Assembly (NCBI GenBank): GCA_964020085.1
Contig: OZ026606.1
Span: 21,838,573-21,902,572, forward strand
Direction of reading: 5' to 3'
Length of the DNA stretch: 64,000 bases
DNA from: Micromussa lordhowensis
Taxonomy: Eukaryota; Cnidaria; Anthozoa; Scleractinia; Lobophylliidae
In this document: one piece after another, positions 1-64,000 of the stretch
Position numbering within the stretch: the stretch's first letter is position 1
How the letters are laid out: each line of letters starts with the position of its first letter
The notes under the pieces: model-generated
What the model was told of the DNA's origin: nothing
Databases searched by the model: none
What the model saw: the letters and a program-made list of their open reading frames with translations, nothing else
Position numbers and translations under genes: made by a program

Positions 1-2614
1 CTTTGCCGAATGAGACCATCCAAGATTGTGTTTAACTTGAGTTTCTGTATGCTCTTTCCCTCTCAATCTTGAAGAATGGCTAACTTAAGGCCAGTAAATA
101 AAAGAAAAAAATTGACGCAAACAATTCCACTGAACTTTCATTGACAGAATCTAATAGTTCTTTTATACAGTTATAAAAACAGCTCAAAACAATAGCAGAT
201 ATTTATAAAAAAGGACGAAGAATAGAAGATAAACCAAACCTAGCCCGTATTATAAGCATTTTTTGTTAGAAAATCAGGAAGAGTAAAGACGTTTGAAGGA
301 AAACAACTGGCACACCTTGTTCAGTTAACGTTGTTGAGTGCAAAACTCTCGTAGTAGCTGAATTACTAAGAAACGATATTGCGCGACGTAGCCTTCGAAG
401 CCAAATAAGTCACATCAAGTAGGAAAGATTATTTGAATCAAGGAAAATCGTTAAGTGATATGATAGATCACTGGTTAGAGAAACAGTAAAGAGGACGGAT
501 AACAAGCCATAACAAAACAAGGATAGCAAGAAACGGGGACAATTAAAATCGATTTTAAACCTCCAAATTCTATTATTTTCCAGCAAGCTGACAAATAGCA
601 AATTATGCTGTACTTCGCACCTCGTATTCCTAATTATATAGCTATTATACAGTCAACTTATTGTTTTTGCACTTGTAGTGTGTCCCTCCCTATACCTTGG
701 ACTTCAGGTTGCCACTGATCAAAGCTGAAAAGGTGATAAGAGTTTAACACTGGAGACTAGAATTAAGGCCCCATATTTACAAACAAGGCCGCTGTTTATC
801 AGACACTTAACGAAATTGCGACACCGCGGGGAATCAAGAGCACGACTGTAATATCCTTTGTGCAAATCTGTTACTTAGTTCGGCACATTTTTACCCAGAG
901 AATCACATGGCATCCACGAACAAATATTAAGCTACAGTGTTTAGTAACTTGACTTCTTCCAGTTTTAGGTCACTACCTCAATATTAGAATTAATATCAGT
1001 AAAGATTGCCAATAATTATCTTTCTTGAACAAGAAAACGTTTTCTTCGTCGTTCTTGAAAAGAACAAAAACCCTTGCGCGGATGCCTTGAACCTTTATCA
1101 ACTTTTTAGCCCTTCCATCAGATAGCAGGACCTCCCGCTGAAAGATGTTTACGATTATTTTAAAATCCTGATCATATTTTGATTGCAACGACGAAAACGC
1201 CACGTGCTCCCACAACACGCGACTATTCGATAGGTGTCGTAACAGACACCTGCCTATTATCACAACAAATGAATTGAAATGGGTTTTTGATTTTCTGCTC
1301 AAAATCGTCCATTTGTTTGCTTGACAATAATTAATATAATGAAGCTAATTTTGTTCCACGTGGGGATTCTCCCTCCATGGAGCTCGCGATAAAGTGATAA
1401 TTATTGGACAATGTGGTAAAGTAAATAGATCTTTAACGTGGTAGTTGTAATAGAAAAGTTACGGTTACAAAACAAACTGGTTGTGACAACAACGTCACCG
1501 CTAAAAGACGCTAAAAACACCGCACAAGCGATTTACACAATAGCTTTTTTGAACAACTTAACTTTTACTATGTACTTAAAACATAAAGCTGAAGACAATA
1601 CAAAACAAAAAAAAAACAGGAATTTCTTTGCGCTGTATGCTCTGAAGATTGTATTTTGCAAATCATACAGTTACGAAAAAATGGCAAAATAAGACGAAGT
1701 GACATTCATTCGGATATGTCCGCCTTCAAGTTCTTAAAAATCGAACCTTTCAATACCATCTTTCCTTGAAGAGTTAGGTGAAAAGCACCTACCATTCCTC
1801 TGAGCTAGAAATCAACATCAATCGTTGCAGCTGACGGCCTTCTTGCAGTTTATTTACGGTTTCTGAAAGCTGAAAATTCTAAAATTATATGATATTAAAT
1901 TCCGTAATCAATCGTTATTTTTAGAGGACAGACGTGATTGGCCCCCTCCCCGCAAGCAAAAGGAACGGTAGGTGAGACTCATCGAAAAACAAATAACACC
2001 CAACTGTTTTACAATGTGATGCGAGTTACTATATCAATTGAATAGTAGCTATTCAACGACATGTGAAAAATAAACACGACTTCGTATTTCATCCAAAATC
2101 TTTTAACTTCAAGAGTTATAAGATTAAATGGCGGATTCCATCGTAAAACCGAACGAGGCCAAACTCTGCAGGTTGATATCATTCAATTGTCAGAGACAAT
2201 GTTTTCTGTGATCGATTCGACAAAAGTCGATTCTGTTTTTTTTTCTGGAGGGGGAGAACCCTCGTGGAATAATTGTTAAATATCTCGTGGCACGCTTCAT
2301 CTGGTAAACTCGAACGCCAACACACAGCATCAACTACCGTGCATCTTTACCACCTGACTCGCCTACAGCGGTGTAAATTGATTCACACAACCATGGCTTG
2401 ATACGAAAAACAATTAAAAAAGAAAATAAATCCAAGGATATGCTCTGGACTGGTCGACAAAAATAACCTCCTAGAAACAATCCGCACAGTACAGCTGCAA
2501 GTGAATGGTGTGGGAAAATGTATCCGTTCTGGACTCGATGAAAAAGCCAAAGACTGCCCGCAAGTGTCACTCGTGTTGTTTTTACACTCTAACGTTGCTA
2601 TAATTAACAAATAA
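1..2614. other. Noncoding AT-rich stretch, no supported gene
   Basis: I read both strands and found only short open frames with no recognisable domain, splice-site pattern or codon bias. Homopolymer A and T runs are common. I see no tRNA, no convincing transposon end and no tandem array here. It may be distal intergenic DNA on the SoxB side of the window, but nothing in the sequence assigns it a role. Confidence 0.5.
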
Positions 2615-2770
2615 AGAAGCCTAAGCCGTGTATCAACAGAACAGAGCACTCGAGAACACTCGAGAAATGTAGAAAACACTCGCCTGCGGCTCGTGTTTTC
2701 TACATTTCCCTCGTATTCTCAAATGCCCGTCGTGTTTTATCACAGTGTAATACACGGTTTAGGCTTTTCT
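2615..2770. repeat. Foldback (palindromic) mini-element with CGCCTGCGG-type centre
   Basis: The left half, running from AAGCCTAAGCCGTGTAT through GTAGAAAACACTCG, is matched in reverse by CTCGTGTTTTCTAC through ATACACGGTTTAGGCTT. The short loop contains CCTGCGG. The sequence would fold into one imperfect hairpin of about 150 nt. It has no coding capacity. A similar design (hairpin with a GC-rich CGCCTGCGGC-like loop) recurs near 63,200, so this is probably a member of a nonautonomous foldback family. Confidence 0.7.
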
Positions 2771-4181
2771 CATTTGCTTTATGATATAGATTTTACGTGC
2801 TCTGTTTTATACTCTGATGAAGGATGGGTTTTTGACCAATCAGAACGCGCGCAGGGTCCTATCTATGTTATAAACTGCCTTATAACAGTAACATCGACAA
2901 GAATCTTTAAGTACCTATCTAAACAAATAGAAATAGGAATATATAGAACTTGCTTTAGGGTGATGTTACACGAGTCGATTTTTAACGCAACATGCAAAAT
3001 TCGGGCAGTATTGTACAGGTGTTTCAATCGCTTCCGAAACTTGCGACATGTTTCCGCAAAAGTGCCACCATGTCAAACCAGGCTTTAAACGACATCGATT
3101 TTTAGCGCAACATTGTTGCATACACGCTGTCCGTTTTTTAAATCCTTGGTGGACAAGTGAAACAATTCTCTCGTTCATCATTCTTTCCAGTCGAATCAGA
3201 CATGTTTTCCGACAAAAGGAGGTTATTGAAGAAAATATAACATCGTATTCTACACGTACAGAAATAAAAAAGCAATCAGTAGTGTATTTAATGTAACAAA
3301 ATTTTCTGGTATATAATGGCGTTATTTTTGGAAGCACTCTTTCGCTTATACAGTCTTTTCCGCTGAAGCCGTTCCACTTTCAGTTCCTTTGTGCTCCGAA
3401 AATCAACACGATCGAACACAAACGTTCCAAAATAAAATCTAGCAAATTTCAAATAAAAAACAAATGCACAAAATCGTTGGCACGAATGAAAAGTGGCGCC
3501 ACAGACAGTTCTACTTCTTGTTACAAATTTATTTTCAGTTATTTTGTACTCAATGTTTTATTTTTTTTATTCTAATCCTTTCAATTTCACTGCTTTAGTG
3601 GTACCAGGTAATTTGAATTTTGATTTATTTCGATTCCAGAGATGAATTTGTGGTAGAAAGATGATATAGACGTCTCAACGAACAACATAGTTTTCACTTT
3701 TTGTTTTCTCTCGTCACATTGGCTCTGTTTATAAGCCATCACTGAACTTAGTTTATCGACAACAAAATTCTGGACTACCGTCCTAGACTGATTATCGTAG
3801 TTTATACCAAAATGTATATCTCAAAAAAAAGATATTCTAATTGGCAGATAGCATTTTAGCTATTCAGTAATTTGCTTGAAATGACTATCTTATGGCCCAA
3901 AGAGAATATAAGATTGGCGCGAGCGCATTTTCAAACAACAAAATTCCTCTTTAATATGTTTGTTCAAAACGAACTATACGGTCAGCACAATACGCACAAT
4001 GTATTTCTGATGCACATTTTTGTGATCTTTTTCCATCAGAAAACTAAAATAAGCCCTAACCAATGTGCACAATTTAACAGTGCGACAGCAGGAAAATTAC
4101 TCATTGTTTACTTTGATAAATTTTCCTCCCCTGAAAAAAGCCATGGAATCCATTCAAACGTTTATTCGCTATATCTTTTCA

Positions 4182-4555
4182 GAGTTACAAAGCTCTTCCT
4201 CTCGTCGAAACGGGCTTAATCTTCGAGAGTTTTTTGGACAAGACAAAACGCTTGCTGTTCTTCCTGGTAGCTATTGAAATGGCGCGCAGTTCTTTTTGTT
4301 TCACATTTTCTTCTGGCGTTTCGTGTGAGTTTTTGTTTCGTTGCAATTTCGCAATTTCCTCTTCGCTCTTCGAGTTACAAAGCACTTCCTCTCGGCGAAA
4401 CGGGCTTAATCTTCGCACCGGAGAGTTTTTTGGACAAGACAAAACGCTTGCTGTTCTTCCTGGTAGCTATTGAAATGGCGCGCAGTTCTTTTTGTTTCAC
4501 ATTTTCTTCTGGCGTTTCGTGTGAGTTTTTGTTTCGTTGCAATTTCCTCTTCGCT
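4182..4555. repeat. Two-unit tandem duplication, period about 190 bp
   Basis: A unit starting GAGTTACAAAGC at 4,182 is repeated from 4,372 and ends near 4,555 at TTTCCTCTTCGCT. The copies are nearly identical. The second has a short insertion (GCACCG) before GAGAGTTTTTTGG, and the first has an extra TTTCGCAA stretch near its end. Open frames run through it on both strands, as expected for a repeat with few stops, but no domain is visible and I do not call a gene. Confidence 0.8.
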
Positions 4556-7500
4556 ACTGCTGGACAAAGTAAAAAACAGAACTTTATTTTTGTGCAAGAA
4601 GGACGCGTAAAGAAAGCTGTTAGCACGTTAAGACTATTTCGAAAAAGTTTATCTTCTCAGAAATTATTTTCACTTCCACGATCGCCACTTTCATTCGGCT
4701 ATTGACAAAACTTACAAAAAAGAAGCAATTAACTGGGGTCTATTTGCCATAAACGTTGTTGAAAACAAGCGAAAACACACATTGACATTTCTCGAAGAAA
4801 ACTATTTTTACCTAAGAACAGTTGGTTGTGTTTCCACGAACAAGAGCTGTAAAACACCTTATTCCGAGAGGTCTTTACATTATATGCAAATAATTTCCGA
4901 TTTAAATAGATCTTAAGAAAAAACGTAAACCGGAATCTAATTTTCGATTTTTCTTGACTCTCGTGCAGAACACGAATCAAATGTTTCGTCGACCGCCACT
5001 AATAGCACACGAAGAGAATCTCACAAGAACGAGTTTCGATTTCAATTTTCTTTTTCTCCGCTCCAGGCAAAACAGTGATATACGGTAGCCTGTGTGTTTC
5101 TTCGTCTATCGTCTAAAACTAAAAACAAAAGTAGCAATCACCGGCTTAATAGCTACCGCACACAAAGTGCCTCTTGAAATAGACCAGAGATATAATGGAC
5201 GAACTCAAATTGACACACGTTGTTAAGGCAATAAAGCTTTTCCGCGAGGGAAATCCCACACACGACAAAAAACTCAGGTAATAGGTAGTTTTTCGTCCAT
5301 CTAAAACAAGCCTGTTTTTGGCAACCATATTTAAAAAGCGCCCCTTTGCCATATTTTAACAAAATAAACGTTTATAGTTACTTGTTTCTCTCATGCTTAG
5401 TTCGTTGCGTTCACTTAACCTGTCTGTACAATGTTCCTTTAAAAGTTAAAAAGAAAAAACGGTTTCCTGTCTATTCCTCTTGTCACTTGGAGTTTGAAGG
5501 TAGAGCTCGAGCATTTTATTGGAGAACTGACTAAAAAGAGCCAAACCCACAAATACATAAATCTGTAAATTATTAGTCCAAACGCTGTATCGTTAATTAC
5601 TCCTTAAAGTGCATGGCAATCATGTAAGCAGTTTTCTTTTTCTCGTCAATAAGAGCCTCCTTTGTCTTTTTGTGTTTATTTTCACTTGAAAGGTTGTTTT
5701 AATCAAACAACGCATTTGGACACTTCGCTGAGCCAAACGGCACTTTTATAGCTCAGTAGCGCCTTCTTTTTCGCTGCACGGATATTTCTTTGCTTTCGTC
5801 GGTTTGAACATGTGTTTGTTTTCTGAGCAGTTAGAAAATTGATCCTGGTACCAAAAACTGCTAAAAATCACACACTGCTAAAAAGGACCCACAATTGCCT
5901 TTCAGAATAAAAATAAGAGACAATTCATAAATTCCGTGCTTCAGTTTTTTCTGAGAAAAAGATCAAAGTAACTACAAATAATTTTCCGAATACCATTATA
6001 TTTTCTAAGCCATTATGTTAAACTCTTTTAAACCTCAGTAGTAATATTCTAGGACGACTTTTAGTGCTTTCAACTTTCAGCCCACTAATGAGAAAAAGAG
6101 AGCTTAAATTTTTAACCTTTGAATTCGCCGCCAGCAAAATTTGCTAGAGGAAAAGTGTATTTCTTTTCGTCACAAAGAACCCATGAAAATTCTGAACTCA
6201 TAGCCGCTGGGAAAAACAGGATAAACGCACAAATGTTTGGATACTATAATTGACAGTTTAATTTACCTGTCCACTGCCCAAACAGCGAAAAACATTTCGA
6301 TTAAGATGTACTTTTTTCTACGACACTTGAAGTACTTCAAATCAGAAACAAATCCGACAGACCAAGTGCCGACTGAAAAGGTAAATTACTAGTGAAATTC
6401 CGTGTGCGCGGTAAAGCGAAGACCAAATGGTACGTAACATGTCAAAATATTTCTCAACCAAGCTGGCTTTACCTCTAAAAACAACATGAGCTTAAAACCG
6501 GGAAATAAAATAAACAGGATACAAATTAACAGTTTTCTGATTGTACAGCAATGGATATCTAAAACCGATAAAACAAATATTAACCACAGCTCACTAAGTG
6601 GAAGGCGGAGAGAGTACACCAAGTAATTAAAATCCAACCCAAAGAGTCACAACAATCCGTAAGTGCTTTGCCTTTTTTTTTCGAAGCTCAAGGCCCTTAA
6701 ACCATAACAACGCAAAAGAACGGGTCAGCTGACTCGGGTTTCATGAGAATAATTTAACGAAGAAACCTTTTCTTGGCTCCAGGCGGTTTTTCTTGAAGTT
6801 ATAATCGCACTAATATATGGAGAGCAAAATTCCGAAAAGCGGCTGCTGGAGTTTAAAGCAAGCCAGACTAATCAAGGTATACAGGTAAGAAGTTATCTTA
6901 GATGTCCAACAGAAAAATATCGTGCGCCAAAATTAACAGACCGGGAAAGAGAGGTAGACAACTATTGCCTAGAATCATTTTTTAGAAAATCCGCAACTTT
7001 TAACAAGTGCTTGGTAGCGATATGAATTTAATCGTCTTTTTGTCCATTTCCCAGCGGGATAGCATTCTCCGAATAATTTTCGTAGCCAAAACTGCAAAAC
7101 TGAAGAAATATAGGGAGGGTTAAAAACTAGTTTATCTGTGAAATTAAGAAAGTATAATTTGTTCTATCGTTACATTTTGGTATGGAAAATAATTCAGTTC
7201 ATAGCGCGAATCACTAACCGGCGACATAACCCCGGCCTTGCCTTTCAGTGATCAAAAAAGTAAAATGAAATACATTACTAAGAGACGCATTTATGATAAA
7301 AATCAGCCATTACATTGTTAAAATGCAAGCCTAACATCAAATGAGATGAAATTTTAGATTATCTTTTCTCGGAAGCCAATACATTTATTTTTTTTAACGT
7401 ACACCATGTTTTTGTCGTTTATTCACTAAAAAAATTGACCGCTGCTGTGTTCGCACAATCCGTTTTCAAATTCGTCAAGAGATTTCGATTTTCCCATTAG

Positions 7501-10500
7501 TCCAACAGATAGTGCATTCTTCTGAGATAAGTTTCAGTGGCGAAAAAACAACAATCTATCGTAGATACGATCAAAATTGGAAAGATTTGAATCCCAATGA
7601 CCCGCAAAATTTCGTTATATATATTTTTTAGATGGGAACAGGTGTCGGCTCACTGCAAATGCGTGGTACATTTCTTCATTTTGTACGCAAAAAAAGACAT
7701 TTAAAAGTTAAAGGGGAAACTGATTCTAAATATCTGTCTTGCCGTAATTGCGAATGTTTTTAAAGCTCTCCAACTTACTTGATATCAATCATTTTCCACT
7801 CTATCTTGTCGGTCTTGGTTTTATAAAGCAGTGCTTTTACTTCCCGCTTTCTTCGAAACACTCGACAAGTCGGCCGCGATTTATACTTCGGTGACTAGCT
7901 GACTCAACAGGAATAACTTTTAGCCATTCAATTCAAACCAATCTACCAATTTAGTATGAAAACCACGATCTATACCTACTGTTTTTCACGACCCTTATTA
8001 GCATGTCTTTTGTAAGGACGGCAAATTTTACTTGCTAGAAATGCAAATTGCCGAAACTATGGTCGTATTAGCGAACAAATCGTTGTATTCTGCTATTCTA
8101 TGGAGGGTAAACATTTATTTTCTGCCCTTTTTTCTATAGCAATTTCAACAGCTTTTCATTGTGCGTTGTTTTGAAAATTAAAGAAAGGTTTGTTTTAGAT
8201 GGGGTGAACAGTTTCGCCGCAACGGGACGGCTACATGGTCATGGGAAATTCTAGACTCCCGCTTAGCGGATAGGTGATAGTTTGTAAAGATTGCTCGAAC
8301 TTTTTCGCAATCTTAAATTGGTTTTGTAGTTGCACAAAGTGCGAGTGTAAATTCGCTGCTAAATGTTATCTTAGTTTCTTTTCTCTCACAGTTATCGCGT
8401 AAGGAATAAAGATTGTTTTACTATGCTTTTTTTAGATCTCAGTTAAGTTAAAAGAAAAGTGCTTTAGCGGTACGCTTAGGTGATAACCCAATTTACGTAA
8501 ACTGCTTTTTTTTTCGACAAGTGAACACTTTTTTCAGATTAAAAAAAAACTGTTTCTTCAAATTTTGTCTCACTTGCTAAGTAATATCGCGTTGAAGATC
8601 TTGGAGTTAAAAATTCCTTTTAAGATCTAAATGGCTTTTCTCGAGACACAGACAGGTGCAAAGTAATTTTAACTACTCTCTCGAACTGCCTCAAGCGATA
8701 TTTCAACACTATGTTTATTTTTCTCAAGAGATCACCTTACATTGATCTTTGTCTCTCTAGCTGGTCTAATTTGCCGGTTAAGGTTTGTTTACACACCGAG
8801 GAAAACGTATCACAACGATACGCCAGGATTACAATTTCTGCGAAGGACGATAATTTGAAAGCGAGCAAGTAACATCGATGAGCCCTGAGCAAAAACAAGT
8901 TTGTCAATTAAAAGTTGTGCGTTTAGAAAATGTTAACCCACAAAAATTTGGCTTTTTTTCCCGAAAAGCACTATCAATTATTTTCTTTCTAATTATCAAA
9001 GATATTTCGTGGGTGGGCAAAGTTTCTTCCTGCAAGCTATTCCAAGCGACAATTGCTGCCGTCGGTAATTCATTCGAAAGAAAAGATAAAAAATAGAACA
9101 AAGACTGATGTTTTGGTAAGCTTTATTTCTTTTGTGCTGTATTCATTTTCTGCCTTTCGTTCTTTCGTGGTAAACTAACAGCGGGGGAGAGCTAAATTTT
9201 CAACTTTGCCTAATTGGAAATAGTTTGCAGCGAAATTCCCTTTCCTTACATTCTTGTGACAACTACAATTGAAGCTGTCGTTCGCGGCAAATAACATAAT
9301 TAAAGCCAGTTTTTGTCCCTTGATTAGCAGTGTAAACAGAGAGGAAATAAACCCGAACAAACACAAACGATGAATATAGCGACTCTCCAAACACAATTCG
9401 ATATCTCTGACCATAATAAACCAAGCTCCCACAGTTTCGCACTAGAGTTATCAAGATGATTGAAAACTGCTTCAATCCCACGGAACTGCCCCAAACAAAG
9501 ACTTATAAGCGACCACATCGTAAGAGTCTCGCTGGAGTAAAAAAAAATTGAAAAAAGAAAAACAAACCGAATAAAATTTCAAAAGCGCTTTTCTGTTAAT
9601 ATTCCCGTCGCACACACGCTAAAGAAAAGTACATGTTTAGAATTTCGGCTTAGACAATAGCGCGCACAATGACCACAATAAAATTTGCCAATTCTCAAAT
9701 CGGAAATATTTATCTAGCGGTGCAAATCGACTGTAACCCAAGTTCTTAATGACTGTGCAAATACGAAAGTCTATCAGCAGATTGAATCTAATTTGTCAGT
9801 GTTCTCTCGGAGTTAATGCAATCACCGAGTATCGAAAGCGCTTGCACTTCATAGCTCAGCCATGCACGCAAAATCATGGCTGAATTCAACAGTGTTTTGC
9901 CCTCTTAGTTTTTTGATCCACAGCACAATACACCAAGACCCCTAGGCCACAGTTTGAAAAGCTCTTTCTCTTTTCGTTTATTGTGTTGTTCAATGAAAAC
10001 CAATTGACCTCGAAGAAGCGAAGTTCGCTATGATTATTCGCGAAACGGATCGCACAATACTGCTTCCATTATGTAAATCGCTGCTTGGAGTCCATTAAAT
10101 AGAGAAAAGCTGAAAAGTTTGTAAATCTCTTTAAAAAAGCGACAATGACGCACAGAAAGGCAAGGTAAGCCCTTAATGAAACACGTGCAAAGCGAACAAT
10201 AGCGAATGCCGCAGATGTGGTGAAGGCATTGAGCGGAAAACATTACTATATTGAAATAGTTTGAAAAGCGCACCTGCGAGGCTCGCGCAGGTGTCGCAGC
10301 GCTATCATTAGAATAATGTTTGAATGAGAAAGCAAATAGAACCGAAAACTTGCAATAACTCCGAGATCATTGCGGTTTAATCCAGCGCTAAGTATTCCCA
10401 CTTGGACCTCTCTCATGCGGCTCTCCAAATATCATCTCTCGGCTGCCAACCGAAAGCCATGTCGCTTTAGCGCACGTGTTTCAGAGTTATGGCACAAGAA

Positions 10501-10570
10501 TTGCCGCCGAACCCTCCCGCCTCATGATTGGCCCAGAGCGGAAATATACATAATTCATGCGCAAATAATT
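4556..10570. other. Long noncoding stretch upstream of the SoxB gene
   Basis: Six kilobases with no supported exon. Open frames are short, low in complexity and lack recognisable motifs. No transposon ends stand out, which makes this part noticeably less repeat-rich than the right half of the window. Because it lies directly 5' of a developmental transcription factor gene it could hold distal regulatory DNA, but this is inference from position only. Confidence 0.4.
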
Positions 10571-10720
10571 AACACCTATTGTTTACTTCTTGTATTATTA
10601 TTGAAATGAAATATTAGCATTGTCCTATTATATCATTATACCCATCAGCCATAATCACGCCTGCGAGGTGTTGTAGCTGTTGAGCCGGTCAACCAGGCAA
10701 ATAACAGAAAGAGGTTGCTC
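10527..10720 (+). promoter_or_regulatory. Candidate promoter-proximal region of the SoxB gene
   Basis: Within about 300 bp upstream of the ATG I see an inverted CCAAT (ATTGG) near 10,527, an octamer-like ATGCGCAAAT near 10,558, and TATTGTTTAC at about 10,578. The last overlaps a Sox-type ATTGTT and a forkhead-type TGTTTAC core. CATTGT occurs again near 10,618, and an AT-rich TATTATATCATTATA lies near 10,628. No clean TATA box or initiator can be fixed. The motifs are short and could occur by chance. Confidence 0.2.
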
Positions 10721-10833
10721 CTTTGAGACCAGTTTGACCGAACTCAGCCTCGCGTGAACAACACAACTCTCCGCCACCGACTGTCAAGACAACCGCTTTA
10801 TTCCGATCAACAACCAAGAGGAGCATAGACAAC

Positions 10834-11664
10834 ATGGGTAAGCAAGATGAAGGACACATTAAGAGACCCATGAACGCGTTTATGGTATGGAGTCGCGGCA
10901 AGAGAAAGCAGTACTCCGCGATAAATCCACGAATGCATAACTCCGAAATCAGCAAGCGACTCGGAGCGGAGTGGAAAATGCTCTCGCAAGAGGAGAAGGA
11001 ACCGTTCGTGGCCGAGGCGAAGCGACTACAGGCAATCCACATCCAAGAACATCCGGACTATAAGTACAAGCCAAAGAGACGCAAACCAAAATCACTGCAG
11101 AAGAAAGAGCTAGCGGCCCCGATGTTTTCACCATACAGCGCCCCAATGATGGCGGTTGATAAATTCTCAACGAATCAATTGCCTCAAACAATAGCTCATT
11201 CAACGGCTTTGTCCGCGGACCCAATGTATTCCAAAATAAATGGAGCAGCAGCGTTTCATCACTCCGTTTCTCCGGGGTATCCAGTGATTTATCCCAACGT
11301 AACCGCAGTTAACAGTCATCATTCAGTCACTCCACCGTCGCGCCAGCTATTCGCTAGCTCCTTGGACACGACACATTCATTCCGTGCCGCGGATGTCATG
11401 AGCCATAACCGAGCGCTCTACACCAGCCAGGCTTTCCAATCGGCACTTCCTTCCCAAATGCAGCAGAGAATTTCCAGTGTCGACGAAACACGCGGAGCGT
11501 CTATCAGCAGTGGCTCATCATCCAGTCCAACTGCTTCGAGCAGTGACGCGCCGACCAAGTCAACCGGCTACACAGTTTCCACTGCCGAACTGAATGGACA
11601 ACGTGTTTGGCAACCACAGCAGGACTTATCCCGGCCAGTTGCATACGTCCCGGTATTGCTTTAA
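10834..11664 (+). CDS. SoxB-family HMG-box transcription factor, single exon
   Basis: This uninterrupted frame of 276 codons encodes a sequence-specific DNA-binding protein of the nucleus. The Sox HMG box spans about residues 8-87. It contains [27 protein letters not shown] and [15 protein letters not shown], the hallmarks of group B Sox proteins that bind A/T A/T CAA A/T G. The basic tail [11 protein letters not shown] just after the box resembles Sox14/21-type (B2) proteins more than Sox1/2/3, but I cannot place it in B1 or B2 without a tree. The remainder is Ser/Pro/Thr/His-rich (poly-Ser near residues 225-240) and ends in AYVPVLL, consistent with a low-complexity regulatory region. The start is supported by a good context (ACAACATGG). 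Many animal SoxB genes are intronless, so one exon is expected. No neighbouring gene shares its strand closely. Confidence 0.95.
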
Positions 11665-14600
11665 ATTTCTTATGTATTTGTGCCACACCTTTTTAATTTA
11701 AGGGTTACGATACAGTGATAGTATAAAATTGAAGACTTGATCATGCGAATGACTCCATGAAACGTCATGTCAACATACGCAACAAGTTTTATTCCGTCAA
11801 GTTTTCTAATCGCGAGCGAAAATCACATTTGCTAGAATGTTTTCGTTAGTTCTTTTCCTTTTCCTTTTGTGTAAAGTTTATTTGCGCCAAAGAGTACATT
11901 AGGAGCATGTGATAATGTGTCTTTTAAACGCCTTTACAGTTTATGCTAGTTGAAGTTCGCATTATTCCTAGCAGCAAATTTCCGTTTCGTACAAAGAACG
12001 CGGGCTTGTGATAAATGCGGTTTAATGAGAAACAATTTCGAGTTTACAATGAATAATGACGTTTTTCTGACAAACGGTACAATAACTCGCTTAATAAAGA
12101 GTAACAACATAAACCTCGCTACAAACACTCAATTTGCTGTAACGGTTTAGGTTGCAGCTCGGGCTGAAAGCCCTAGAATCGCTCAAGCGAAATCGAAAAC
12201 GCCGTTCTAATTTTTTTCTCTTTTAATATATGCACATCAGCGACTGCATACGTATGTTGCGAAGAAACAAGAACACAATTCTCAAATTAATCTTCTCTCG
12301 AAGGAAGTTACACAGAGTCGGCCAGTGATGATGAACTTGATCGTCCGGGCCTTGGCTAACACCACTGCATCGTCTTATATATTCGAACAATACTCTAATC
12401 TCGGGCCTCAAACCAACATTCTGTTTAGTTCATTGTTATGCAAAGATTGTAATTCACTTAATGCGATAAAACAAGTGGCCACGTCAAGACGAAGAACAAA
12501 ACAATTTCTAAATATCTCAGTACAACTTTCTTTTGGTGTGATCAGTGAGTAGATACTAGTGTTTACATAAAGTTCGTCGCCTCTCTCTCAAGCGTACAAG
12601 CCCGCGCTCGGAGTACGAAACAAGCGAAAGATCACCTGAAATATTTATTTTTTTCACTTTTTGCATATTTATAACGGCGGTGTGATCAAACGCTTACATG
12701 TCGTTTGCTACTAAGCTAGCTTCCATTAAGTTAATTTCATCATGATCGAGAACCTAGGAAGGTTACAAAGTTTTTTTGTTCAGATACTTAAGTTAGCAAC
12801 CCGCGAGTAGAGTTCACTTTCACTTTCTTGCCATACTCGCTTTAGGTTATTTCAAATTGTAAATTATAAAGTTTCGAACCCACATGCCAAACGCATGGCA
12901 GAGCAAGACAATTTAATTTATGCTTCAGTTGTCGATTGATTCGCATGCCAGCCTCGATAGGCAGGAAGAAAACGAAACTAGAGGCCAGCAATAAATCAAT
13001 ACGACCGTAACCTTTGAAAGGCAAGTTTATCGAGTTAACCAAAGGCACATATTGTGCAATGCATGAGAGAGCCCAGTATAAACTGAAAGTGATTTATTGA
13101 GTCGCCTTGACTCTGCTAAATTCACTTTACAAATTAATGAGCTCTTTGAGGTGTTGTTGACAGGAGATCGAATGGAGACCTCAACCTTGTACATAGTGAC
13201 CGCGAATATTTACAACGTTAAAATGGATTACAGCTTTGGAAAAAGATGAACTAGTCGAAAAGCCAGCATAATTCTCGCGAAACAACGACTTTCGAACAAT
13301 TGACACAGTTTATTTCTCGAAAGATACCTAATGTTTGTGTAGCTTCAGGCTGTTTCAGTTCAGTTTCTTTTCTTTTCTATACGCGGTATTTAAAAGTATT
13401 GTAAAAATATGTAGGTAAAGTTCATTAACGACGGACAAATTAAAAGTTTTTGCTCTCTTCATTGCAGATTGCCATGAAGAGTAAACTGCGTTTTCCCGCC
13501 CATATTAATTTCGCTTAGCTCTATATTCAACATTCGATAACTAACGTATATCAACACGATTAGTTTTTTGCCTTATACTAAGTTTTGTACCAATTCTTGT
13601 CTGAAATCTGACAGAATCAGACCAAACTCGACTAGGAATAAACGTTTTTTATTATTATTTAGAAAGAAACGTACCACAAATGTGTCATTTCAAGACAATC
13701 CCTTGAAGAAAATTACAAGCTTTAGGGAAATGAAATATATAGTACTAAAACTAGGACAGCCTATATATTATTAGGTACAAACTGTTGAACAAGGATTTGA
13801 AATTTCAAGTTTGTATATGAAAAACCTTTTGTATAAGTTTCATTTTTTTCTGTTCAATACGTAACAAATTATTTAATATCAGAAATATGCTGATATTTGA
13901 AAAGAAGTATGTATAATTCTTATCTGTGTAATATGAAAATAAATAAAAGCGTGCTGTATACATTGTTGGTATTGTATTAGTTATTTTAAATAATCTGCAT
14001 GAACGAGGGGGGAAAAAGGCTCTCAAAGGATCAGCGATCTCTTAACTCCAAGTGAAAATCATTTCAATGGAAACTATTGCCTCAGGCCTTCTCATTTTAG
14101 ATTTAATTTGACTCTTTCGAGAAGGCGTTAAGGTCATTCTAGAATCATACGAGAAAGTTAATCAATGACATCACGGTTTATACAGTTGTTCAAACTCAAC
14201 GCTGTCAAAAGCATCCAATATTTCTTTTTCAAATTCAACGCAATAGAAAATAATACAGAAACGGAGAGCCCAGTTTAAATTTTAAAATGTCTCAAATTGG
14301 AATGTTTTAGATTCGTTTGTTTTCGTTCAGTGTCCATATCATTTCGTTTAGACCTTTAGCTGGAGTTTTCACCAGATTCCAGCAAATTAACTCCAGAGCA
14401 GTTATTGTTTATCGAAGTACCTCAGCTTACCCCTTTACGCCCGAAGACCATCACAATATTGTTCACACTTGACTGAAAAAAGAGGTGCGAAGATCTCAAT
14501 TGCTATGCACTCCATCAACAATAACAACAACAACTTCTTTACTTCTTATTACCATGCAAGCTTTGAACTTTACAAGAACAACCCTCTCTGGTTCCAAGAA

Positions 14601-16629
14601 GAAATTTTGGCTTATTGGTAACAAAAAATTGTTCAAGTTTAAATTGAAATTTTGTCCGCCCACATCAGGGACTTTAATTTTAAGTCACTGGAAGTAGTAA
14701 AGCCCCAAAGCTTTTATTTTTGTTCGCGTTATTCAACAAACAAGGAAATATATTTTGCCTCTTCGCACGTTTTTTAATCACCGCAGAACTTAAAACATTC
14801 TTGTTTTGCAACGTGGGCGTAAATGAACTCCCACCCAGCTCATGACTCCATGTCGGAAACGTATTCATTTGGCTTGTTTTACCAGCCATAAAGCAATTGA
14901 TCTCACGCATTAATTGAGGGACGAAAAAATAAAGTCATGAACGTTAATGCGCGCGCCATCGAGAAATTATTACGAATGTATACAAAGTTTCGTTCCTTTT
15001 CGCGTTTTGTTGTGACAATGCGGTGCAAACGCAAAAGAAAAAAGAAACTAGTGGATCATGGAGGAGTTGTAACAAAAGACAGCTTGACAATACCGGTTAC
15101 CGTAAAGAAAAGCGTAAACAATGCCTTACAACATGTGAAAACAGGGCATTGTAGTGAGAGCATGTTGGGATGCATTGTCATTTTTATTAGCCATGTGGTT
15201 ACACACGGCGTCTTTCAAAGAAGTTTCTTTTGATGCTGGAAGTTTCGCTCGATAATGACGTTGGCTCAAGTTGTGTTATTGTGATCAAACAACCTCCGTC
15301 CCGAATTCATATCTTTATCACGAACAAAGTTCTAGTCTAACTGTGTAATATGTTCATATCTAGCCGGCCAAACTGGGAATTATTACAATAACAACACTTC
15401 ATTCTCTTTCGGACCTTTCGAACGAAATATCTATTTTCAAAAATGTAACAGCTTGGACAATGCCTTCGGAGACAAAGCGGAGTACGAGAGCACGAAAGAA
15501 AGTTGTACTTCCTTTGTCTATCTTGAACTTTTAATAAAGGACACAAGGAACCTTTAATTTTGTTGTTTTTTTGATAATCAGCAATGAAATGCAAGAACCG
15601 GGCCGATAAAGGAAACATTGCGATATCTCTCTTAGATACTAAAAATAATTTGACTACTGCTAAGCTTATAAGACCTTCGCTTCGCGCAACTCTTATCACT
15701 TCATACTTCCTTTTAATTAACTCGAATCGCGACTGTTTAATTAGGTGTTAGCATAAACTTTGAAGAAACTGCGATATTTAACAGCTCGTTATCTGTTGCG
15801 TTAACGACACTTCATTAGCACAGAATTTTCGCCTGAAGTTTATACCTTCACGAGCGCTCACGCCATCATTTGTCATAACACCTTCCGGTAAAGATAACAT
15901 CTTAGGATTTCTTTACGGAGAGACAGAAAGACAAGTAAATTTTAATAAGCAGTTTTGGTAGCAGATAAAACAAAAATAATTTCCCTGTGACAGAAAGCGC
16001 GCGGAGTTTGGTAAACATGGCTTTAATACAGGCAGTCGTCGCACGCGAAGAGATTCTTATTATTTATTAGCAATACGCGTCTCATTTTACAAGTGAACAA
16101 AGAGCCCTAGATAATTGCTTTCGAGAACAACTGTGAGTACAGTTACCGCGTACGAGGTCCTTTGAATCGCGAGCTCTGTCACAATAGCGTGTTGTTTGAA
16201 CTTAACGCACAACAAAAACGCGCTGAATGGGTTTACTTGCAGATAAATTACATATCGCACACTCTGACAGCTTTAATAAACGAGAACAATAGGTCACCTT
16301 CGGACCAACTTAAGCAAACACACATTGCTAAAAAAGTTATTAAAGCTCGTTTTACTATGCGTCTAATCAAATAAAAAACGCTGCTTTCCGTCGCAGGGAC
16401 AAACAAGGCCTGCGCTAAATACAGATCGCACGGAACGCCGTGCAGTCCAGGTGGTAAAATAACATTCAGCCAGTTAATCTAACAGTAGACTTATTGTTTG
16501 TATATGAAGGCTCCACGCCACAACTGTCGAGAACACCGCCAACGCAGCAATCGCTTGTTTTACTTCAACATTATTGTATATTTACAGGGTTAGGCTAGTC
16601 TTAAAAAGTTTCTTCATAAGCCACAAAAT
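11665..16629. other. Noncoding stretch between the SoxB gene and the inverted duplication
   Basis: The first few hundred bases should include the SoxB 3' UTR. An AATAAA lies near 12,093, but no poly(A) site can be fixed. The rest has only short random frames (the longest, near 14,937-15,233, has no domain). I see no strong palindrome or TIR element. Nothing here matches the right flank beyond 53,368, so the inverted homology stops at about 16,630. Confidence 0.45.
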
Positions 16630-17072
16630 AAGAAAGATTACAAATACTTCTAATGAACTACAAAGGTTGATTCTCAGTTCTTGAATCGCCCCAAATGTAC
16701 ACGTTTGTGTGTACAAGTAACATTTATGATTCATTTGACACATTTGCCGAAGTTACCTTGCTAAATTTTCTTAATTTAGTTCAAAAACGTCAACCAATGT
16801 TTTGAGATCTCGGAAGGGATTATAGAAAGATCTGAACAGGTCATAAAAATTTACTAAAAACACTCAGTAACAAGTTTCAAAACATCTCTGGTGTAAATTT
16901 ATTTTCTGCAAAAAGGCATTTGTGAAAAAAAGTACATAACATTTTGAATTATACTTTATATTATATTACAATAAAGCTTGTACACTATCTCTACGCCCAC
17001 TACCAAACACTAATACGGCTGCGATAGGAAGTCTAAAATGAAATAGTTTACCAGTTCTACCCTTGATTAATA

Positions 17073-17340
17073 CTAAGAATCACCTCGTGAATCATGTTTT
17101 TCACTTGTGATCATGTTTATTATGTTGTAACAAATTGTGGAGGAAAAGTGAAGTGTAGTAAATTCTTCGTAACGAGTTTTGTCGACGTAACTTAGACGAT
17201 CACCTCGTGTATACTTAGAATCACCTCGTGAATCGTGTTATTCACTTCAGTGATCATGTTAATTATGTTGTAACAAATTGTGGAGGAAAACTGTGAAGTG
17301 TATTAAATTTTTCGTAACGAGTTTTATCGATGTAACTTGC
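17073..17340. repeat. Left-arm tandem duplication downstream of PAP
   Basis: A unit of about 130-140 bp runs from ACTAAGAATCACCTCGTGAAT to GTAACGAGTTTTGTCGACG. It occurs at 17,073-17,212 and again at 17,213-17,340 with small changes. The matching part of the right arm (about 52,370-52,505) has one copy. The duplication therefore arose after the arms separated, or one unit was lost on the right. Confidence 0.8.
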
Positions 17341-17840
17341 GCCTGAAATTCCTCGCCCATAGCTGAACTTCCCTCACTGTTTTTATTCAAATCGTCGATG
17401 AAAATCGTCGGTGTATTTAAAAAAAATAAATTTCCAGTAGATGCGAAACAAGGATCTGGATACGCAAAACATTTACAAACACTACCTTTCAGCAGGTCTG
17501 TAAGCAAAAGAAAATAGCAAATTTATCAACCTTTTAAGTAGAAACTTGCAGCCTTCAGTTCCAGAGTTCTTGACGGTGATTGAATGCTATACAAGAAGAA
17601 TACAGGATCTGACCAGAAACGAAATTCTCCCAAGAGAAATACAAAAAAGGCATGAATATTAGTAGGTAGAATTTCGTTTTTCATCACAAGCTGTTCAGAA
17701 CCAAGCGTCTTTCATACATTAATAAGGTGCAGCCGTGCAGGTCTAATGTTCAAACACACTAAAAACAACGAATCGCAAAGTTTCTTAAAATTTTGAATTA
17801 ACAAGCTATGGCGTTCAAGAGTCTCTCAGGCCCTCGCCGT

Positions 17841-20800
17841 TTAATATTTCACATCCAGAGGTTTAAACGGTCCATGGTGTTCCTGTGATATCCAAATACT
17901 GTCCGTCACTGAACCATCGTAAGCTTTGATTTGTTCCCAGTAGATATGGGTCGAGTTCACTATCCGCAGCTTGCCATAGCCCGCATTTCCTGGGAACCAC
18001 TCTCGGAAGGCGGACCAAGGACCTACCATAAGATTCAATTTCAGTAGGGAAAATATATAGCGGGCAATTGCTGGCAATTGCAAATGGAAACTAGAAAAAG
18101 TTATATCGAGCTGTCTACCCCGAAACCTTCGTGAAACCGTGAACTAGCTAAGGGTACGAGAGTGTCTGGCGTCGTTTTAGTCGAAATAAAGATGCACGAC
18201 GATTCCTACAATCCCGCTAAAACTAAAAACTGTTCAAATTGCAATGGACCTGCAGTAGTATCGAGTTTCAAGGTGAGGTAGTTCCTTATTTTATGCTGAA
18301 TTTTACTTTTCGCTAGAAACCCGAGGGCAGGTAAGATTTTCTGCCATGTTCTGGACTCCTTTAAGTTAGTTATCGGTAGAAAACTAACTAAACTCCAAAC
18401 TAACGTCCAGTAAGAGAATCGAAGCCATTTTTCTACCGTTGAAGAAACCTGCGTCACAAAGACGAGTTGCGCCAAGCAGCGTTTTGACATTTGCACTGGT
18501 ATTAAAAGCAGCATGACAGAGATCTTGACCCAAACGCGAATGAGTGCAGATCCTATGTGCCGTTAATTTAACATGACTGTTTCCAGGCAAATCAGAGCGA
18601 TTTTATATCTTTGTGCTGCGCTGCCTGGATGATTATCAATATGCTACACCAAATGAACAACTCTGTATTCAGTTGCAGTAGCTGATATTGAAGTTTGTGG
18701 CTGTTTGACGTACAAGCAAGTCTGGTATAGGGTAGGGGCTTTTGTGGCTTGTCCAAAGTAGGGTTGCAAAATCATGGTCTAGTATAAGGTATGGTTTCAG
18801 TATTACGGCGGCACACCCCCACCCAAAGATTTCAGGAGTTTCCCACAGGGTTTCCATCTTTTAGGTGTACTTTTAACTTTCCTAAGCTAAGAACACTCCC
18901 TTGTGTAACCACTACATTACACTACCTCTTGGTCCCAACATTGGATTCACACATATTCCATAAGCCTCGTTACAGCCGGCCGCGCCGGATATCACGTGGA
19001 CTGGGGCCTTGGGATTGGTGTAGTTATGAGCCGTCACGGTATCGTTGAAGACTGGCCAGAGGCGCTCGTACGAGTGCTCATGCGCTTCAATGATCAAATC
19101 CACACCGTACTGGAAAAACAACGGCTCGAGGCTAGACATAAAAAAACAGAAAAGCTAGTCACCGCAATTACCAATGATCTGTTTAGTTTAGCTAAATGCA
19201 TCTGTAGTGCAGCTTAACAATTAGTTCAATAACTGATTTGACGAGTTCAGGCTACAAGACAGAACAGAGGAATTTGGTCACACCCCTTCTCTCGTTACAT
19301 GTTTATCCACACTTGCGTCTCGTAAGATGTTTCCCGCACTGGTGCCTCGTTACGTGCTTAGTTTGGGTCTCCAAAGGGATGTTTACCGCGATTGTCTCCA
19401 GCAACAAGCTTCCCCACACCTCCCACACCTGCTTTGTTTCCCATTATATGTGTTTTTTTCCGCGCTTGCATTCCATGTTTTCCCGCGCTTGTTTCCCGTG
19501 ACATACTTTTTCCCGTCCTGGAATCCCGTTAAACTTTTAGTCCCCGCTCTTGCTACCCGTTACTTGCCTGCCTTAACATGTTTTCCCACCCTTGTCTCTG
19601 TTTTCTCCTTTCCTAGGCTTGTGTCCCGTTACATGATATGCTATTGTGGTGGATACGAAGCTATCTATATAAATAATTACGGAATATACGCAGTACGGGT
19701 TTTCCTTTACTACGGCCCGTCAGCAACTCGACAAAAAGCAAGCCCTGAAAGTCCGTCACAAACGTTTTCCCTCCCTTAGAGGTGACTATATACCAACGTC
19801 GTGTATAAAATTCCCTGTACAAATTGTTCGTGGTGTTATATCGGGGAAACCGGCAGAGCTTTCAAAACCCGGAAAAAAGAACATTTGAGAAACACCAAAA
19901 CTGTGGCTAAAGGTTCTAGAATTGCTAATCACGCCTGGTCCAACAACCACGCCATTGATTTTGAAAACGCGTTAATTATTGACAAAGGCACTTTTAGAAC
20001 CAGAAAAAACATTAGAACCATGGCATACCAGAGTTACACCTAACGCAGATAACAATTCTTGTCCGTTACCTGGGCAATACAACATTCTTTTTAACAAACA
20101 TCCATAATTATTATTCAACAAATTGTAACACTATCCAAATATGGTCATGATGCTCTCGATATCTGTCATCCGTTGGTAACAGATATGCGGCGGTATACGT
20201 AGCTTCGTACGTGGGAAGAAAAAGTGAAGTGAGAAAATGTCGACAGAGGGATTTACAAGGATTTAGGCTGTTTTGCTATCAATTTGTAAAATAATAAAAC
20301 AATTATCCTGCTCAATCTCGCGGAATATCGTCTGATTTTAGCCGACTCGGCCTACGGCCTCGTCGGCTAAGTATCAGACGATATTCCGCGCGATTTTGCA
20401 GGATAATTGTTAATTATTTGCATTTTTATTATTTCACAATTCACGGTTTTTATTCAAATTTTCTCATCGCTTTCTTATCATTCATTTTACCCATCAAAGA
20501 CTGACTACAGTACAGGCAGTCGAAAGCTCGTAGTTTCTAATCCTTCTAGCCAGAGATCGCTTTTAAATTTCAACCATTATTATTATCATTATCATCGTCA
20601 TCTTCATCATCATCATCATCATTTACAGTTCACGATCTTGGGAAATTGATTGCGTACTTTATGTTGCCAGTTTCGTAGGACTAGAAGACAAGGCTATAAA
20701 ACAATTAGCGCAACTTCAAACCGGGAGAAAACGTTTTAAGGCAAAACGCTTCCAAAACACGTTGGAGGTTTTAATTATGCTTACAACGGAGGGGTTCACT

Positions 20801-22260
20801 TCCGTCAAGACAAAAAAACTGAACACCTCACCTGTGCCTGACGACAGACTTGAGCGTTGTGCAGTCATCTCTGTCAATGTTGGAGCAGTACATGGGTCTG
20901 TGACCAAACGCAACGATCCATGGCCGCTTGGCTCGGTTCGCGGGTTTGTTTGCCTCCTTGAGGTCGTTTGTTAGCCATTCTAGCTGATCCTGGATCGGAC
21001 CTTTAGTGAAGTATGCTTCGGAAGAGTAGCTGTTATGATGTGAAAAGCAAGGAAGATGGATAGTGAAACCCTTCACATTACTGGCAATAAACAATTATCT
21101 TGCGAAATCGTACAATATTAAATCGCGTGATACTTGATGCCAACTGCCCGCTACAAATCGTCGAACGTAAGTTAGTCTTCAACTAGCAAGGCACTGGGTT
21201 AAGTGGGCTAAAGTCAGATAACATTTCGCGAGGTTGTGGAGGCCAGTTGTTTAATTGTTCAACAAATTACAGCAAAATAATTTGAGCTTATGTAAGATGT
21301 CACCGAGTTTCCTTGAGTTCACTTTCATGGACCGCATGATATCAACATTATGTGCTGATCACAGATAACAAAGGATTTCTTGACGGTATATGGTATCCTA
21401 ACAATTTGTTGAAAAATTCGTTGAACAATATTTGTTGCAGTGATGGTTTTTTATACCAAGCCATGAGATAAAAATTCCACTGAATCGGCAGTCGGTATCC
21501 AGATATCAATTCCTTGCAGATGTCAATCTACATGGCTAACTGGACTGCCTCTACCAGCGGAGATTTTGAAAAAAATTATGTACCATAAAGGGCACTTGTT
21601 TACAAACAGCCCAATTCTCGACATAGCTTGTGTCGAAATCATTTCCTGAGTATTTCGTGAAAATTAAGTTTCTTTCTCCCTCCAAAATCCCCTTGGTATC
21701 CGCTCGGATTGTAATTACATGGTGCAAGCGGTGAACCATTTTACTCTTGAGGGGGTTAGGTGGGGGCTGATTTTGAAAAAAAAAAAAACAATCCTGCAAG
21801 CATACTTGTACCAAAAAAAAATTCATGCACACGACCACTGCCAAAAAAAATTCACGCACGTTCGTTGAGACAAAACAAGCATGTTATAAGGAGAAAACAT
21901 TTCATGCATAAACACGTCCCGAGAAAAATATTTCTCAGTGCTGAAAGGTTTTGAAAAAATCGTGCCTGTACCAAATCACCCTCCCCTCCCCCCCTCAAAA
22001 GCCAAAACTCCCACCCCTAATGGTAATCCTGAGTGTGTACGAACTAACCTGATAAAGTGCACTCTGGCGATGTCGAAGCTGTACCACATTCTATTCAATG
22101 CCATAGGCCATTCAAGCTGCGGCATGGAAAATCTGTACCGGTAATGACTGAAGTTGAAGGGAATTTCTGTAGCAACAACGAAGACACAAAAATTGATCTG
22201 ATAAGTGTATTTTAAATACTACCAATTAGTTTTCCTTAAAAGCCCCTCCTCGAAAATCGT

Positions 22261-22294
<34 letters not shown>

Positions 22295-25200
22295 CTCCAG
22301 TGCGCACGCTATTCATTGGTCACGCACGTGCCACGTCATTTTCAAGCGCGCGCACGGAGTCCAAAACTCAACAAAATATAGAGCTGATGACCTTTGCGTT
22401 AACTTTGTGTGCGAATATTTTTGTTGGATACTCGGTGACCCCCACTTTTTTTTCGGCAGATCAATTCCTTTTCTGATTCTTTCCATTATACTAAAAAACA
22501 AAAAAAAATCTGAGCGTGGGAAGTTTTAATTATTTTTCATATACTACTCAAATAGGGTCGAATTGGTACGCCTATTACAGGTGTGCGTGACTTAAAGTTG
22601 TATTTTTTAAGGCTAATTCTAGCTGATTTTATGACATATGTAGCAAAGATCTATCATATAGGCCTATATATGCTGCGTTAAAAAGACACATAACTTAGAT
22701 ATGATTCTTCAACTTAAACATATGCCGATAGTAATGAATCCGGCCAGAATCGCCTCGAATGACTGGAAATCCTAGAAATGCTATGGTCTGTGATACGCCT
22801 TATCTTCAAAACGAGTTCGGTGACCCCCGATTTTTTTTACGTTTTTAATCTAATCTTATCATTTTCTACCTACAGTCAAAGTTTTAAAAAAATCTGTGCG
22901 TGGGAAGTTTTTGGGCGCGAACGTCCTTAAATCTTTTACCTGTTAAGCGTTTTTGCGCAACTGTCACTCAACTAGAACATTCAGAATGTATATTGTACAA
23001 AAACCAAATGTGATCATATTATTACAAAATAGGATCAAGATAAGTGTTTGATCTTCTCTTGATTATTGATATTGGAGCTAAGCTGCAAAGAAAACAAAAA
23101 TCGAACGTGTGCATCAACAGACGCAGAAAAAAAAAACTTTCTCCGAGTTTGATTACATTGGAATTGGTTATAAATTGATTAAACAAACAAAACCCACCAG
23201 AAATTTAAGAGCGCTTTCAATTCAACCAAATATTCCGAAAATTATCTAATGAGACCAAATGGTACCGAAATTTAAAAGCTTCCAGGAAATACGGAATTGT
23301 TCAATTTTCAATAAGCGAAAATTCCGGAAGGAAAATCAAATGGAACGGAAATTCTCGGTAAACATTTTCCTAAAAATTTGTGTATACTTCGCGAGGTTGT
23401 CCTCTTTTTCCGTAAATTCCTAAAAACGCTGTTCCATTCGTCACTGGTAATATCCGGGAATTCAAACAGGAATTTGTGCCGAATGGAAAGCGCCCTCGTC
23501 AGCTTTCGTTCTAGCGTCTGATTGGTTAGTTTAGTTGTTACCGTGATTTCCAACACACGTCATGTAAGGAATCCGTGCTGCAATGGGCTCAATCCTGTTC
23601 ATAAACGCGTCGCCATTCTACGGGAAAAAAAAAACAGTCAGTAGTGATAGTGCCAGATCACTAAGGAGAAGGGTCTTGATATCACACTAAAGCCTCTTTG
23701 AGATAACGAAATAAACTGTATGGAAGGCAGTCAGAAAAAACGAATTTCCAGACAATCCAAAACTACGACAGAATTGTCCGATCTGATTAGTTCTCAGCAT
23801 GCTCGATAGTAAGCGTTATTTATGAGCGTTCTAAAGACCTATTTATATGACTGTGTAACTGCCCAATTGAGGCCCATTTACACGACAGAAATTTGGTACA
23901 GTAGTTCTACAGCGAAATTTATATCGAGTGGTATACTTAACAATTATTCCATGAGTCTCTTGCATTTTCTCGGTATACACACAAGCCTTTAGGGCTTAGG
24001 CGAATGTGTATACAAAGAAAATACAAGTGACAAGTGGGATATTCCATGGTTTAACACGAGAAGGCATGTAATACCGTCGACTATACAACAACTTTTCTGT
24101 ATTCTGATTGGCTGTATTTTCTATGGCATGGTATAAATCATTTATTCACGCGGGTTGGTTTTCCCGCGCTTTGCGACGGTTTTGCGGATCTGCTTTGGCT
24201 CCGTTGCATTTTTTAGGAAATCTCTTTGGTAGATAATCGCCGCATTATTTGGTGCTGGCCAAAAACATTACAAGATGTTACATTCAAGATCACAGACGTG
24301 CCTCTGTAGTTGAAAGTGACCTGGATAAACGTGAGGGAACGAGAATTACTTCACCGTGGTTTCACGTCAGTAAATTGTAATGTAGATCAAATTAGTGTAT
24401 TTCTCTCCATTTTAAACTCATGGGAGATCATAGTAACTTTGCTTACCAGTCCCCCTTGGGTATTTAGGTCATACGCAAAGTCGCCAGCATGCAACACGGC
24501 CGTGTTATGTCCGGACCTGGCCTCAGAAATAAGCCGATGAAGACAGGGCGCCCCACCAATTCGGCCCATGTCTCCATAAACCAAGAACTGCGGTGACCAA
24601 TCCTGCAAATAGTAGAGAAATGCAATTAGCGCCACCACAGTTAACAGTCAAAGTATAACATTTCGTTTGGCGATAGGTAGAAAAGAGTTTCCAAAACAGT
24701 CTGCTGACTATAGGGGAGTCCACTAAGTGCAGGCTTAAAAAAACAAATGTAGTATTTTTTAGTCACTTGCGTTTTAAGAGGACGCGCGAGAAAAATGCGC
24801 GTCTCTTTCCACGCGCGTGCTACCCGCATCAGTTCTTGTCTGTGCTAGGAACGTCGTTTGTGTGCGATTAGGACCACAACCGTGCTCCCGGTTAGGGGGC
24901 GGGTGGGGTTAGCTTTCGTGATTTTGCGATTGAAGGGACCTGAATACTTGGGAACTTAGCGAGGAGTCACGCAGCTGGTTACGCGCTCGCCTCCCAACAG
25001 CGAGGCATGCACGGTTAGGAATTCCGTTTGTTGTCATTTGTGGCTTGAATGTGTCATCTCGATCTACCCTGCTACCCATTTCTTACTTTTCTTTTGGCTT
25101 GGTCAAATTCTGTGACGATCGACGCGCGCGAGATAGACCTTTGCATCAATGGCGCCCAAATTTGAATGACAATACTTATACATCCTCAGCCTCACATTCA

Positions 25201-28200
25201 TGTGAAAAATCCTTTGTCTACACACCTGATTACGAGGCTAAGGATGTATAAAGAATTGTTATTTAACAATTGGTTCATGCTTTAGCGTGCACTATCGAGT
25301 TATGGAGCACGCGGGAAGTTTGGAGAGCACGAAAGAAGCATAAGAGTTGCCCGAGGCGATAGCCGAGGGAAACTCTAGCTTCTTGAGTGCTCTCCAAACT
25401 TCCCACGTGCTCCATAACTCGATAGTGAACAGCTAAAAGCATGAACCAATTGTTTTATAACATAGCCGATGGAATTGTGCATCAAATCCGACGCGAAAAA
25501 CGGACAACAATATCAGTTTGTGATTGTTGCATTTTACCCGACTGTGAAGCGAATCGCGACGGCGCTGATGCCGAGTCTCCTTTCCTGTTGTTTTTCTCTT
25601 TTTCTGCCTCATTTAAGAACTGTAACCCAAGAGAAAAGGTCGCAAAATTGTCTTCGTTTCGGGACGGGCGGACGGGAAATTAGACGACGTTCAAATCGAC
25701 GTTCAAATTATTCATCCATGAAATATACGGTGACATTTCACTCACAAAACTCACATTCTCCCTTCGGGCGCGGGATACACGGTGCAATAATTGCGCGCAA
25801 AGACTAAATCGCATCGTGTATCCACCCCTAAAATTGTTCCGCGCAATATTGCAGCAGTAGAATTTTCGTCCTTCTTCTGCAACATCGCGCGCAACAAATT
25901 TCAGGTCTTAGAAAAATTTACTTGTGCTTAGTTATTCCAAATTGCACTCGAAATCATTTGATTACCAAAACAAACTGGCAAAAGCCAAAACGGTTCGATC
26001 TGTACTGGCATCAATGCAGGACCGAATGTTTTCCCGATGTTTCTATACCAAAGACATGGCCACCTCATATACTTCAAAATCTTCGTACTCACTCAAAAAG
26101 GAGAGTGATGATCAGATGGACCAATCGCCGGATCAAAAACTAGTCACGGCTGCTTAAAGGAACTTTAAATTAATTGGGCTTAAAAAGATCTTCACTGGCG
26201 GAAAAGAACAACAAGCATCTAGCTTACATTTTACTTTTCTTACCTCGCCCTGGTTCGACGGTTGTATTAAACATAGTTAGAAGAGCTTCCAATTTCTTTC
26301 ATCTGTTTTCTCCGAAGACGAACTTGCTCTCTCATCAAAACTCTTCTTTGCTTTCCTTTGACACATGGTTCGCAGTCACAGTTCGAGAAAGGACAGTGAC
26401 GTTTGTGTCCTTTGAGATTCGATCGCATTCCGTGATTTTTACAGAGCGTGCAAGAAGGCTTGCGTTCCCTTCTTAAGCTTACATTCATTCGCTTCTCGAG
26501 AGAAGATTCCCCCATTTTGTTATGTTGGTATTTGTGAGCTTGAAATAATAGCCTGGCAGCTTAGGTTTCTGTTTTCAAAGGCGACGCCTTAATACGAACC
26601 TGACGGGACGAACGACTTGAGACAAATAAATTGCAAGGCGGTGACTAAACCAGTTATTGGCGCATGTCAGTCAAATCAATCAGAGACGATTGGTCCACAA
26701 CAGTGTGTTCTCGTGCGCAACACGTGCTAAAAGACAAGCTTCAAACTTCTGTCAGGGTTTTTTTCTACATAGTGTTTTAGTTTCACTTTGACCTTTTTTA
26801 GACACATGATCTCGAAAATCCTCTGGTAGCCCCTCCCCCTGTAATGTTTCATTAGGGACCTTAAGCAACGACGACGGCGACGCCAAGGACGACGCTTAGA
26901 AAAAAATGAATTTATATTTTACCGTCGAATTTCGCACATGCCTAGATCTGTTCAGTACGTCTATCGGTCTCAGAACTTGCTCAAGCTTAATATGCAATGC
27001 CCGCGTACAATTACGAAAAATAAGCCGCCGTCGCTCACGTTCTCCAAAATACCCAGAACTTGGTCATTTCACGTTGTCGTTTTATAGAGGACGGCTAAGA
27101 AATGTACCAAGAATTATAACGCACGTGCACAGCTATTGTTCTGCTCACCTTTTGTTTTGTGGCGTTCTCGTTGCCGTCGTGGTTTGCTTAAGGTCCATAT
27201 TTTTTTGTGGGGGGGGGGGGGGGGAATTGAAGGGGCTCATTTAATTAACAATAAAACACTACCAACAGTCAGCTTGCTACTCTTTTTTGTAAAGTACTTT
27301 ACTAGTACTGGTAGGGTTAAACTACACCGGTAACTCACTCTGTCATTTATTGTTCTACTCATGAGAGAAAAAAGGGAGAGTGGAGAACGCGCTTTATAAA
27401 TTTTTTGCTCGAAATGGATGGGGGACTTAACGGGGAAATTAACAAATGTTTGGGAACTTAAATGACTGAAAAATCCCGGTCCATTGTTTTAAACACCAAC
27501 TCTTCAATCGCTTTCTTCATATCGGGTTTTTCGCTTCTCTCCGTAACTAAAAACCAAATTGCTGTGACTTTTTCCTTTAAAATGTTTGGATAACATCGCG
27601 AAAGTTATTGGAGACTTTCTTTGTTTCAAAAGACCACATGCAAACTCGAAAAAAAAGTGTCCAAAAATCACTTCAAATTAAATTGCGGCCTCGGGTGGCA
27701 TTAACATGCATCCTAAAAAGCTATTGGGCGGTGGCCTCATGGTTAGTGCGCTCGACTCCGGAGCTCGAGCCCTGGCCTGTGACATTGCGTTGTGTTCTTA
27801 GGCAAGACACTTAACTCTCACGGTGCCTCTCTCCACCCAGGTGTATAAATGGGTACCGGCGAATTTAATGCTGGGGGTAACCCTGCGATGGACTGGCATC
27901 CCATCCAGGGGGGAGTAGAAATATTCCTAGTCACTTCATGCTACAGAAACCGGGATAAGCTCCGGCCTGATGGGCCACTTGGCTCGTATGCAGACTTTAC
28001 CTTTACCTTTAAAAAGCTATAACCCCTGGAAAAAACTTCAAACCTTTGCAGCCTGTGCAGTTTTTACTCGAAAAAACAACATACTAAATTACTCTTCTTT
28101 TCAACCAAAATGATGGCAACAGAAACGGAAAACCCAGTGTGTTTGTTTTTGTCACTCATTCTTTCCATATGAAAGTCATATATATCGAAATCACGTGCCC

Positions 28201-31200
28201 ATAAGCGTCTACAAGTAATGGGCAGACCATTATTTTATTTGAAAAAAATTCTTGCACAGCAAATACTACTGACAATTGCCATGCAAGGGGAACAATGAAA
28301 AAAATCAAGCAAGTGCTTTCTACACATCCAGGTCCTGTGCTTGACTTAAAGAAATATTCTTGCACAAGCTATTGCCCACCCCCCCAAAAATTCACAACCT
28401 TAAGGTGAGCAAAAAATTTCATGCCCCAGAAAATTGGCCAGTCCCCCAACCCCCCTCCAAAATATTCAATTAAAATTAAATGTCACATAAGTGTTTTGAA
28501 TAAGCACAGCGGTCATAATCATACCCTAAGAATCCTAGGAGACCGTTTCTCAGGCTTTACAGCTTTTTTCCAGTCTTAACTTCGCACTCTCTAGAGTTTG
28601 TTTGCAGTTTTTGTTTTGTTTCATGTAAGGCATCACAAAATGTAAACATTTTGCAACTACTAACATGAAGTAAAAATCAAAGATTCAAAACAACCGCAAT
28701 TATGGATGCGAAGCAGTCGAAGCTTTCTGCTTCGTTCTTTCTCATATTACTTGATGAAACAACTTTGCAGATGTAAAAATCAATGAAGCTGTTGGAAAAG
28801 CATTTTTGAAAGGCCTCTAAGATAAGGTATGTGGTTCGTAATCAATAACATTGATTCACATTCCATCAAGTGGAAACTTATCTGTTTATAAACATTAGGG
28901 TGCCGAGACTGTGCAGTTTGGACTGAAAATCATGTTTAAATCACAGATGGGCACTTGAATTTCTTCATGAACATGTATGTTAAGTTAAATGTATCATCTT
29001 TCACTTTCAGATACTAAAAAATGATTAATGTAAATATTTTGTAGACCCTGTGGTCTAAAATTATGAGGAACCCAAAGTTAGGCAAAAGTTAGTCACCTGT
29101 GGCACCTGGGAGCTTCTAGAGTGCAGGCTTAAGATATGGGAAGGTATACAAAATTTTTTAACTTTATTAATTAATTAATGCATATTTAATTAAATTAACC
29201 ATAATGGCTAACCTCATCATCTCTCTTTGCAGTGAATTCAAATCCTTCACTAATATTACTGCCACTTTGAACCCGGTATGAATAATTCTTCCCAGGAATT
29301 AAACCCTGGAAAAATAAAATAAACATGGCATGGATTTCAGTTTTCTTATAATTAAATGACTAAAGGAAGGCTAGTGAGGGGTGCCCCTAGAAAAAGTGGG
29401 TGGGTATCCCAAAATCTGCGATTTCCCAAAAATTTGATACCCCATTTTAGACCGGACCCTAAATCAATACCCTGTTTCAGACCTGACTAATAAGTTGTTA
29501 AAGGCAATGTGAAGGGCTTTTGTTGATGGTTTTATAGCTTATCAATAATGTTAAGTAGGCTCTTCTATGGACATGCTCAATTACCCCACCCCGTGTGCGC
29601 CCAAGGAAAGAGCAGTGTCCTCTCAAAGTTTCAGCTCTCAGCCAGCCTTCTACTGGCTAAATAGGAGAAAAGTCAAGGCAACAATTCACAAGATAACAAA
29701 ACCACGTATGACTCATTGCGATTAGCTTAGGAACTTTACAGATAGCCATGTTTAATTCTAAATTTATCACCTTTATCATCTTGGTTCCTCATTGAATCAT
29801 TTCCCTCAGCCAGGCCTTTAGCCATTCATTTAGCTACTCATGGACATATTTATAAGCATTTTTTGGATACACAAAGTTTTATATTATTAGGCTAAAAGCC
29901 TGCCCTCAACACACATGCACAGCTATTGTTTTTCTCATTAATCCTTTTGTTTGGCGGTGTTCTCATTGCTGTTGGGGTCTTGTTTTTCGTAAGGTCCTTA
30001 TTTTATAAGCTGAGACCACAGCACAGTTATGTCTTTAGTTTAGAGTAAAGGAGTCATTGTCTATGTTTGTCTTACGCTTCTTCAAATCACTTTCTACTTT
30101 AAGTATCTTCATTCTTGTAGTCTTTGTTTTTTCATGATGTTTTAGGGACCATCACTTGAGTAAAAAGAAAGAAACATTGGGATGACTTAAATTTTGGGAG
30201 CAACTACAGAATGCAGGGCCACTTCAGACCACCTGTTTTACATGTGTCAAAATCTTTTGAAGAATGAAGCATAACACAATAGGCACCTTTGTGATTCAAA
30301 GAGATGTAAATAAGTGGCCCTGTATTCTGTTAAGTTTAGCAAAATTTTGAATAATAGTAAGGGTTTTCCAAACTCAGCAAACCAACCAAACGAGACCATA
30401 ATTACCATATGTATAATTTTGAGTATAATTAGGAAGCAGTCCACAAGTTCGAAATATATTTTCAGAAAATTACTGTTCCATTTCACTTTCAACTGAAATT
30501 TCCTTTTTGGGGGTAAATAGTAAGCCCCCAAGGCCTTGAAGAAATGAAGAAATTCATAACTGGGCTGCCAACAGTACCACCAGTAGACAAATCTAAGTAC
30601 CTGTGGTGCTGGAAGTTCATTGCCCACATCCTCAGAATGTACATGTGTATGATAACCAACACCCCAAGACAGCATCACCTGCTCTACAGTGTAAGTGAGA
30701 GCAAGTGAAACCAAGTGCAGTATCACAGAGAAAGAAAGGATTGCCTTGGGTTTTATGGCGTGGCGCAAAAAGGAGTGCTTTCATGTGGTCGCATGTGACC
30801 AAGTTGCATAGTGGAATTTCCGGTCCATTTCTTCCCCCCCCCCCATCTTCTCCCCAACATCAGGGGGGGGGGCACAGCATAAGTCAAGTACCTGTTTGCA
30901 TGCTTCTTATGCTAATTAAACAATTTGGGACATTTAAATGAGTTGGTGAAGACATATAGAACCCAAATCATTGACTATACAGCTTGTGTTTGCAGTATTG
31001 TGATACTGAAAAGGCTTTTAACAATCCCAGTATGAGGTTGGTTAGGGTATACTAAGATTACATAACTGTGCTATTAAAGCACGTTAACTACAGAATACAG
31101 GGCCACTTCTAAAGAAGTATTACACAAGTGGCTCGGTGGCTCGCTAGTCAAATGGGTTTTGATGAGTGACTCGGGGACTCGGTAGTCATATGTATGGGTT

Positions 31201-31213
31201 ATTGACCAAGTGT

Positions 31214-31246
<33 letters not shown>

Positions 31247-32326
31247 TTTTTTGCGTGTTTATGGACCGAGACGGAGTCGAGGTCCATAAACACGGAAAAA
31301 AAGAACGAGGCCAATATCAAGCCATCTTGACCGAACAAGCTTGGTCAATAAAGGATTTATTATATGGCATTTGGGGAATTTTTTCTTGCGGGACAAGGCG
31401 GGTAGTCCCGAGCGGGCAAGATGGCTCCATCCTGCCCGCTCGGGTAGCCAATCACAGTGCAGGATTTGATTCATCTTGCCCGCTCGCGGAGTTGGCCATA
31501 TAATAAGGGAGAAGTATTACACGATTGGCTCGGCGGCTTGGTGGCTCAGTAGTCAAGTAGACCAACTATTACTCGAGTGACTTGAGAGCTCGGTGCACTA
31601 GAGCAAGTATTTAAAAGTTACGATGGCCGATATTCGAGTGAGCCGTCGACCTTTCTCGTAAGTGTGTTGTTCTTTAAACACTCAAACCGAGGGGTCAGTG
31701 TTTTCGGGTTACCCCAACTAGCGAGCCGTCGAGCCGCCGAGCCACTAAAAAATACACCTTTACTCGTTCACGAAACAATGAAACCAACCGGCGAGCCGTC
31801 GAGCCACTTAAAGAAATTCCTTATTCGTTCTTTAAACCTCTTTAAACGCTAGAAGAACTACCGAGCCGTCGACCTTTCTCGTCCTTTAAACACTGAAACC
31901 AACTGACGAGCCGTCGGGCCGCCGAACCACTCACATATTAGTGCTTCAAAAGTAGCCCTGAACTCTGCTGTAGTTGCTTTCAATAATCCTGAATCTCACC
32001 TGAATTACGACACGATGAATATATTTTAGTCCATCTGGGTTACCTTCTGTAAATAACACAAACTTTCCCTCTGCTTTTGAAGAATAATTCTTTGGTGCTA
32101 AACCATAAAGGACGATCGAGCTGGCAAGCTCCGTAGAATTCGAAGTGGACCACAAAATCGTCATTTCACTCGGAGAGTCTCCATAAGCGATATGAATTTG
32201 TTCGGGCCCGTGGAGAGAATTATACGGCGCCAAATCTGTCATGACTAGATGTTCCTCTACTGGATGTAACGATACAGGACATAGTAAAACGAAGCAGAAA
32301 CACAAATAAAAGTTTATCTGTGCCAT
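17841..32326 (-). CDS. Purple acid phosphatase (metallophosphoesterase, ACP7-like), complete, 8 exons
   Basis: Exons from 5' to 3' on the minus strand: 32326-32000, 29305-29213, 24602-24447, 23617-23542, 22166-22049, 21029-20832, 19131-18926, 18022-17841 (stop). All introns have GT donors and AG acceptors, and the phases join to 451 codons, the usual size for animal acid phosphatase type 7 proteins. Residues 1-20 form a hydrophobic signal peptide (FYLCFCFVLLCPVSL). An N-terminal fibronectin-like domain follows (ending in YSYRVQSG), then the catalytic domain. Metal ligands are visible in order: GDMG (D151), GDFAYD (D181, Y184), GNHE (N216), AFGHRP (H300) and AHEHSYER (H340, H342). Purple acid phosphatases use a binuclear iron centre to hydrolyse phosphate monoesters, usually in secreted or lysosomal compartments. 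The start is the only ATG giving a signal peptide, and it lies 11 bp from a TIR element. A DM-domain gene is nested in intron 2. Confidence 0.92.
19801..20107 (+). pseudogene. Penelope-like element remnant: GIY-YIG endonuclease domain
   Basis: The frame reads YKIPCTNC, WCYIGETGR, RKKEHL and NHAIDFENALIIDK, the pattern of the GIY-YIG nuclease at the C terminus of Penelope-like retroelements. It stops at 20,043. Shifting frame at about 20,020 opens a further stretch (WHTRVTPNADNNSCPLPGQY) to a stop at 20,107, so a frameshift has broken the C terminus. No reverse transcriptase domain precedes it. It lies in intron 6 of the left PAP and has no counterpart in the right arm, so it is a dead, 5'-truncated insertion. 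Confidence 0.75.
20299..20411. repeat. Foldback element in left PAP intron 6
   Basis: ACAATTATCCTGC and CGGAATATCGTCTGAT are matched in reverse by ATCAGACGATATTCCG and GCAGGATAATTGT, around a GCCGACTCGGCC-like centre. The hairpin has about 45-bp arms with few mismatches. It is absent from the right arm. No coding capacity. Confidence 0.75.
20577..20625. repeat. ATC/CAT-type simple repeat
   Basis: A run of TTATTATCATTATCATCGTCATCATCAT-type trinucleotides. The right arm has a related but differently expanded run near 48,205-48,255 that includes (TAA)n. Confidence 0.8.
22266..22926. mobile_element. 661-bp nonautonomous TIR element at a TTAA site (left arm only)
   Basis: The termini are GGACGTTCGCGCCCA and, inverted, TGGGCGCGAACGTCC, each flanked by TTAA (22,262-22,265 and 22,927-22,930). 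The right arm near 44,890-44,905 has the uninterrupted site: its reverse complement reads CGTTTTAAATCTTTT with a single TTAA. Filled and empty alleles of the same site thus define the element and its target duplication. TTAA duplication is typical of piggyBac and Kolobok type DNA transposons. There is no transposase frame. It lies in PAP intron 4. Confidence 0.9.
23935..24060. repeat. Foldback element shared by both arms (left copy)
   Basis: ATTCCATGAGTCTCTTG and TCGGTATACACACAAGCC pair with GGCTTAGGCGAATGTGTATAC and GACAAGTGGGATATTCCATGG. The same hairpin is at 43,330-43,455 in the right arm, at the matching place in PAP intron 3, so it was inserted before the duplication. Confidence 0.75.
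25257..25462. repeat. Foldback element in left PAP intron 2
   Basis: ACAATTGGTTCATGCTTT, ACTATCGAGTTATGGAGCAC and GGAAGTTTGGAGAGCAC are matched in reverse by GTGCTCTCCAAACTTCC, GTGCTCCATAACTCGATAGT and AAAGCATGAACCAATTGT. The central loop is CGAGGCGATAGCCGAGG. Arms are about 85 bp. It is part of a roughly 550-bp stretch (about 25,135-25,690) that has no counterpart in the right arm. No coding capacity. Confidence 0.8.
25769..25905. mobile_element. Remnant of a GGATACACGG-ended TIR element
   Basis: Contains CGGGATACACGGTGCAA and, about 45 bp on, CGTGTATCCACCCC, followed by a segment with GCGCAATATTGCAGCAGTAG. The latter matches the interior of the full element at 41,218-41,740 in the right arm. 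Here it is internally rearranged and joins directly to sequence that in the right arm lies near 39,990. Confidence 0.6.
26267..26515 (-). CDS. DM-domain (doublesex/mab-3 type) gene, left copy, nested in PAP intron 2
   Basis: This 82-residue frame begins in good context (AAAATGG). Its DM zinc module (about residues 22-48) is complete, with ligand spacing C-x2-C-x2-H-x8-H-x3-C-x4-C-x-C-x2-C, seen as CTLCKNHG, LKGHKRHC and CDCEPC. The recognition-helix region REQVRLRRKQ follows. DM proteins bind the DNA minor groove and regulate sex and tissue differentiation; corals have described DM genes. The frame stops 23 bp before a consensus donor (GAG/GTAAG), so either the product is a DM-only peptide or the ancestral frame was broken before duplication. 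The segment that holds a candidate second exon in the right arm (38,440-39,765) is missing here. It lies on the same strand as its host PAP gene. Confidence 0.8.
   Translation of the reverse strand: MGESSLEKRMNVSLRRERKPSCTLCKNHGMRSNLKGHKRHCPFSNCDCEPCVKGKQRRVLMREQVRLRRKQMKEIGSSSNYV
26854..27197. mobile_element. 344-bp MITE with AGGGACCTTAAGCAACGACG ends (left arm only)
   Basis: The left end AGGGACCTTAAGCAACGACG is matched in reverse by GTCGTGGTTTGCTTAAGGTCC at the right end, so the TIRs are about 25 bp and imperfect. The right arm at about 37,730-37,755 runs through the corresponding position without it. A partial relative lies near 29,915-30,000. No transposase frame. Confidence 0.75.
27205..27222. 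repeat. Poly(G) tract
   Basis: An uninterrupted run of about 17 G next to the MITE end. Comparable C or G runs occur at 30,833-30,843, 35,315-35,330, 36,239-36,254 and 37,700-37,715. Such runs are prone to length errors and may form G-quadruplexes. Confidence 0.8.
27725..28010 (+). mobile_element. tRNA-derived SINE with 10-bp target duplication
   Basis: The element starts with a tRNA-like head containing an A-box-like TGGTTAGTGCG and a B-box-like GAGCTCGAGCCC. Its body carries GATGGACTGGCATCCCATCC and GGGATAAGCTCCGGCC, and it ends in CTTTACCTTTACCTTT. The direct repeat AAAAAGCTAT flanks it at 27,715-27,724 and 28,011-28,020, which fixes both ends. It lies in left PAP intron 2 and is absent from the right arm. 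RNA polymerase III transcription is expected for the family but not shown. Confidence 0.88.
30203..30333. repeat. Short TIR element, ACTACAGAATRCAGGGCCACTT family
   Basis: CTACAGAATGCAGGGCCACTT at the left is matched in reverse by AAGTGGCCCTGTATTCTG at the right. The same terminus bounds the larger intron 1 element at 31,087-31,977 and its right-arm counterpart. No coding capacity; the frames that cross it have no domain. Confidence 0.65.
31087..31977. mobile_element. Composite TIR element in left PAP intron 1
   Basis: The left end ACTACAGAATACAGGGCCACTT at 31,087 pairs with AAAAGTAGCCCTGAACTC...TGTAGTT at 31,945-31,977. Inside are a foldback at 31,199-31,351 (TTATTGACCAAG against CTTGGTCAATAA) and a GC-rich subrepeat array at about 31,620-31,935. 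The right arm has the same outer element in the same intron (32,973-35,083). It therefore predates the duplication and has since accumulated different insertions. It ends about 20 bp from the PAP exon 1 donor. Confidence 0.6.
31620..31935. repeat. Dispersed array of GAGCCGTCGAGCCGCCGAGC subrepeats
   Basis: The core GAGCCGTCGAGCC recurs about five times (near 31,640, 31,718, 31,793, 31,861 and 31,904). The copies are separated by a common CGTTCTTTAAACACTGAAACCAAC-like spacer. A decayed inverted counterpart lies at about 33,020-33,230 in the right arm. It is a minisatellite-like interior of the intron 1 element. Confidence 0.7.
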
Positions 32327-32336
32327 GTCGCCGGCA

Positions 32337-32768
32337 AGACACCTTAAGATCGAGGTTTACCGCGGACCGCAAACCGCGGTTTCAGGTTTGCGGTTTGTCG
32401 TTTGCGGTATGCCTCCGTCGTGTATTAAGAATCGCGTGATAACGATAATGTGCTTCCATGCCGCCATATTGGATTTCAACGTTGTGCAGCAGTTGTCGTT
32501 CAAACCTTGTAAAAAACAAAACTTTTGTCTTCTTAATATTAAAATTCATATGAAATGAAAGAAAAAGGTTTTTTCTGTATATCAGTGCCAGGCATACGTG
32601 GGATCACAAAACATTCATGCAAATAAAAGTTGACGTAAATGACTTACGCGAAAACCTACCTCTTGCCGTCGAAAACGTGGAAAATTTCCCGTAAACGCGA
32701 GGTTGAAGTCTGGTCACGTGACCTGCAGAGGTTTGCAGTCCGCGGTAAACGTCGATCTTAAGGTGTCT
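32337..32768. mobile_element. 432-bp TIR element in the spacer between the two arms
   Basis: The left end AGACACCTTAAGATCGAGG is matched in reverse by the right end, CGTCGATCTTAAGGTGTCT. The pairing continues through TTTACCGCGGAC to give TIRs of about 40 bp. There is no transposase frame. TTAA lies 7 bp in from each edge, so either the element is longer than a TTAA-type core or its flanks happen to be inverted repeats too. It starts 11 bp upstream of the left PAP start codon and ends within 2 bp of the point where right-arm homology begins inside PAP exon 1. Confidence 0.85.
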
Positions 32769-32785
32769 CAGATTCTCCGAGTGAA

Positions 32786-35700
32786 ATGACGATTTTGTGG
32801 TCCACTTCGAATTCTACGGAGCTTGCCAGTTCGATCGTCCTTTATGGTTTAGCGCCAAAAAATTATTCTTCAAAAGCAGAGGGAAAGTTTGTGTTATTTA
32901 CAGAAGGTAACCCAGATGGACTAAAATATATTCATCGTGTCGTAATTCAGGTGAGATTATTGAATTGAAAAACAACTACAGAATACGAATTCAGGGCTAC
33001 TTTTGAAGCACTAATATGCGAGTGGCTCGGTGGCCCGACGGCTCGCCAGTTGGTTTCAGTGTTAAAAGGACGAGAAAGGTCGACGGCCCGGTAGTTCTTC
33101 TTAGTATTTAAAGAGGTTTAAAGAACGAGTAAGCTATTTCTTAAGTGGCTCGACATTTCGTGAACGAGTAAGGTATATTTTTAGTGGCTCGGCGGGACCC
33201 GAAAACACTGGCGGTCACTGACCCCCCTGTCCAGTTGGTTTGAGAGTTTAAATGATCAAATAATCAAATTTTTAACCCCTGATATTTTAGGTGTATCACA
33301 TAGAATTCCATGAAAGAATAAAAACGCCGTTTACTGTTTGCAAATACCTGCATTAGTTCCGGAGATATTTAAGTTTGAAAAATGTGTAATTATGCAAATG
33401 GCGACTGATGACGTCATATACTCAACCCAATATTATCTCAAGTATGTAAATAGAGCTATCTTGGCCAATTTGCACCGCAGACCTTTGAAACTTGGCAGGC
33501 TAATAGGTTTATAGGAAACACACCTATGGCTATAAAAAGTCCAGTTCCCATGGCAATTCAATCTTTTCCAGTCCCCACCCGCTTGATTTTGATATGTTGG
33601 TGATTTTCAGCTAGAAAAGCACTAAACGAGGTCACAAACCCTAGCTAACATATTTATATGCCTGCTGGATCATCCATGCGAGGCACCATTTGCAAATATG
33701 AAAATGGAATGCTGAGGGTGGCCAGAAATGCCTTTAATTTTGGGGAGGTCTGGAATCCAGTTTGTTGCCATGGTAACAAAGCTTTTAAGCTTGTATTGTG
33801 GAGTACCTTAAGTGGAATCTTACTGCAAAGAATCAAAGATTTCTGATTCAAATTGCCTGAGAATCTTTTTTCATCATATTGAGCAAAATTAGGTTGAGAA
33901 TATGACATCATCACTTGGCTAATTTGCATATTTTAAAAACTCGAATATCTCTGGAATGAAAAGAGATATTTGAAAAAGTAAACAGTATTTTTCTTCTCAT
34001 ACAGACTACTTGTTTATGTTATAAAATGGCTTCAATAGGAAAGATGCGATTTTTTTTTTATTTAAACATATTTCCTATTGTTTGCCCCAAAAGCACCTAG
34101 GCTTATCAAGGGGGCTGACAATAATACATTAATCAGGCTCAAAAAAAAGACAGACACAAACAGCACACAAAGTTACAACAAATAAATTAGCATAATTACA
34201 AATGTATTAGTTAAACAGTGGCCATCAAAAAGCGATTGGTATTGATTATAAAAGTCTGGACTTTGCGAAATAGAGCACAGTTGATATCATAATTTGCAGA
34301 TTTAACGCCGTACAAAAGAAAATTAAGTTTTTTAGCATCGCTGCTGGATGACCACGTTTCACCCAAAATATTAGCAGCGGAGGTGAGGAGAAGATTACGT
34401 TGGGCGGCATACCTTGGGCAAAACAAAAAGAAGTGTCTCACTGATTCAGTGTCAAGACCGCACTCGAAAAAGGTGACGCACAACGGTTAATTTTAAACAA
34501 ATATTCTCTTAGACAAGAAAACCCAAGTCTTAGACGGGTGTGATCAATAGATGCACGCCTAGAAAAAGAGAAATCAAATAACTTGTTATAGCAATGGGGA
34601 AAGAGGGTTGACCTTAACTTAGCTTTAAAAGTGGGAAGAGATACAGAGTTTCGAACATCTAGGTCCAGAGAATTCCAACCAGTAATGGTGGATGGGAAGA
34701 AAGACTTTTGAAAGCGAGAAGTTCTACACGAAAATTGTGTAAAGTTTTCCCTTGACCTAAGACGATAATGTGTCCGCTCACTAGATAGTTTAGGAAGTAG
34801 GTCACTTAAATAATAAGGTGCAAGATGCTTTACTAATTTGGAATATTTCTTCATCAACTCTTTAATTGTCCTGAATCGTTCATCATAGTACCACTTTAAA
34901 GAACAAGGCACTGACGAGAAAGGTCAACGGCTCACGTGAATATCGATCATCGTGAGTGTTAAATGCTTGCTCCATTGTACTATTCAACTAACAAGCTCTC
35001 AAGTCACTCGAGTTCAATAGTTGGTCTACTTAGTCGTGTACTACTTCTCTTTAGAAGTGGCCATGTATTCTGTAGTTTCCGTACTGACGCAGCTCTGTTA
35101 TGTAATCTTAGTATACCCTAGCTAGCCTCATACTTGGACTGTTGCAAGCCTTTTAGGTGTCACAATAGTGCAAACACAAGCTTTATAGTCAATGATTTGG
35201 GTTCAATATTTCTTCATCAACTCTTTAATTGTCCTGAATCGTTTAATTAGCATAACGAGCATTTCAACAGGTTCTTGACTTATGCCATACCCCCCCTGGG
35301 TTGGGAAGATGGGGGAGGGGGGGGGGGTGAAATGGACCAGAAATTCTACTTTGCTATGCAACTTGGTCACATACAACCACATGAAACCACTCCTTTCTGC
35401 GCCACGCCATAAAACCCAAGGCAATCCTTTCTTTCTCTGTGATACTGCACTTGGTCTCACTTGCCCTCACTTACACTGTAGTGCAGGTGATGCTGTCTTG
35501 GGGTGTTGGTTATCATACATTCTGAGGATGTGGCCAATGAACTTCCAGCACCACAGGTAGATTTGTCCACTGGTGGTACTGTTAGCAGCCCATTTATGAA
35601 TTTCTTCATTTCTTCACAGGCCTTGGGGGCTTACTAATTAAGGATTTTGGAACAAATAGACTTCCTCTTACTTGCATTTTATATCTTTACATTTGACCTC

Positions 35701-38700
35701 TTCTATAATCCAAAGATAATCTCTGATGATGACCATTCTCAGTATTTATTATATGGCTACAATAGAACATGCACTCTGATTGGCTGCTGAGCGGGCATTA
35801 TTTTCTTGTAATGACCAGGCATTATAAAAAAAAAATTTTCAATGATAAATTTGACCTAGATCTTGGCGTAATAAAGGTAAAAATTGTCTCATTTTCAAAG
35901 AAACTGTTTTTACTGTCCCTTCTGGTTTCAATCGCACGGCCAGGGTTTTCTCTGTTCAGTGAACATGGCCTCGAATGATCTCTTGCGCGCGCAGTGCTAA
36001 AAAGTGCTAAAAAGGCCATATAATAAACAACTTATTAACCTCGTCCGTTCAGTCATTACAGGGAAATCTCAGACCTCAGCCCTCAGACCTCAGCCCTGAT
36101 GTACATCAAGGCCTCGGTCTGAGATTTCCCTGTAATGACCTCACTCTCGGTTAAGTGGTATTTATTTAGCCAGTAGAAGGCTGGTTGAGACTAAAACTTT
36201 GAGAGGACACTGCTCTTTCCTCATGCACGCGTCCAGAGGGGGGGGGGGGGGGGGTGTAATTGGGCATGTCCATAGAAGAGCCTACTTATCATTATTGATA
36301 AGCTATAAAACCAGATTCAACAAAAGCCCTTCACATTGCCTTTAACATCGCTCTGAACAGCAGCTTATTAGTCAGGTCTGAAACAGGGTATTGATTTAGG
36401 GTCTGGTCTAAAATGGGGTATCAAATTTTTGGAAAATCCCAGATTTTGGGATACCCACCCAATTTTTCTAGGGGCACCCCTCACTAGCCTTCCTTGAGTC
36501 ATTTAATTTTGAGAAAACTGAAATTCATGTTTATTTTATTTTCCCAGGGTTTAATTCCTGGGAAGAATTATTCATACCGGGTTCAAAGTGGCAGTAATAT
36601 TAGTGAAGGATTTGAATTTACTGCAAAGAGAGATGACGAGGTTAGTCATTATGGTTAATTAATTAAATATGCAATAATTAAATAATAAATTTAAAAATAA
36701 TGCAGACCTTCCCATATCTTAAGCCTGTGCTCTAGAAGCTCCCAGGTGCCACAGGCGATGAGTGATATGAGAAAACAACGAAGCATAAAGCTTTGACTGC
36801 TTCGCATCCATAATTGCTGTTGTTTTGAATCTTTGATTTTTACTTCATGTAAGTAGTTGCAAAATGTTTACATTTTGTGATGCCTTTCATGAAACAAAAC
36901 CAAAAATGCAAACAAACTCTAGAGAGTGTGCAGTACAGACTGGAAATCAGCTCGCGTAATTGTAAAAGTTACGGAGAGAAGCGAAAAACCCGATCTGAAG
37001 AAAGCGATCGAAGAGTTAGTGTTTAAAACAATGGACACTTTTTTTTTTCGAGTTTGCATGTGGTCTTTTGAAACAAAGAAAGTCTCCAATAGCTTTCGCG
37101 ATTTTATTAAACATTTCAAAGGAACAGGTCACAGCAATTTGGTCAGTTTTATTTGTTTCGGCTTCGCGTAATTGTTAAAGTTACGGAGAGAAGCGAAAAA
37201 CCCGATCTGAAGAAAGCGATCGAAGAGTTAGTGTTTAAAACAATGGACCGGGATTTTTCAGTCATTTGGGTTCCCAAACATTTGTTCCCCGTTCAGCTCC
37301 CCACCCATTTCGAGCAAGACACTTATTAAGCACGTTCTTCACCCTCCGTTTTTTCTCTCATGATTAGAACAATAAATGACAGAGTGAGTTACCGGTGTAG
37401 TTTAACCCTACCAGTAGTTTAACCCTACCAGTACTAGTAAAGTACTTTACAAAAAAGAGTAGCAAGCTAACTGTTGTTAGTGTTTTATTGTAAATTAAAT
37501 GAGCCCCTTCAATTCCCCTCCCCCCACAAAAAAAAATCAATTAACATACTTGAAACATTACAGGCGGAGGGGCTACCAGAGGAGTTTCGAGATCATTTGT
37601 CTGAAAAAGGTTTACAAAAAAGAGTAGCAAGCCGATTGCTGGTAGCGTTTTATTGTAAATTAAATGAGCCCCTTAGTTCAATTCTCCCCCTCCCCCTCCC
37701 CCACCCCCCCCCCCCGCCGTCCCCACAAAAAAATCAAACGTACTTGAAACATTACAGGGGGAGGATCTTACCAGAGGATTTTTGAGATCATGACAAATGT
37801 GTCTGAAAACTGGAACACTATGTAGAAAAAAGCCCTGACAAAAATTTGAAGCTTGTCTTTTTACCACGTGCTGCGCACGAGAACACACTGTTGTGGACCA
37901 ATCGTCTCTGATTGATTTGACTGACATGCGCCAATAACTGGTTTAGTCACCGCCTTGCAATTTATTTGCCTCAAGTCGTTCGTCCCGTCAGGTTCGTATT
38001 TAAGGCGTCGCCTTTGAAAACAGAAACCTAAGCTGCCAGGCTATTATTTCAAGCTCACAAATACCAACAAAACAAAATGGGGGAATCTTCTCTCGAGAAG
38101 CGAATGAATGTAAGCTTAAGAAGGGAACGCAAGCCTTCTTGCACGCTCTGTAAAAATCACGGAATGCGATCGAATCTCATTAAAGGACACAAACGTCACT
38201 GTCCTTTCTCGAACTGTGACTGCGAACCATGTGTCAAAGGAAAGCAAAGAAGAGTTGTGATGAGAGAGCAAGTTCGTCTTCGGAGAAAACAGATGAAAGA
38301 AATTGCAAGCTCTTCTAACTATGTTTAATACAACCGTCGAACCAGGGCGAGGTAAGAAAAGTAAAATGTAAGCTAGATGCTTGTTGTTCTTTTCCGCCAG
38401 TGAAGATCTTTTTAAGCCCAATTAATTTAAAGTTCCTTTAAGCTTATAGTTAGGTTCATAAACTGACATCCAGGTAAACCGTCTAGCCTTTGCCAACTAG
38501 TGATGTTGTTTTCATTTTAACTTGCATTTTTGTTTTCTCAGAAGCTGAACAATGTTTACGCAGTTTTGGCAAACTTGTTACACGTTGTAAGCTTACTTTG
38601 GGTTGTTCATTTCAAACTTTGCGTAAACATGAAAAACTGTTCTTGTCAAACCTCGTACATGTAATTGTTTTAGTGCCTTGAGGAATCGTTTGAAAACCGC

Positions 38701-41700
38701 ACTCTAATATTTTCTTTCTTAAATTCAATGGGTTTCTTTATCGATTCTTTACTCTACGCTTTAGTTCACTTAGCGTACTGTTTTGATCAATTTGCAGTGA
38801 ATTTTTCCCTTGTCGCGGTGAAAACTGAATTAAGCTCACCTCTCACCAACGAGCACAGAAGCCTCGAGGACGAAAAAGAATTAGCCGTTATGAAACGCAG
38901 CGGAAGAAACGGAGCCTTGATCCAGAGCGTGTCCAACATTTTGCATCACAGTTCAGCGTTCCTAGACAGCAGTCCTTCAACTGTAGCTCTTGCATGCCAA
39001 CTCCTTTCCAGCTTCAGTGGAATCCTGGAGATATATTCTCGGGTTTTCATTCTTACAACAACTGGCGGCCGGAATTACAACCAGTGTCTTCCTGCCCGAT
39101 CGATCCGCCGACCAGCCCTGGTTTCATGTCCGATAACAGCGCTTTTGTGAAGTACTGCGTCCATTCTCCGAGGACTGAGAGCAACTCTTGTAGATTTGGT
39201 CATTCTTCGTCCGCGGGCCTGCCGCGCTGCTGGCATCGTTTGGAAATCGAGAACAGGGGATGTCAAAACGTTAAAATAACTTCTCGAAGTACTTTCTGAC
39301 GGAATCTTGCATTTTCCCCCTAATTCTGCCTTTAAAAGAAAGTTGACTGTTTTTGTTGACCTTTTATAGAGAGTATAGAAGAAAGTTGACTGAAAATCTG
39401 TTTAAAATCTTTAAATTGTCTGTTCTATTAGAACACGTTTAACTTGTTTCCTCAATGTTACCTTGAGTATAGTTTTGTGTGAACAAAATAGTACTTTTAA
39501 CCAAACATACAGCCCTTTTGTTGAAGGTTCATTGAAGAGGTTGTCATTTTTCCACAATGCTATGAAACAATAATTTGTTTTCCACGCTGGTAAAAATCCT
39601 TAGTTTCGTGACATCTAATAAACGTTTGAAGCAGATAGATAATTTTTGTTTGAAAGTGCAGTCCTTATAATTGCCACCAAATCACGATCGAAGCAATATT
39701 GCCTTGACAGAATGGCGCCCGCTTTCTATCACAACTTTGTATGAACGCTTATAGCTGAGACTAGTTTTTGCTCGATTGTTCCATCTGATCGTCACTCTCC
39801 TTTTTGAGTTAGTACGAGTATTTTGAAGTATGAGGTGGGCATGTCTTTGGTATAGAAACATTGGGAAAACGTTCGGTCCTGTATTGATGCCAGCATAGAT
39901 CGAACCGTTTACCTTTTGCTAGTTTGTATATAGGTAATCAAAAGATTTCGAGTGCAATCTTGGAATAAATAAGCACAAGTAATTTTTTCTAAGACTGCAA
40001 ATAATTGTAATGTGCAATTTGTAGTCTGAAAAAATGTGTGCTCATTTATTCCAAAGTGCACGAGAAAAATAATTTGATTTCTTGTTAATAATATACAAGT
40101 GACAGTTTCTGTCACGCTTCAGTAATTTACGTGACAAATGAAGCGTCAAGTTACTTCAACTATATTGGATAAAAATTTGACATGTGAATCCAAATCATGT
40201 ATGAAAACTAAGCAGTTTTTTTTAACCGTGAAAAGCAGTCTTTATTCACGGTTGAATTGAAGAACTTGACTACAAGTCAAAAGAAGATCTCCCTGCGGTT
40301 TTGATGCGGCTTTCTTTACAACATTTTTTTGAGTAGCTGAAAAACTCTCATCCTCGGAGACCCAGGGGCAGTTAGTGGGGGCGAGAGAAAAATTCGCCCG
40401 AATTTTTCTCTCGCCCCCACTAACTGCCCCTGGGTCTCCGAGGATGAAAAACTCTGTGCTGTGTTCAAGCTTATCTTCGCCGAGAAGAAACTCTTCAACC
40501 CAGCACAAGTTTCTTTAACCAAAATGCCGAGAAACCAAACTAAATTCTGCCAAGAAAAGAATTTTCTCAGCACTGAAGGACATTATTAACTTCCACTAAA
40601 AGCTTCCTGACTTAAGCTTCTTCATTGGACGGTGTACAGGTGAGATTTGCGTTTGTCGCGTTTTGTTTGTGACCTATCTTACCTAATTTCTATAAGGTTT
40701 GTTCTTTCGCAAAAGAAGAATGCTTGCACCTTTCGTTTTCAAAATTAAGATGCGGCAGGTTCTTAGGACGTTTTGTTGGGTGCTTCTTTGCGTTTTGCTT
40801 CGTAGTACTTACGGAAGTATAAAATTTAATTTTTCAACTGGGATTTTGTTGTGCATGTATATTTCAATTCAGTCAAGCCAAGTTTATTTTTTTCTCCTCG
40901 CGGCTTTTGTGTTTATTTCTTATCTTACACACTTCGCGGTAACTACTTTAGTTATTTTTGCTGAGCTTTGTATTTTGCTTTGCTATGAAGTCTTTGCATT
41001 AAAAATTTCGGTAAAGGGTTTCAATCTTCGTGTAATTTTTGTCCGCCATTTTGTTTGTCTGGGCCCAATTTTGTGTGAGTTGTCAATCCTTTTTGCAATC
41101 GATTTCACTTTTTTTCACTGATCAGTGATTGGGGATTAATTGACATGTTCTCAGCCAATCAGAGTGCAGACATTGTTCCTTGTATATTATTATGGAAGTA
41201 ACGGTGCTCTGCTAAAAGGCCCGGATACACGGTTCAACATTGCGCTCAAAATTGCTTGCAACATTTTTTACTCGACGTGGCTACTCGGTTGCAAAATGTC
41301 GAGCAACATTACACGCAATATTTGATGAAACGTACGACGGGCGACATTTGGGTCAGCGGTTAAATTTGAATGTGAGATTTGATTGGCTGAGCGCTGAAAT
41401 TTGTGTCAATGTTGAAGATGGTGGATTCACGAAGAAATTTGTTGCGCGCGATGTTGCAGAAGAAGGACGAAATTCTACTGCTGCAATATTGCGCGCAACA
41501 ATTTTAGGGGTGGATACACGATGCAATTTAGCCATTGCGGGCAATAGGCCATTTCCGAATTACCTTTAGCCTCTTTCTCAAAGCGAGTCTTGGTGCTCAT
41601 CCTTTCATATGAAAATGAGATTTCATTCACATGCAAATTAAACTCATTTTCATATAAATGGTTGTGCATCAGGCCTCGCTTTGAAAGAGAGGCTTTAGGT

Positions 41701-41957
41701 AACTCGGAAATGGTCTATTATAGCACCGTGTATCCGGGCCATATTAAGGATTATTATTTATTCAAAATATTTTCAAAGTATTTTCTGATTGGTTAAAGCC
41801 ACACGCATAATTCACCATAGCCAGCTGCTGTTGACCAAATTTGCAAAGAATTTTGTCATATTCAACCGATGACGTCAAAAGTGCAGCCCGCTGCAGATTA
41901 TTGAACCATTGACATCAAGGTAGGTTTACAAGTTTGAGCGAAGAAAATATAATGAAT

Positions 41958-41988
<31 letters not shown>

Positions 41989-44900
41989 CGATATGAAGAA
42001 TTCTGCAGGTCGAGGAGGGTGCTATCCACCGAGGCCGAAGGCCAAGGTGGATAGCACCCTCCGAGATCATTCAATAATTGCTAAAGAATGTGAGTTTTGT
42101 GAGCAAGGTCTCAAGTGAAATGTCACCGTATTTTTCGTGGACGAATAACAAACAATCAACCATCGCGCGCGTGTCAATCATCACAAAATTTGACCAAGAC
42201 AAAAGAAAAAATACAAAAACTGGGTAGCAAGGTAGAGATGACACATCAAGCCACAAATGGCAACAAACGGAATTCCGTGCATGCCTCACTGTTGGGAGTA
42301 TGTCGGTTGTGGTCCTAATCACACACAAACGACTTTCCTAGCACAGACAAGAACTGATGCGGGAATAGGCCAATTCCGGTATATTAAAATTCAGCCTAAA
42401 ACAATAGACCTCAGCACGAGGCTCCGGGGAATAAACCCCACAAACTCTGTAGTTATTAACTAGAGCATCTTGCTGAGGTCTATTGTCTTAGGCTGAAGTT
42501 TAATGTATCGAAATTGGTCTATTAATGAGCTCGCGCGTGGAAAGAGACGCGCATTTTCCTCGGGCGTCCTCTTAAAACGCAAGTGACCAGACTGCACTAA
42601 GGGGACTCCCCTATAATCAACAGACTGTTTTGGAAACGCTTTCTCTACCTATCGCCAAAATTAACTGCGGTGCTTTGAGAAAGCGCTAATTGCATTCCTC
42701 TACTATTTGCAGGATTGGTCGCCGCAGTTCTTGGTTTATGGAGATATGGGCCGAATTGGTGGGGCGCCCAGTCTTCAACGGCTTATTTCTGAGGCCAGGT
42801 CCGGACATAACACGGCCGTGTTGCATGCTGGCGACTTTGCGTATGACCTAAATACCCAAGGGGGACTGGTAAGCAAAGCTACTATGATCTCCCATGACTT
42901 TAAAATTGAGAGAAATACACCAATTTGATCTAGAACAAATGTTTTACAATTTACTGACGTGAAACCACGGTGAAATACTTCTCGTTTCCTCACGTTTATC
43001 CACATAACTATTAACTAGAGAGGCTCGTCATTGATCTCAGTTGAATGTTGCAATGTTTTTGGTCAGCACAAAATAATGTGGCGATTATCTAACAGAGAAA
43101 TTTCCTTAAGAGCGCAATGGAGTCAAAGCAGATCCGCAAAACCGTCGCAAAGCGCGGGAAAACCAACCCCCGAGAATTACCATGCCATAGACAATACAAC
43201 CAATCAGAACACAGGAAAGGTATTACATCAACCTTCCCATCATGCGCCGCACGTTTGTCGCATTTATTGTGTTACCCACCGTATATTCTATGGCATGGTA
43301 TAAAACGGTTATGCAACGCCTTCTCGTGGCATACCATGGAATATCCCACTTGTCACTTGTATTTTCTTTGTATACACATTCGCTTAAGCCCTAAAGGCTT
43401 GTGTGTATACCGAGAAACTACAAGAGACTCATGGGATATTCCATGGTATACCACTCGAAAGCGCTGCATAACTAGTAAGCAACAGCTGGTTTTGACCCGA
43501 CTCCTGATTGGTCGAGAAATGAGTGTGTTTGTTCTGATTGATTACAACGCACAGGAGGACTTTTTGTTAATCAATTACAGCAGAATTCTGGGAAGGTAGC
43601 AGCAATTAACAACATAATAAAAATAATTAAAAAAGGAACATTTTACAAAGTAGAACTAATGTCACGAGTATGATTAGACACGAGTGCATGAGAGGAAGCT
43701 CTGTAACAATTTTGACGTTTTGGTGAGTAAAAATGTCATGGTTTTGTTTTTTGAGACAAAGAAAAGAACGAGTGTAATTGTAACTAACCAATTTAGGCCC
43801 ATTTACACGACAGAAATTTGGTACAGTTCTGCAGCGAAATTTATCCGTGCAGCGCTGATCCATTTTTTGGTACCCGTAGCATTATCGAAACCGTGTCAAA
43901 CAGTTTCTGTCATTTAAATAGGTCTTTAGAACGCTCATAAATAACGCTTACTATCGAACATGCTGAGAACTAATCAGGTCGGACAATTCTGTGGTAGTTT
44001 TGGATCGTCTGGAAATTAGTTTTTTCTCACTGCCTTCCATATAATTTGTTTCGTTATCTCAAAGAGGCTTTACTGTGATACGAAAACCCTTCTCCTTAGT
44101 GATATGGCACTATAATCTCAATACTTGTGACGCGGTAAGGTGAAAATTCACACTGATCACTACTGACTGATTGTTTCTCGTAGAATGGCGACGCGTTTAT
44201 GAACAGGATTGAGCCCATTGCAGCACGGATTCCTTACATGACGTGTGTTGGAAATCACGGTAACAACTAAACCAGCCAATCAGACGCTAGAACGAAAGCT
44301 GACGAGGGCGCTTTCCATTCGGCACAAAATTCCGGTTAGAATTCCCGGATATTACCAGTCACGAATGGAACAGCATTTTTAGGAATTTACGGAAAAAGAG
44401 GACAACCTCGCGAAGTAGACGCAAAAATGTTTTACCTAGAATTTCCTTTCCATTTCATTTTTCTCCCGGAATTTCCTCTTTTCGGAAATTGAACAATTTC
44501 CGTATTTATTGGAAGCTTTAAATTTCGGTACCATTTGGCCTCATTACAAAATTTTCGGAATATTTGGTTGAATTGAAAGCGCTCTTAATTTTTTAGTGGG
44601 TTTTGTTTGTCTAATCAATTTAAAAGCAATTCCAATGTAATCAAACTCGAGAAAGTTTTTTTTCTACGTCTGTTGATACACAAGTTCGATTTTTATTATC
44701 TGTGCAGCCTCGCTCCAATTCCATTAATCAAGAGAAGATCAAGCACTTACCTTGATCCTCTCTTGCAATAATATGATCACATTTGGGTTTTTTTTCTTTC
44801 TCAAAAAACATTTGGTTTTTGTGCAATATACATTCTGAATGTTCTAGTTGAGTGACAGTTGCGCAAAAACGCTAAACGGGTAAAAGATTTAAAACGATTT

Positions 44901-47900
44901 TCGAGGAGGGGCTTTTTAAGGAAACCTAACGGCAAGTATTTAAAATACAATTATAAGATCTATTTTGTCTTTTGTCTTCGTTCTTGCTACAGAAATTCCC
45001 TTCAACTTCAGTCATTACCGGTACAGATTTTCCATGCCGCAGCTTGAATGGCCTATGGCATTGAATAGAATGTGGTACAGCTTCGACATCGCCAGAGTGC
45101 ACTTTATCGGGTTAGTTGGTACACACTCAGGATTAACATTAGGAGTGGGACTTTTGGCTTTTAAGGAGGGGAAGGGGAGGGTGATTTGGTACAGGTACGA
45201 ATTTTTTAAAACCCTTTCAGCACTAGGAAATATTTATCTCGGGACGTATGCATGAAGTGTTCTCTCCATATAACATGCTTCTAGCTTTTGTCTCACCGAA
45301 CGTGCGTTAATTTTTTTGGGCAATGCTCGTGTGCATGGATTTTTTTTTGGTACAAATGTGCTTGCAAGATGGTGCTTTCAAAATCTGCCCCCACCCCACC
45401 TCCCTCAAGAGTCAAGTGGTAGCGGGTACCAAGGGGATTTTGTGAAAAGAAACTTGATTTTGACGAAATACTCAGGAAATGATTTCTCCTCAAGTTGTGT
45501 CGAGAATTGGGCTGTTTGTAAACAAGTGCCGTAAATGGTACATAATTTTTTTTCAAAATCTCCACTGGTAGAGGCAGTCCAGTTAGTAATTTAGATTGAC
45601 CTGCAAGGAATCGATAGGTCTCTGGATATCGACTGCCGATTCAGTGGAAATTTGATCTGATACATGAAATTGGCTTGGTATACAAACCATCACTGCAACA
45701 AATATTGTTCAATGAATTTTTCAACAAATTGTTAGGATACCATATATCGTCAAGAAATCCTTTGTTATCTGTTATCAGCACATAATAGGGACTTTAAGAT
45801 ACGCTACGGCGAGGTTCTACTACGGCTACTTTCGCCGTTAGGGACTTGGCTGGCAACGGCGTTTTACCCGCCAAACTGAAATGATTAAGATTTTGCTGTA
45901 CGGCAACAGCATGTGCAGCCTGTACGTGTCTTAACAAAATGAATTCGCTCAAGGAAACCAGAGATTTTATTCTATTTCATACGAAATAGGCTTGAATAAT
46001 GACGATGACGTCCTTCCCCTGTAACCGTCTTACCTCTCCCAGAACTTAGATTTGCATTTTAGAACTTGATAGAACCGCCTGTAATTCCAACCACAAAACA
46101 AAATATCAACACTGATAGAAAGCTCCGTTTCAGCACGGATTTGTTCATAAAACGATTAAGTACGTGATAAGCCCGAAAATACATATAGATTACTTCATAG
46201 AAAGTGCGACGTACGGATTTTTATTCACGAGTTGCAAGACTTTGGAAAACGAACGAGTGAGCGCAGCGAACGAGTGAGTTTTCCAAAGTCTTGCAACGAG
46301 TGAATAAAAATCCGTACAAAGCACTTTCTATGCTGTAATTTGTTTATTGTATATATAACGAGAATTAAACAGACCCACTAGATCAGTTTTAGTTTTTTTC
46401 CGACACCATAAATTTACATGCAGAACGCTGAGAACGTAATGAATGACCGAGCGTAATGAAAAACAAATCCGCTTTCCAGTCCAGATACAGGCGGACAACG
46501 AGCCTACACAAGCTTAAATATAATAGGGGAAAATTCGTAAATACATAGTGAGAAATCTTTTTGTTTGTCCATAATTAAGCTTACTGTCAGATTCAATATG
46601 TCATAGCGACGCTTCGCGCTGTGCAAAGTCACAGAAAGACAAATCAGACTCTGTTGACTTACACTGTTTATTTGAATGTTCCTCCTTGATTGTTGTTGGC
46701 TTTCTGGTGTTAAATTTACTTCCTCGGTTTCTTGAATGGCTATTGATTCTCAAACTGAAGTTCTAGCGCTCAAGATATATGTTGGATATATTCCATTGCT
46801 GCTTTTCCGAAAGTGAAGTAAAACGGGAACCGAAGCCATGTTATCGAGACACAAACTTCAAGCGGACGCTGATTTCAAGCCCGCGCTTCTCGGGAGCCAT
46901 TTGAGTGCTTAACTCTGATTGGCTAAGTGATTCTATCCTGAACAGTGATTGGTTATATTTTCACATGTTGCTATACGCGAAGCTGATTTGGACGTATCAC
47001 TTTTTCACCTGTGGAAATAATTCTATTTGCAAGGTTTATTGCCTAAAATTCTCGCTATATATACAATAAAGAACTTTTCATCATAATAAAATACATTTTG
47101 AACAGCAATAAACAATTATAGCTCAGATTACTAAATACGAAGCTTTCTTATCTACGGCTGTTCGGCCCGATACTAATGACTGAACTGATCATCTCGTGGT
47201 AGGTGTTAAAATCGTTGAAATTTTCTGTACAAATGACAAAGTAACAATCATCTTACAAATGAATCAGATTTTTTATGATTGAGTACTTTATCTTCAAACT
47301 AGGCTGTTCAAACAGTGAAAAAAGCGCTAAAATTAGGAGGAAACAGCAGACTTGTACTCACGTAGTGAAGAGTACGTGCAACCAGGCACTTTCCCGTAGT
47401 AGAAAGCAAAGCTACGGCGGGAAAGCCGTACTGGTACGCGCGTCATGACGTCACCGGAAGTGATCTTCCCTCTCTGCCGCCTTACTACAGCCTAGCCGTA
47501 CCATATCTTAAAGTCCCTATTGTTGATATCATGCGGTACATGAAAGTGAGCTCAAGAAAACTCGGTGACATCTTGCATAAGCTCAAATTAGTTTGCTGTA
47601 ATTTGTTGAACAATTAAACAACTGGCTTTCACAACCTCGCGAAAAGTTATCTGGCTTTAGCCCACTTAACCCAGTGCCTCGCTAGTTGAAGACTAACTTA
47701 CGTCCGACGATCTGTAGCGGGCAGTTAGCATCAAGTATTACGCGATTTAAAATTGTACGATTTCGCAAGAAAATTGTTTATTGCCAGTAATGTGAAGGGT
47801 TTCACTATCCATCTTAACAGCTACTCTTCCGAAGTATACTTCACTAAAGGTCCGATCCAGGATCAGCTAGAATGGCTAACAAACGACCTCAAGGAGGCAA

Positions 47901-50900
47901 ACAAACTCGCGAACCGAGCCAAGCGGCCATGGATCGTTGCGTTTGGTCACAGACCCATGTACTGCTCCAACATTGACAGAGATGACTGCACAACGCTCAA
48001 GTCTGTCGTCAGGCACAGGTGAGGTGTTCAGTTTTTTTGTCTTGACGGAAGTAAACCCCTCCGTTGTAAGCATAATTAAAACCTCTAACTTGTTTTGGAA
48101 GCGTTTTGCCTTAAAACGTTTTTCCTCGGTTTGAAGTTGCGCTAAATGGTTTATAGCATTGTCTTCTAGTCCTGCGCAATCAGTTGTCAAAGATCATGAA
48201 CTGAAGATGATGATGACGATGACGATAGTAATAATAATAATAATAATAATAATTACGATAACAGTGAAACTAACAGTGTCAAACCATATGGACAAAGATT
48301 AAAACAAAACTGTCAAAGGTAGACTGAAGGAGTCGAAGGTATTAGGTCGGTTTTTGTGTGATTGCCGAAAGACCAAAACCAAAGCGACTACCACGCCGGC
48401 CAATCACAGGACGGGAAAAAAGTATGTCACGGGAAACAAGCGAGGGAAGACATGTAATGGGATGCAAGCGCTGAAAAGACACATGTAATGGGAAACAAAG
48501 TGGGTTTGGTAGGTGTGGGGAAGCTTGTTGCTGGAGAAAATCGCGGTTAACATCCATTTGGAGACCAAAACCAAGCACGTAACGAGGCACCAGCGCGGGA
48601 AACATCTTATGAGGCGCAAGTGTGGGAGAACATGTAACGAGAGAAACTGCGAGAGGAGGGGTGTGACCAAATTCCTCTGTTCTGTCTTATAGCCTGAACT
48701 CGTCAAATCAGTCATTGAACTAATTGTTAAGCTTCACTGCAGATGCATTTAGCTAAGCTTAACAGTTCATTGGTAATTGCGGTGACTAGCTTTTCTGTTT
48801 TTATATCTCTAGCCTCGAGCCGTTGTTTTTCCAGTACGGTGTGGATTTGATCATTGAAGCGCATGAGCACTCGTACGAGCGCCTCTGGCCAGTCTTCAAC
48901 GATACCGTGACGGCTCATAACTACACCAATCCCAAGGCCCCAGTCCACCTGATATCGGGCGCGGCCGGCTGTAACGAGGGTTATGGAATATGTGTGACTG
49001 CAATGTTGGGACCAAGAGGTAGGCTCACTCACTCACTCACTCACGCCCTCTACACCTAAGTGGCATGTAGGGCAGCAACGCGCTCCCTCCACTTCTGCCG
49101 ATCCCTTGCCATAAGCTTGATGGCTCCCTAGGTCTTCCCCATCTCCTTGATTTCTTTCTCCACTGTCCGTCGCCACGTGATCTTGGGGCGGCCCTCTTGC
49201 GTTTCCCTTCTGGCGTCCAATGTAAAGCAGTTTAGCCGGTAGGCAATTTGGTAGGCAATGTAGTGGTTACACAAGGGAGTGTTCTTAGCTTAGGAAAGTT
49301 AAAAGTACACCTAAAAGATGGAAACCCTGTGGGATACTCCTGAAATCTTTGGGTGGGGGTGTACCGCCGTAATACTGAAACCATACCTTATACTAGACCA
49401 TGATTTTGCAACCCTACTCTAGACAAGTCACAAAAGCCCCTACCCTATACCAGACTAGATTGTATGTCAAACAGCCACGAACTTCAATATCAGCTACTGC
49501 AACTGAATGCAGAGTTGTTCATTTGGTGTAGCATATTGATAATCATCCAGGCAGCGCAGCACAAAGACATAAAATCGCTCTGATTTGCCTAGAAACAGTC
49601 ATGTTAAATTAACGGCACATAGGATCTGCAGTTATTCGCGTTTGGGTCAAGATCTCTGTCATGCTACCAGTGCAAATGTCAAAACGCTGCTTGGCGCAAC
49701 TCGTCTATGTGACTCAGTTGTGGCGTCTTTGTGGCGCAGCGGTAGAAAAGTGGCATCGATTCTCTTACTGGACATTAGTTTGGAGTTTAAGTCCATCAGT
49801 TTCTACTGATAACTAACTTCCAAGGAGTCCAGAACATGGCAGAAAATCTGACCTGTCCTCGGATTTACAGCGAAATGCGATCGGCTCAAGCGCACCTGAT
49901 CTTTAAGTAAAATTCAGCACAAAATAAGGAACTGCCTCCCCGTGAAACTCGATACTACTGCAGGTCCACCGCAATTTGAATAGTTTTTAGTTTCAGCGGG
50001 AATGTAGGAATCGTCCTGCGTCTTTATTTCGACTAAAACGACGCTAGACACCCTCGTACTCTTAGCTAGTTCACGGTTTTCACGAAGGTTTCGGGGTAGA
50101 CAACACGCATATAACATTTGCCAGTTTACATTTGATATCTTGGAGTGAACAAAGACAACACAGCGTAAGTATCGCGGTGACCCTAAGTACTTCATGTATC
50201 CCTTCCAGATATTATAGAGTATCTTATGCACTATAATGAGGATAAATATACTATGCTACGTTCTAAATACACTATGATAAGGGATACACCAAGTACTTAC
50301 CGTGGTGACTGCACAACGCACCGCTGACAGACAAACGACTCAACAAGCTCGAAACAAGCGCACCTCCTTGAAGAGACGAAGAACAGTGTAGAAATACCGC
50401 TTCATACAGCGACCTTTCCGTTGACTTCAAAATAGTAAGCCTTAACCGACAAACTGATCTATCAGTTCATGAAAGATCATAATCATTGCATTGAACTGTC
50501 AGAGAGCTTCAAGGATTATCCACAATTTTAAGTGAAATTTGGTACTAAAATAGTTTTTTCTTTCTCTCTTTACATTATTCATCCATTGACGCTGTTAACT
50601 CTTGACAGAGTTATGAGTTTCTTAAGAAACTCTTGGGTTCATCGGCGGCAAGTGAAGTATTTAATCAACTTGACGTCGTTAAAGTAAATTAAGCGCCTTA
50701 CCTAGTTTATGAAGCTGACATTTCACCGGAGCGTAAGCCAACGGCAACAACAACAACAACTATAACAACAACAACAACAACAATAGTAACAACAACAATA
50801 ATAATAATAATAACAACAACAACAACAACAATAACAACAACAATGATCTTAAGGCCCCCTACGCACTACGCCGGGGGAATTTGAAAACGCAGCTTTATTT

Positions 50901-51925
50901 CTACGGTTAGGATTACTGTCCACACTAATCCGTCACGAAAACGGAGCTTTTCGAAAACGCTCTTCAAACCGGAGGAATTTTGAAAACGGAGCTTTTGGAA
51001 AACGATGGCATCACGATGATCACGTGATTTCCCTGCCCGAGATTTTCTCAAACTGCGTTTTTAATTTCCTCCGGCGTAGTGTTGACGCGGCCTAATCTGT
51101 GTTCTTTTTCATGAGTGGAGTCCAATTCTGTCTGTAATCATACAAGTGATAACAAAATCGGACGACCGCGCAGCGGGGGTCCGATTTGTTAATCACGAGT
51201 ATGATTACACGGACAGAATTGGACGACACAAAGTCTTATTACCAATTAATCATAAAAATTACACTTTTCGACGAAAGAAGAGTAGCCAAGATATGAAAGA
51301 AAGGGAAAATTTGCATTGAAATACTGACAAAGAAGAAGTAAATTCTTTCATGTCGCTCTGAAATTGAGATTAGTTGATTTTGAACTACAACTTTGAATGT
51401 GATTGGCTTATTGAACTGTCCGATAACAAACTGTCCTTTAACAAACTGTCCGATAACAACTTGGCAAGTGAATTAGTGAAAAATAGGAGTTTTTTAAACC
51501 AATCACAATCGAGGAAATTGTAATTTTTATGATTCACATAATTACAGCCCTCCGTTGGTATTTGTTTCGTAATGTTTTGCACGTTTATCCAGCAGCAATT
51601 GCCCGCTGTCTATTTTCCAAACTGACATTGAAAATAAATCACTGGTTGTATTTATTACTCCAATCCGCGCATTCACCCCTAGTCCGCAGAAAACCAGCAC
51701 AAATAAATCTAGAGTTCAAGTGTTTGTCTTCATCTTATGCTAGGTCCTTGGTCCGCCTTCCGAGAGTGGTTCCCAGGTAATGCGGGCTATGGCAAGCTGC
51801 GGATAGTGAACTCGACCCATATCTACTGGGAACAAATCAAAGCTTACGATGGTTCAGTGATGGACAGTATTTGGATATCACAGGAACACCATGGACCGTT
51901 TAAACCTCTGGATGTGAAATATTAA
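32786..51925 (+). CDS. Purple acid phosphatase, right copy, exon 1 truncated (no signal peptide)
   Basis: Exons: 32786-32950, 36548-36640, 42713-42868, 44184-44259, 44993-45110, 47821-48018, 48813-49018, 51744-51925. Exon lengths and phases equal those of the left copy except exon 1, which begins where the arm begins. The first in-frame ATG matches residue 55 of the left protein and would give 397 aa. All metal-ligand motifs remain (GDMG, GDFAYD, GNHE, AFGHRP, AHEHSYER), and there is no internal stop or frameshift. Missing are the signal peptide and the first part of the N-terminal domain, so any product would not be secreted by the usual route. Differences from the left copy include Ser to Gly at the exon 5/6 junction, Cys to Ser and His to Gln in exon 3, and several changes near the end of exon 7. 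It may be a recent pseudogene, a neofunctionalised copy, or an allele misplaced by assembly. Confidence 0.8.
33240..34075. repeat. Foldback-like element in right PAP intron 1
   Basis: TTCCGGAGATATTTAAGTTT and GATGACGTCATATTCTC-like sequence on the left recur inverted on the right (GAATATGACATCATCACTT, then AAACTCGAATATCTCTGGAA). The outer parts AAACAGT and TAAAACGCCGTTTACTGTTT also pair loosely. The hairpin is long and imperfect, and the interior has no frame of interest. Confidence 0.5.
34051..34880 (-). pseudogene. 5'-truncated LINE, C-terminal end of ORF2 (right arm only)
   Basis: On the minus strand, two overlapping frames (34,911-34,438 and 34,483-34,211) encode the tail of a non-LTR retrotransposon polyprotein. 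Features include LAPYYLSDLLPKL, WNSLDLDVRNS, DHTRLRLGFSCLREYLF, then TESVRHFFLFCPRY with R..LL spacing. A frameshift near 34,470 separates them. The 3' end runs into AAATAAAAAAAAAATCG at about 34,051. The 5' truncation point coincides with a 39-bp exact repeat of nearby intron sequence (34,842-34,880 and 35,205-35,243). The left arm lacks it. Confidence 0.75.
36032..36153. repeat. Foldback element, CTCAGACC/GGTCTGAG family
   Basis: GTCATTACAGGGAAATCTCAGACC is matched in reverse by GGTCTGAGATTTCCCTGTAATGAC around a CTCAGCCCTCAGACCTCAGC loop. A related element (TTAACCGAGAGTGAGGTC ends) lies at 62,333-62,472. No coding capacity. Confidence 0.8.
36953..37247. repeat. Interrupted direct duplication in right PAP intron 2
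   Basis: A block of about 80 bp from CGCGTAATTGT to TTTAAAACAATGGA occurs at 36,953-37,036 and again at 37,167-37,247, almost unchanged. The left arm has one counterpart near 27,485-27,560. Between the copies lies sequence matching left 27,590-27,660, so the second copy restarts an already copied stretch, as in a template switch. Confidence 0.75.
37450..37800. repeat. Two-unit tandem duplication with C-rich tracts
   Basis: GTAGCAAGC...TTTTATTGTAAATTAAATGAGCCCCTT...ACTTGAAACATTACAGG...GGAG occurs twice (about 37,459-37,590 and 37,625-37,780). The second copy carries a long interrupted C run. The left arm has one unit, split by the 344-bp MITE. Confidence 0.7.
38077..38328 (+). CDS. DM-domain gene, right copy, with an extra codon in the zinc module
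   Basis: An 83-residue frame, nearly identical to the left copy and in the same place inside PAP intron 2 on the PAP strand. It keeps CTLCKNHG, HKRHC, CDCEPC and REQVRLRRKQ. It reads SNLIKGHKR where the left copy and the usual family consensus have the shorter LKGHKR form. The two histidine ligands are therefore 9 residues apart instead of 8, which would strain the interlocked zinc sites. Other changes are Leu to Val in QRRV-MREQ and Gly to Ala in KEI-SSS. The stop at 38,326-38,328 is followed 23 bp later by a consensus donor (GAG/GTAAGA, exon end 38,351). DM proteins are nuclear regulators of sexual and tissue differentiation. Confidence 0.75.
   Translation: MGESSLEKRMNVSLRRERKPSCTLCKNHGMRSNLIKGHKRHCPFSNCDCEPCVKGKQRRVVMREQVRLRRKQMKEIASSSNYV
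38798..39299 (+). CDS. Candidate downstream exon of the right DM gene (uncertain)
   Basis: An acceptor-like TCAATTTGCAG ends at 38,797. Two overlapping frames then look coding. One runs from 38,800 to 39,150 (VKTELSSPLTNEHRSLEDEK). The other is open from 38,829 to the stop at 39,299 (HFASQFSVPRQQSFNCSSC, then FMSDNSAFVKYCVHSPRTES). Ser/Pro-rich composition fits a transcription factor tail. Joining from the donor at 38,351 does not continue the DM frame: that frame already stops at 38,326 and would stop again soon after the junction. Either a frameshift has occurred or the segment is a decayed exon. AATAAA at 39,617-39,622 gives a plausible poly(A) signal. The segment is absent from the left arm. 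Confidence 0.35.
40348..40447. repeat. Perfect 49-bp-arm palindrome with 2-nt loop
   Basis: The left arm runs from TCATCCTCGG to AAAAATTCG (40,348-40,396), the loop is CC, and the right arm runs from CGAATTTTT to CCGAGGATGA (40,399-40,447). I found no mismatch over 49 base pairs. Frames across it are mirror artefacts. It lies in a roughly 1.4-kb part of right PAP intron 2 (about 39,997-41,440) that is missing in the left arm. Confidence 0.95.
40699..41121 (+). CDS. Hydrophobic open frame, 140 codons, not recognised (doubtful)
   Basis: The frame is rich in Phe, Leu, Ile and Val, with several stretches long enough to be membrane segments (for example FFLLAAFVFISYLTHFAV). I recognise no family. 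The T-rich strand composition alone tends to produce such frames. It lies in a right-arm-only insertion flanked by palindromic elements, so it is more likely repeat DNA than a gene. Confidence 0.12.
   Translation: MFFRKRRMLAPFVFKIKMRQVLRTFCWVLLCVLLRSTYGSIKFNFSTGILLCMYISIQSSQVYFFLLAAFVFISYLTHFAVTTLVIFAELCILLCYEVFALKISVKGFNLRVIFVRHFVCLGPILCELSILFAIDFTFFH
41218..41740. mobile_element. 523-bp TIR element GGCCCGGATACACGG...CCGTGTATCCGGGCC
   Basis: The termini GGCCCGGATACACGGT and ACCGTGTATCCGGGCC are perfect inverted repeats of about 16 bp. A second foldback is nested at about 41,548-41,715 (CCATTTCCGAATTACC against GGTAACTCGGAAATGG). No transposase frame. A rearranged relative occupies 25,769-25,905 in the left arm. 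Confidence 0.85.
41962..42083. repeat. Foldback element in right PAP intron 2
   Basis: GGAGGGTGCTATCCACC and GGTGGATAGCACCCTCC pair perfectly around GAGGCCGAAGGCCAA. The outer CAATTATTGAAT and ATTCAATAATTG also pair. No coding capacity. Confidence 0.8.
43330..43455. repeat. Foldback element shared by both arms (right copy)
   Basis: ACCATGGAATATCCCACTTG and TTTGTATACACATTCGC pair with GTGTGTATACCGAGAAA and CATGGGATATTCCATGGT. It is the counterpart of the left-arm hairpin at 23,935-24,060 and occupies the same intron. Confidence 0.75.
45786..47519. mobile_element. 1.73-kb nonautonomous TIR element (right arm only)
   Basis: The ends TAGGGACTTTAAGATACG and CATATCTTAAAGTCCCTA are inverted repeats. 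The left arm at about 21,340-21,355 has the uninterrupted site (reverse complement CACATAATGTTGATATC). The target duplication is short, probably AT or TA, and cannot be fixed to the base. The interior has no long frame. It contains a strong foldback at 46,195-46,335 (ATTCACGAGTTGCAAGACTTT against AAAGTCTTGCAACGAGTGAAT). It lies in PAP intron 5. Confidence 0.85.
46195..46335. repeat. Foldback nested in the 1.73-kb element
   Basis: AGAAAGTGC, GTACGGATTTTTATTCAC and GACTTTGGAAAAC pair with GTTTTCCAAAGTC, GTGAATAAAAATCCGTAC and GCACTTTCT. The centre is an imperfect GAACGAGTGAGCG repeat. It is about 60 bp per arm and close to perfect. Confidence 0.85.
49024..49232 (-). pseudogene. LINE 3' tail inserted next to the exon 7 donor (right PAP)
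   Basis: On the minus strand this encodes GRPKITWRRTVEKEI and RQKWRERVAALHAT, the conserved C-terminal tail of the LINE family also found at 55,560-55,740. It ends in (GTGA)n, seen on the plus strand as CTCACTCACTCACTCAC at 49,024. The insertion begins five bases after the GT of the PAP exon 7 donor and leaves AGAG/GTAGGC intact. GTAGGC is repeated at the far end, suggesting a target duplication. The left arm lacks it. Confidence 0.8.
50744..50842. repeat. (CAA)n/(TAA)n microsatellite
   Basis: About 100 bp of AAC and AAT trinucleotides in right PAP intron 7, next to the MITE at 50,853. It has no equivalent in the left arm. Confidence 0.9.
50853..51092. mobile_element. 240-bp MITE with 3-bp TAA target duplication (right arm only)
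   Basis: GGCCCCCTACGCACTACGCCGG at the left is matched in reverse by CCGGCGTAGTGTTGACGCGGCC at the right, with inner pairing of AAAACGCAG and CTGCGTTTT. TAA lies on both sides (CTTAA/GGCC and GGCC/TAATC). A 3-bp TWA-type duplication is typical of PIF/Harbinger elements. No transposase. Confidence 0.75.
51121..51223. repeat. Foldback element in right PAP intron 7
   Basis: TCCAATTCTGTCTGTAATCAT is matched in reverse by ATGATTACACGGACAGAATTGGA, and ATCGGAC by GTCCGAT. The loop is GACCGCGCAGCGGGG. It is absent from the left arm. Confidence 0.8.
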
Positions 51926-52729
51926 ACGGCGAGGGCCTGAGAGTCTCTTGAACGCCATAGCTTGTTATTTCAAAACTGTAAGAAACTTTTAGTATGTTTG
52001 AGCATTAGCTTAGTGTATGAATGACTCTTGGTGTTAAACAGCTTGTGATGAAAAACGAAATTCTACCCTCTAATATTCATGCGTTTTTTGTATTTAATTT
52101 CTCTTGGGAGAATTTCGTTTCTGGTCAGATCCTGTATTCTTCTTGTATAGCATTCACTCCCCCTCAATAACTCTCGAAAGGCTGCAAGTTTCTACTTAAA
52201 AAGTTAATACATTTGCGTATAGACCTGCTGAAAGGTAGTTTTTTGTGAATGTTTTGCGTATCCTGGTCCTTGTTTTCGCATCTACTGGAAATTTAAATTT
52301 TTTTTTACATACACCAACGATTTTCATCGACGATTTGAATAAAAATAGTGAAGGAATGGGCGAGCAATTTCAGGCGCAAGTTACATCGATAGAACTCATT
52401 ACGAAACATTTACTACACTTCACTTTTCCTCCACAATTTGTTACAACATAATAAACACGATCACAAGTATATAACACGATTCACGAGGTGATTCTAAGTA
52501 TGAATCAAGGGTAGAACAGGTTAACTATTTCATTTTAGACTTCCTATCGCAGCCGTATTAGTGTTTGGTAGTGGGCGTAGAGATAGTGTACAAGCTTTAT
52601 TGTAATATAATATAAAGTGTAATTCAAAATGTTATGTACTTTTTTCACAAATGCCTTTTTGCAGAAAATAAATCAACACCAGAGGTGTTTTGCCACTTGT
52701 TACTGAGTGTTTTAGTAAGTTTTTATGTA

Positions 52730-52833
52730 CTGTTTAAAACACGAGCAGCAGTGTTTTATCGGGTTTAAAAACACGAGGCGTAGCCAAGTGTTTTTAAACC
52801 CGATAAAACACGTGCTGCGAGTGTTTTGAACAG
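52730..52833. repeat. Foldback element in the right-arm 3' flank of PAP
   Basis: CTGTTTAAAACACGAGCAGCA and GTGTTTTATCGGGTTTAAAAACAC pair with GTGTTTTTAAACCCGATAAAACAC and TGCTGCGAGTGTTTTGAACAG. It belongs to an arm-specific insertion of about 420 bp (52,729-53,146). That insertion also holds repeated GATCTTTATATAAAGATC palindromes at 52,978-53,045. Confidence 0.85.
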
Positions 52834-53367
52834 CTTCAAAAATAGCTTCAAAAATCCGCGATAACACCTACCTGCGAATTTTTCTATTGTTTCAAAAACC
52901 CGAGAAAACACGTGCATGCGAATTCTTCTGCGGCTTCGAAAACCTGAGAAAACGCGTGCATTGAGAACAATTGATTGAGATCTTTATATAAAGATCACAC
53001 GGAGATCTTTTTATAAAGATTACGTGTGATCTTTATATAAAGATCATGGTAGTCGTTCTCATTTTTACCAGGTATAAAGGTTCATGCACGTGATCAATTT
53101 GACGTCTCTGATAGGCTCATGTGCTTATGAATTATTAATGAGTTTTTGAAGATCTTTTTAGATCTTTCTATAATCCCTTCCGAGATCTCAAAACATTGGT
53201 TGACGTTTTTGAACTAAATTAAGAAAATTTAGCAACGCAATTTCGGCGAATGTGTCAAATGAATCATAAGTATTACTTATACACAAAAACGAGTACATTT
53301 GGGGCGATTGAAGAAATGAGAATCAACCTTTGTAGTTCATTTGAAGTACTTGTAATCTTTCTTATTA

Positions 53368-53643
53368 CAAGGAAAATATCACTCGATGTATTACTTGTCC
53401 TTAAAAATGTAGAATGTATCACGGGTAAGAGAGGTTATCCCACATACTTGAATTACTTTTGGATCACTCCGCTTTTGGAAAGACAACCTTGCTCACGTGG
53501 GCAGCCAAGCAACTTTACGCAAATGATTTGAAAAGGACTATCCGGGAAATATATGGGAGATTAATTCGCTAATGTACTCTTCAAAGGGAACACACTGGTT
53601 CATACAGAGACCATAAGTAATACATCGAGTGATATTTTCCTTG
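53368..53643. mobile_element. 276-bp element with perfect 29-bp TIRs at the outer edge of the right arm
   Basis: The left terminus CAAGGAAAATATCACTCGAT...ACTT (53,368-53,396) is the exact reverse complement of 53,615-53,643. Its first base is where homology to the left arm ends. The interior has no meaningful frame. Confidence 0.85.
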
Positions 53644-53951
53644 CAACTTTTCACGCAACTTGCCAAACTCTTTCACAGGACTTTTCAACTGTTGTAGCAT
53701 TTTCCAAGTTAACTAGATGTATACCTGCGCTCACTCGGGCTTTCTGTTGGAAAGAAACTGTTTTTTGTGCCTGCATTTGCCTAAGCCTTTCATGCAACCA
53801 TTGGTTTATCTTGTAACTGTTTTTCTGTTTTTGGTATGCCAGAGATGTAAAACGTGTGCCCGAGCGGGCATGATGGAGCCATCTTGCCCGTTCGGGACTA
53901 CCCGCCTTGTCCCGCAAGAAAAATTTTCCCAAAAGCCATATAATAAATCCT

Positions 53952-54066
53952 TTATTGACCAAGCTTGTTCGGTCAAGATGGCTTGATATTGGCCTCGATC
54001 GTTTCTTTTGCGTCTTTATGGACCTCGACTCCGTCTCGGTCCATAAACACCCAAAAAAAGGAACTC

Positions 54067-54109
<43 letters not shown>
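53952..54109. repeat. Foldback element TTATTGACCAAGC...GCTTGGTCAATAA
   Basis: TTATTGACCAAGCTTGTTCG, GTCAAGATGGCTTGATATTGG and GGACCTCGACTCCGTC pair with their inverted counterparts. A second copy in opposite orientation, with the same GAGCGGGCA-rich flank, lies at 31,199-31,351 in the left PAP intron 1. It forms the 5' flank of the LINE at 54,145. Confidence 0.8.
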
Positions 54110-54144
54110 CCCATACTTATTGACATCAGAGGGAGAGCAGGAAA

Positions 54145-55760
54145 GGCGCTGGACATAGCACTTTAGAGAGGTTTTGAACAGACCACCACCATCAGAAGTG
54201 CCTAACATCCAGAAAGCCGCAACGGACCTTGCCAGCAGCACAGATGTTCCAACTAAAAGGAAAATCATCCAAGCCGTAAATTCCCTGAAGAATGGAAAAG
54301 CTCCTGGCCATAATAATTTAAATGCGGAACCGTTTAAAGAGGCCCTGAACTTGCTGCAACCATTCTGACCCCCTTATTAACAAAGATCTGAAAATTCCGT
54401 CAGATTGGAGTAGAGGAGTGATAATTAAGATACCAAAGAAAGGGTCTTTAAGTGATTGTAACAACTGGCGTGGAATTACTCTTCTGTCTGTGCCGAGTAA
54501 AATATCTTGCAAAGTCATTACACTGCGTATCACCCAAGCTGTTGATGACATTCTGCGAAACGAACAAGCTGAATTTCGCAAGGGGTGCGGATGTACGGAT
54601 CAAATTTTCACGCTACGGAATATACTTGAGCAATGTACTGAGTGGAATAGGCAGTTGTATGTTAATTTCACCGACTAGGAGAAAGCGTTTGACAGTATTC
54701 ACAGGGATAGTCTTTGGCAGATTCTGAGAGCATATGGCATTCCACAGCGCATTGTTAATATCATCAAATGCTCCTACTCGAACTTCACATGTTGCGTTGG
54801 CCAGGGGGATCTAAGTTTTGAAGTTAAAACCGGTGCACGGCAGGGATTTTTCATGTCTGTGCTATTCAATATTGCTATCGATTGGGTTCTTCGTCGCACA
54901 GTAGAAGATCAGCGAAGAGGCATAAGATGGACCCCTTTTTCGACACTCGAGGTCCTCGACTCAGTCGCAGATGATTCAGCCCTATTGTCCCACATTCGGC
55001 AGCATATCCAGGAGAAGACAGACCGGCTCAGCATATTCAGCAACCAGGTCGGCTTAACAATTAGCTTGAAGAAGACGGAAGCCATGTGTGCTAATGTACC
55101 TTCCCCGACAGAGATCAGGGTAAGAGGACAGGGCATTCCATACACCGACAAGTTCACTCACCTTGGAAGTGTGCTTTGCCAGGATGGCGGCACTGGTGTG
55201 GACATACAAAACAGGCTGAATAAAGCGAGAAATGCCTTTATGAGCTTAAGATCAGTGTGGAGGTCAGCGAGCTACAGCACAAAGACCAAAAACTTGGATT
55301 CTATCAGAGCTGCGTGTTGTCAACTCTTCTTTAAGGCTCGGCTGGCGAATGACGGAGCACGACCTTTCAAGACTAGCGTCTTTCCACACCGCTAGCCTCA
55401 GGAAGAATCTGAGAATCTTTTGGCCCCGGAAAATATCTAATGATGAGTTTCAGAAGCAAACCAAACAGGAGGATGTTCATACCCTTGTCACCAGGAGAAG
55501 GCGGAGATGGATCGGGTATGTACTGCAGAAGGGCAATAGCCAGAATTGCAATGCGCTGGACACCTGAAGGCAAGCGGAGTAGAGGGCGCCCAAAAACAAC
55601 TTGGCGCAGAACTGTAGAAAAGGGACTAAGGCAGCTGAATTACAGCTGGAGCACCATTGAAAACCTAGCTAAACATGATCCAATCCGTGATGCGATCCGT
55701 GACCCGGTCCGATTGAGGTTTTGTCGACTCCGTCAGTGTTTTGTATCACAATTGATAAAA
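54145..55760 (+). pseudogene. Degenerate LINE reverse transcriptase (ORF2 fragment)
   Basis: Successive frames encode parts of a non-LTR reverse transcriptase. AVNSLKNGKAPGHNNLNAE is near 54,270. GVIIKIPKKGSLSDCNNWRG and EQAEFRKGCGCTDQIFTLRN (54,415-54,675) come next, then a TAG in the finger/palm region at about 54,676. MSVLFNIAIDWVLRRT and VADDSALLSH (54,853-55,000) carry the catalytic Asp pair, with Val in place of the usual aromatic or Phe. The C-terminal tail is RRWIGYVL and GRPKTTWRRTVEKG (to about 55,740). At least one stop and three frame changes make it dead. The endonuclease half is missing. The tail matches the fragment at 49,024-49,232. Confidence 0.88.
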
Positions 55761-55916
55761 AAAAAGTCTTTTCAGGTTTTACAGGTGTGGCATGCTACTC
55801 AGTGTCCACAATTTCAATAGACAAGTCAGAATGAATTCATTCCATTCATTAGAAAACTCCACATGAGTTCAGTTCATTTGAATCCAGCTTAGACGTCAGC
55901 TTACACAAAAGGTTAC

Positions 55917-56099
55917 CTAAGGGTGCGTTCCTTTGGAGTGATCCGGATCAGTGATCAAAGATCACTCGGATCATGGCGCATCAAAGCAGCCGATGAATCC
56001 GCGACCAGAGTGGATTCATCGGCTCCTTTGATGTACCATGATCCGAGTGATCTTGGATCACTGATCTGCATCCGGATCACACCAAAGGATCGCACCTTA
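55917..56099. mobile_element. Palindromic TIR element with TTAA-type ends
   Basis: The left end TAAGGGTGCGTTCCTTTGG is matched in reverse by CCAAAGGATCGCACCTTAA. Inside, GATCCGGATCAGTGATC, AGATCACTCGGATCATGG and CATCAAAG...CCGATGAATCC all have inverted partners, so almost the whole element forms a hairpin of about 85-bp arms. Open frames here are mirror artefacts. Confidence 0.85.
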
Positions 56100-59000
56100 A
56101 GTGTAATCCAAACTAGTGAAGACAGGGAATTGATGACACAACAAGCACTTGAAATGAATTCCAATTTATTCCACTAAGTTGGCGTACAAAGGGCATATGT
56201 GAAAGAAGAATGTCAACTAATATAAGTGGCTAATTACAAGCAAGCCATTTTGAAAGTACAGTGTACTAGCTCTCAATCACAAGAAATGCATACTACGGAC
56301 AACTTATAGATTAAGCTTTCAATTTCTGGTATACGAGAAAATACTGACCTTCGATCAAAGCAAAGGTAGCTAAAGATATCATTTTCTCGGTTAGGAGCTT
56401 ACTTTGCAAAACATTTGCTGAGCACATTTGTTCAAAGAAAAGAATACTTTTTCTGGAAAATCACATTCTAGTGGTTCCAGTAGTATCAAGTGTTTCAACC
56501 AAGACTGGACTACTGGATTGTGACTGTACCCTGACAAAGTGGATCGAGTGCTATTCACCCTTTGAACAAACCTTACCTGAAGTTTATTGAGAAACAACAA
56601 GGCCAGCTCATAAACTCTAGTGAACGTTAAGTAAACCTTAAACTCTTATAGAGAAGTTCGCTTGTTTTGTCATGTAATCTTTCGCCTAGAAGATGGTGTG
56701 ACAATCCTACAAACTACGAAGCTACACAAGATAAAAGCCTTGCGACTGTTTGGTAAAAAATAAAAATATATTAAGTAAAATTCATGCCTTACAAACATTC
56801 ACAAACTTCATACAAAAACATCCCTCTAATGATGTATACTATATCTTCACTCAGGATTAATGCAATTCGACTGCACTATATTCTATGTGGAGCAAACTAA
56901 CTTTTCTTAGTCCCACAAATATAACAAGAAATGTACTCCAGCTTAAACACGTTTGTACTTTGTGAGTGATTTTCATAGTAGCTTCATTATCCCCGGCTTC
57001 TATAAAAGAGCAGACTTGCCAATAAAAATAAATATCCCCTTTGAAAATTACACGTAAAATTTATTTACATCAACTAATGATTGGTACATTGTAGCTTGAG
57101 TGTCAGTCTTCCCTGCGGGAGAACCAGAGAGGGCAGCTGAAAGTCAAGCTGTATTAATTGAATGCTTAGATTTATGTTCTGACTTCACAACTGATAATAA
57201 TGTCAAAACAAAAGTACTAATCCTCCGTAGGAAAAAAGATGGCGACTGGTACATTTACCCACAGTTCTTAGCGCACGAAAACTTTAAAAACGTTCATAAA
57301 AAGGCACAGAAGGGTTGTAAAATCTTCAAACCTACGATACACAATGTCCTTAGCACAGGGACAACTATTGTAAGCATTTGGCTTTCCTTGTGTCTTATAC
57401 GCTGTGTTAGGTTCGCAAGGTATTGTGGTAAAATGTACAGCCGCCATCTTTTTTCCTACGGTGGATTGTTGCCGCTACAAGGAGAGCGGTTTTTCATTTA
57501 AGTGTTGAAAATTAATTGGTTTCGCATTAACTACACTGCACGATTGGCTTAAAAAACCCGTGCCACTTTTTTCACCCAGTACTGAAAATCAGTAAAACCA
57601 AAACTACTTACACTCGTTTTCCCGCGCTTTGTGTCAGCTACATGTAATTACTTCGAGTTTTGATTGGTTCCCTGTATTGTTTGTGTCCTTTGTGATTGGC
57701 TAGAGTAATTACTTCGTTTTTGGTTTTAACACACTCAATATTGAGAAGCGCTCTAATAGCCGCCAGCTTATGAGTTTCATTTAACTGCCCGCAGTGGGAG
57801 TTTGAAGACCAGCTTCCACTGTCCCATGAACTTGCCTATGTTAAACTTACTGTCAACATCCTTATTTCCACAGGCAAACTTATTTCCACTTGTCTTAATG
57901 ATTCAGTAGTTTGTTTGAAAAATAATACACCCATGTAATGAACACACACATCAATATTATGAAAATAAGCTATGACCATGTCCTAATTTATGAAAAGTAC
58001 AGTTATCAAACAATTCTTGTTTGTCGTTACTAACTACTATTTCAAAAACAATATGTTTACGTCGTAGCAACTTTACACGCTGAACAAATAATGTGTTCAA
58101 CGCTTGTCTAGATGTATTTCAAACAAAGTATGCTTCTCTCTAGAATAACCGTTTCAAACATAACTTGACCAAATCAGCATCAGTACTGTATAATTTAATC
58201 AATCACCCATATAATTATGGTACAGTTCACGTAAAACAATTAACTTGATTTATATTATATTATATTATTATATTAAGCCAATTTGCCAGAAACACGCATG
58301 ATTAGGAATTAATCTAAATATTATTAATGTTAGCATATAATATAAGTTAGAAAAACCTTGCTACACCCTCGAACTTTAAGTGTATATGACACAAAATGTT
58401 TTATTTCGGTTTCTGGTCCTTTGATTAGTAAAAGAAACGATTCTGATCTCCAAAGTGGTCTTAAATGTTGGAAAGTTCGTTTTTTCGAGCCGAAAAACTC
58501 GATATTTTCGCTTAAAAAGTGTCGCCGGAAGCGCGCGGCCAAAAGGTCATGTGACGTGCTTGTGTGACGTCAGTCTACTTGACTCGCAGAAGCACATTTG
58601 TGCGAGTTAGTGTTTTCTTATGGCATGATACACTAACACCAAGTAGCAAAAAAGTCAAAACAAAAAAAATGGCACAAAGCCTCCAAAAACTCTTAATGTT
58701 CTGTGGGTTATAGCAGAATCTATGGCAGAGTATTTTATATTCTGGGAATATAAAAGATTCATCACAGAAAAAAAAAGACAAATGAACCTCAACAGAAATA
58801 TGGCCATTGCAAAACAGTAGAAATTCTTCTAAGAATGACAAGTAGCCATCAAAAATGTATTCTGCTTTAAACCCCACTAACATTGGTCATCTAAACGTCA
58901 AGATTACTGTGCATACCTGCATAGAATACATGCTTGCTTTAAAGTACGTTTTCCGCTACCAGTATCAATGTAATAAAAAACAAGATTAAAAAAATTACTT

Positions 59001-59840
59001 GGGATCCTGTACCCTATCACTGAAGCAAAGTTGTCTACTAATCACATAGGAGGGAACATAAGCATCTCTCCAAATGAAAACATCTTACAGTAAAAAGTGT
59101 ACCTAAGTGGAGTTATGCTCACAATTTGCACAATCCATTAAAAAGTTAATTGATTTACCCTTTTCCCTATTGGTTAAACAATTAACATGCAGCACTACAC
59201 TGTACATATACAATACAAAGCGGTGGTGAATGGTAGATAAGAGACTTTGAGAGAAGGTGAGCCTAGCGTTTTTCCTTGAAAGCCCGAGACAGTTCGACTT
59301 TTTAGATTGGGAGACCAAGAATTCTAAGCATGAGCCATTCAGACTCTAAGGCATTCAGACATCATTAATAGTTTTATAAAATCAAACAAATAATTGTAAC
59401 TTTGAGACTTCCCAAGCCTTGCCAAATAAACTTGAAACTTAAACTTGAAACTTGAATTGAGTCTTCAAGACAGCTTAGTGGAAAACTCGAGACTACGAGA
59501 CGCGCATAACTGTTAAAAACTGCGAGATCAGACACACGAGACTGCAAGACACATGAAATTAGATGAAATGTTGTGAGATGCAGTTTGAAGGACCATTCAT
59601 CACCCCTACACATGTATGTGTACACTGATGATCCATATTCTGATCTCTCACTAATGACTTACAAGTAAAAGCTGGTTCTTTTTATGAACAAACACAATTC
59701 ATGTTCAATCCACTATGAAAAAATCTACACAAGTCATGATGTCTAGCTAAAACAACCTACAGTATGTACTTGTTACTAAAATCAGAATCAAACTCGTAAT
59801 CATAAAAGAGCAATGAGTTAGTAATTAGTCATTAAATCAC
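56100..59840. other. Noncoding stretch, possibly 3' flank of the minus-strand gene
   Basis: No supported exon. A 133-codon plus-strand frame at 57,100-57,501 has no recognisable domain. A segment at about 57,600-57,760 (ATTACTTCG...GATTGG twice) looks like a dispersed repeat. A TTTATT (AATAAA on the minus strand) near 58,400 could serve transcripts ending at this side. Confidence 0.35.
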
Positions 59841-59915
59841 CTAGAATGCCTCCAAACTCTTGCGTCTCCTCCCTTGGACATCATTGGAAAATAGCAAGAA
59901 CTTGTCAAGCATGGC
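59841..59915 (-). CDS. Candidate terminal exon of an unrecognised minus-strand gene
   Basis: After an AG acceptor (ACAACAG/GCC), the frame reads MLDKFLLFSNDVQGRRRKSL and ends EAF-stop (TAG at 59,841-59,843). The alternative acceptor 7 bp upstream changes the phase. The residue mix is typical of coding sequence, and phase 0 fits the exons at 62,076 and 62,830. I do not recognise the protein. The acceptor has a weak pyrimidine tract, so confidence is low. Confidence 0.3.
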   Translation of the reverse strand, partial: AMLDKFLLFSNDVQGRRRKSLEAF

Positions 59916-60565
59916 CTGTTGTCTGTCATCAAAATTTATTTAATTCTTTGCTTCTTTCTTCTTCAGTTCTTGTTTACAATAATACTTTCAAGAGCTGCCT
60001 TTCTGCATAGGAGAAATGTAAAGGAACATAACCATATCAGCATGGAAATGGCATGCAAAGGAAATCAATTTTCCAGCCTGCCCTTCATGCAAGTTGACTT
60101 GTACATGTAAGTAGGATGTAATAGGCCAAAGGTGCAAAAAATTTATTTTCTAGCAATATTACCTATTATCGAAATCAACATTAAAACAATAATTTAATCT
60201 CTTACAGTGCTTCTATAATTTGAATGTTCTCACATTTTACCCCCAAAAAAAATTTCATTTGCCCATTTGAGTCAAGTCAAGGATATAATCCACAAGCCTG
60301 ACCACAAAATCTGGCAATCAGACACATCTTCGATCCTTTCCACAGTGAGAATATGCAAGGACAACAGTTGTACATACATGAACATGTGCTAGACAACAAT
60401 AAGGTAAAGAAGACCTAATTATTGGGCCCAGGGTGTTGCTGCTGTGTTGCTACATGTAGTTTGAATTTGAATAATCCTGTCCACTTTCAACAACATTACC
60501 AATAGAATGTACCTCCCAGGGCAAAAGGAATTTCACACCGAAACCAGTGTTATAATTCCAATGAC

Positions 60566-61719
60566 TTAAGGTGGCTCGATAGTCAAGTACATATATGAAA
60601 ATCTGAAGATTTTGCCTGACTTGAGGAGGGGAGTGGGGTATTTAAAAGCTCTATTTTTCTGCAAATGTTTTGGTTGAGGGACTGGGTCTGGCATGCATAT
60701 TTAATGTATGATGGCAGCTGGTCACGTGACCTTACTCAGCTCATTATAATTCACTTTCGGTTCGGCGGAATCGTGTGTAGCCTTAATGTAATTTGGGGCA
60801 AAAATTGAACCAAATCTCAACCAAATTGCTTGGTTGAGATTGCTGACAAAAAGGAGCTATTTAAGCTCTTGCTGGACTTTTTTGGCCGAACTTTCCAGTT
60901 GAGTTGGAAGCAGAAGAGTTGTTTTGTAATGATTTCCCTGTGATTAAATGACTGAGCTAATGAAGGATGTGTCCAGACTGTTTGCTTGTGAGGCAAGATT
61001 TGCATGAAATCCGTGTGATGTTTTGCAGCTGGTATGTAGTTTTTCTGCAATATCTATTGTCTACATTTTCGGAGAAAGAGCACAGTGCTGCCATCTATTT
61101 TCCTCCACTGTTTCAGTGCAAAACAAATACTTCTGCACTAGAATTGCTTACAGAAATGATAAGACCAAGCCTAGAGAATTTTTTTCTCAACCCTATGCAG
61201 TTTCGAATGTTCAGACGTGCATGGAAAAGGTAGCTAGGGACATCCTTAATGTTCCATGCTTTTAATATCTCCAGCTTTCTGGGCCTCAGGCTGAAGGTTG
61301 ATGAACACTCTATGCAATGAACCAAAATAATGCTTATCTGGCAAATTCTTTTGCTACAGCAGGCAAAACACACGCACAAAAGGTCTGTTTTTGCAAATTT
61401 CAACTTTCCAGATTTTTTTTCTCTGCAAGTATTGAATGCCAGCCAGCCATTTTGGTTGATTGCATAGACCAATCTAAATGTAATCTGCAAAAAATGGTTT
61501 CTTGCCTGTGTGACTTATTGTTTTCTCTCAGTTACTGCTACAAGGAAAGCACCTTCTGAGACACCATACCAAAGCTTGTACTGTTACCATGGCAGCAAGA
61601 CACCCAAACATCATTGTGTTTGTCATCATTCATAGCAACTAGTGTCGTGATGTTGGTTTTGTCTAATTTAGTTGCATTTTCATGTCAAAAGTCTTTTTGA
61701 CTATCGAGCCCCCTTAAGG
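60566..61719. mobile_element. 1.15-kb nonautonomous TIR element with TTAA ends
   Basis: TTAAGGTGGCTCGATAGTCAA at the left and TTGACTATCGAGCCCCCTTAA at the right form near-perfect TIRs with TTAA at both outer edges, as expected for a piggyBac or Kolobok type target duplication. The interior has frames of up to 125 codons with no domain. It sits between candidate exons of the minus-strand gene, so it would be intronic. Confidence 0.8.
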
Positions 61720-62075
61720 GGCCTGGGTGTTTGAAAAGAAAATCAAACATATTGTTTTTTAAAGTGTAAAACACCTCTTGAGTGCAAATTAAGCCAAGAT
61801 TTCAGAGTGGTTTCTCCCCTCTTTGTTTGAAAGGAGATGATGGAGGAAATAATTTGCCCTAGCTAGGACTCTCTTGAAGATTTCACTTTGGACACAAGAT
61901 CCTCCTTTGATTCTCCCTCTTGCCTAGAGTTTAATCACACCCTTCAAAAATGCTCTCTGATAAATGGCCTTAGAGATGGCAGGATACCAAGTTGCAATTT
62001 TTATTTACAGGAAAAAATAAACTTAGTAGCTCTTTAACATCTACAAGTTCAAGATCACAGTACAACATGACTGAC

Positions 62076-62189
62076 CTTCTCTTTCTGTTTCTTGCTTCTG
62101 TCCACTACACACATGCGATGTACAACCACTGGTGACGATATGTCACTCTGAGACTTGCTGTAATTCTTTGATGTGTCAGTTTTCGTTCT
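62076..62189 (-). CDS. Candidate internal exon of the minus-strand gene
   Basis: The exon is bounded by GTTAG/AGAACG and AGAAG/GTCAGT and is 114 nt long, open in one frame: RTKTDTSKNYSKSQSDISS, then VVVHRMCVVDRSKKQKEK. It is polar and Ser/Lys-rich, suggesting a disordered region. Phase 0 at both ends matches the exon at 62,830-62,895. No family recognised. Confidence 0.35.
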
Positions 62190-62332
62190 CTAACAAAATA
62201 AAAAAATGAAAATTGAAATTAAAATATCACAGAATTACATATAAGTAGCCTGCAAACAGGCTCCCGGCCTGTATCTCCATACGGCCATGTAATATTCTCT
62301 ATATATCTTGTATTTTTATTGTATTATTAACT

Positions 62333-62472
62333 ACTTATTAACCGAGAGTGAGGTCTTTACGGGAAAATCTCAGACCGAGACCTTGCCGTGTTGACCGAGA
62401 GATAGCGAGGTCAATACGGCAAGGCCGAGGTTTGAGATTATCCCACAAAGACCGAACGTTCAAGGTTAATAC
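62333..62472. repeat. Foldback element, TTAACCGAGAGTGAGGTC family
   Basis: GGTCTTTACGGGAAAATCTCAGACC pairs imperfectly with GGTTTGAGATTATCCCACAAAGACC, and CCTTGCCGTGTTGACC with GGTCAATACGGCAAGG. It is related to the element at 36,032-36,153. It lies between two candidate exons of the minus-strand gene. Confidence 0.75.
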
Positions 62473-62829
62473 GTTGTTTATTATATGGCTTTTTGCTTGG
62501 CTTTTGCAGGCCCGTAATCGGCCCGTGGGCATTACGGGAGAATCATGCCCTAGTATTAGCCAATCAGAGCACGCGTTAGATCAGCTACAAACCCAAGTCA
62601 TATAATAAAGTATTTTATATTGTAACAAGAGTATTATACAGGGCAACATTAGTTTATTAGCTTTGGCTATTTAGTGTAAGCCCTCTTTACATAAAGTTTT
62701 TACTTACTTACTTACAACAATGGGCAACAATAATTTTAAGTTTAAGTTTTTGGTTACATGCCAAAAGATGGTTATTTTAAGTCAATTTCAATCAATAAAT
62801 GAACTAATATAACATTTAAGTCTAATTAC

Positions 62830-62895
62830 CCTTCTTCCAAATGCAGATGATGGTGTTGTTGATTTAATTGGCTCTGATCTGCGGTTAAGCAGCTT
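62830..62895 (-). CDS. Candidate upstream exon of the minus-strand gene
   Basis: Bounded by ATCTTTGTAG/AAG and AGAAGG/GTAATT, this is 66 nt and 22 codons. It begins KLLNRRSEPIKS and ends SSAFGRR. It is in phase 0 and joins naturally to the Ser/Lys-rich exon at 62,076-62,189. The plus strand here is also open between AG and GT (62,847-62,917), but the minus reading is preferred because it agrees in phase and composition with its neighbour. Confidence 0.35.
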
Positions 62896-63119
62896 CTACA
62901 AAGATGTCATAGTAAAGGTATATGTTAATACATTAATTTATTTTAGAACATAACTCAAAGCGCATATGCACGCTGATTGGTTTAAAACCGTGTTTCTATA
63001 ACTCCATAGAAACAGAACTAGCACGAGCTGCTGACGTAATGATGGCGGGAACAAAGAGAATTTACATTTTGATGATCGAAGTAAACAAGTTGTCTTTCTT
63101 TTTCTTTGTCACGGCATTT

Positions 63120-63275
63120 TCTAAAAGAAATAGAAAACATGTTCTCCGTGTTCCTATCGAGTTATAGAAACACTTTGGGAGACCTCGAAAAAGCTGTGGA
63201 AACAGTCGCCTGCGGCTTGTGTTCCCACAGTATTTCTCGTTCTCCCAAACTTTCACTCGTGTTTCTATTTAACAA
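63120..63275. repeat. Foldback element with CGCCTGCGGCTTGTG centre
   Basis: TGTTCCTATCGAGTTATAGAAACAC, TTTGGGAGA and GCTGTGGAAACA pair loosely with TGTTCCCACAGT, TCTCCCAAA and GTGTTTCTAT. The loop TCGCCTGCGGC is shared with the foldback at 2,615-2,770, 60 kb away. Confidence 0.6.
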
Positions 63276-63774
63276 TTAGATTATTCGCTCTCGATTTCTA
63301 TCGCGTGATAGTTGACGAGGGCGCATTGTTTTAGTATAAATCTACTAGTCGTTCAAAACTTAATCTAAATCCTCTTCTCAACACTTCGAAAACGCCAAGA
63401 AACGGCCGTCATTTTGTTAACAAGTGCACACTGTTACGCTACTCACTATCTATCACAGAATAGATAGAGAGTAGCATAGCCAATCAGAGAACGGCCTTCG
63501 TGATAGAACGCTAGTAGATTTATTCTAAAACTCGAAAGAAAGACGGCACATGTTTTCTATTTCTTAAGTAACATCACAAAATTATTAGCATGTATCTAAT
63601 TGAAAGTAAAGAAGGATCTGGAAAAACAACAGATCCATTTAATGCATGAAATACAAAACGAAATTACCAGTAAGGTGACTCAATAGAAATGTTTTACCAA
63701 TCGTCTAAAACTTCAGTACATAGGATTCAGAGCTGAAAATCTGAAATCTTTTATTTTGCACTGTTATATAGAAT

Positions 63775-63993
63775 TTACATTACAGTATAGACACCCAGGT
63801 ATTTTATTTGGCTTTGGATTTTGATGTCATTTACATTTATACTTCCACTTAACCTTGAGGATGAGACTAGGATATAATTTGTCTTTGAAAAGTTTATAGA
63901 TAGTTTGTTTGTAGCACAGTACTTAACTACTAACTTAAATTCTTTATTCATGACAGACTCTAGGTTACGCAGGTTATTACTTGTATAAAACAT
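63775..63993 (-). pseudogene. LINE reverse transcriptase fragment at the window edge
   Basis: The minus-strand frame reads NLRNLESVMNKEFKLVVKYC, NKLSINFSKTNYILVSS and IQSQIKYLGV. This is the region just after the catalytic YADD box in non-LTR reverse transcriptases (thumb entry, KTNY.LF and KYLGV motifs). The frame stops within the window, so the element is truncated at its 3' side. Upstream parts would lie beyond the window end. Confidence 0.65.
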
Positions 63994-64000
63994 ATTAGTG

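Follow-up and report, generated by a model that had tools for sequence, protein, structure and literature searches.

In the stony corals Porites lobata and Pocillopora cf. effusa, tandemly duplicated genes make up almost a third of the predicted genes, and the adjacent copies are more diverged than alleles (PMC10236652). The locus described here, from Micromussa lordhowensis, shares the adjacency and the more-than-allelic divergence, but its copies face each other head to head, with a gene nested inside, while the words “inverted” and “opposite” are absent from the main text of that report. Long inverted repeats in Caenorhabditis likewise consist of divergent paralogues flanking a short spacer, and such loci are stabilised through lost central symmetry, as cited in PMC1803023. 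The example given there, however, has 2.2-kb arms of 99.7% identity and a maintained structure, whereas the coral arms are 16–20 kb long and diverge freely. Human Y palindromes are also large, gene-bearing inverted repeats, but gene conversion keeps their arms >99.9% identical (PMC3723533), while the coral arms are 8.6% apart. In another stony coral, Goniopora djiboutiensis, the Y-linked GddmrtC is likewise a DM-domain gene; it is a full gene with DM and DMA domains, nearest to AmDM1 (PMC10194864), in contrast to the truncated, DM-domain type of gene nested here.

In the open-licence literature we found no paper joining inverted duplication, coral and DMRT, and no cnidarian nuclear palindrome by title among the matches listed; for inverted segmental duplications in Scleractinia assemblies, the same literature gave only mitochondrial insertions in Hydra. 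Judged from its sequence, the Micromussa locus is very probably an old and real inverted (head-to-head) segmental duplication. It holds two copies of an ACP7-type purple acid phosphatase (PAP) gene with DM exons nested inside them, and was analysed in a window of 64 kb, the whole stretch of DNA presented above.

Architecture of the Two Arms

Chained blastn within the window pairs the two arms through 23 colinear inverted HSPs. The left arm (16627..32375, genes on the minus strand) aligns with the right arm (32730..53366, genes on the plus strand) read from 53366 to 32730, which bears out the head-to-head inverted duplication proposed in a preliminary description of this DNA. The HSPs cover 9,790 of the 15,750 bases of the left arm, and the right arm is the longer of the two owing to right-only stretches. 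A global arm-to-arm alignment gives 73.7% overall; because it forces unrelated inserts into pairing, chained local alignments were preferred.

The spacer is shorter than the roughly 590 bp first claimed, which is the gap left between the main inverted blocks (32181–32769). Within this gap an extra 39-bp inverted match pairs 32337–32375 with 32730–32768, so that the unduplicated centre shrinks to 354 bp (32376..32729), where nothing was found beyond one 15-bp match elsewhere in the window. Most of what remains of the gap reflects 156 bp that the right arm has lost. The lost segment, kept in the left arm only (32181..32336, minus strand), holds the start codon, the signal peptide and part of the 5′UTR of the PAP gene, and its coding part is carried by full-length PAP relatives.

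When the outer flanks were compared (16.6 kb vs 10.6 kb), the sole match was 41 bp long (E 0.001) and in the wrong orientation for alleles; the flanks are thus unrelated, as had been claimed. Immediately outside the right arm lies a segment of 276 bp (53368..53643) whose 29-bp inverted ends match perfectly and which may be a candidate transposon; no second copy of it was present in the 283 kb of non-N sequence examined. No other inverted chain larger than about 2.1 kb aligned was seen in the surrounding 284 kb (50 kb masked). Scanning the window for tRNAs, and against Rfam at its gathering threshold, gave no matches.

Duplication or Joined Haplotypes

The locus has the features of an inverted segmental duplication: colinear exons and introns opposed on one sequence, unrelated flanks, and divergence beyond the allelic level. 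Between the arms, the noncoding divergence over the chained local alignments is K2P 0.086 (8.6%). Coral heterozygosity is given as “typically” 1.07%–1.96%, with 0.80, 0.86 and 1.59% in three species (PMC11370458), and as 2.3% and 1.14% in two further corals (PMC10236652), so the arms differ by more than the published range of 0.8–2.3%.

It could be argued that divergent haplotypes of a single PAP/DM locus were fused head to head during assembly. Coral assemblies do retain allelic duplicates (PMC10236652), a near-identical direct duplication lies close by (107 mismatches in 21,568 aligned columns), and the assembly contains at least two near-identical copies of the PAP-nested DM gene, a count also expected from two alleles. 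Alleles, however, ought to continue into the outer flanks, which have nothing in common. Were the join a fold-back read chimera, near-identical arms would be expected. With divergence above the allelic level, unrelated flanks and a window containing zero N, we consider a haplotype join quite improbable and a true duplication the likelier origin; the earlier use of the flanks as an argument against joined haplotigs holds up.

The Phosphatase Copies

The left PAP gene (17841..32326, minus strand) is modelled with eight exons (32326–32000, 29305–29213, 24602–24447, 23617–23542, 22166–22049, 21029–20832, 19131–18926 and 18022–17841), all introns GT-AG, and encodes 451 aa with a hydrophobic N-terminus. 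It is 79–83% identical to four full-length relatives (P0011–P0014), two corals among them, and its N-terminus aligns with theirs; PF16656, the N-terminal domain of the family, matches its exon 1 (E 3.4e-10). The relatives found for the genes of the locus agree with a stony-coral source. The right copy (32771..51925, plus strand) is likewise modelled with eight exons: 32771–32950, 36548–36640, 42713–42868, 44184–44259, 44993–45110, 47821–48018, 48813–49018 and 51744–51925. All seven introns are GT-AG with phases equal between the arms, in agreement with the matching exons, splice sites and phases described before. Both copies contain GDMG, GDFAY, GNHE, GHRP and AHEH, which we take to be the metal-site motifs. 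The claim of two PAP genes stands for the eight exon positions in each arm but not for the right gene as a complete one, which lacks the start codon and the signal peptide. By eye, a signal-peptide-like N-terminus is seen in the left protein and not in the right. The right frame is closed 12 nt upstream by a TAA (32759–32761), and its first in-frame ATG is at 32786.

Selection appears to have acted on this right copy. When changes were polarised with five sequences including P0011 and P0013, some sites resting on two or three of them, there were 4 derived amino-acid changes on the left, 5 on the right and 1 ambiguous, whereas a neutral right branch would predict 18–41 against the 5–6 observed. 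One may ask whether the right copy has taken on a new function, as an intracellular enzyme without signal peptide or as a protein spliced from a new first exon. This would fit the small number of replacements, the eight open exons with intact splice sites, and the acceptor-like ..tgtctcag that the deletion left before the coding part. We find it rather unlikely, as no upstream exon was seen (the search for one was not systematic), the upstream frame is closed, and a recent truncation accounts for the same numbers. Most likely, the left gene is the working phosphatase, with the right copy being redundant or used only in part.

The Nested DM Exons and a Second DM Cluster

In both arms a DM exon sits in PAP intron 2, and PF00751 matches it with E 7e-17 on the left and 1.5e-15 on the right. 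The left exon 1 (26267..26515, minus strand) is an 82-aa ORF with an early stop (..SSNYV stop); the right one (38077..38328, plus strand) is an 83-aa ORF that ends at the identical early stop and has one additional Ile codon within its DM domain. Apart from this inserted codon, the two short ORFs differ at 2 of 249 bases. The early end of exon 1 is due to a 4-bp insertion common to both copies. The coral relatives of the gene have two exons, and their coding sequence runs on into exon 2; their precomputed domains are PF00751 only, or none. Exon 2 was searched for and not found in the left arm, and in the right arm (38797..39271, plus strand) it is a remnant recognisable across three frames, with two 1-bp deletions relative to an intact paralogue. 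Neither arm thus holds a complete DM gene, and what remains of the “nested DM gene in each arm” is the DM exon. The ORFs may still encode a short, putative DNA-binding protein. A scan of viral contigs and bacterial/archaeal genomes found no relatives of the gene.

The same chromosome carries, at a distance of about 1 Mb, three further DM paralogues oriented +,−,+, whose exons 1 and 2 splice in open frame. Because of this cluster, the DM family is seen to be amplified twice by inverted duplication. The Xenopus DM-W protein has a DM domain without the remaining protein, as do the coral ORFs, the coral case being known from sequence only; a narrow DM-W query of the open-licence literature found nothing. 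By analogy, the PAP-nested, DM-only proteins of this twice-amplified family might compete with the intact paralogues for DNA sites and might even be sex-linked, a scenario that we regard as very improbable. Nothing in the present data links either DM cluster to sex.

Divergence Between the Arms and the Palindrome Comparison

In phylogenetic trees the left and right copies are sisters relative to 10 PAP and 22 DM relatives (support 100/99 and 99/97). The duplication had been called recent, a view that the noncoding K2P contradicts. In 14 of the 21 blocks with enough noncoding sites the divergence is 6–10%, with a range of 3.3–12.9%; the DM block (26152..26851 on the minus strand, paired with 38443–37745) is less diverged, at 16/443 noncoding differences vs 613/7557 elsewhere (Fisher p = 2.6e-4). 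The PAP copies have dS 0.039 and dN 0.011, and their synonymous differences (10/262) are fewer than the noncoding ones (613/7557; p = 0.010). Exon selection or local conversion could underlie this low synonymous divergence. Since the two measures differ, we give the duplication no firm age.

These figures bear directly on the earlier likening of the locus to vertebrate sex-chromosome palindromes, whose arms would be kept alike by gene conversion, here preserving a sex-determining DM gene. There are attractions in such a comparison: the inverted arms bear a DM-domain ORF, the DM block is poorer in noncoding differences, one chromosome carries two inverted DM clusters, and a Y-linked dmrt is known in the coral Goniopora (PMC10194864). 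The near-identity of arms typical of a gene-converting palindrome, exceeding 99.9% in human Y palindromes (PMC3723533), is not found here, though; 14 of the 21 blocks along the arms lie at 6–10%, the DM gene is truncated in both arms, and Goniopora dmrtC, with its DM and DMA domains, resembles AmDM1 (PMC10194864). The palindrome comparison therefore keeps hardly any probability, and conversion over the whole arm, together with a recent palindrome, is ruled out by the 8.6% noncoding divergence.

A Possible History of the Locus

We favour a history that would begin with the DM gene, cut to a DM-domain-only ORF by the 4-bp insertion, probably before the duplication, because both copies share it. 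A segment of at least about 16 kb, with the PAP gene and the DM gene in its intron 2, would then have been copied inverted beside itself, as the anatomy of the locus suggests. At the molecular level, the copy likely arose when replication switched templates between short inverted repeats. Origin-dependent inverted-repeat amplification, tested in yeast, starts from short, interrupted inverted repeats and yields inverted triplications (PMC4689423); the neighbouring DM cluster has such a +,−,+ arrangement, and the coral counterpart is a 6-bp inverted match at the two breakpoints of that cluster. This match is suggestive only, being the one located at the breakpoints among five six-base inverted matches around them.

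After the duplication, the arms diverged to their present noncoding level, with insertions and losses on both sides. The left arm retains the complete secreted-type PAP. In the right PAP the start and the signal peptide, close to the centre, are gone; this would agree with the idea that long inverted repeats become stable once their central symmetry is lost. Because the right copy carries only 5–6 derived amino-acid changes, selection presumably acted on it during most of its existence, and it was probably truncated recently. DM exon 2, by then untranslated, decayed, whereas the DM-only ORF has hardly changed.

Significance

The locus appears to be a genuine duplication of an ordinary sort, unequally decayed. 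It offers an example of a coral locus that duplicated head to head and then decayed unequally, with losses that can be put in order: a common DM frameshift came first, the duplication second, and afterwards exon 2 and one of the PAP starts were lost. Coral sex determination is little known, and with an intact, inverted DM cluster lying 1 Mb from the locus it is easy to ask whether truncated DM proteins act in corals.

Anatomy of the inverted duplication

The two arms pair as 16627-32375 against 53366-32730 in a chain of 23 local alignments that covers 9,790 of the 15,750 left-arm bases, with sharp outer edges at 16627 (left) and 53366 (right). No other inverted chain nearby comes close to it in size: in 284 kb that take in the window, and of which 50 kb were masked, it has 8,965 aligned bases and the next 2,071. 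The spacer of 590 bp in the preliminary description turned out to be the distance between the main blocks; an additional 39-bp inverted match brings the true spacer down to 354 bp, which has no second copy within the window, and implies that 156 bp (32181-32336) are absent from the right arm. The right-arm edge, 53366, is where a segment of 276 bp starts whose 29-bp inverted ends match perfectly.

The outer flanks are indeed unrelated, as had been described, with a single 41-bp match in the wrong orientation between the left (16.6 kb) and the right (10.6 kb). The left flank holds a plus-strand HMG-box ORF at 10738-11664 (PF00505, E 1.6e-23; SoxB is the label of the preliminary description) and a pair of direct repeats of about 180 bp at 4175-4546 (94.5% identity), and the right flank a LINE-like reverse transcriptase on the plus strand in two frames (54349-55395, PF00078). 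Two copies of a fold-back element, 93% identical, lie in left-arm intron 1 (31185-31444) and outside the right arm (53859-54124).

Age and origin

The chromosome sequence that holds the window, C12, measures 25.8 Mb in an assembly of 580.8 Mb and 1,383 contigs. The noncoding DNA of the two arms has a K2P of 0.086 (613 differences in 7,557). Among the 21 aligned blocks that have over 40 noncoding sites, 14 fall at 6-10%, and the full range is 3.3-12.9%. In the excerpts cited, coral heterozygosity typically lies at 1.07-1.96% and three species have 0.80-1.59% (PMC11370458); two others have 2.3% and 1.14% (PMC10236652). The assembly contains at least two DM copies of the window type, a number compatible with duplication and with a join of alleles alike. 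Such a join is nevertheless unlikely, in agreement with the earlier argument against joined haplotigs, because the divergence of the arms exceeds the published 0.80-2.3% and because the flanks are unrelated. A direct duplication nearby (C12:21935617-21957459 and 22085973-22105072, some 150 kb from each other, plus another piece from 21966734) shows 107 mismatches over 21,568 aligned columns (0.5% over 21.6 kb, the additional piece included), which is nearer to alleles or very recent copies than the arms are; its appearance is that of retained haplotypes or of a very recent duplicate.

The PAP relatives among corals include those of Porites lutea (82% identity), Acropora millepora (79%) and Desmophyllum pertusum (88% over 53% of the query), and the closest named DM relative is from Orbicella faveolata (90%). 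These relatives point to a stony coral as the source, and among the proteins listed none was near enough to come from the same species. In trees of 10 PAP and 22 DM rows, picked from longer match lists, the left and right copies of each gene pair as sisters and leave these relatives outside, so the duplication would be specific to the lineage as sampled, or the copies homogenised.

The PAP copies

Each arm carries the eight-exon PAP gene that had been described; the introns are GT-AG and agree in phase between the arms. The product of the left copy has 451 aa, and its hydrophobic N-terminus aligns with full-length relatives. The right copy begins within exon 1, where a TAA 12 bp upstream closes the frame, and its first ATG comes at codon six of the part common to both copies. 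Over 1,209 shared bp 20 codons differ (dS 0.039, dN 0.011). Polarised against five relatives, three of them named corals, the replacements number four on the left branch and five on the right, with one ambiguous. A neutral right branch would be expected to carry from 18 (based on dS) to 41 (based on noncoding sites), with P <= 8e-4 throughout. The right PAP has thus apparently been under constraint for most of its history. The start was probably lost late, unless this copy has a new first exon, though no such exon was seen.

The nested DM gene

A DM exon is present in both arms as noted before, but neither copy is a complete gene. Five predicted coral proteins (P0130, P0134, P0138, P0139 and P0157) extend beyond this exon with a tail that all five share and that maps to a second exon. 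A 4-bp insertion is common to both window copies, which stop after ..SSNYV, ahead of an intact splice donor. Exon 2 is recognisable in the right arm at 38797-39271, spread over three frames by two 1-bp deletions; a search of the left arm did not find it. The right copy also has an additional Ile codon inside the DM domain, at a site where none of nine aligned relatives has an insertion (P0009 does have one five residues on).

Between the short ORFs just 2 of 249 bases differ, each a replacement, although the noncoding rate predicts 20 differences (P = 4e-7). The contrast is weaker against the noncoding part of the same block, itself less diverged (2/249 vs 16/443, p = 0.025). The cause could be any of selection on a DM-only protein, conservation of the promoter and a short tract of conversion.

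A second DM cluster

A search of the assembly gave at least 19 DM matches, two of them in the window. Three (L010-L012), at 70% identity, are on this chromosome too, at a distance of 1 Mb, and the remaining 14 are at or below 49%. The three paralogues (C12:22873553-22893562; strands +, - and +) include inverted arms that are about 4.9 kb long and 93% identical; the 40 kb examined there contained no PAP. Spliced together, the two exons of each paralogue stay open over 245, 250 and 245 aa. The 264 bp of exon 1 show no difference among the three, against 1.5-1.9% in exon 2 and 0.9-7.5% in introns and flanks.

At the inverted junction TCTTCC and its complement each lie within 2 bases of one of the two breakpoints. 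There are five six-base inverted matches in the 121-bp neighbourhoods, and none longer; the TCTTCC match is suggestive by position only. It points to template switching as a possible origin, at short inverted repeats and in the manner of the model of origin-dependent inverted-repeat amplification (ODIRA), so far as the cited part of PMC4689423 describes it.

Comparison with known systems

The suggested likeness to sex-chromosome palindromes did not hold; with the arms at a noncoding K2P of 0.086, a gene-converting palindrome is rejected. The Y-linked dmrt of Goniopora, in the portion of PMC10194864 cited, is a complete DM+DMA gene most similar to AmDM1, whereas the window copies are truncated ORFs of DM-domain type. 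Divergent paralogue pairs in Caenorhabditis are alike in layout and different in maintenance, as far as the cited part of PMC1803023 goes; a central deletion is named there as a stabiliser of such loci, and by analogy the 156-bp loss in the right arm would fit such stabilisation. The inverted PAP/DM duplication belongs to the adjacent segmental gene duplications, which it resembles in working and class and which, according to the cited part of PMC10236652, are plentiful in corals.
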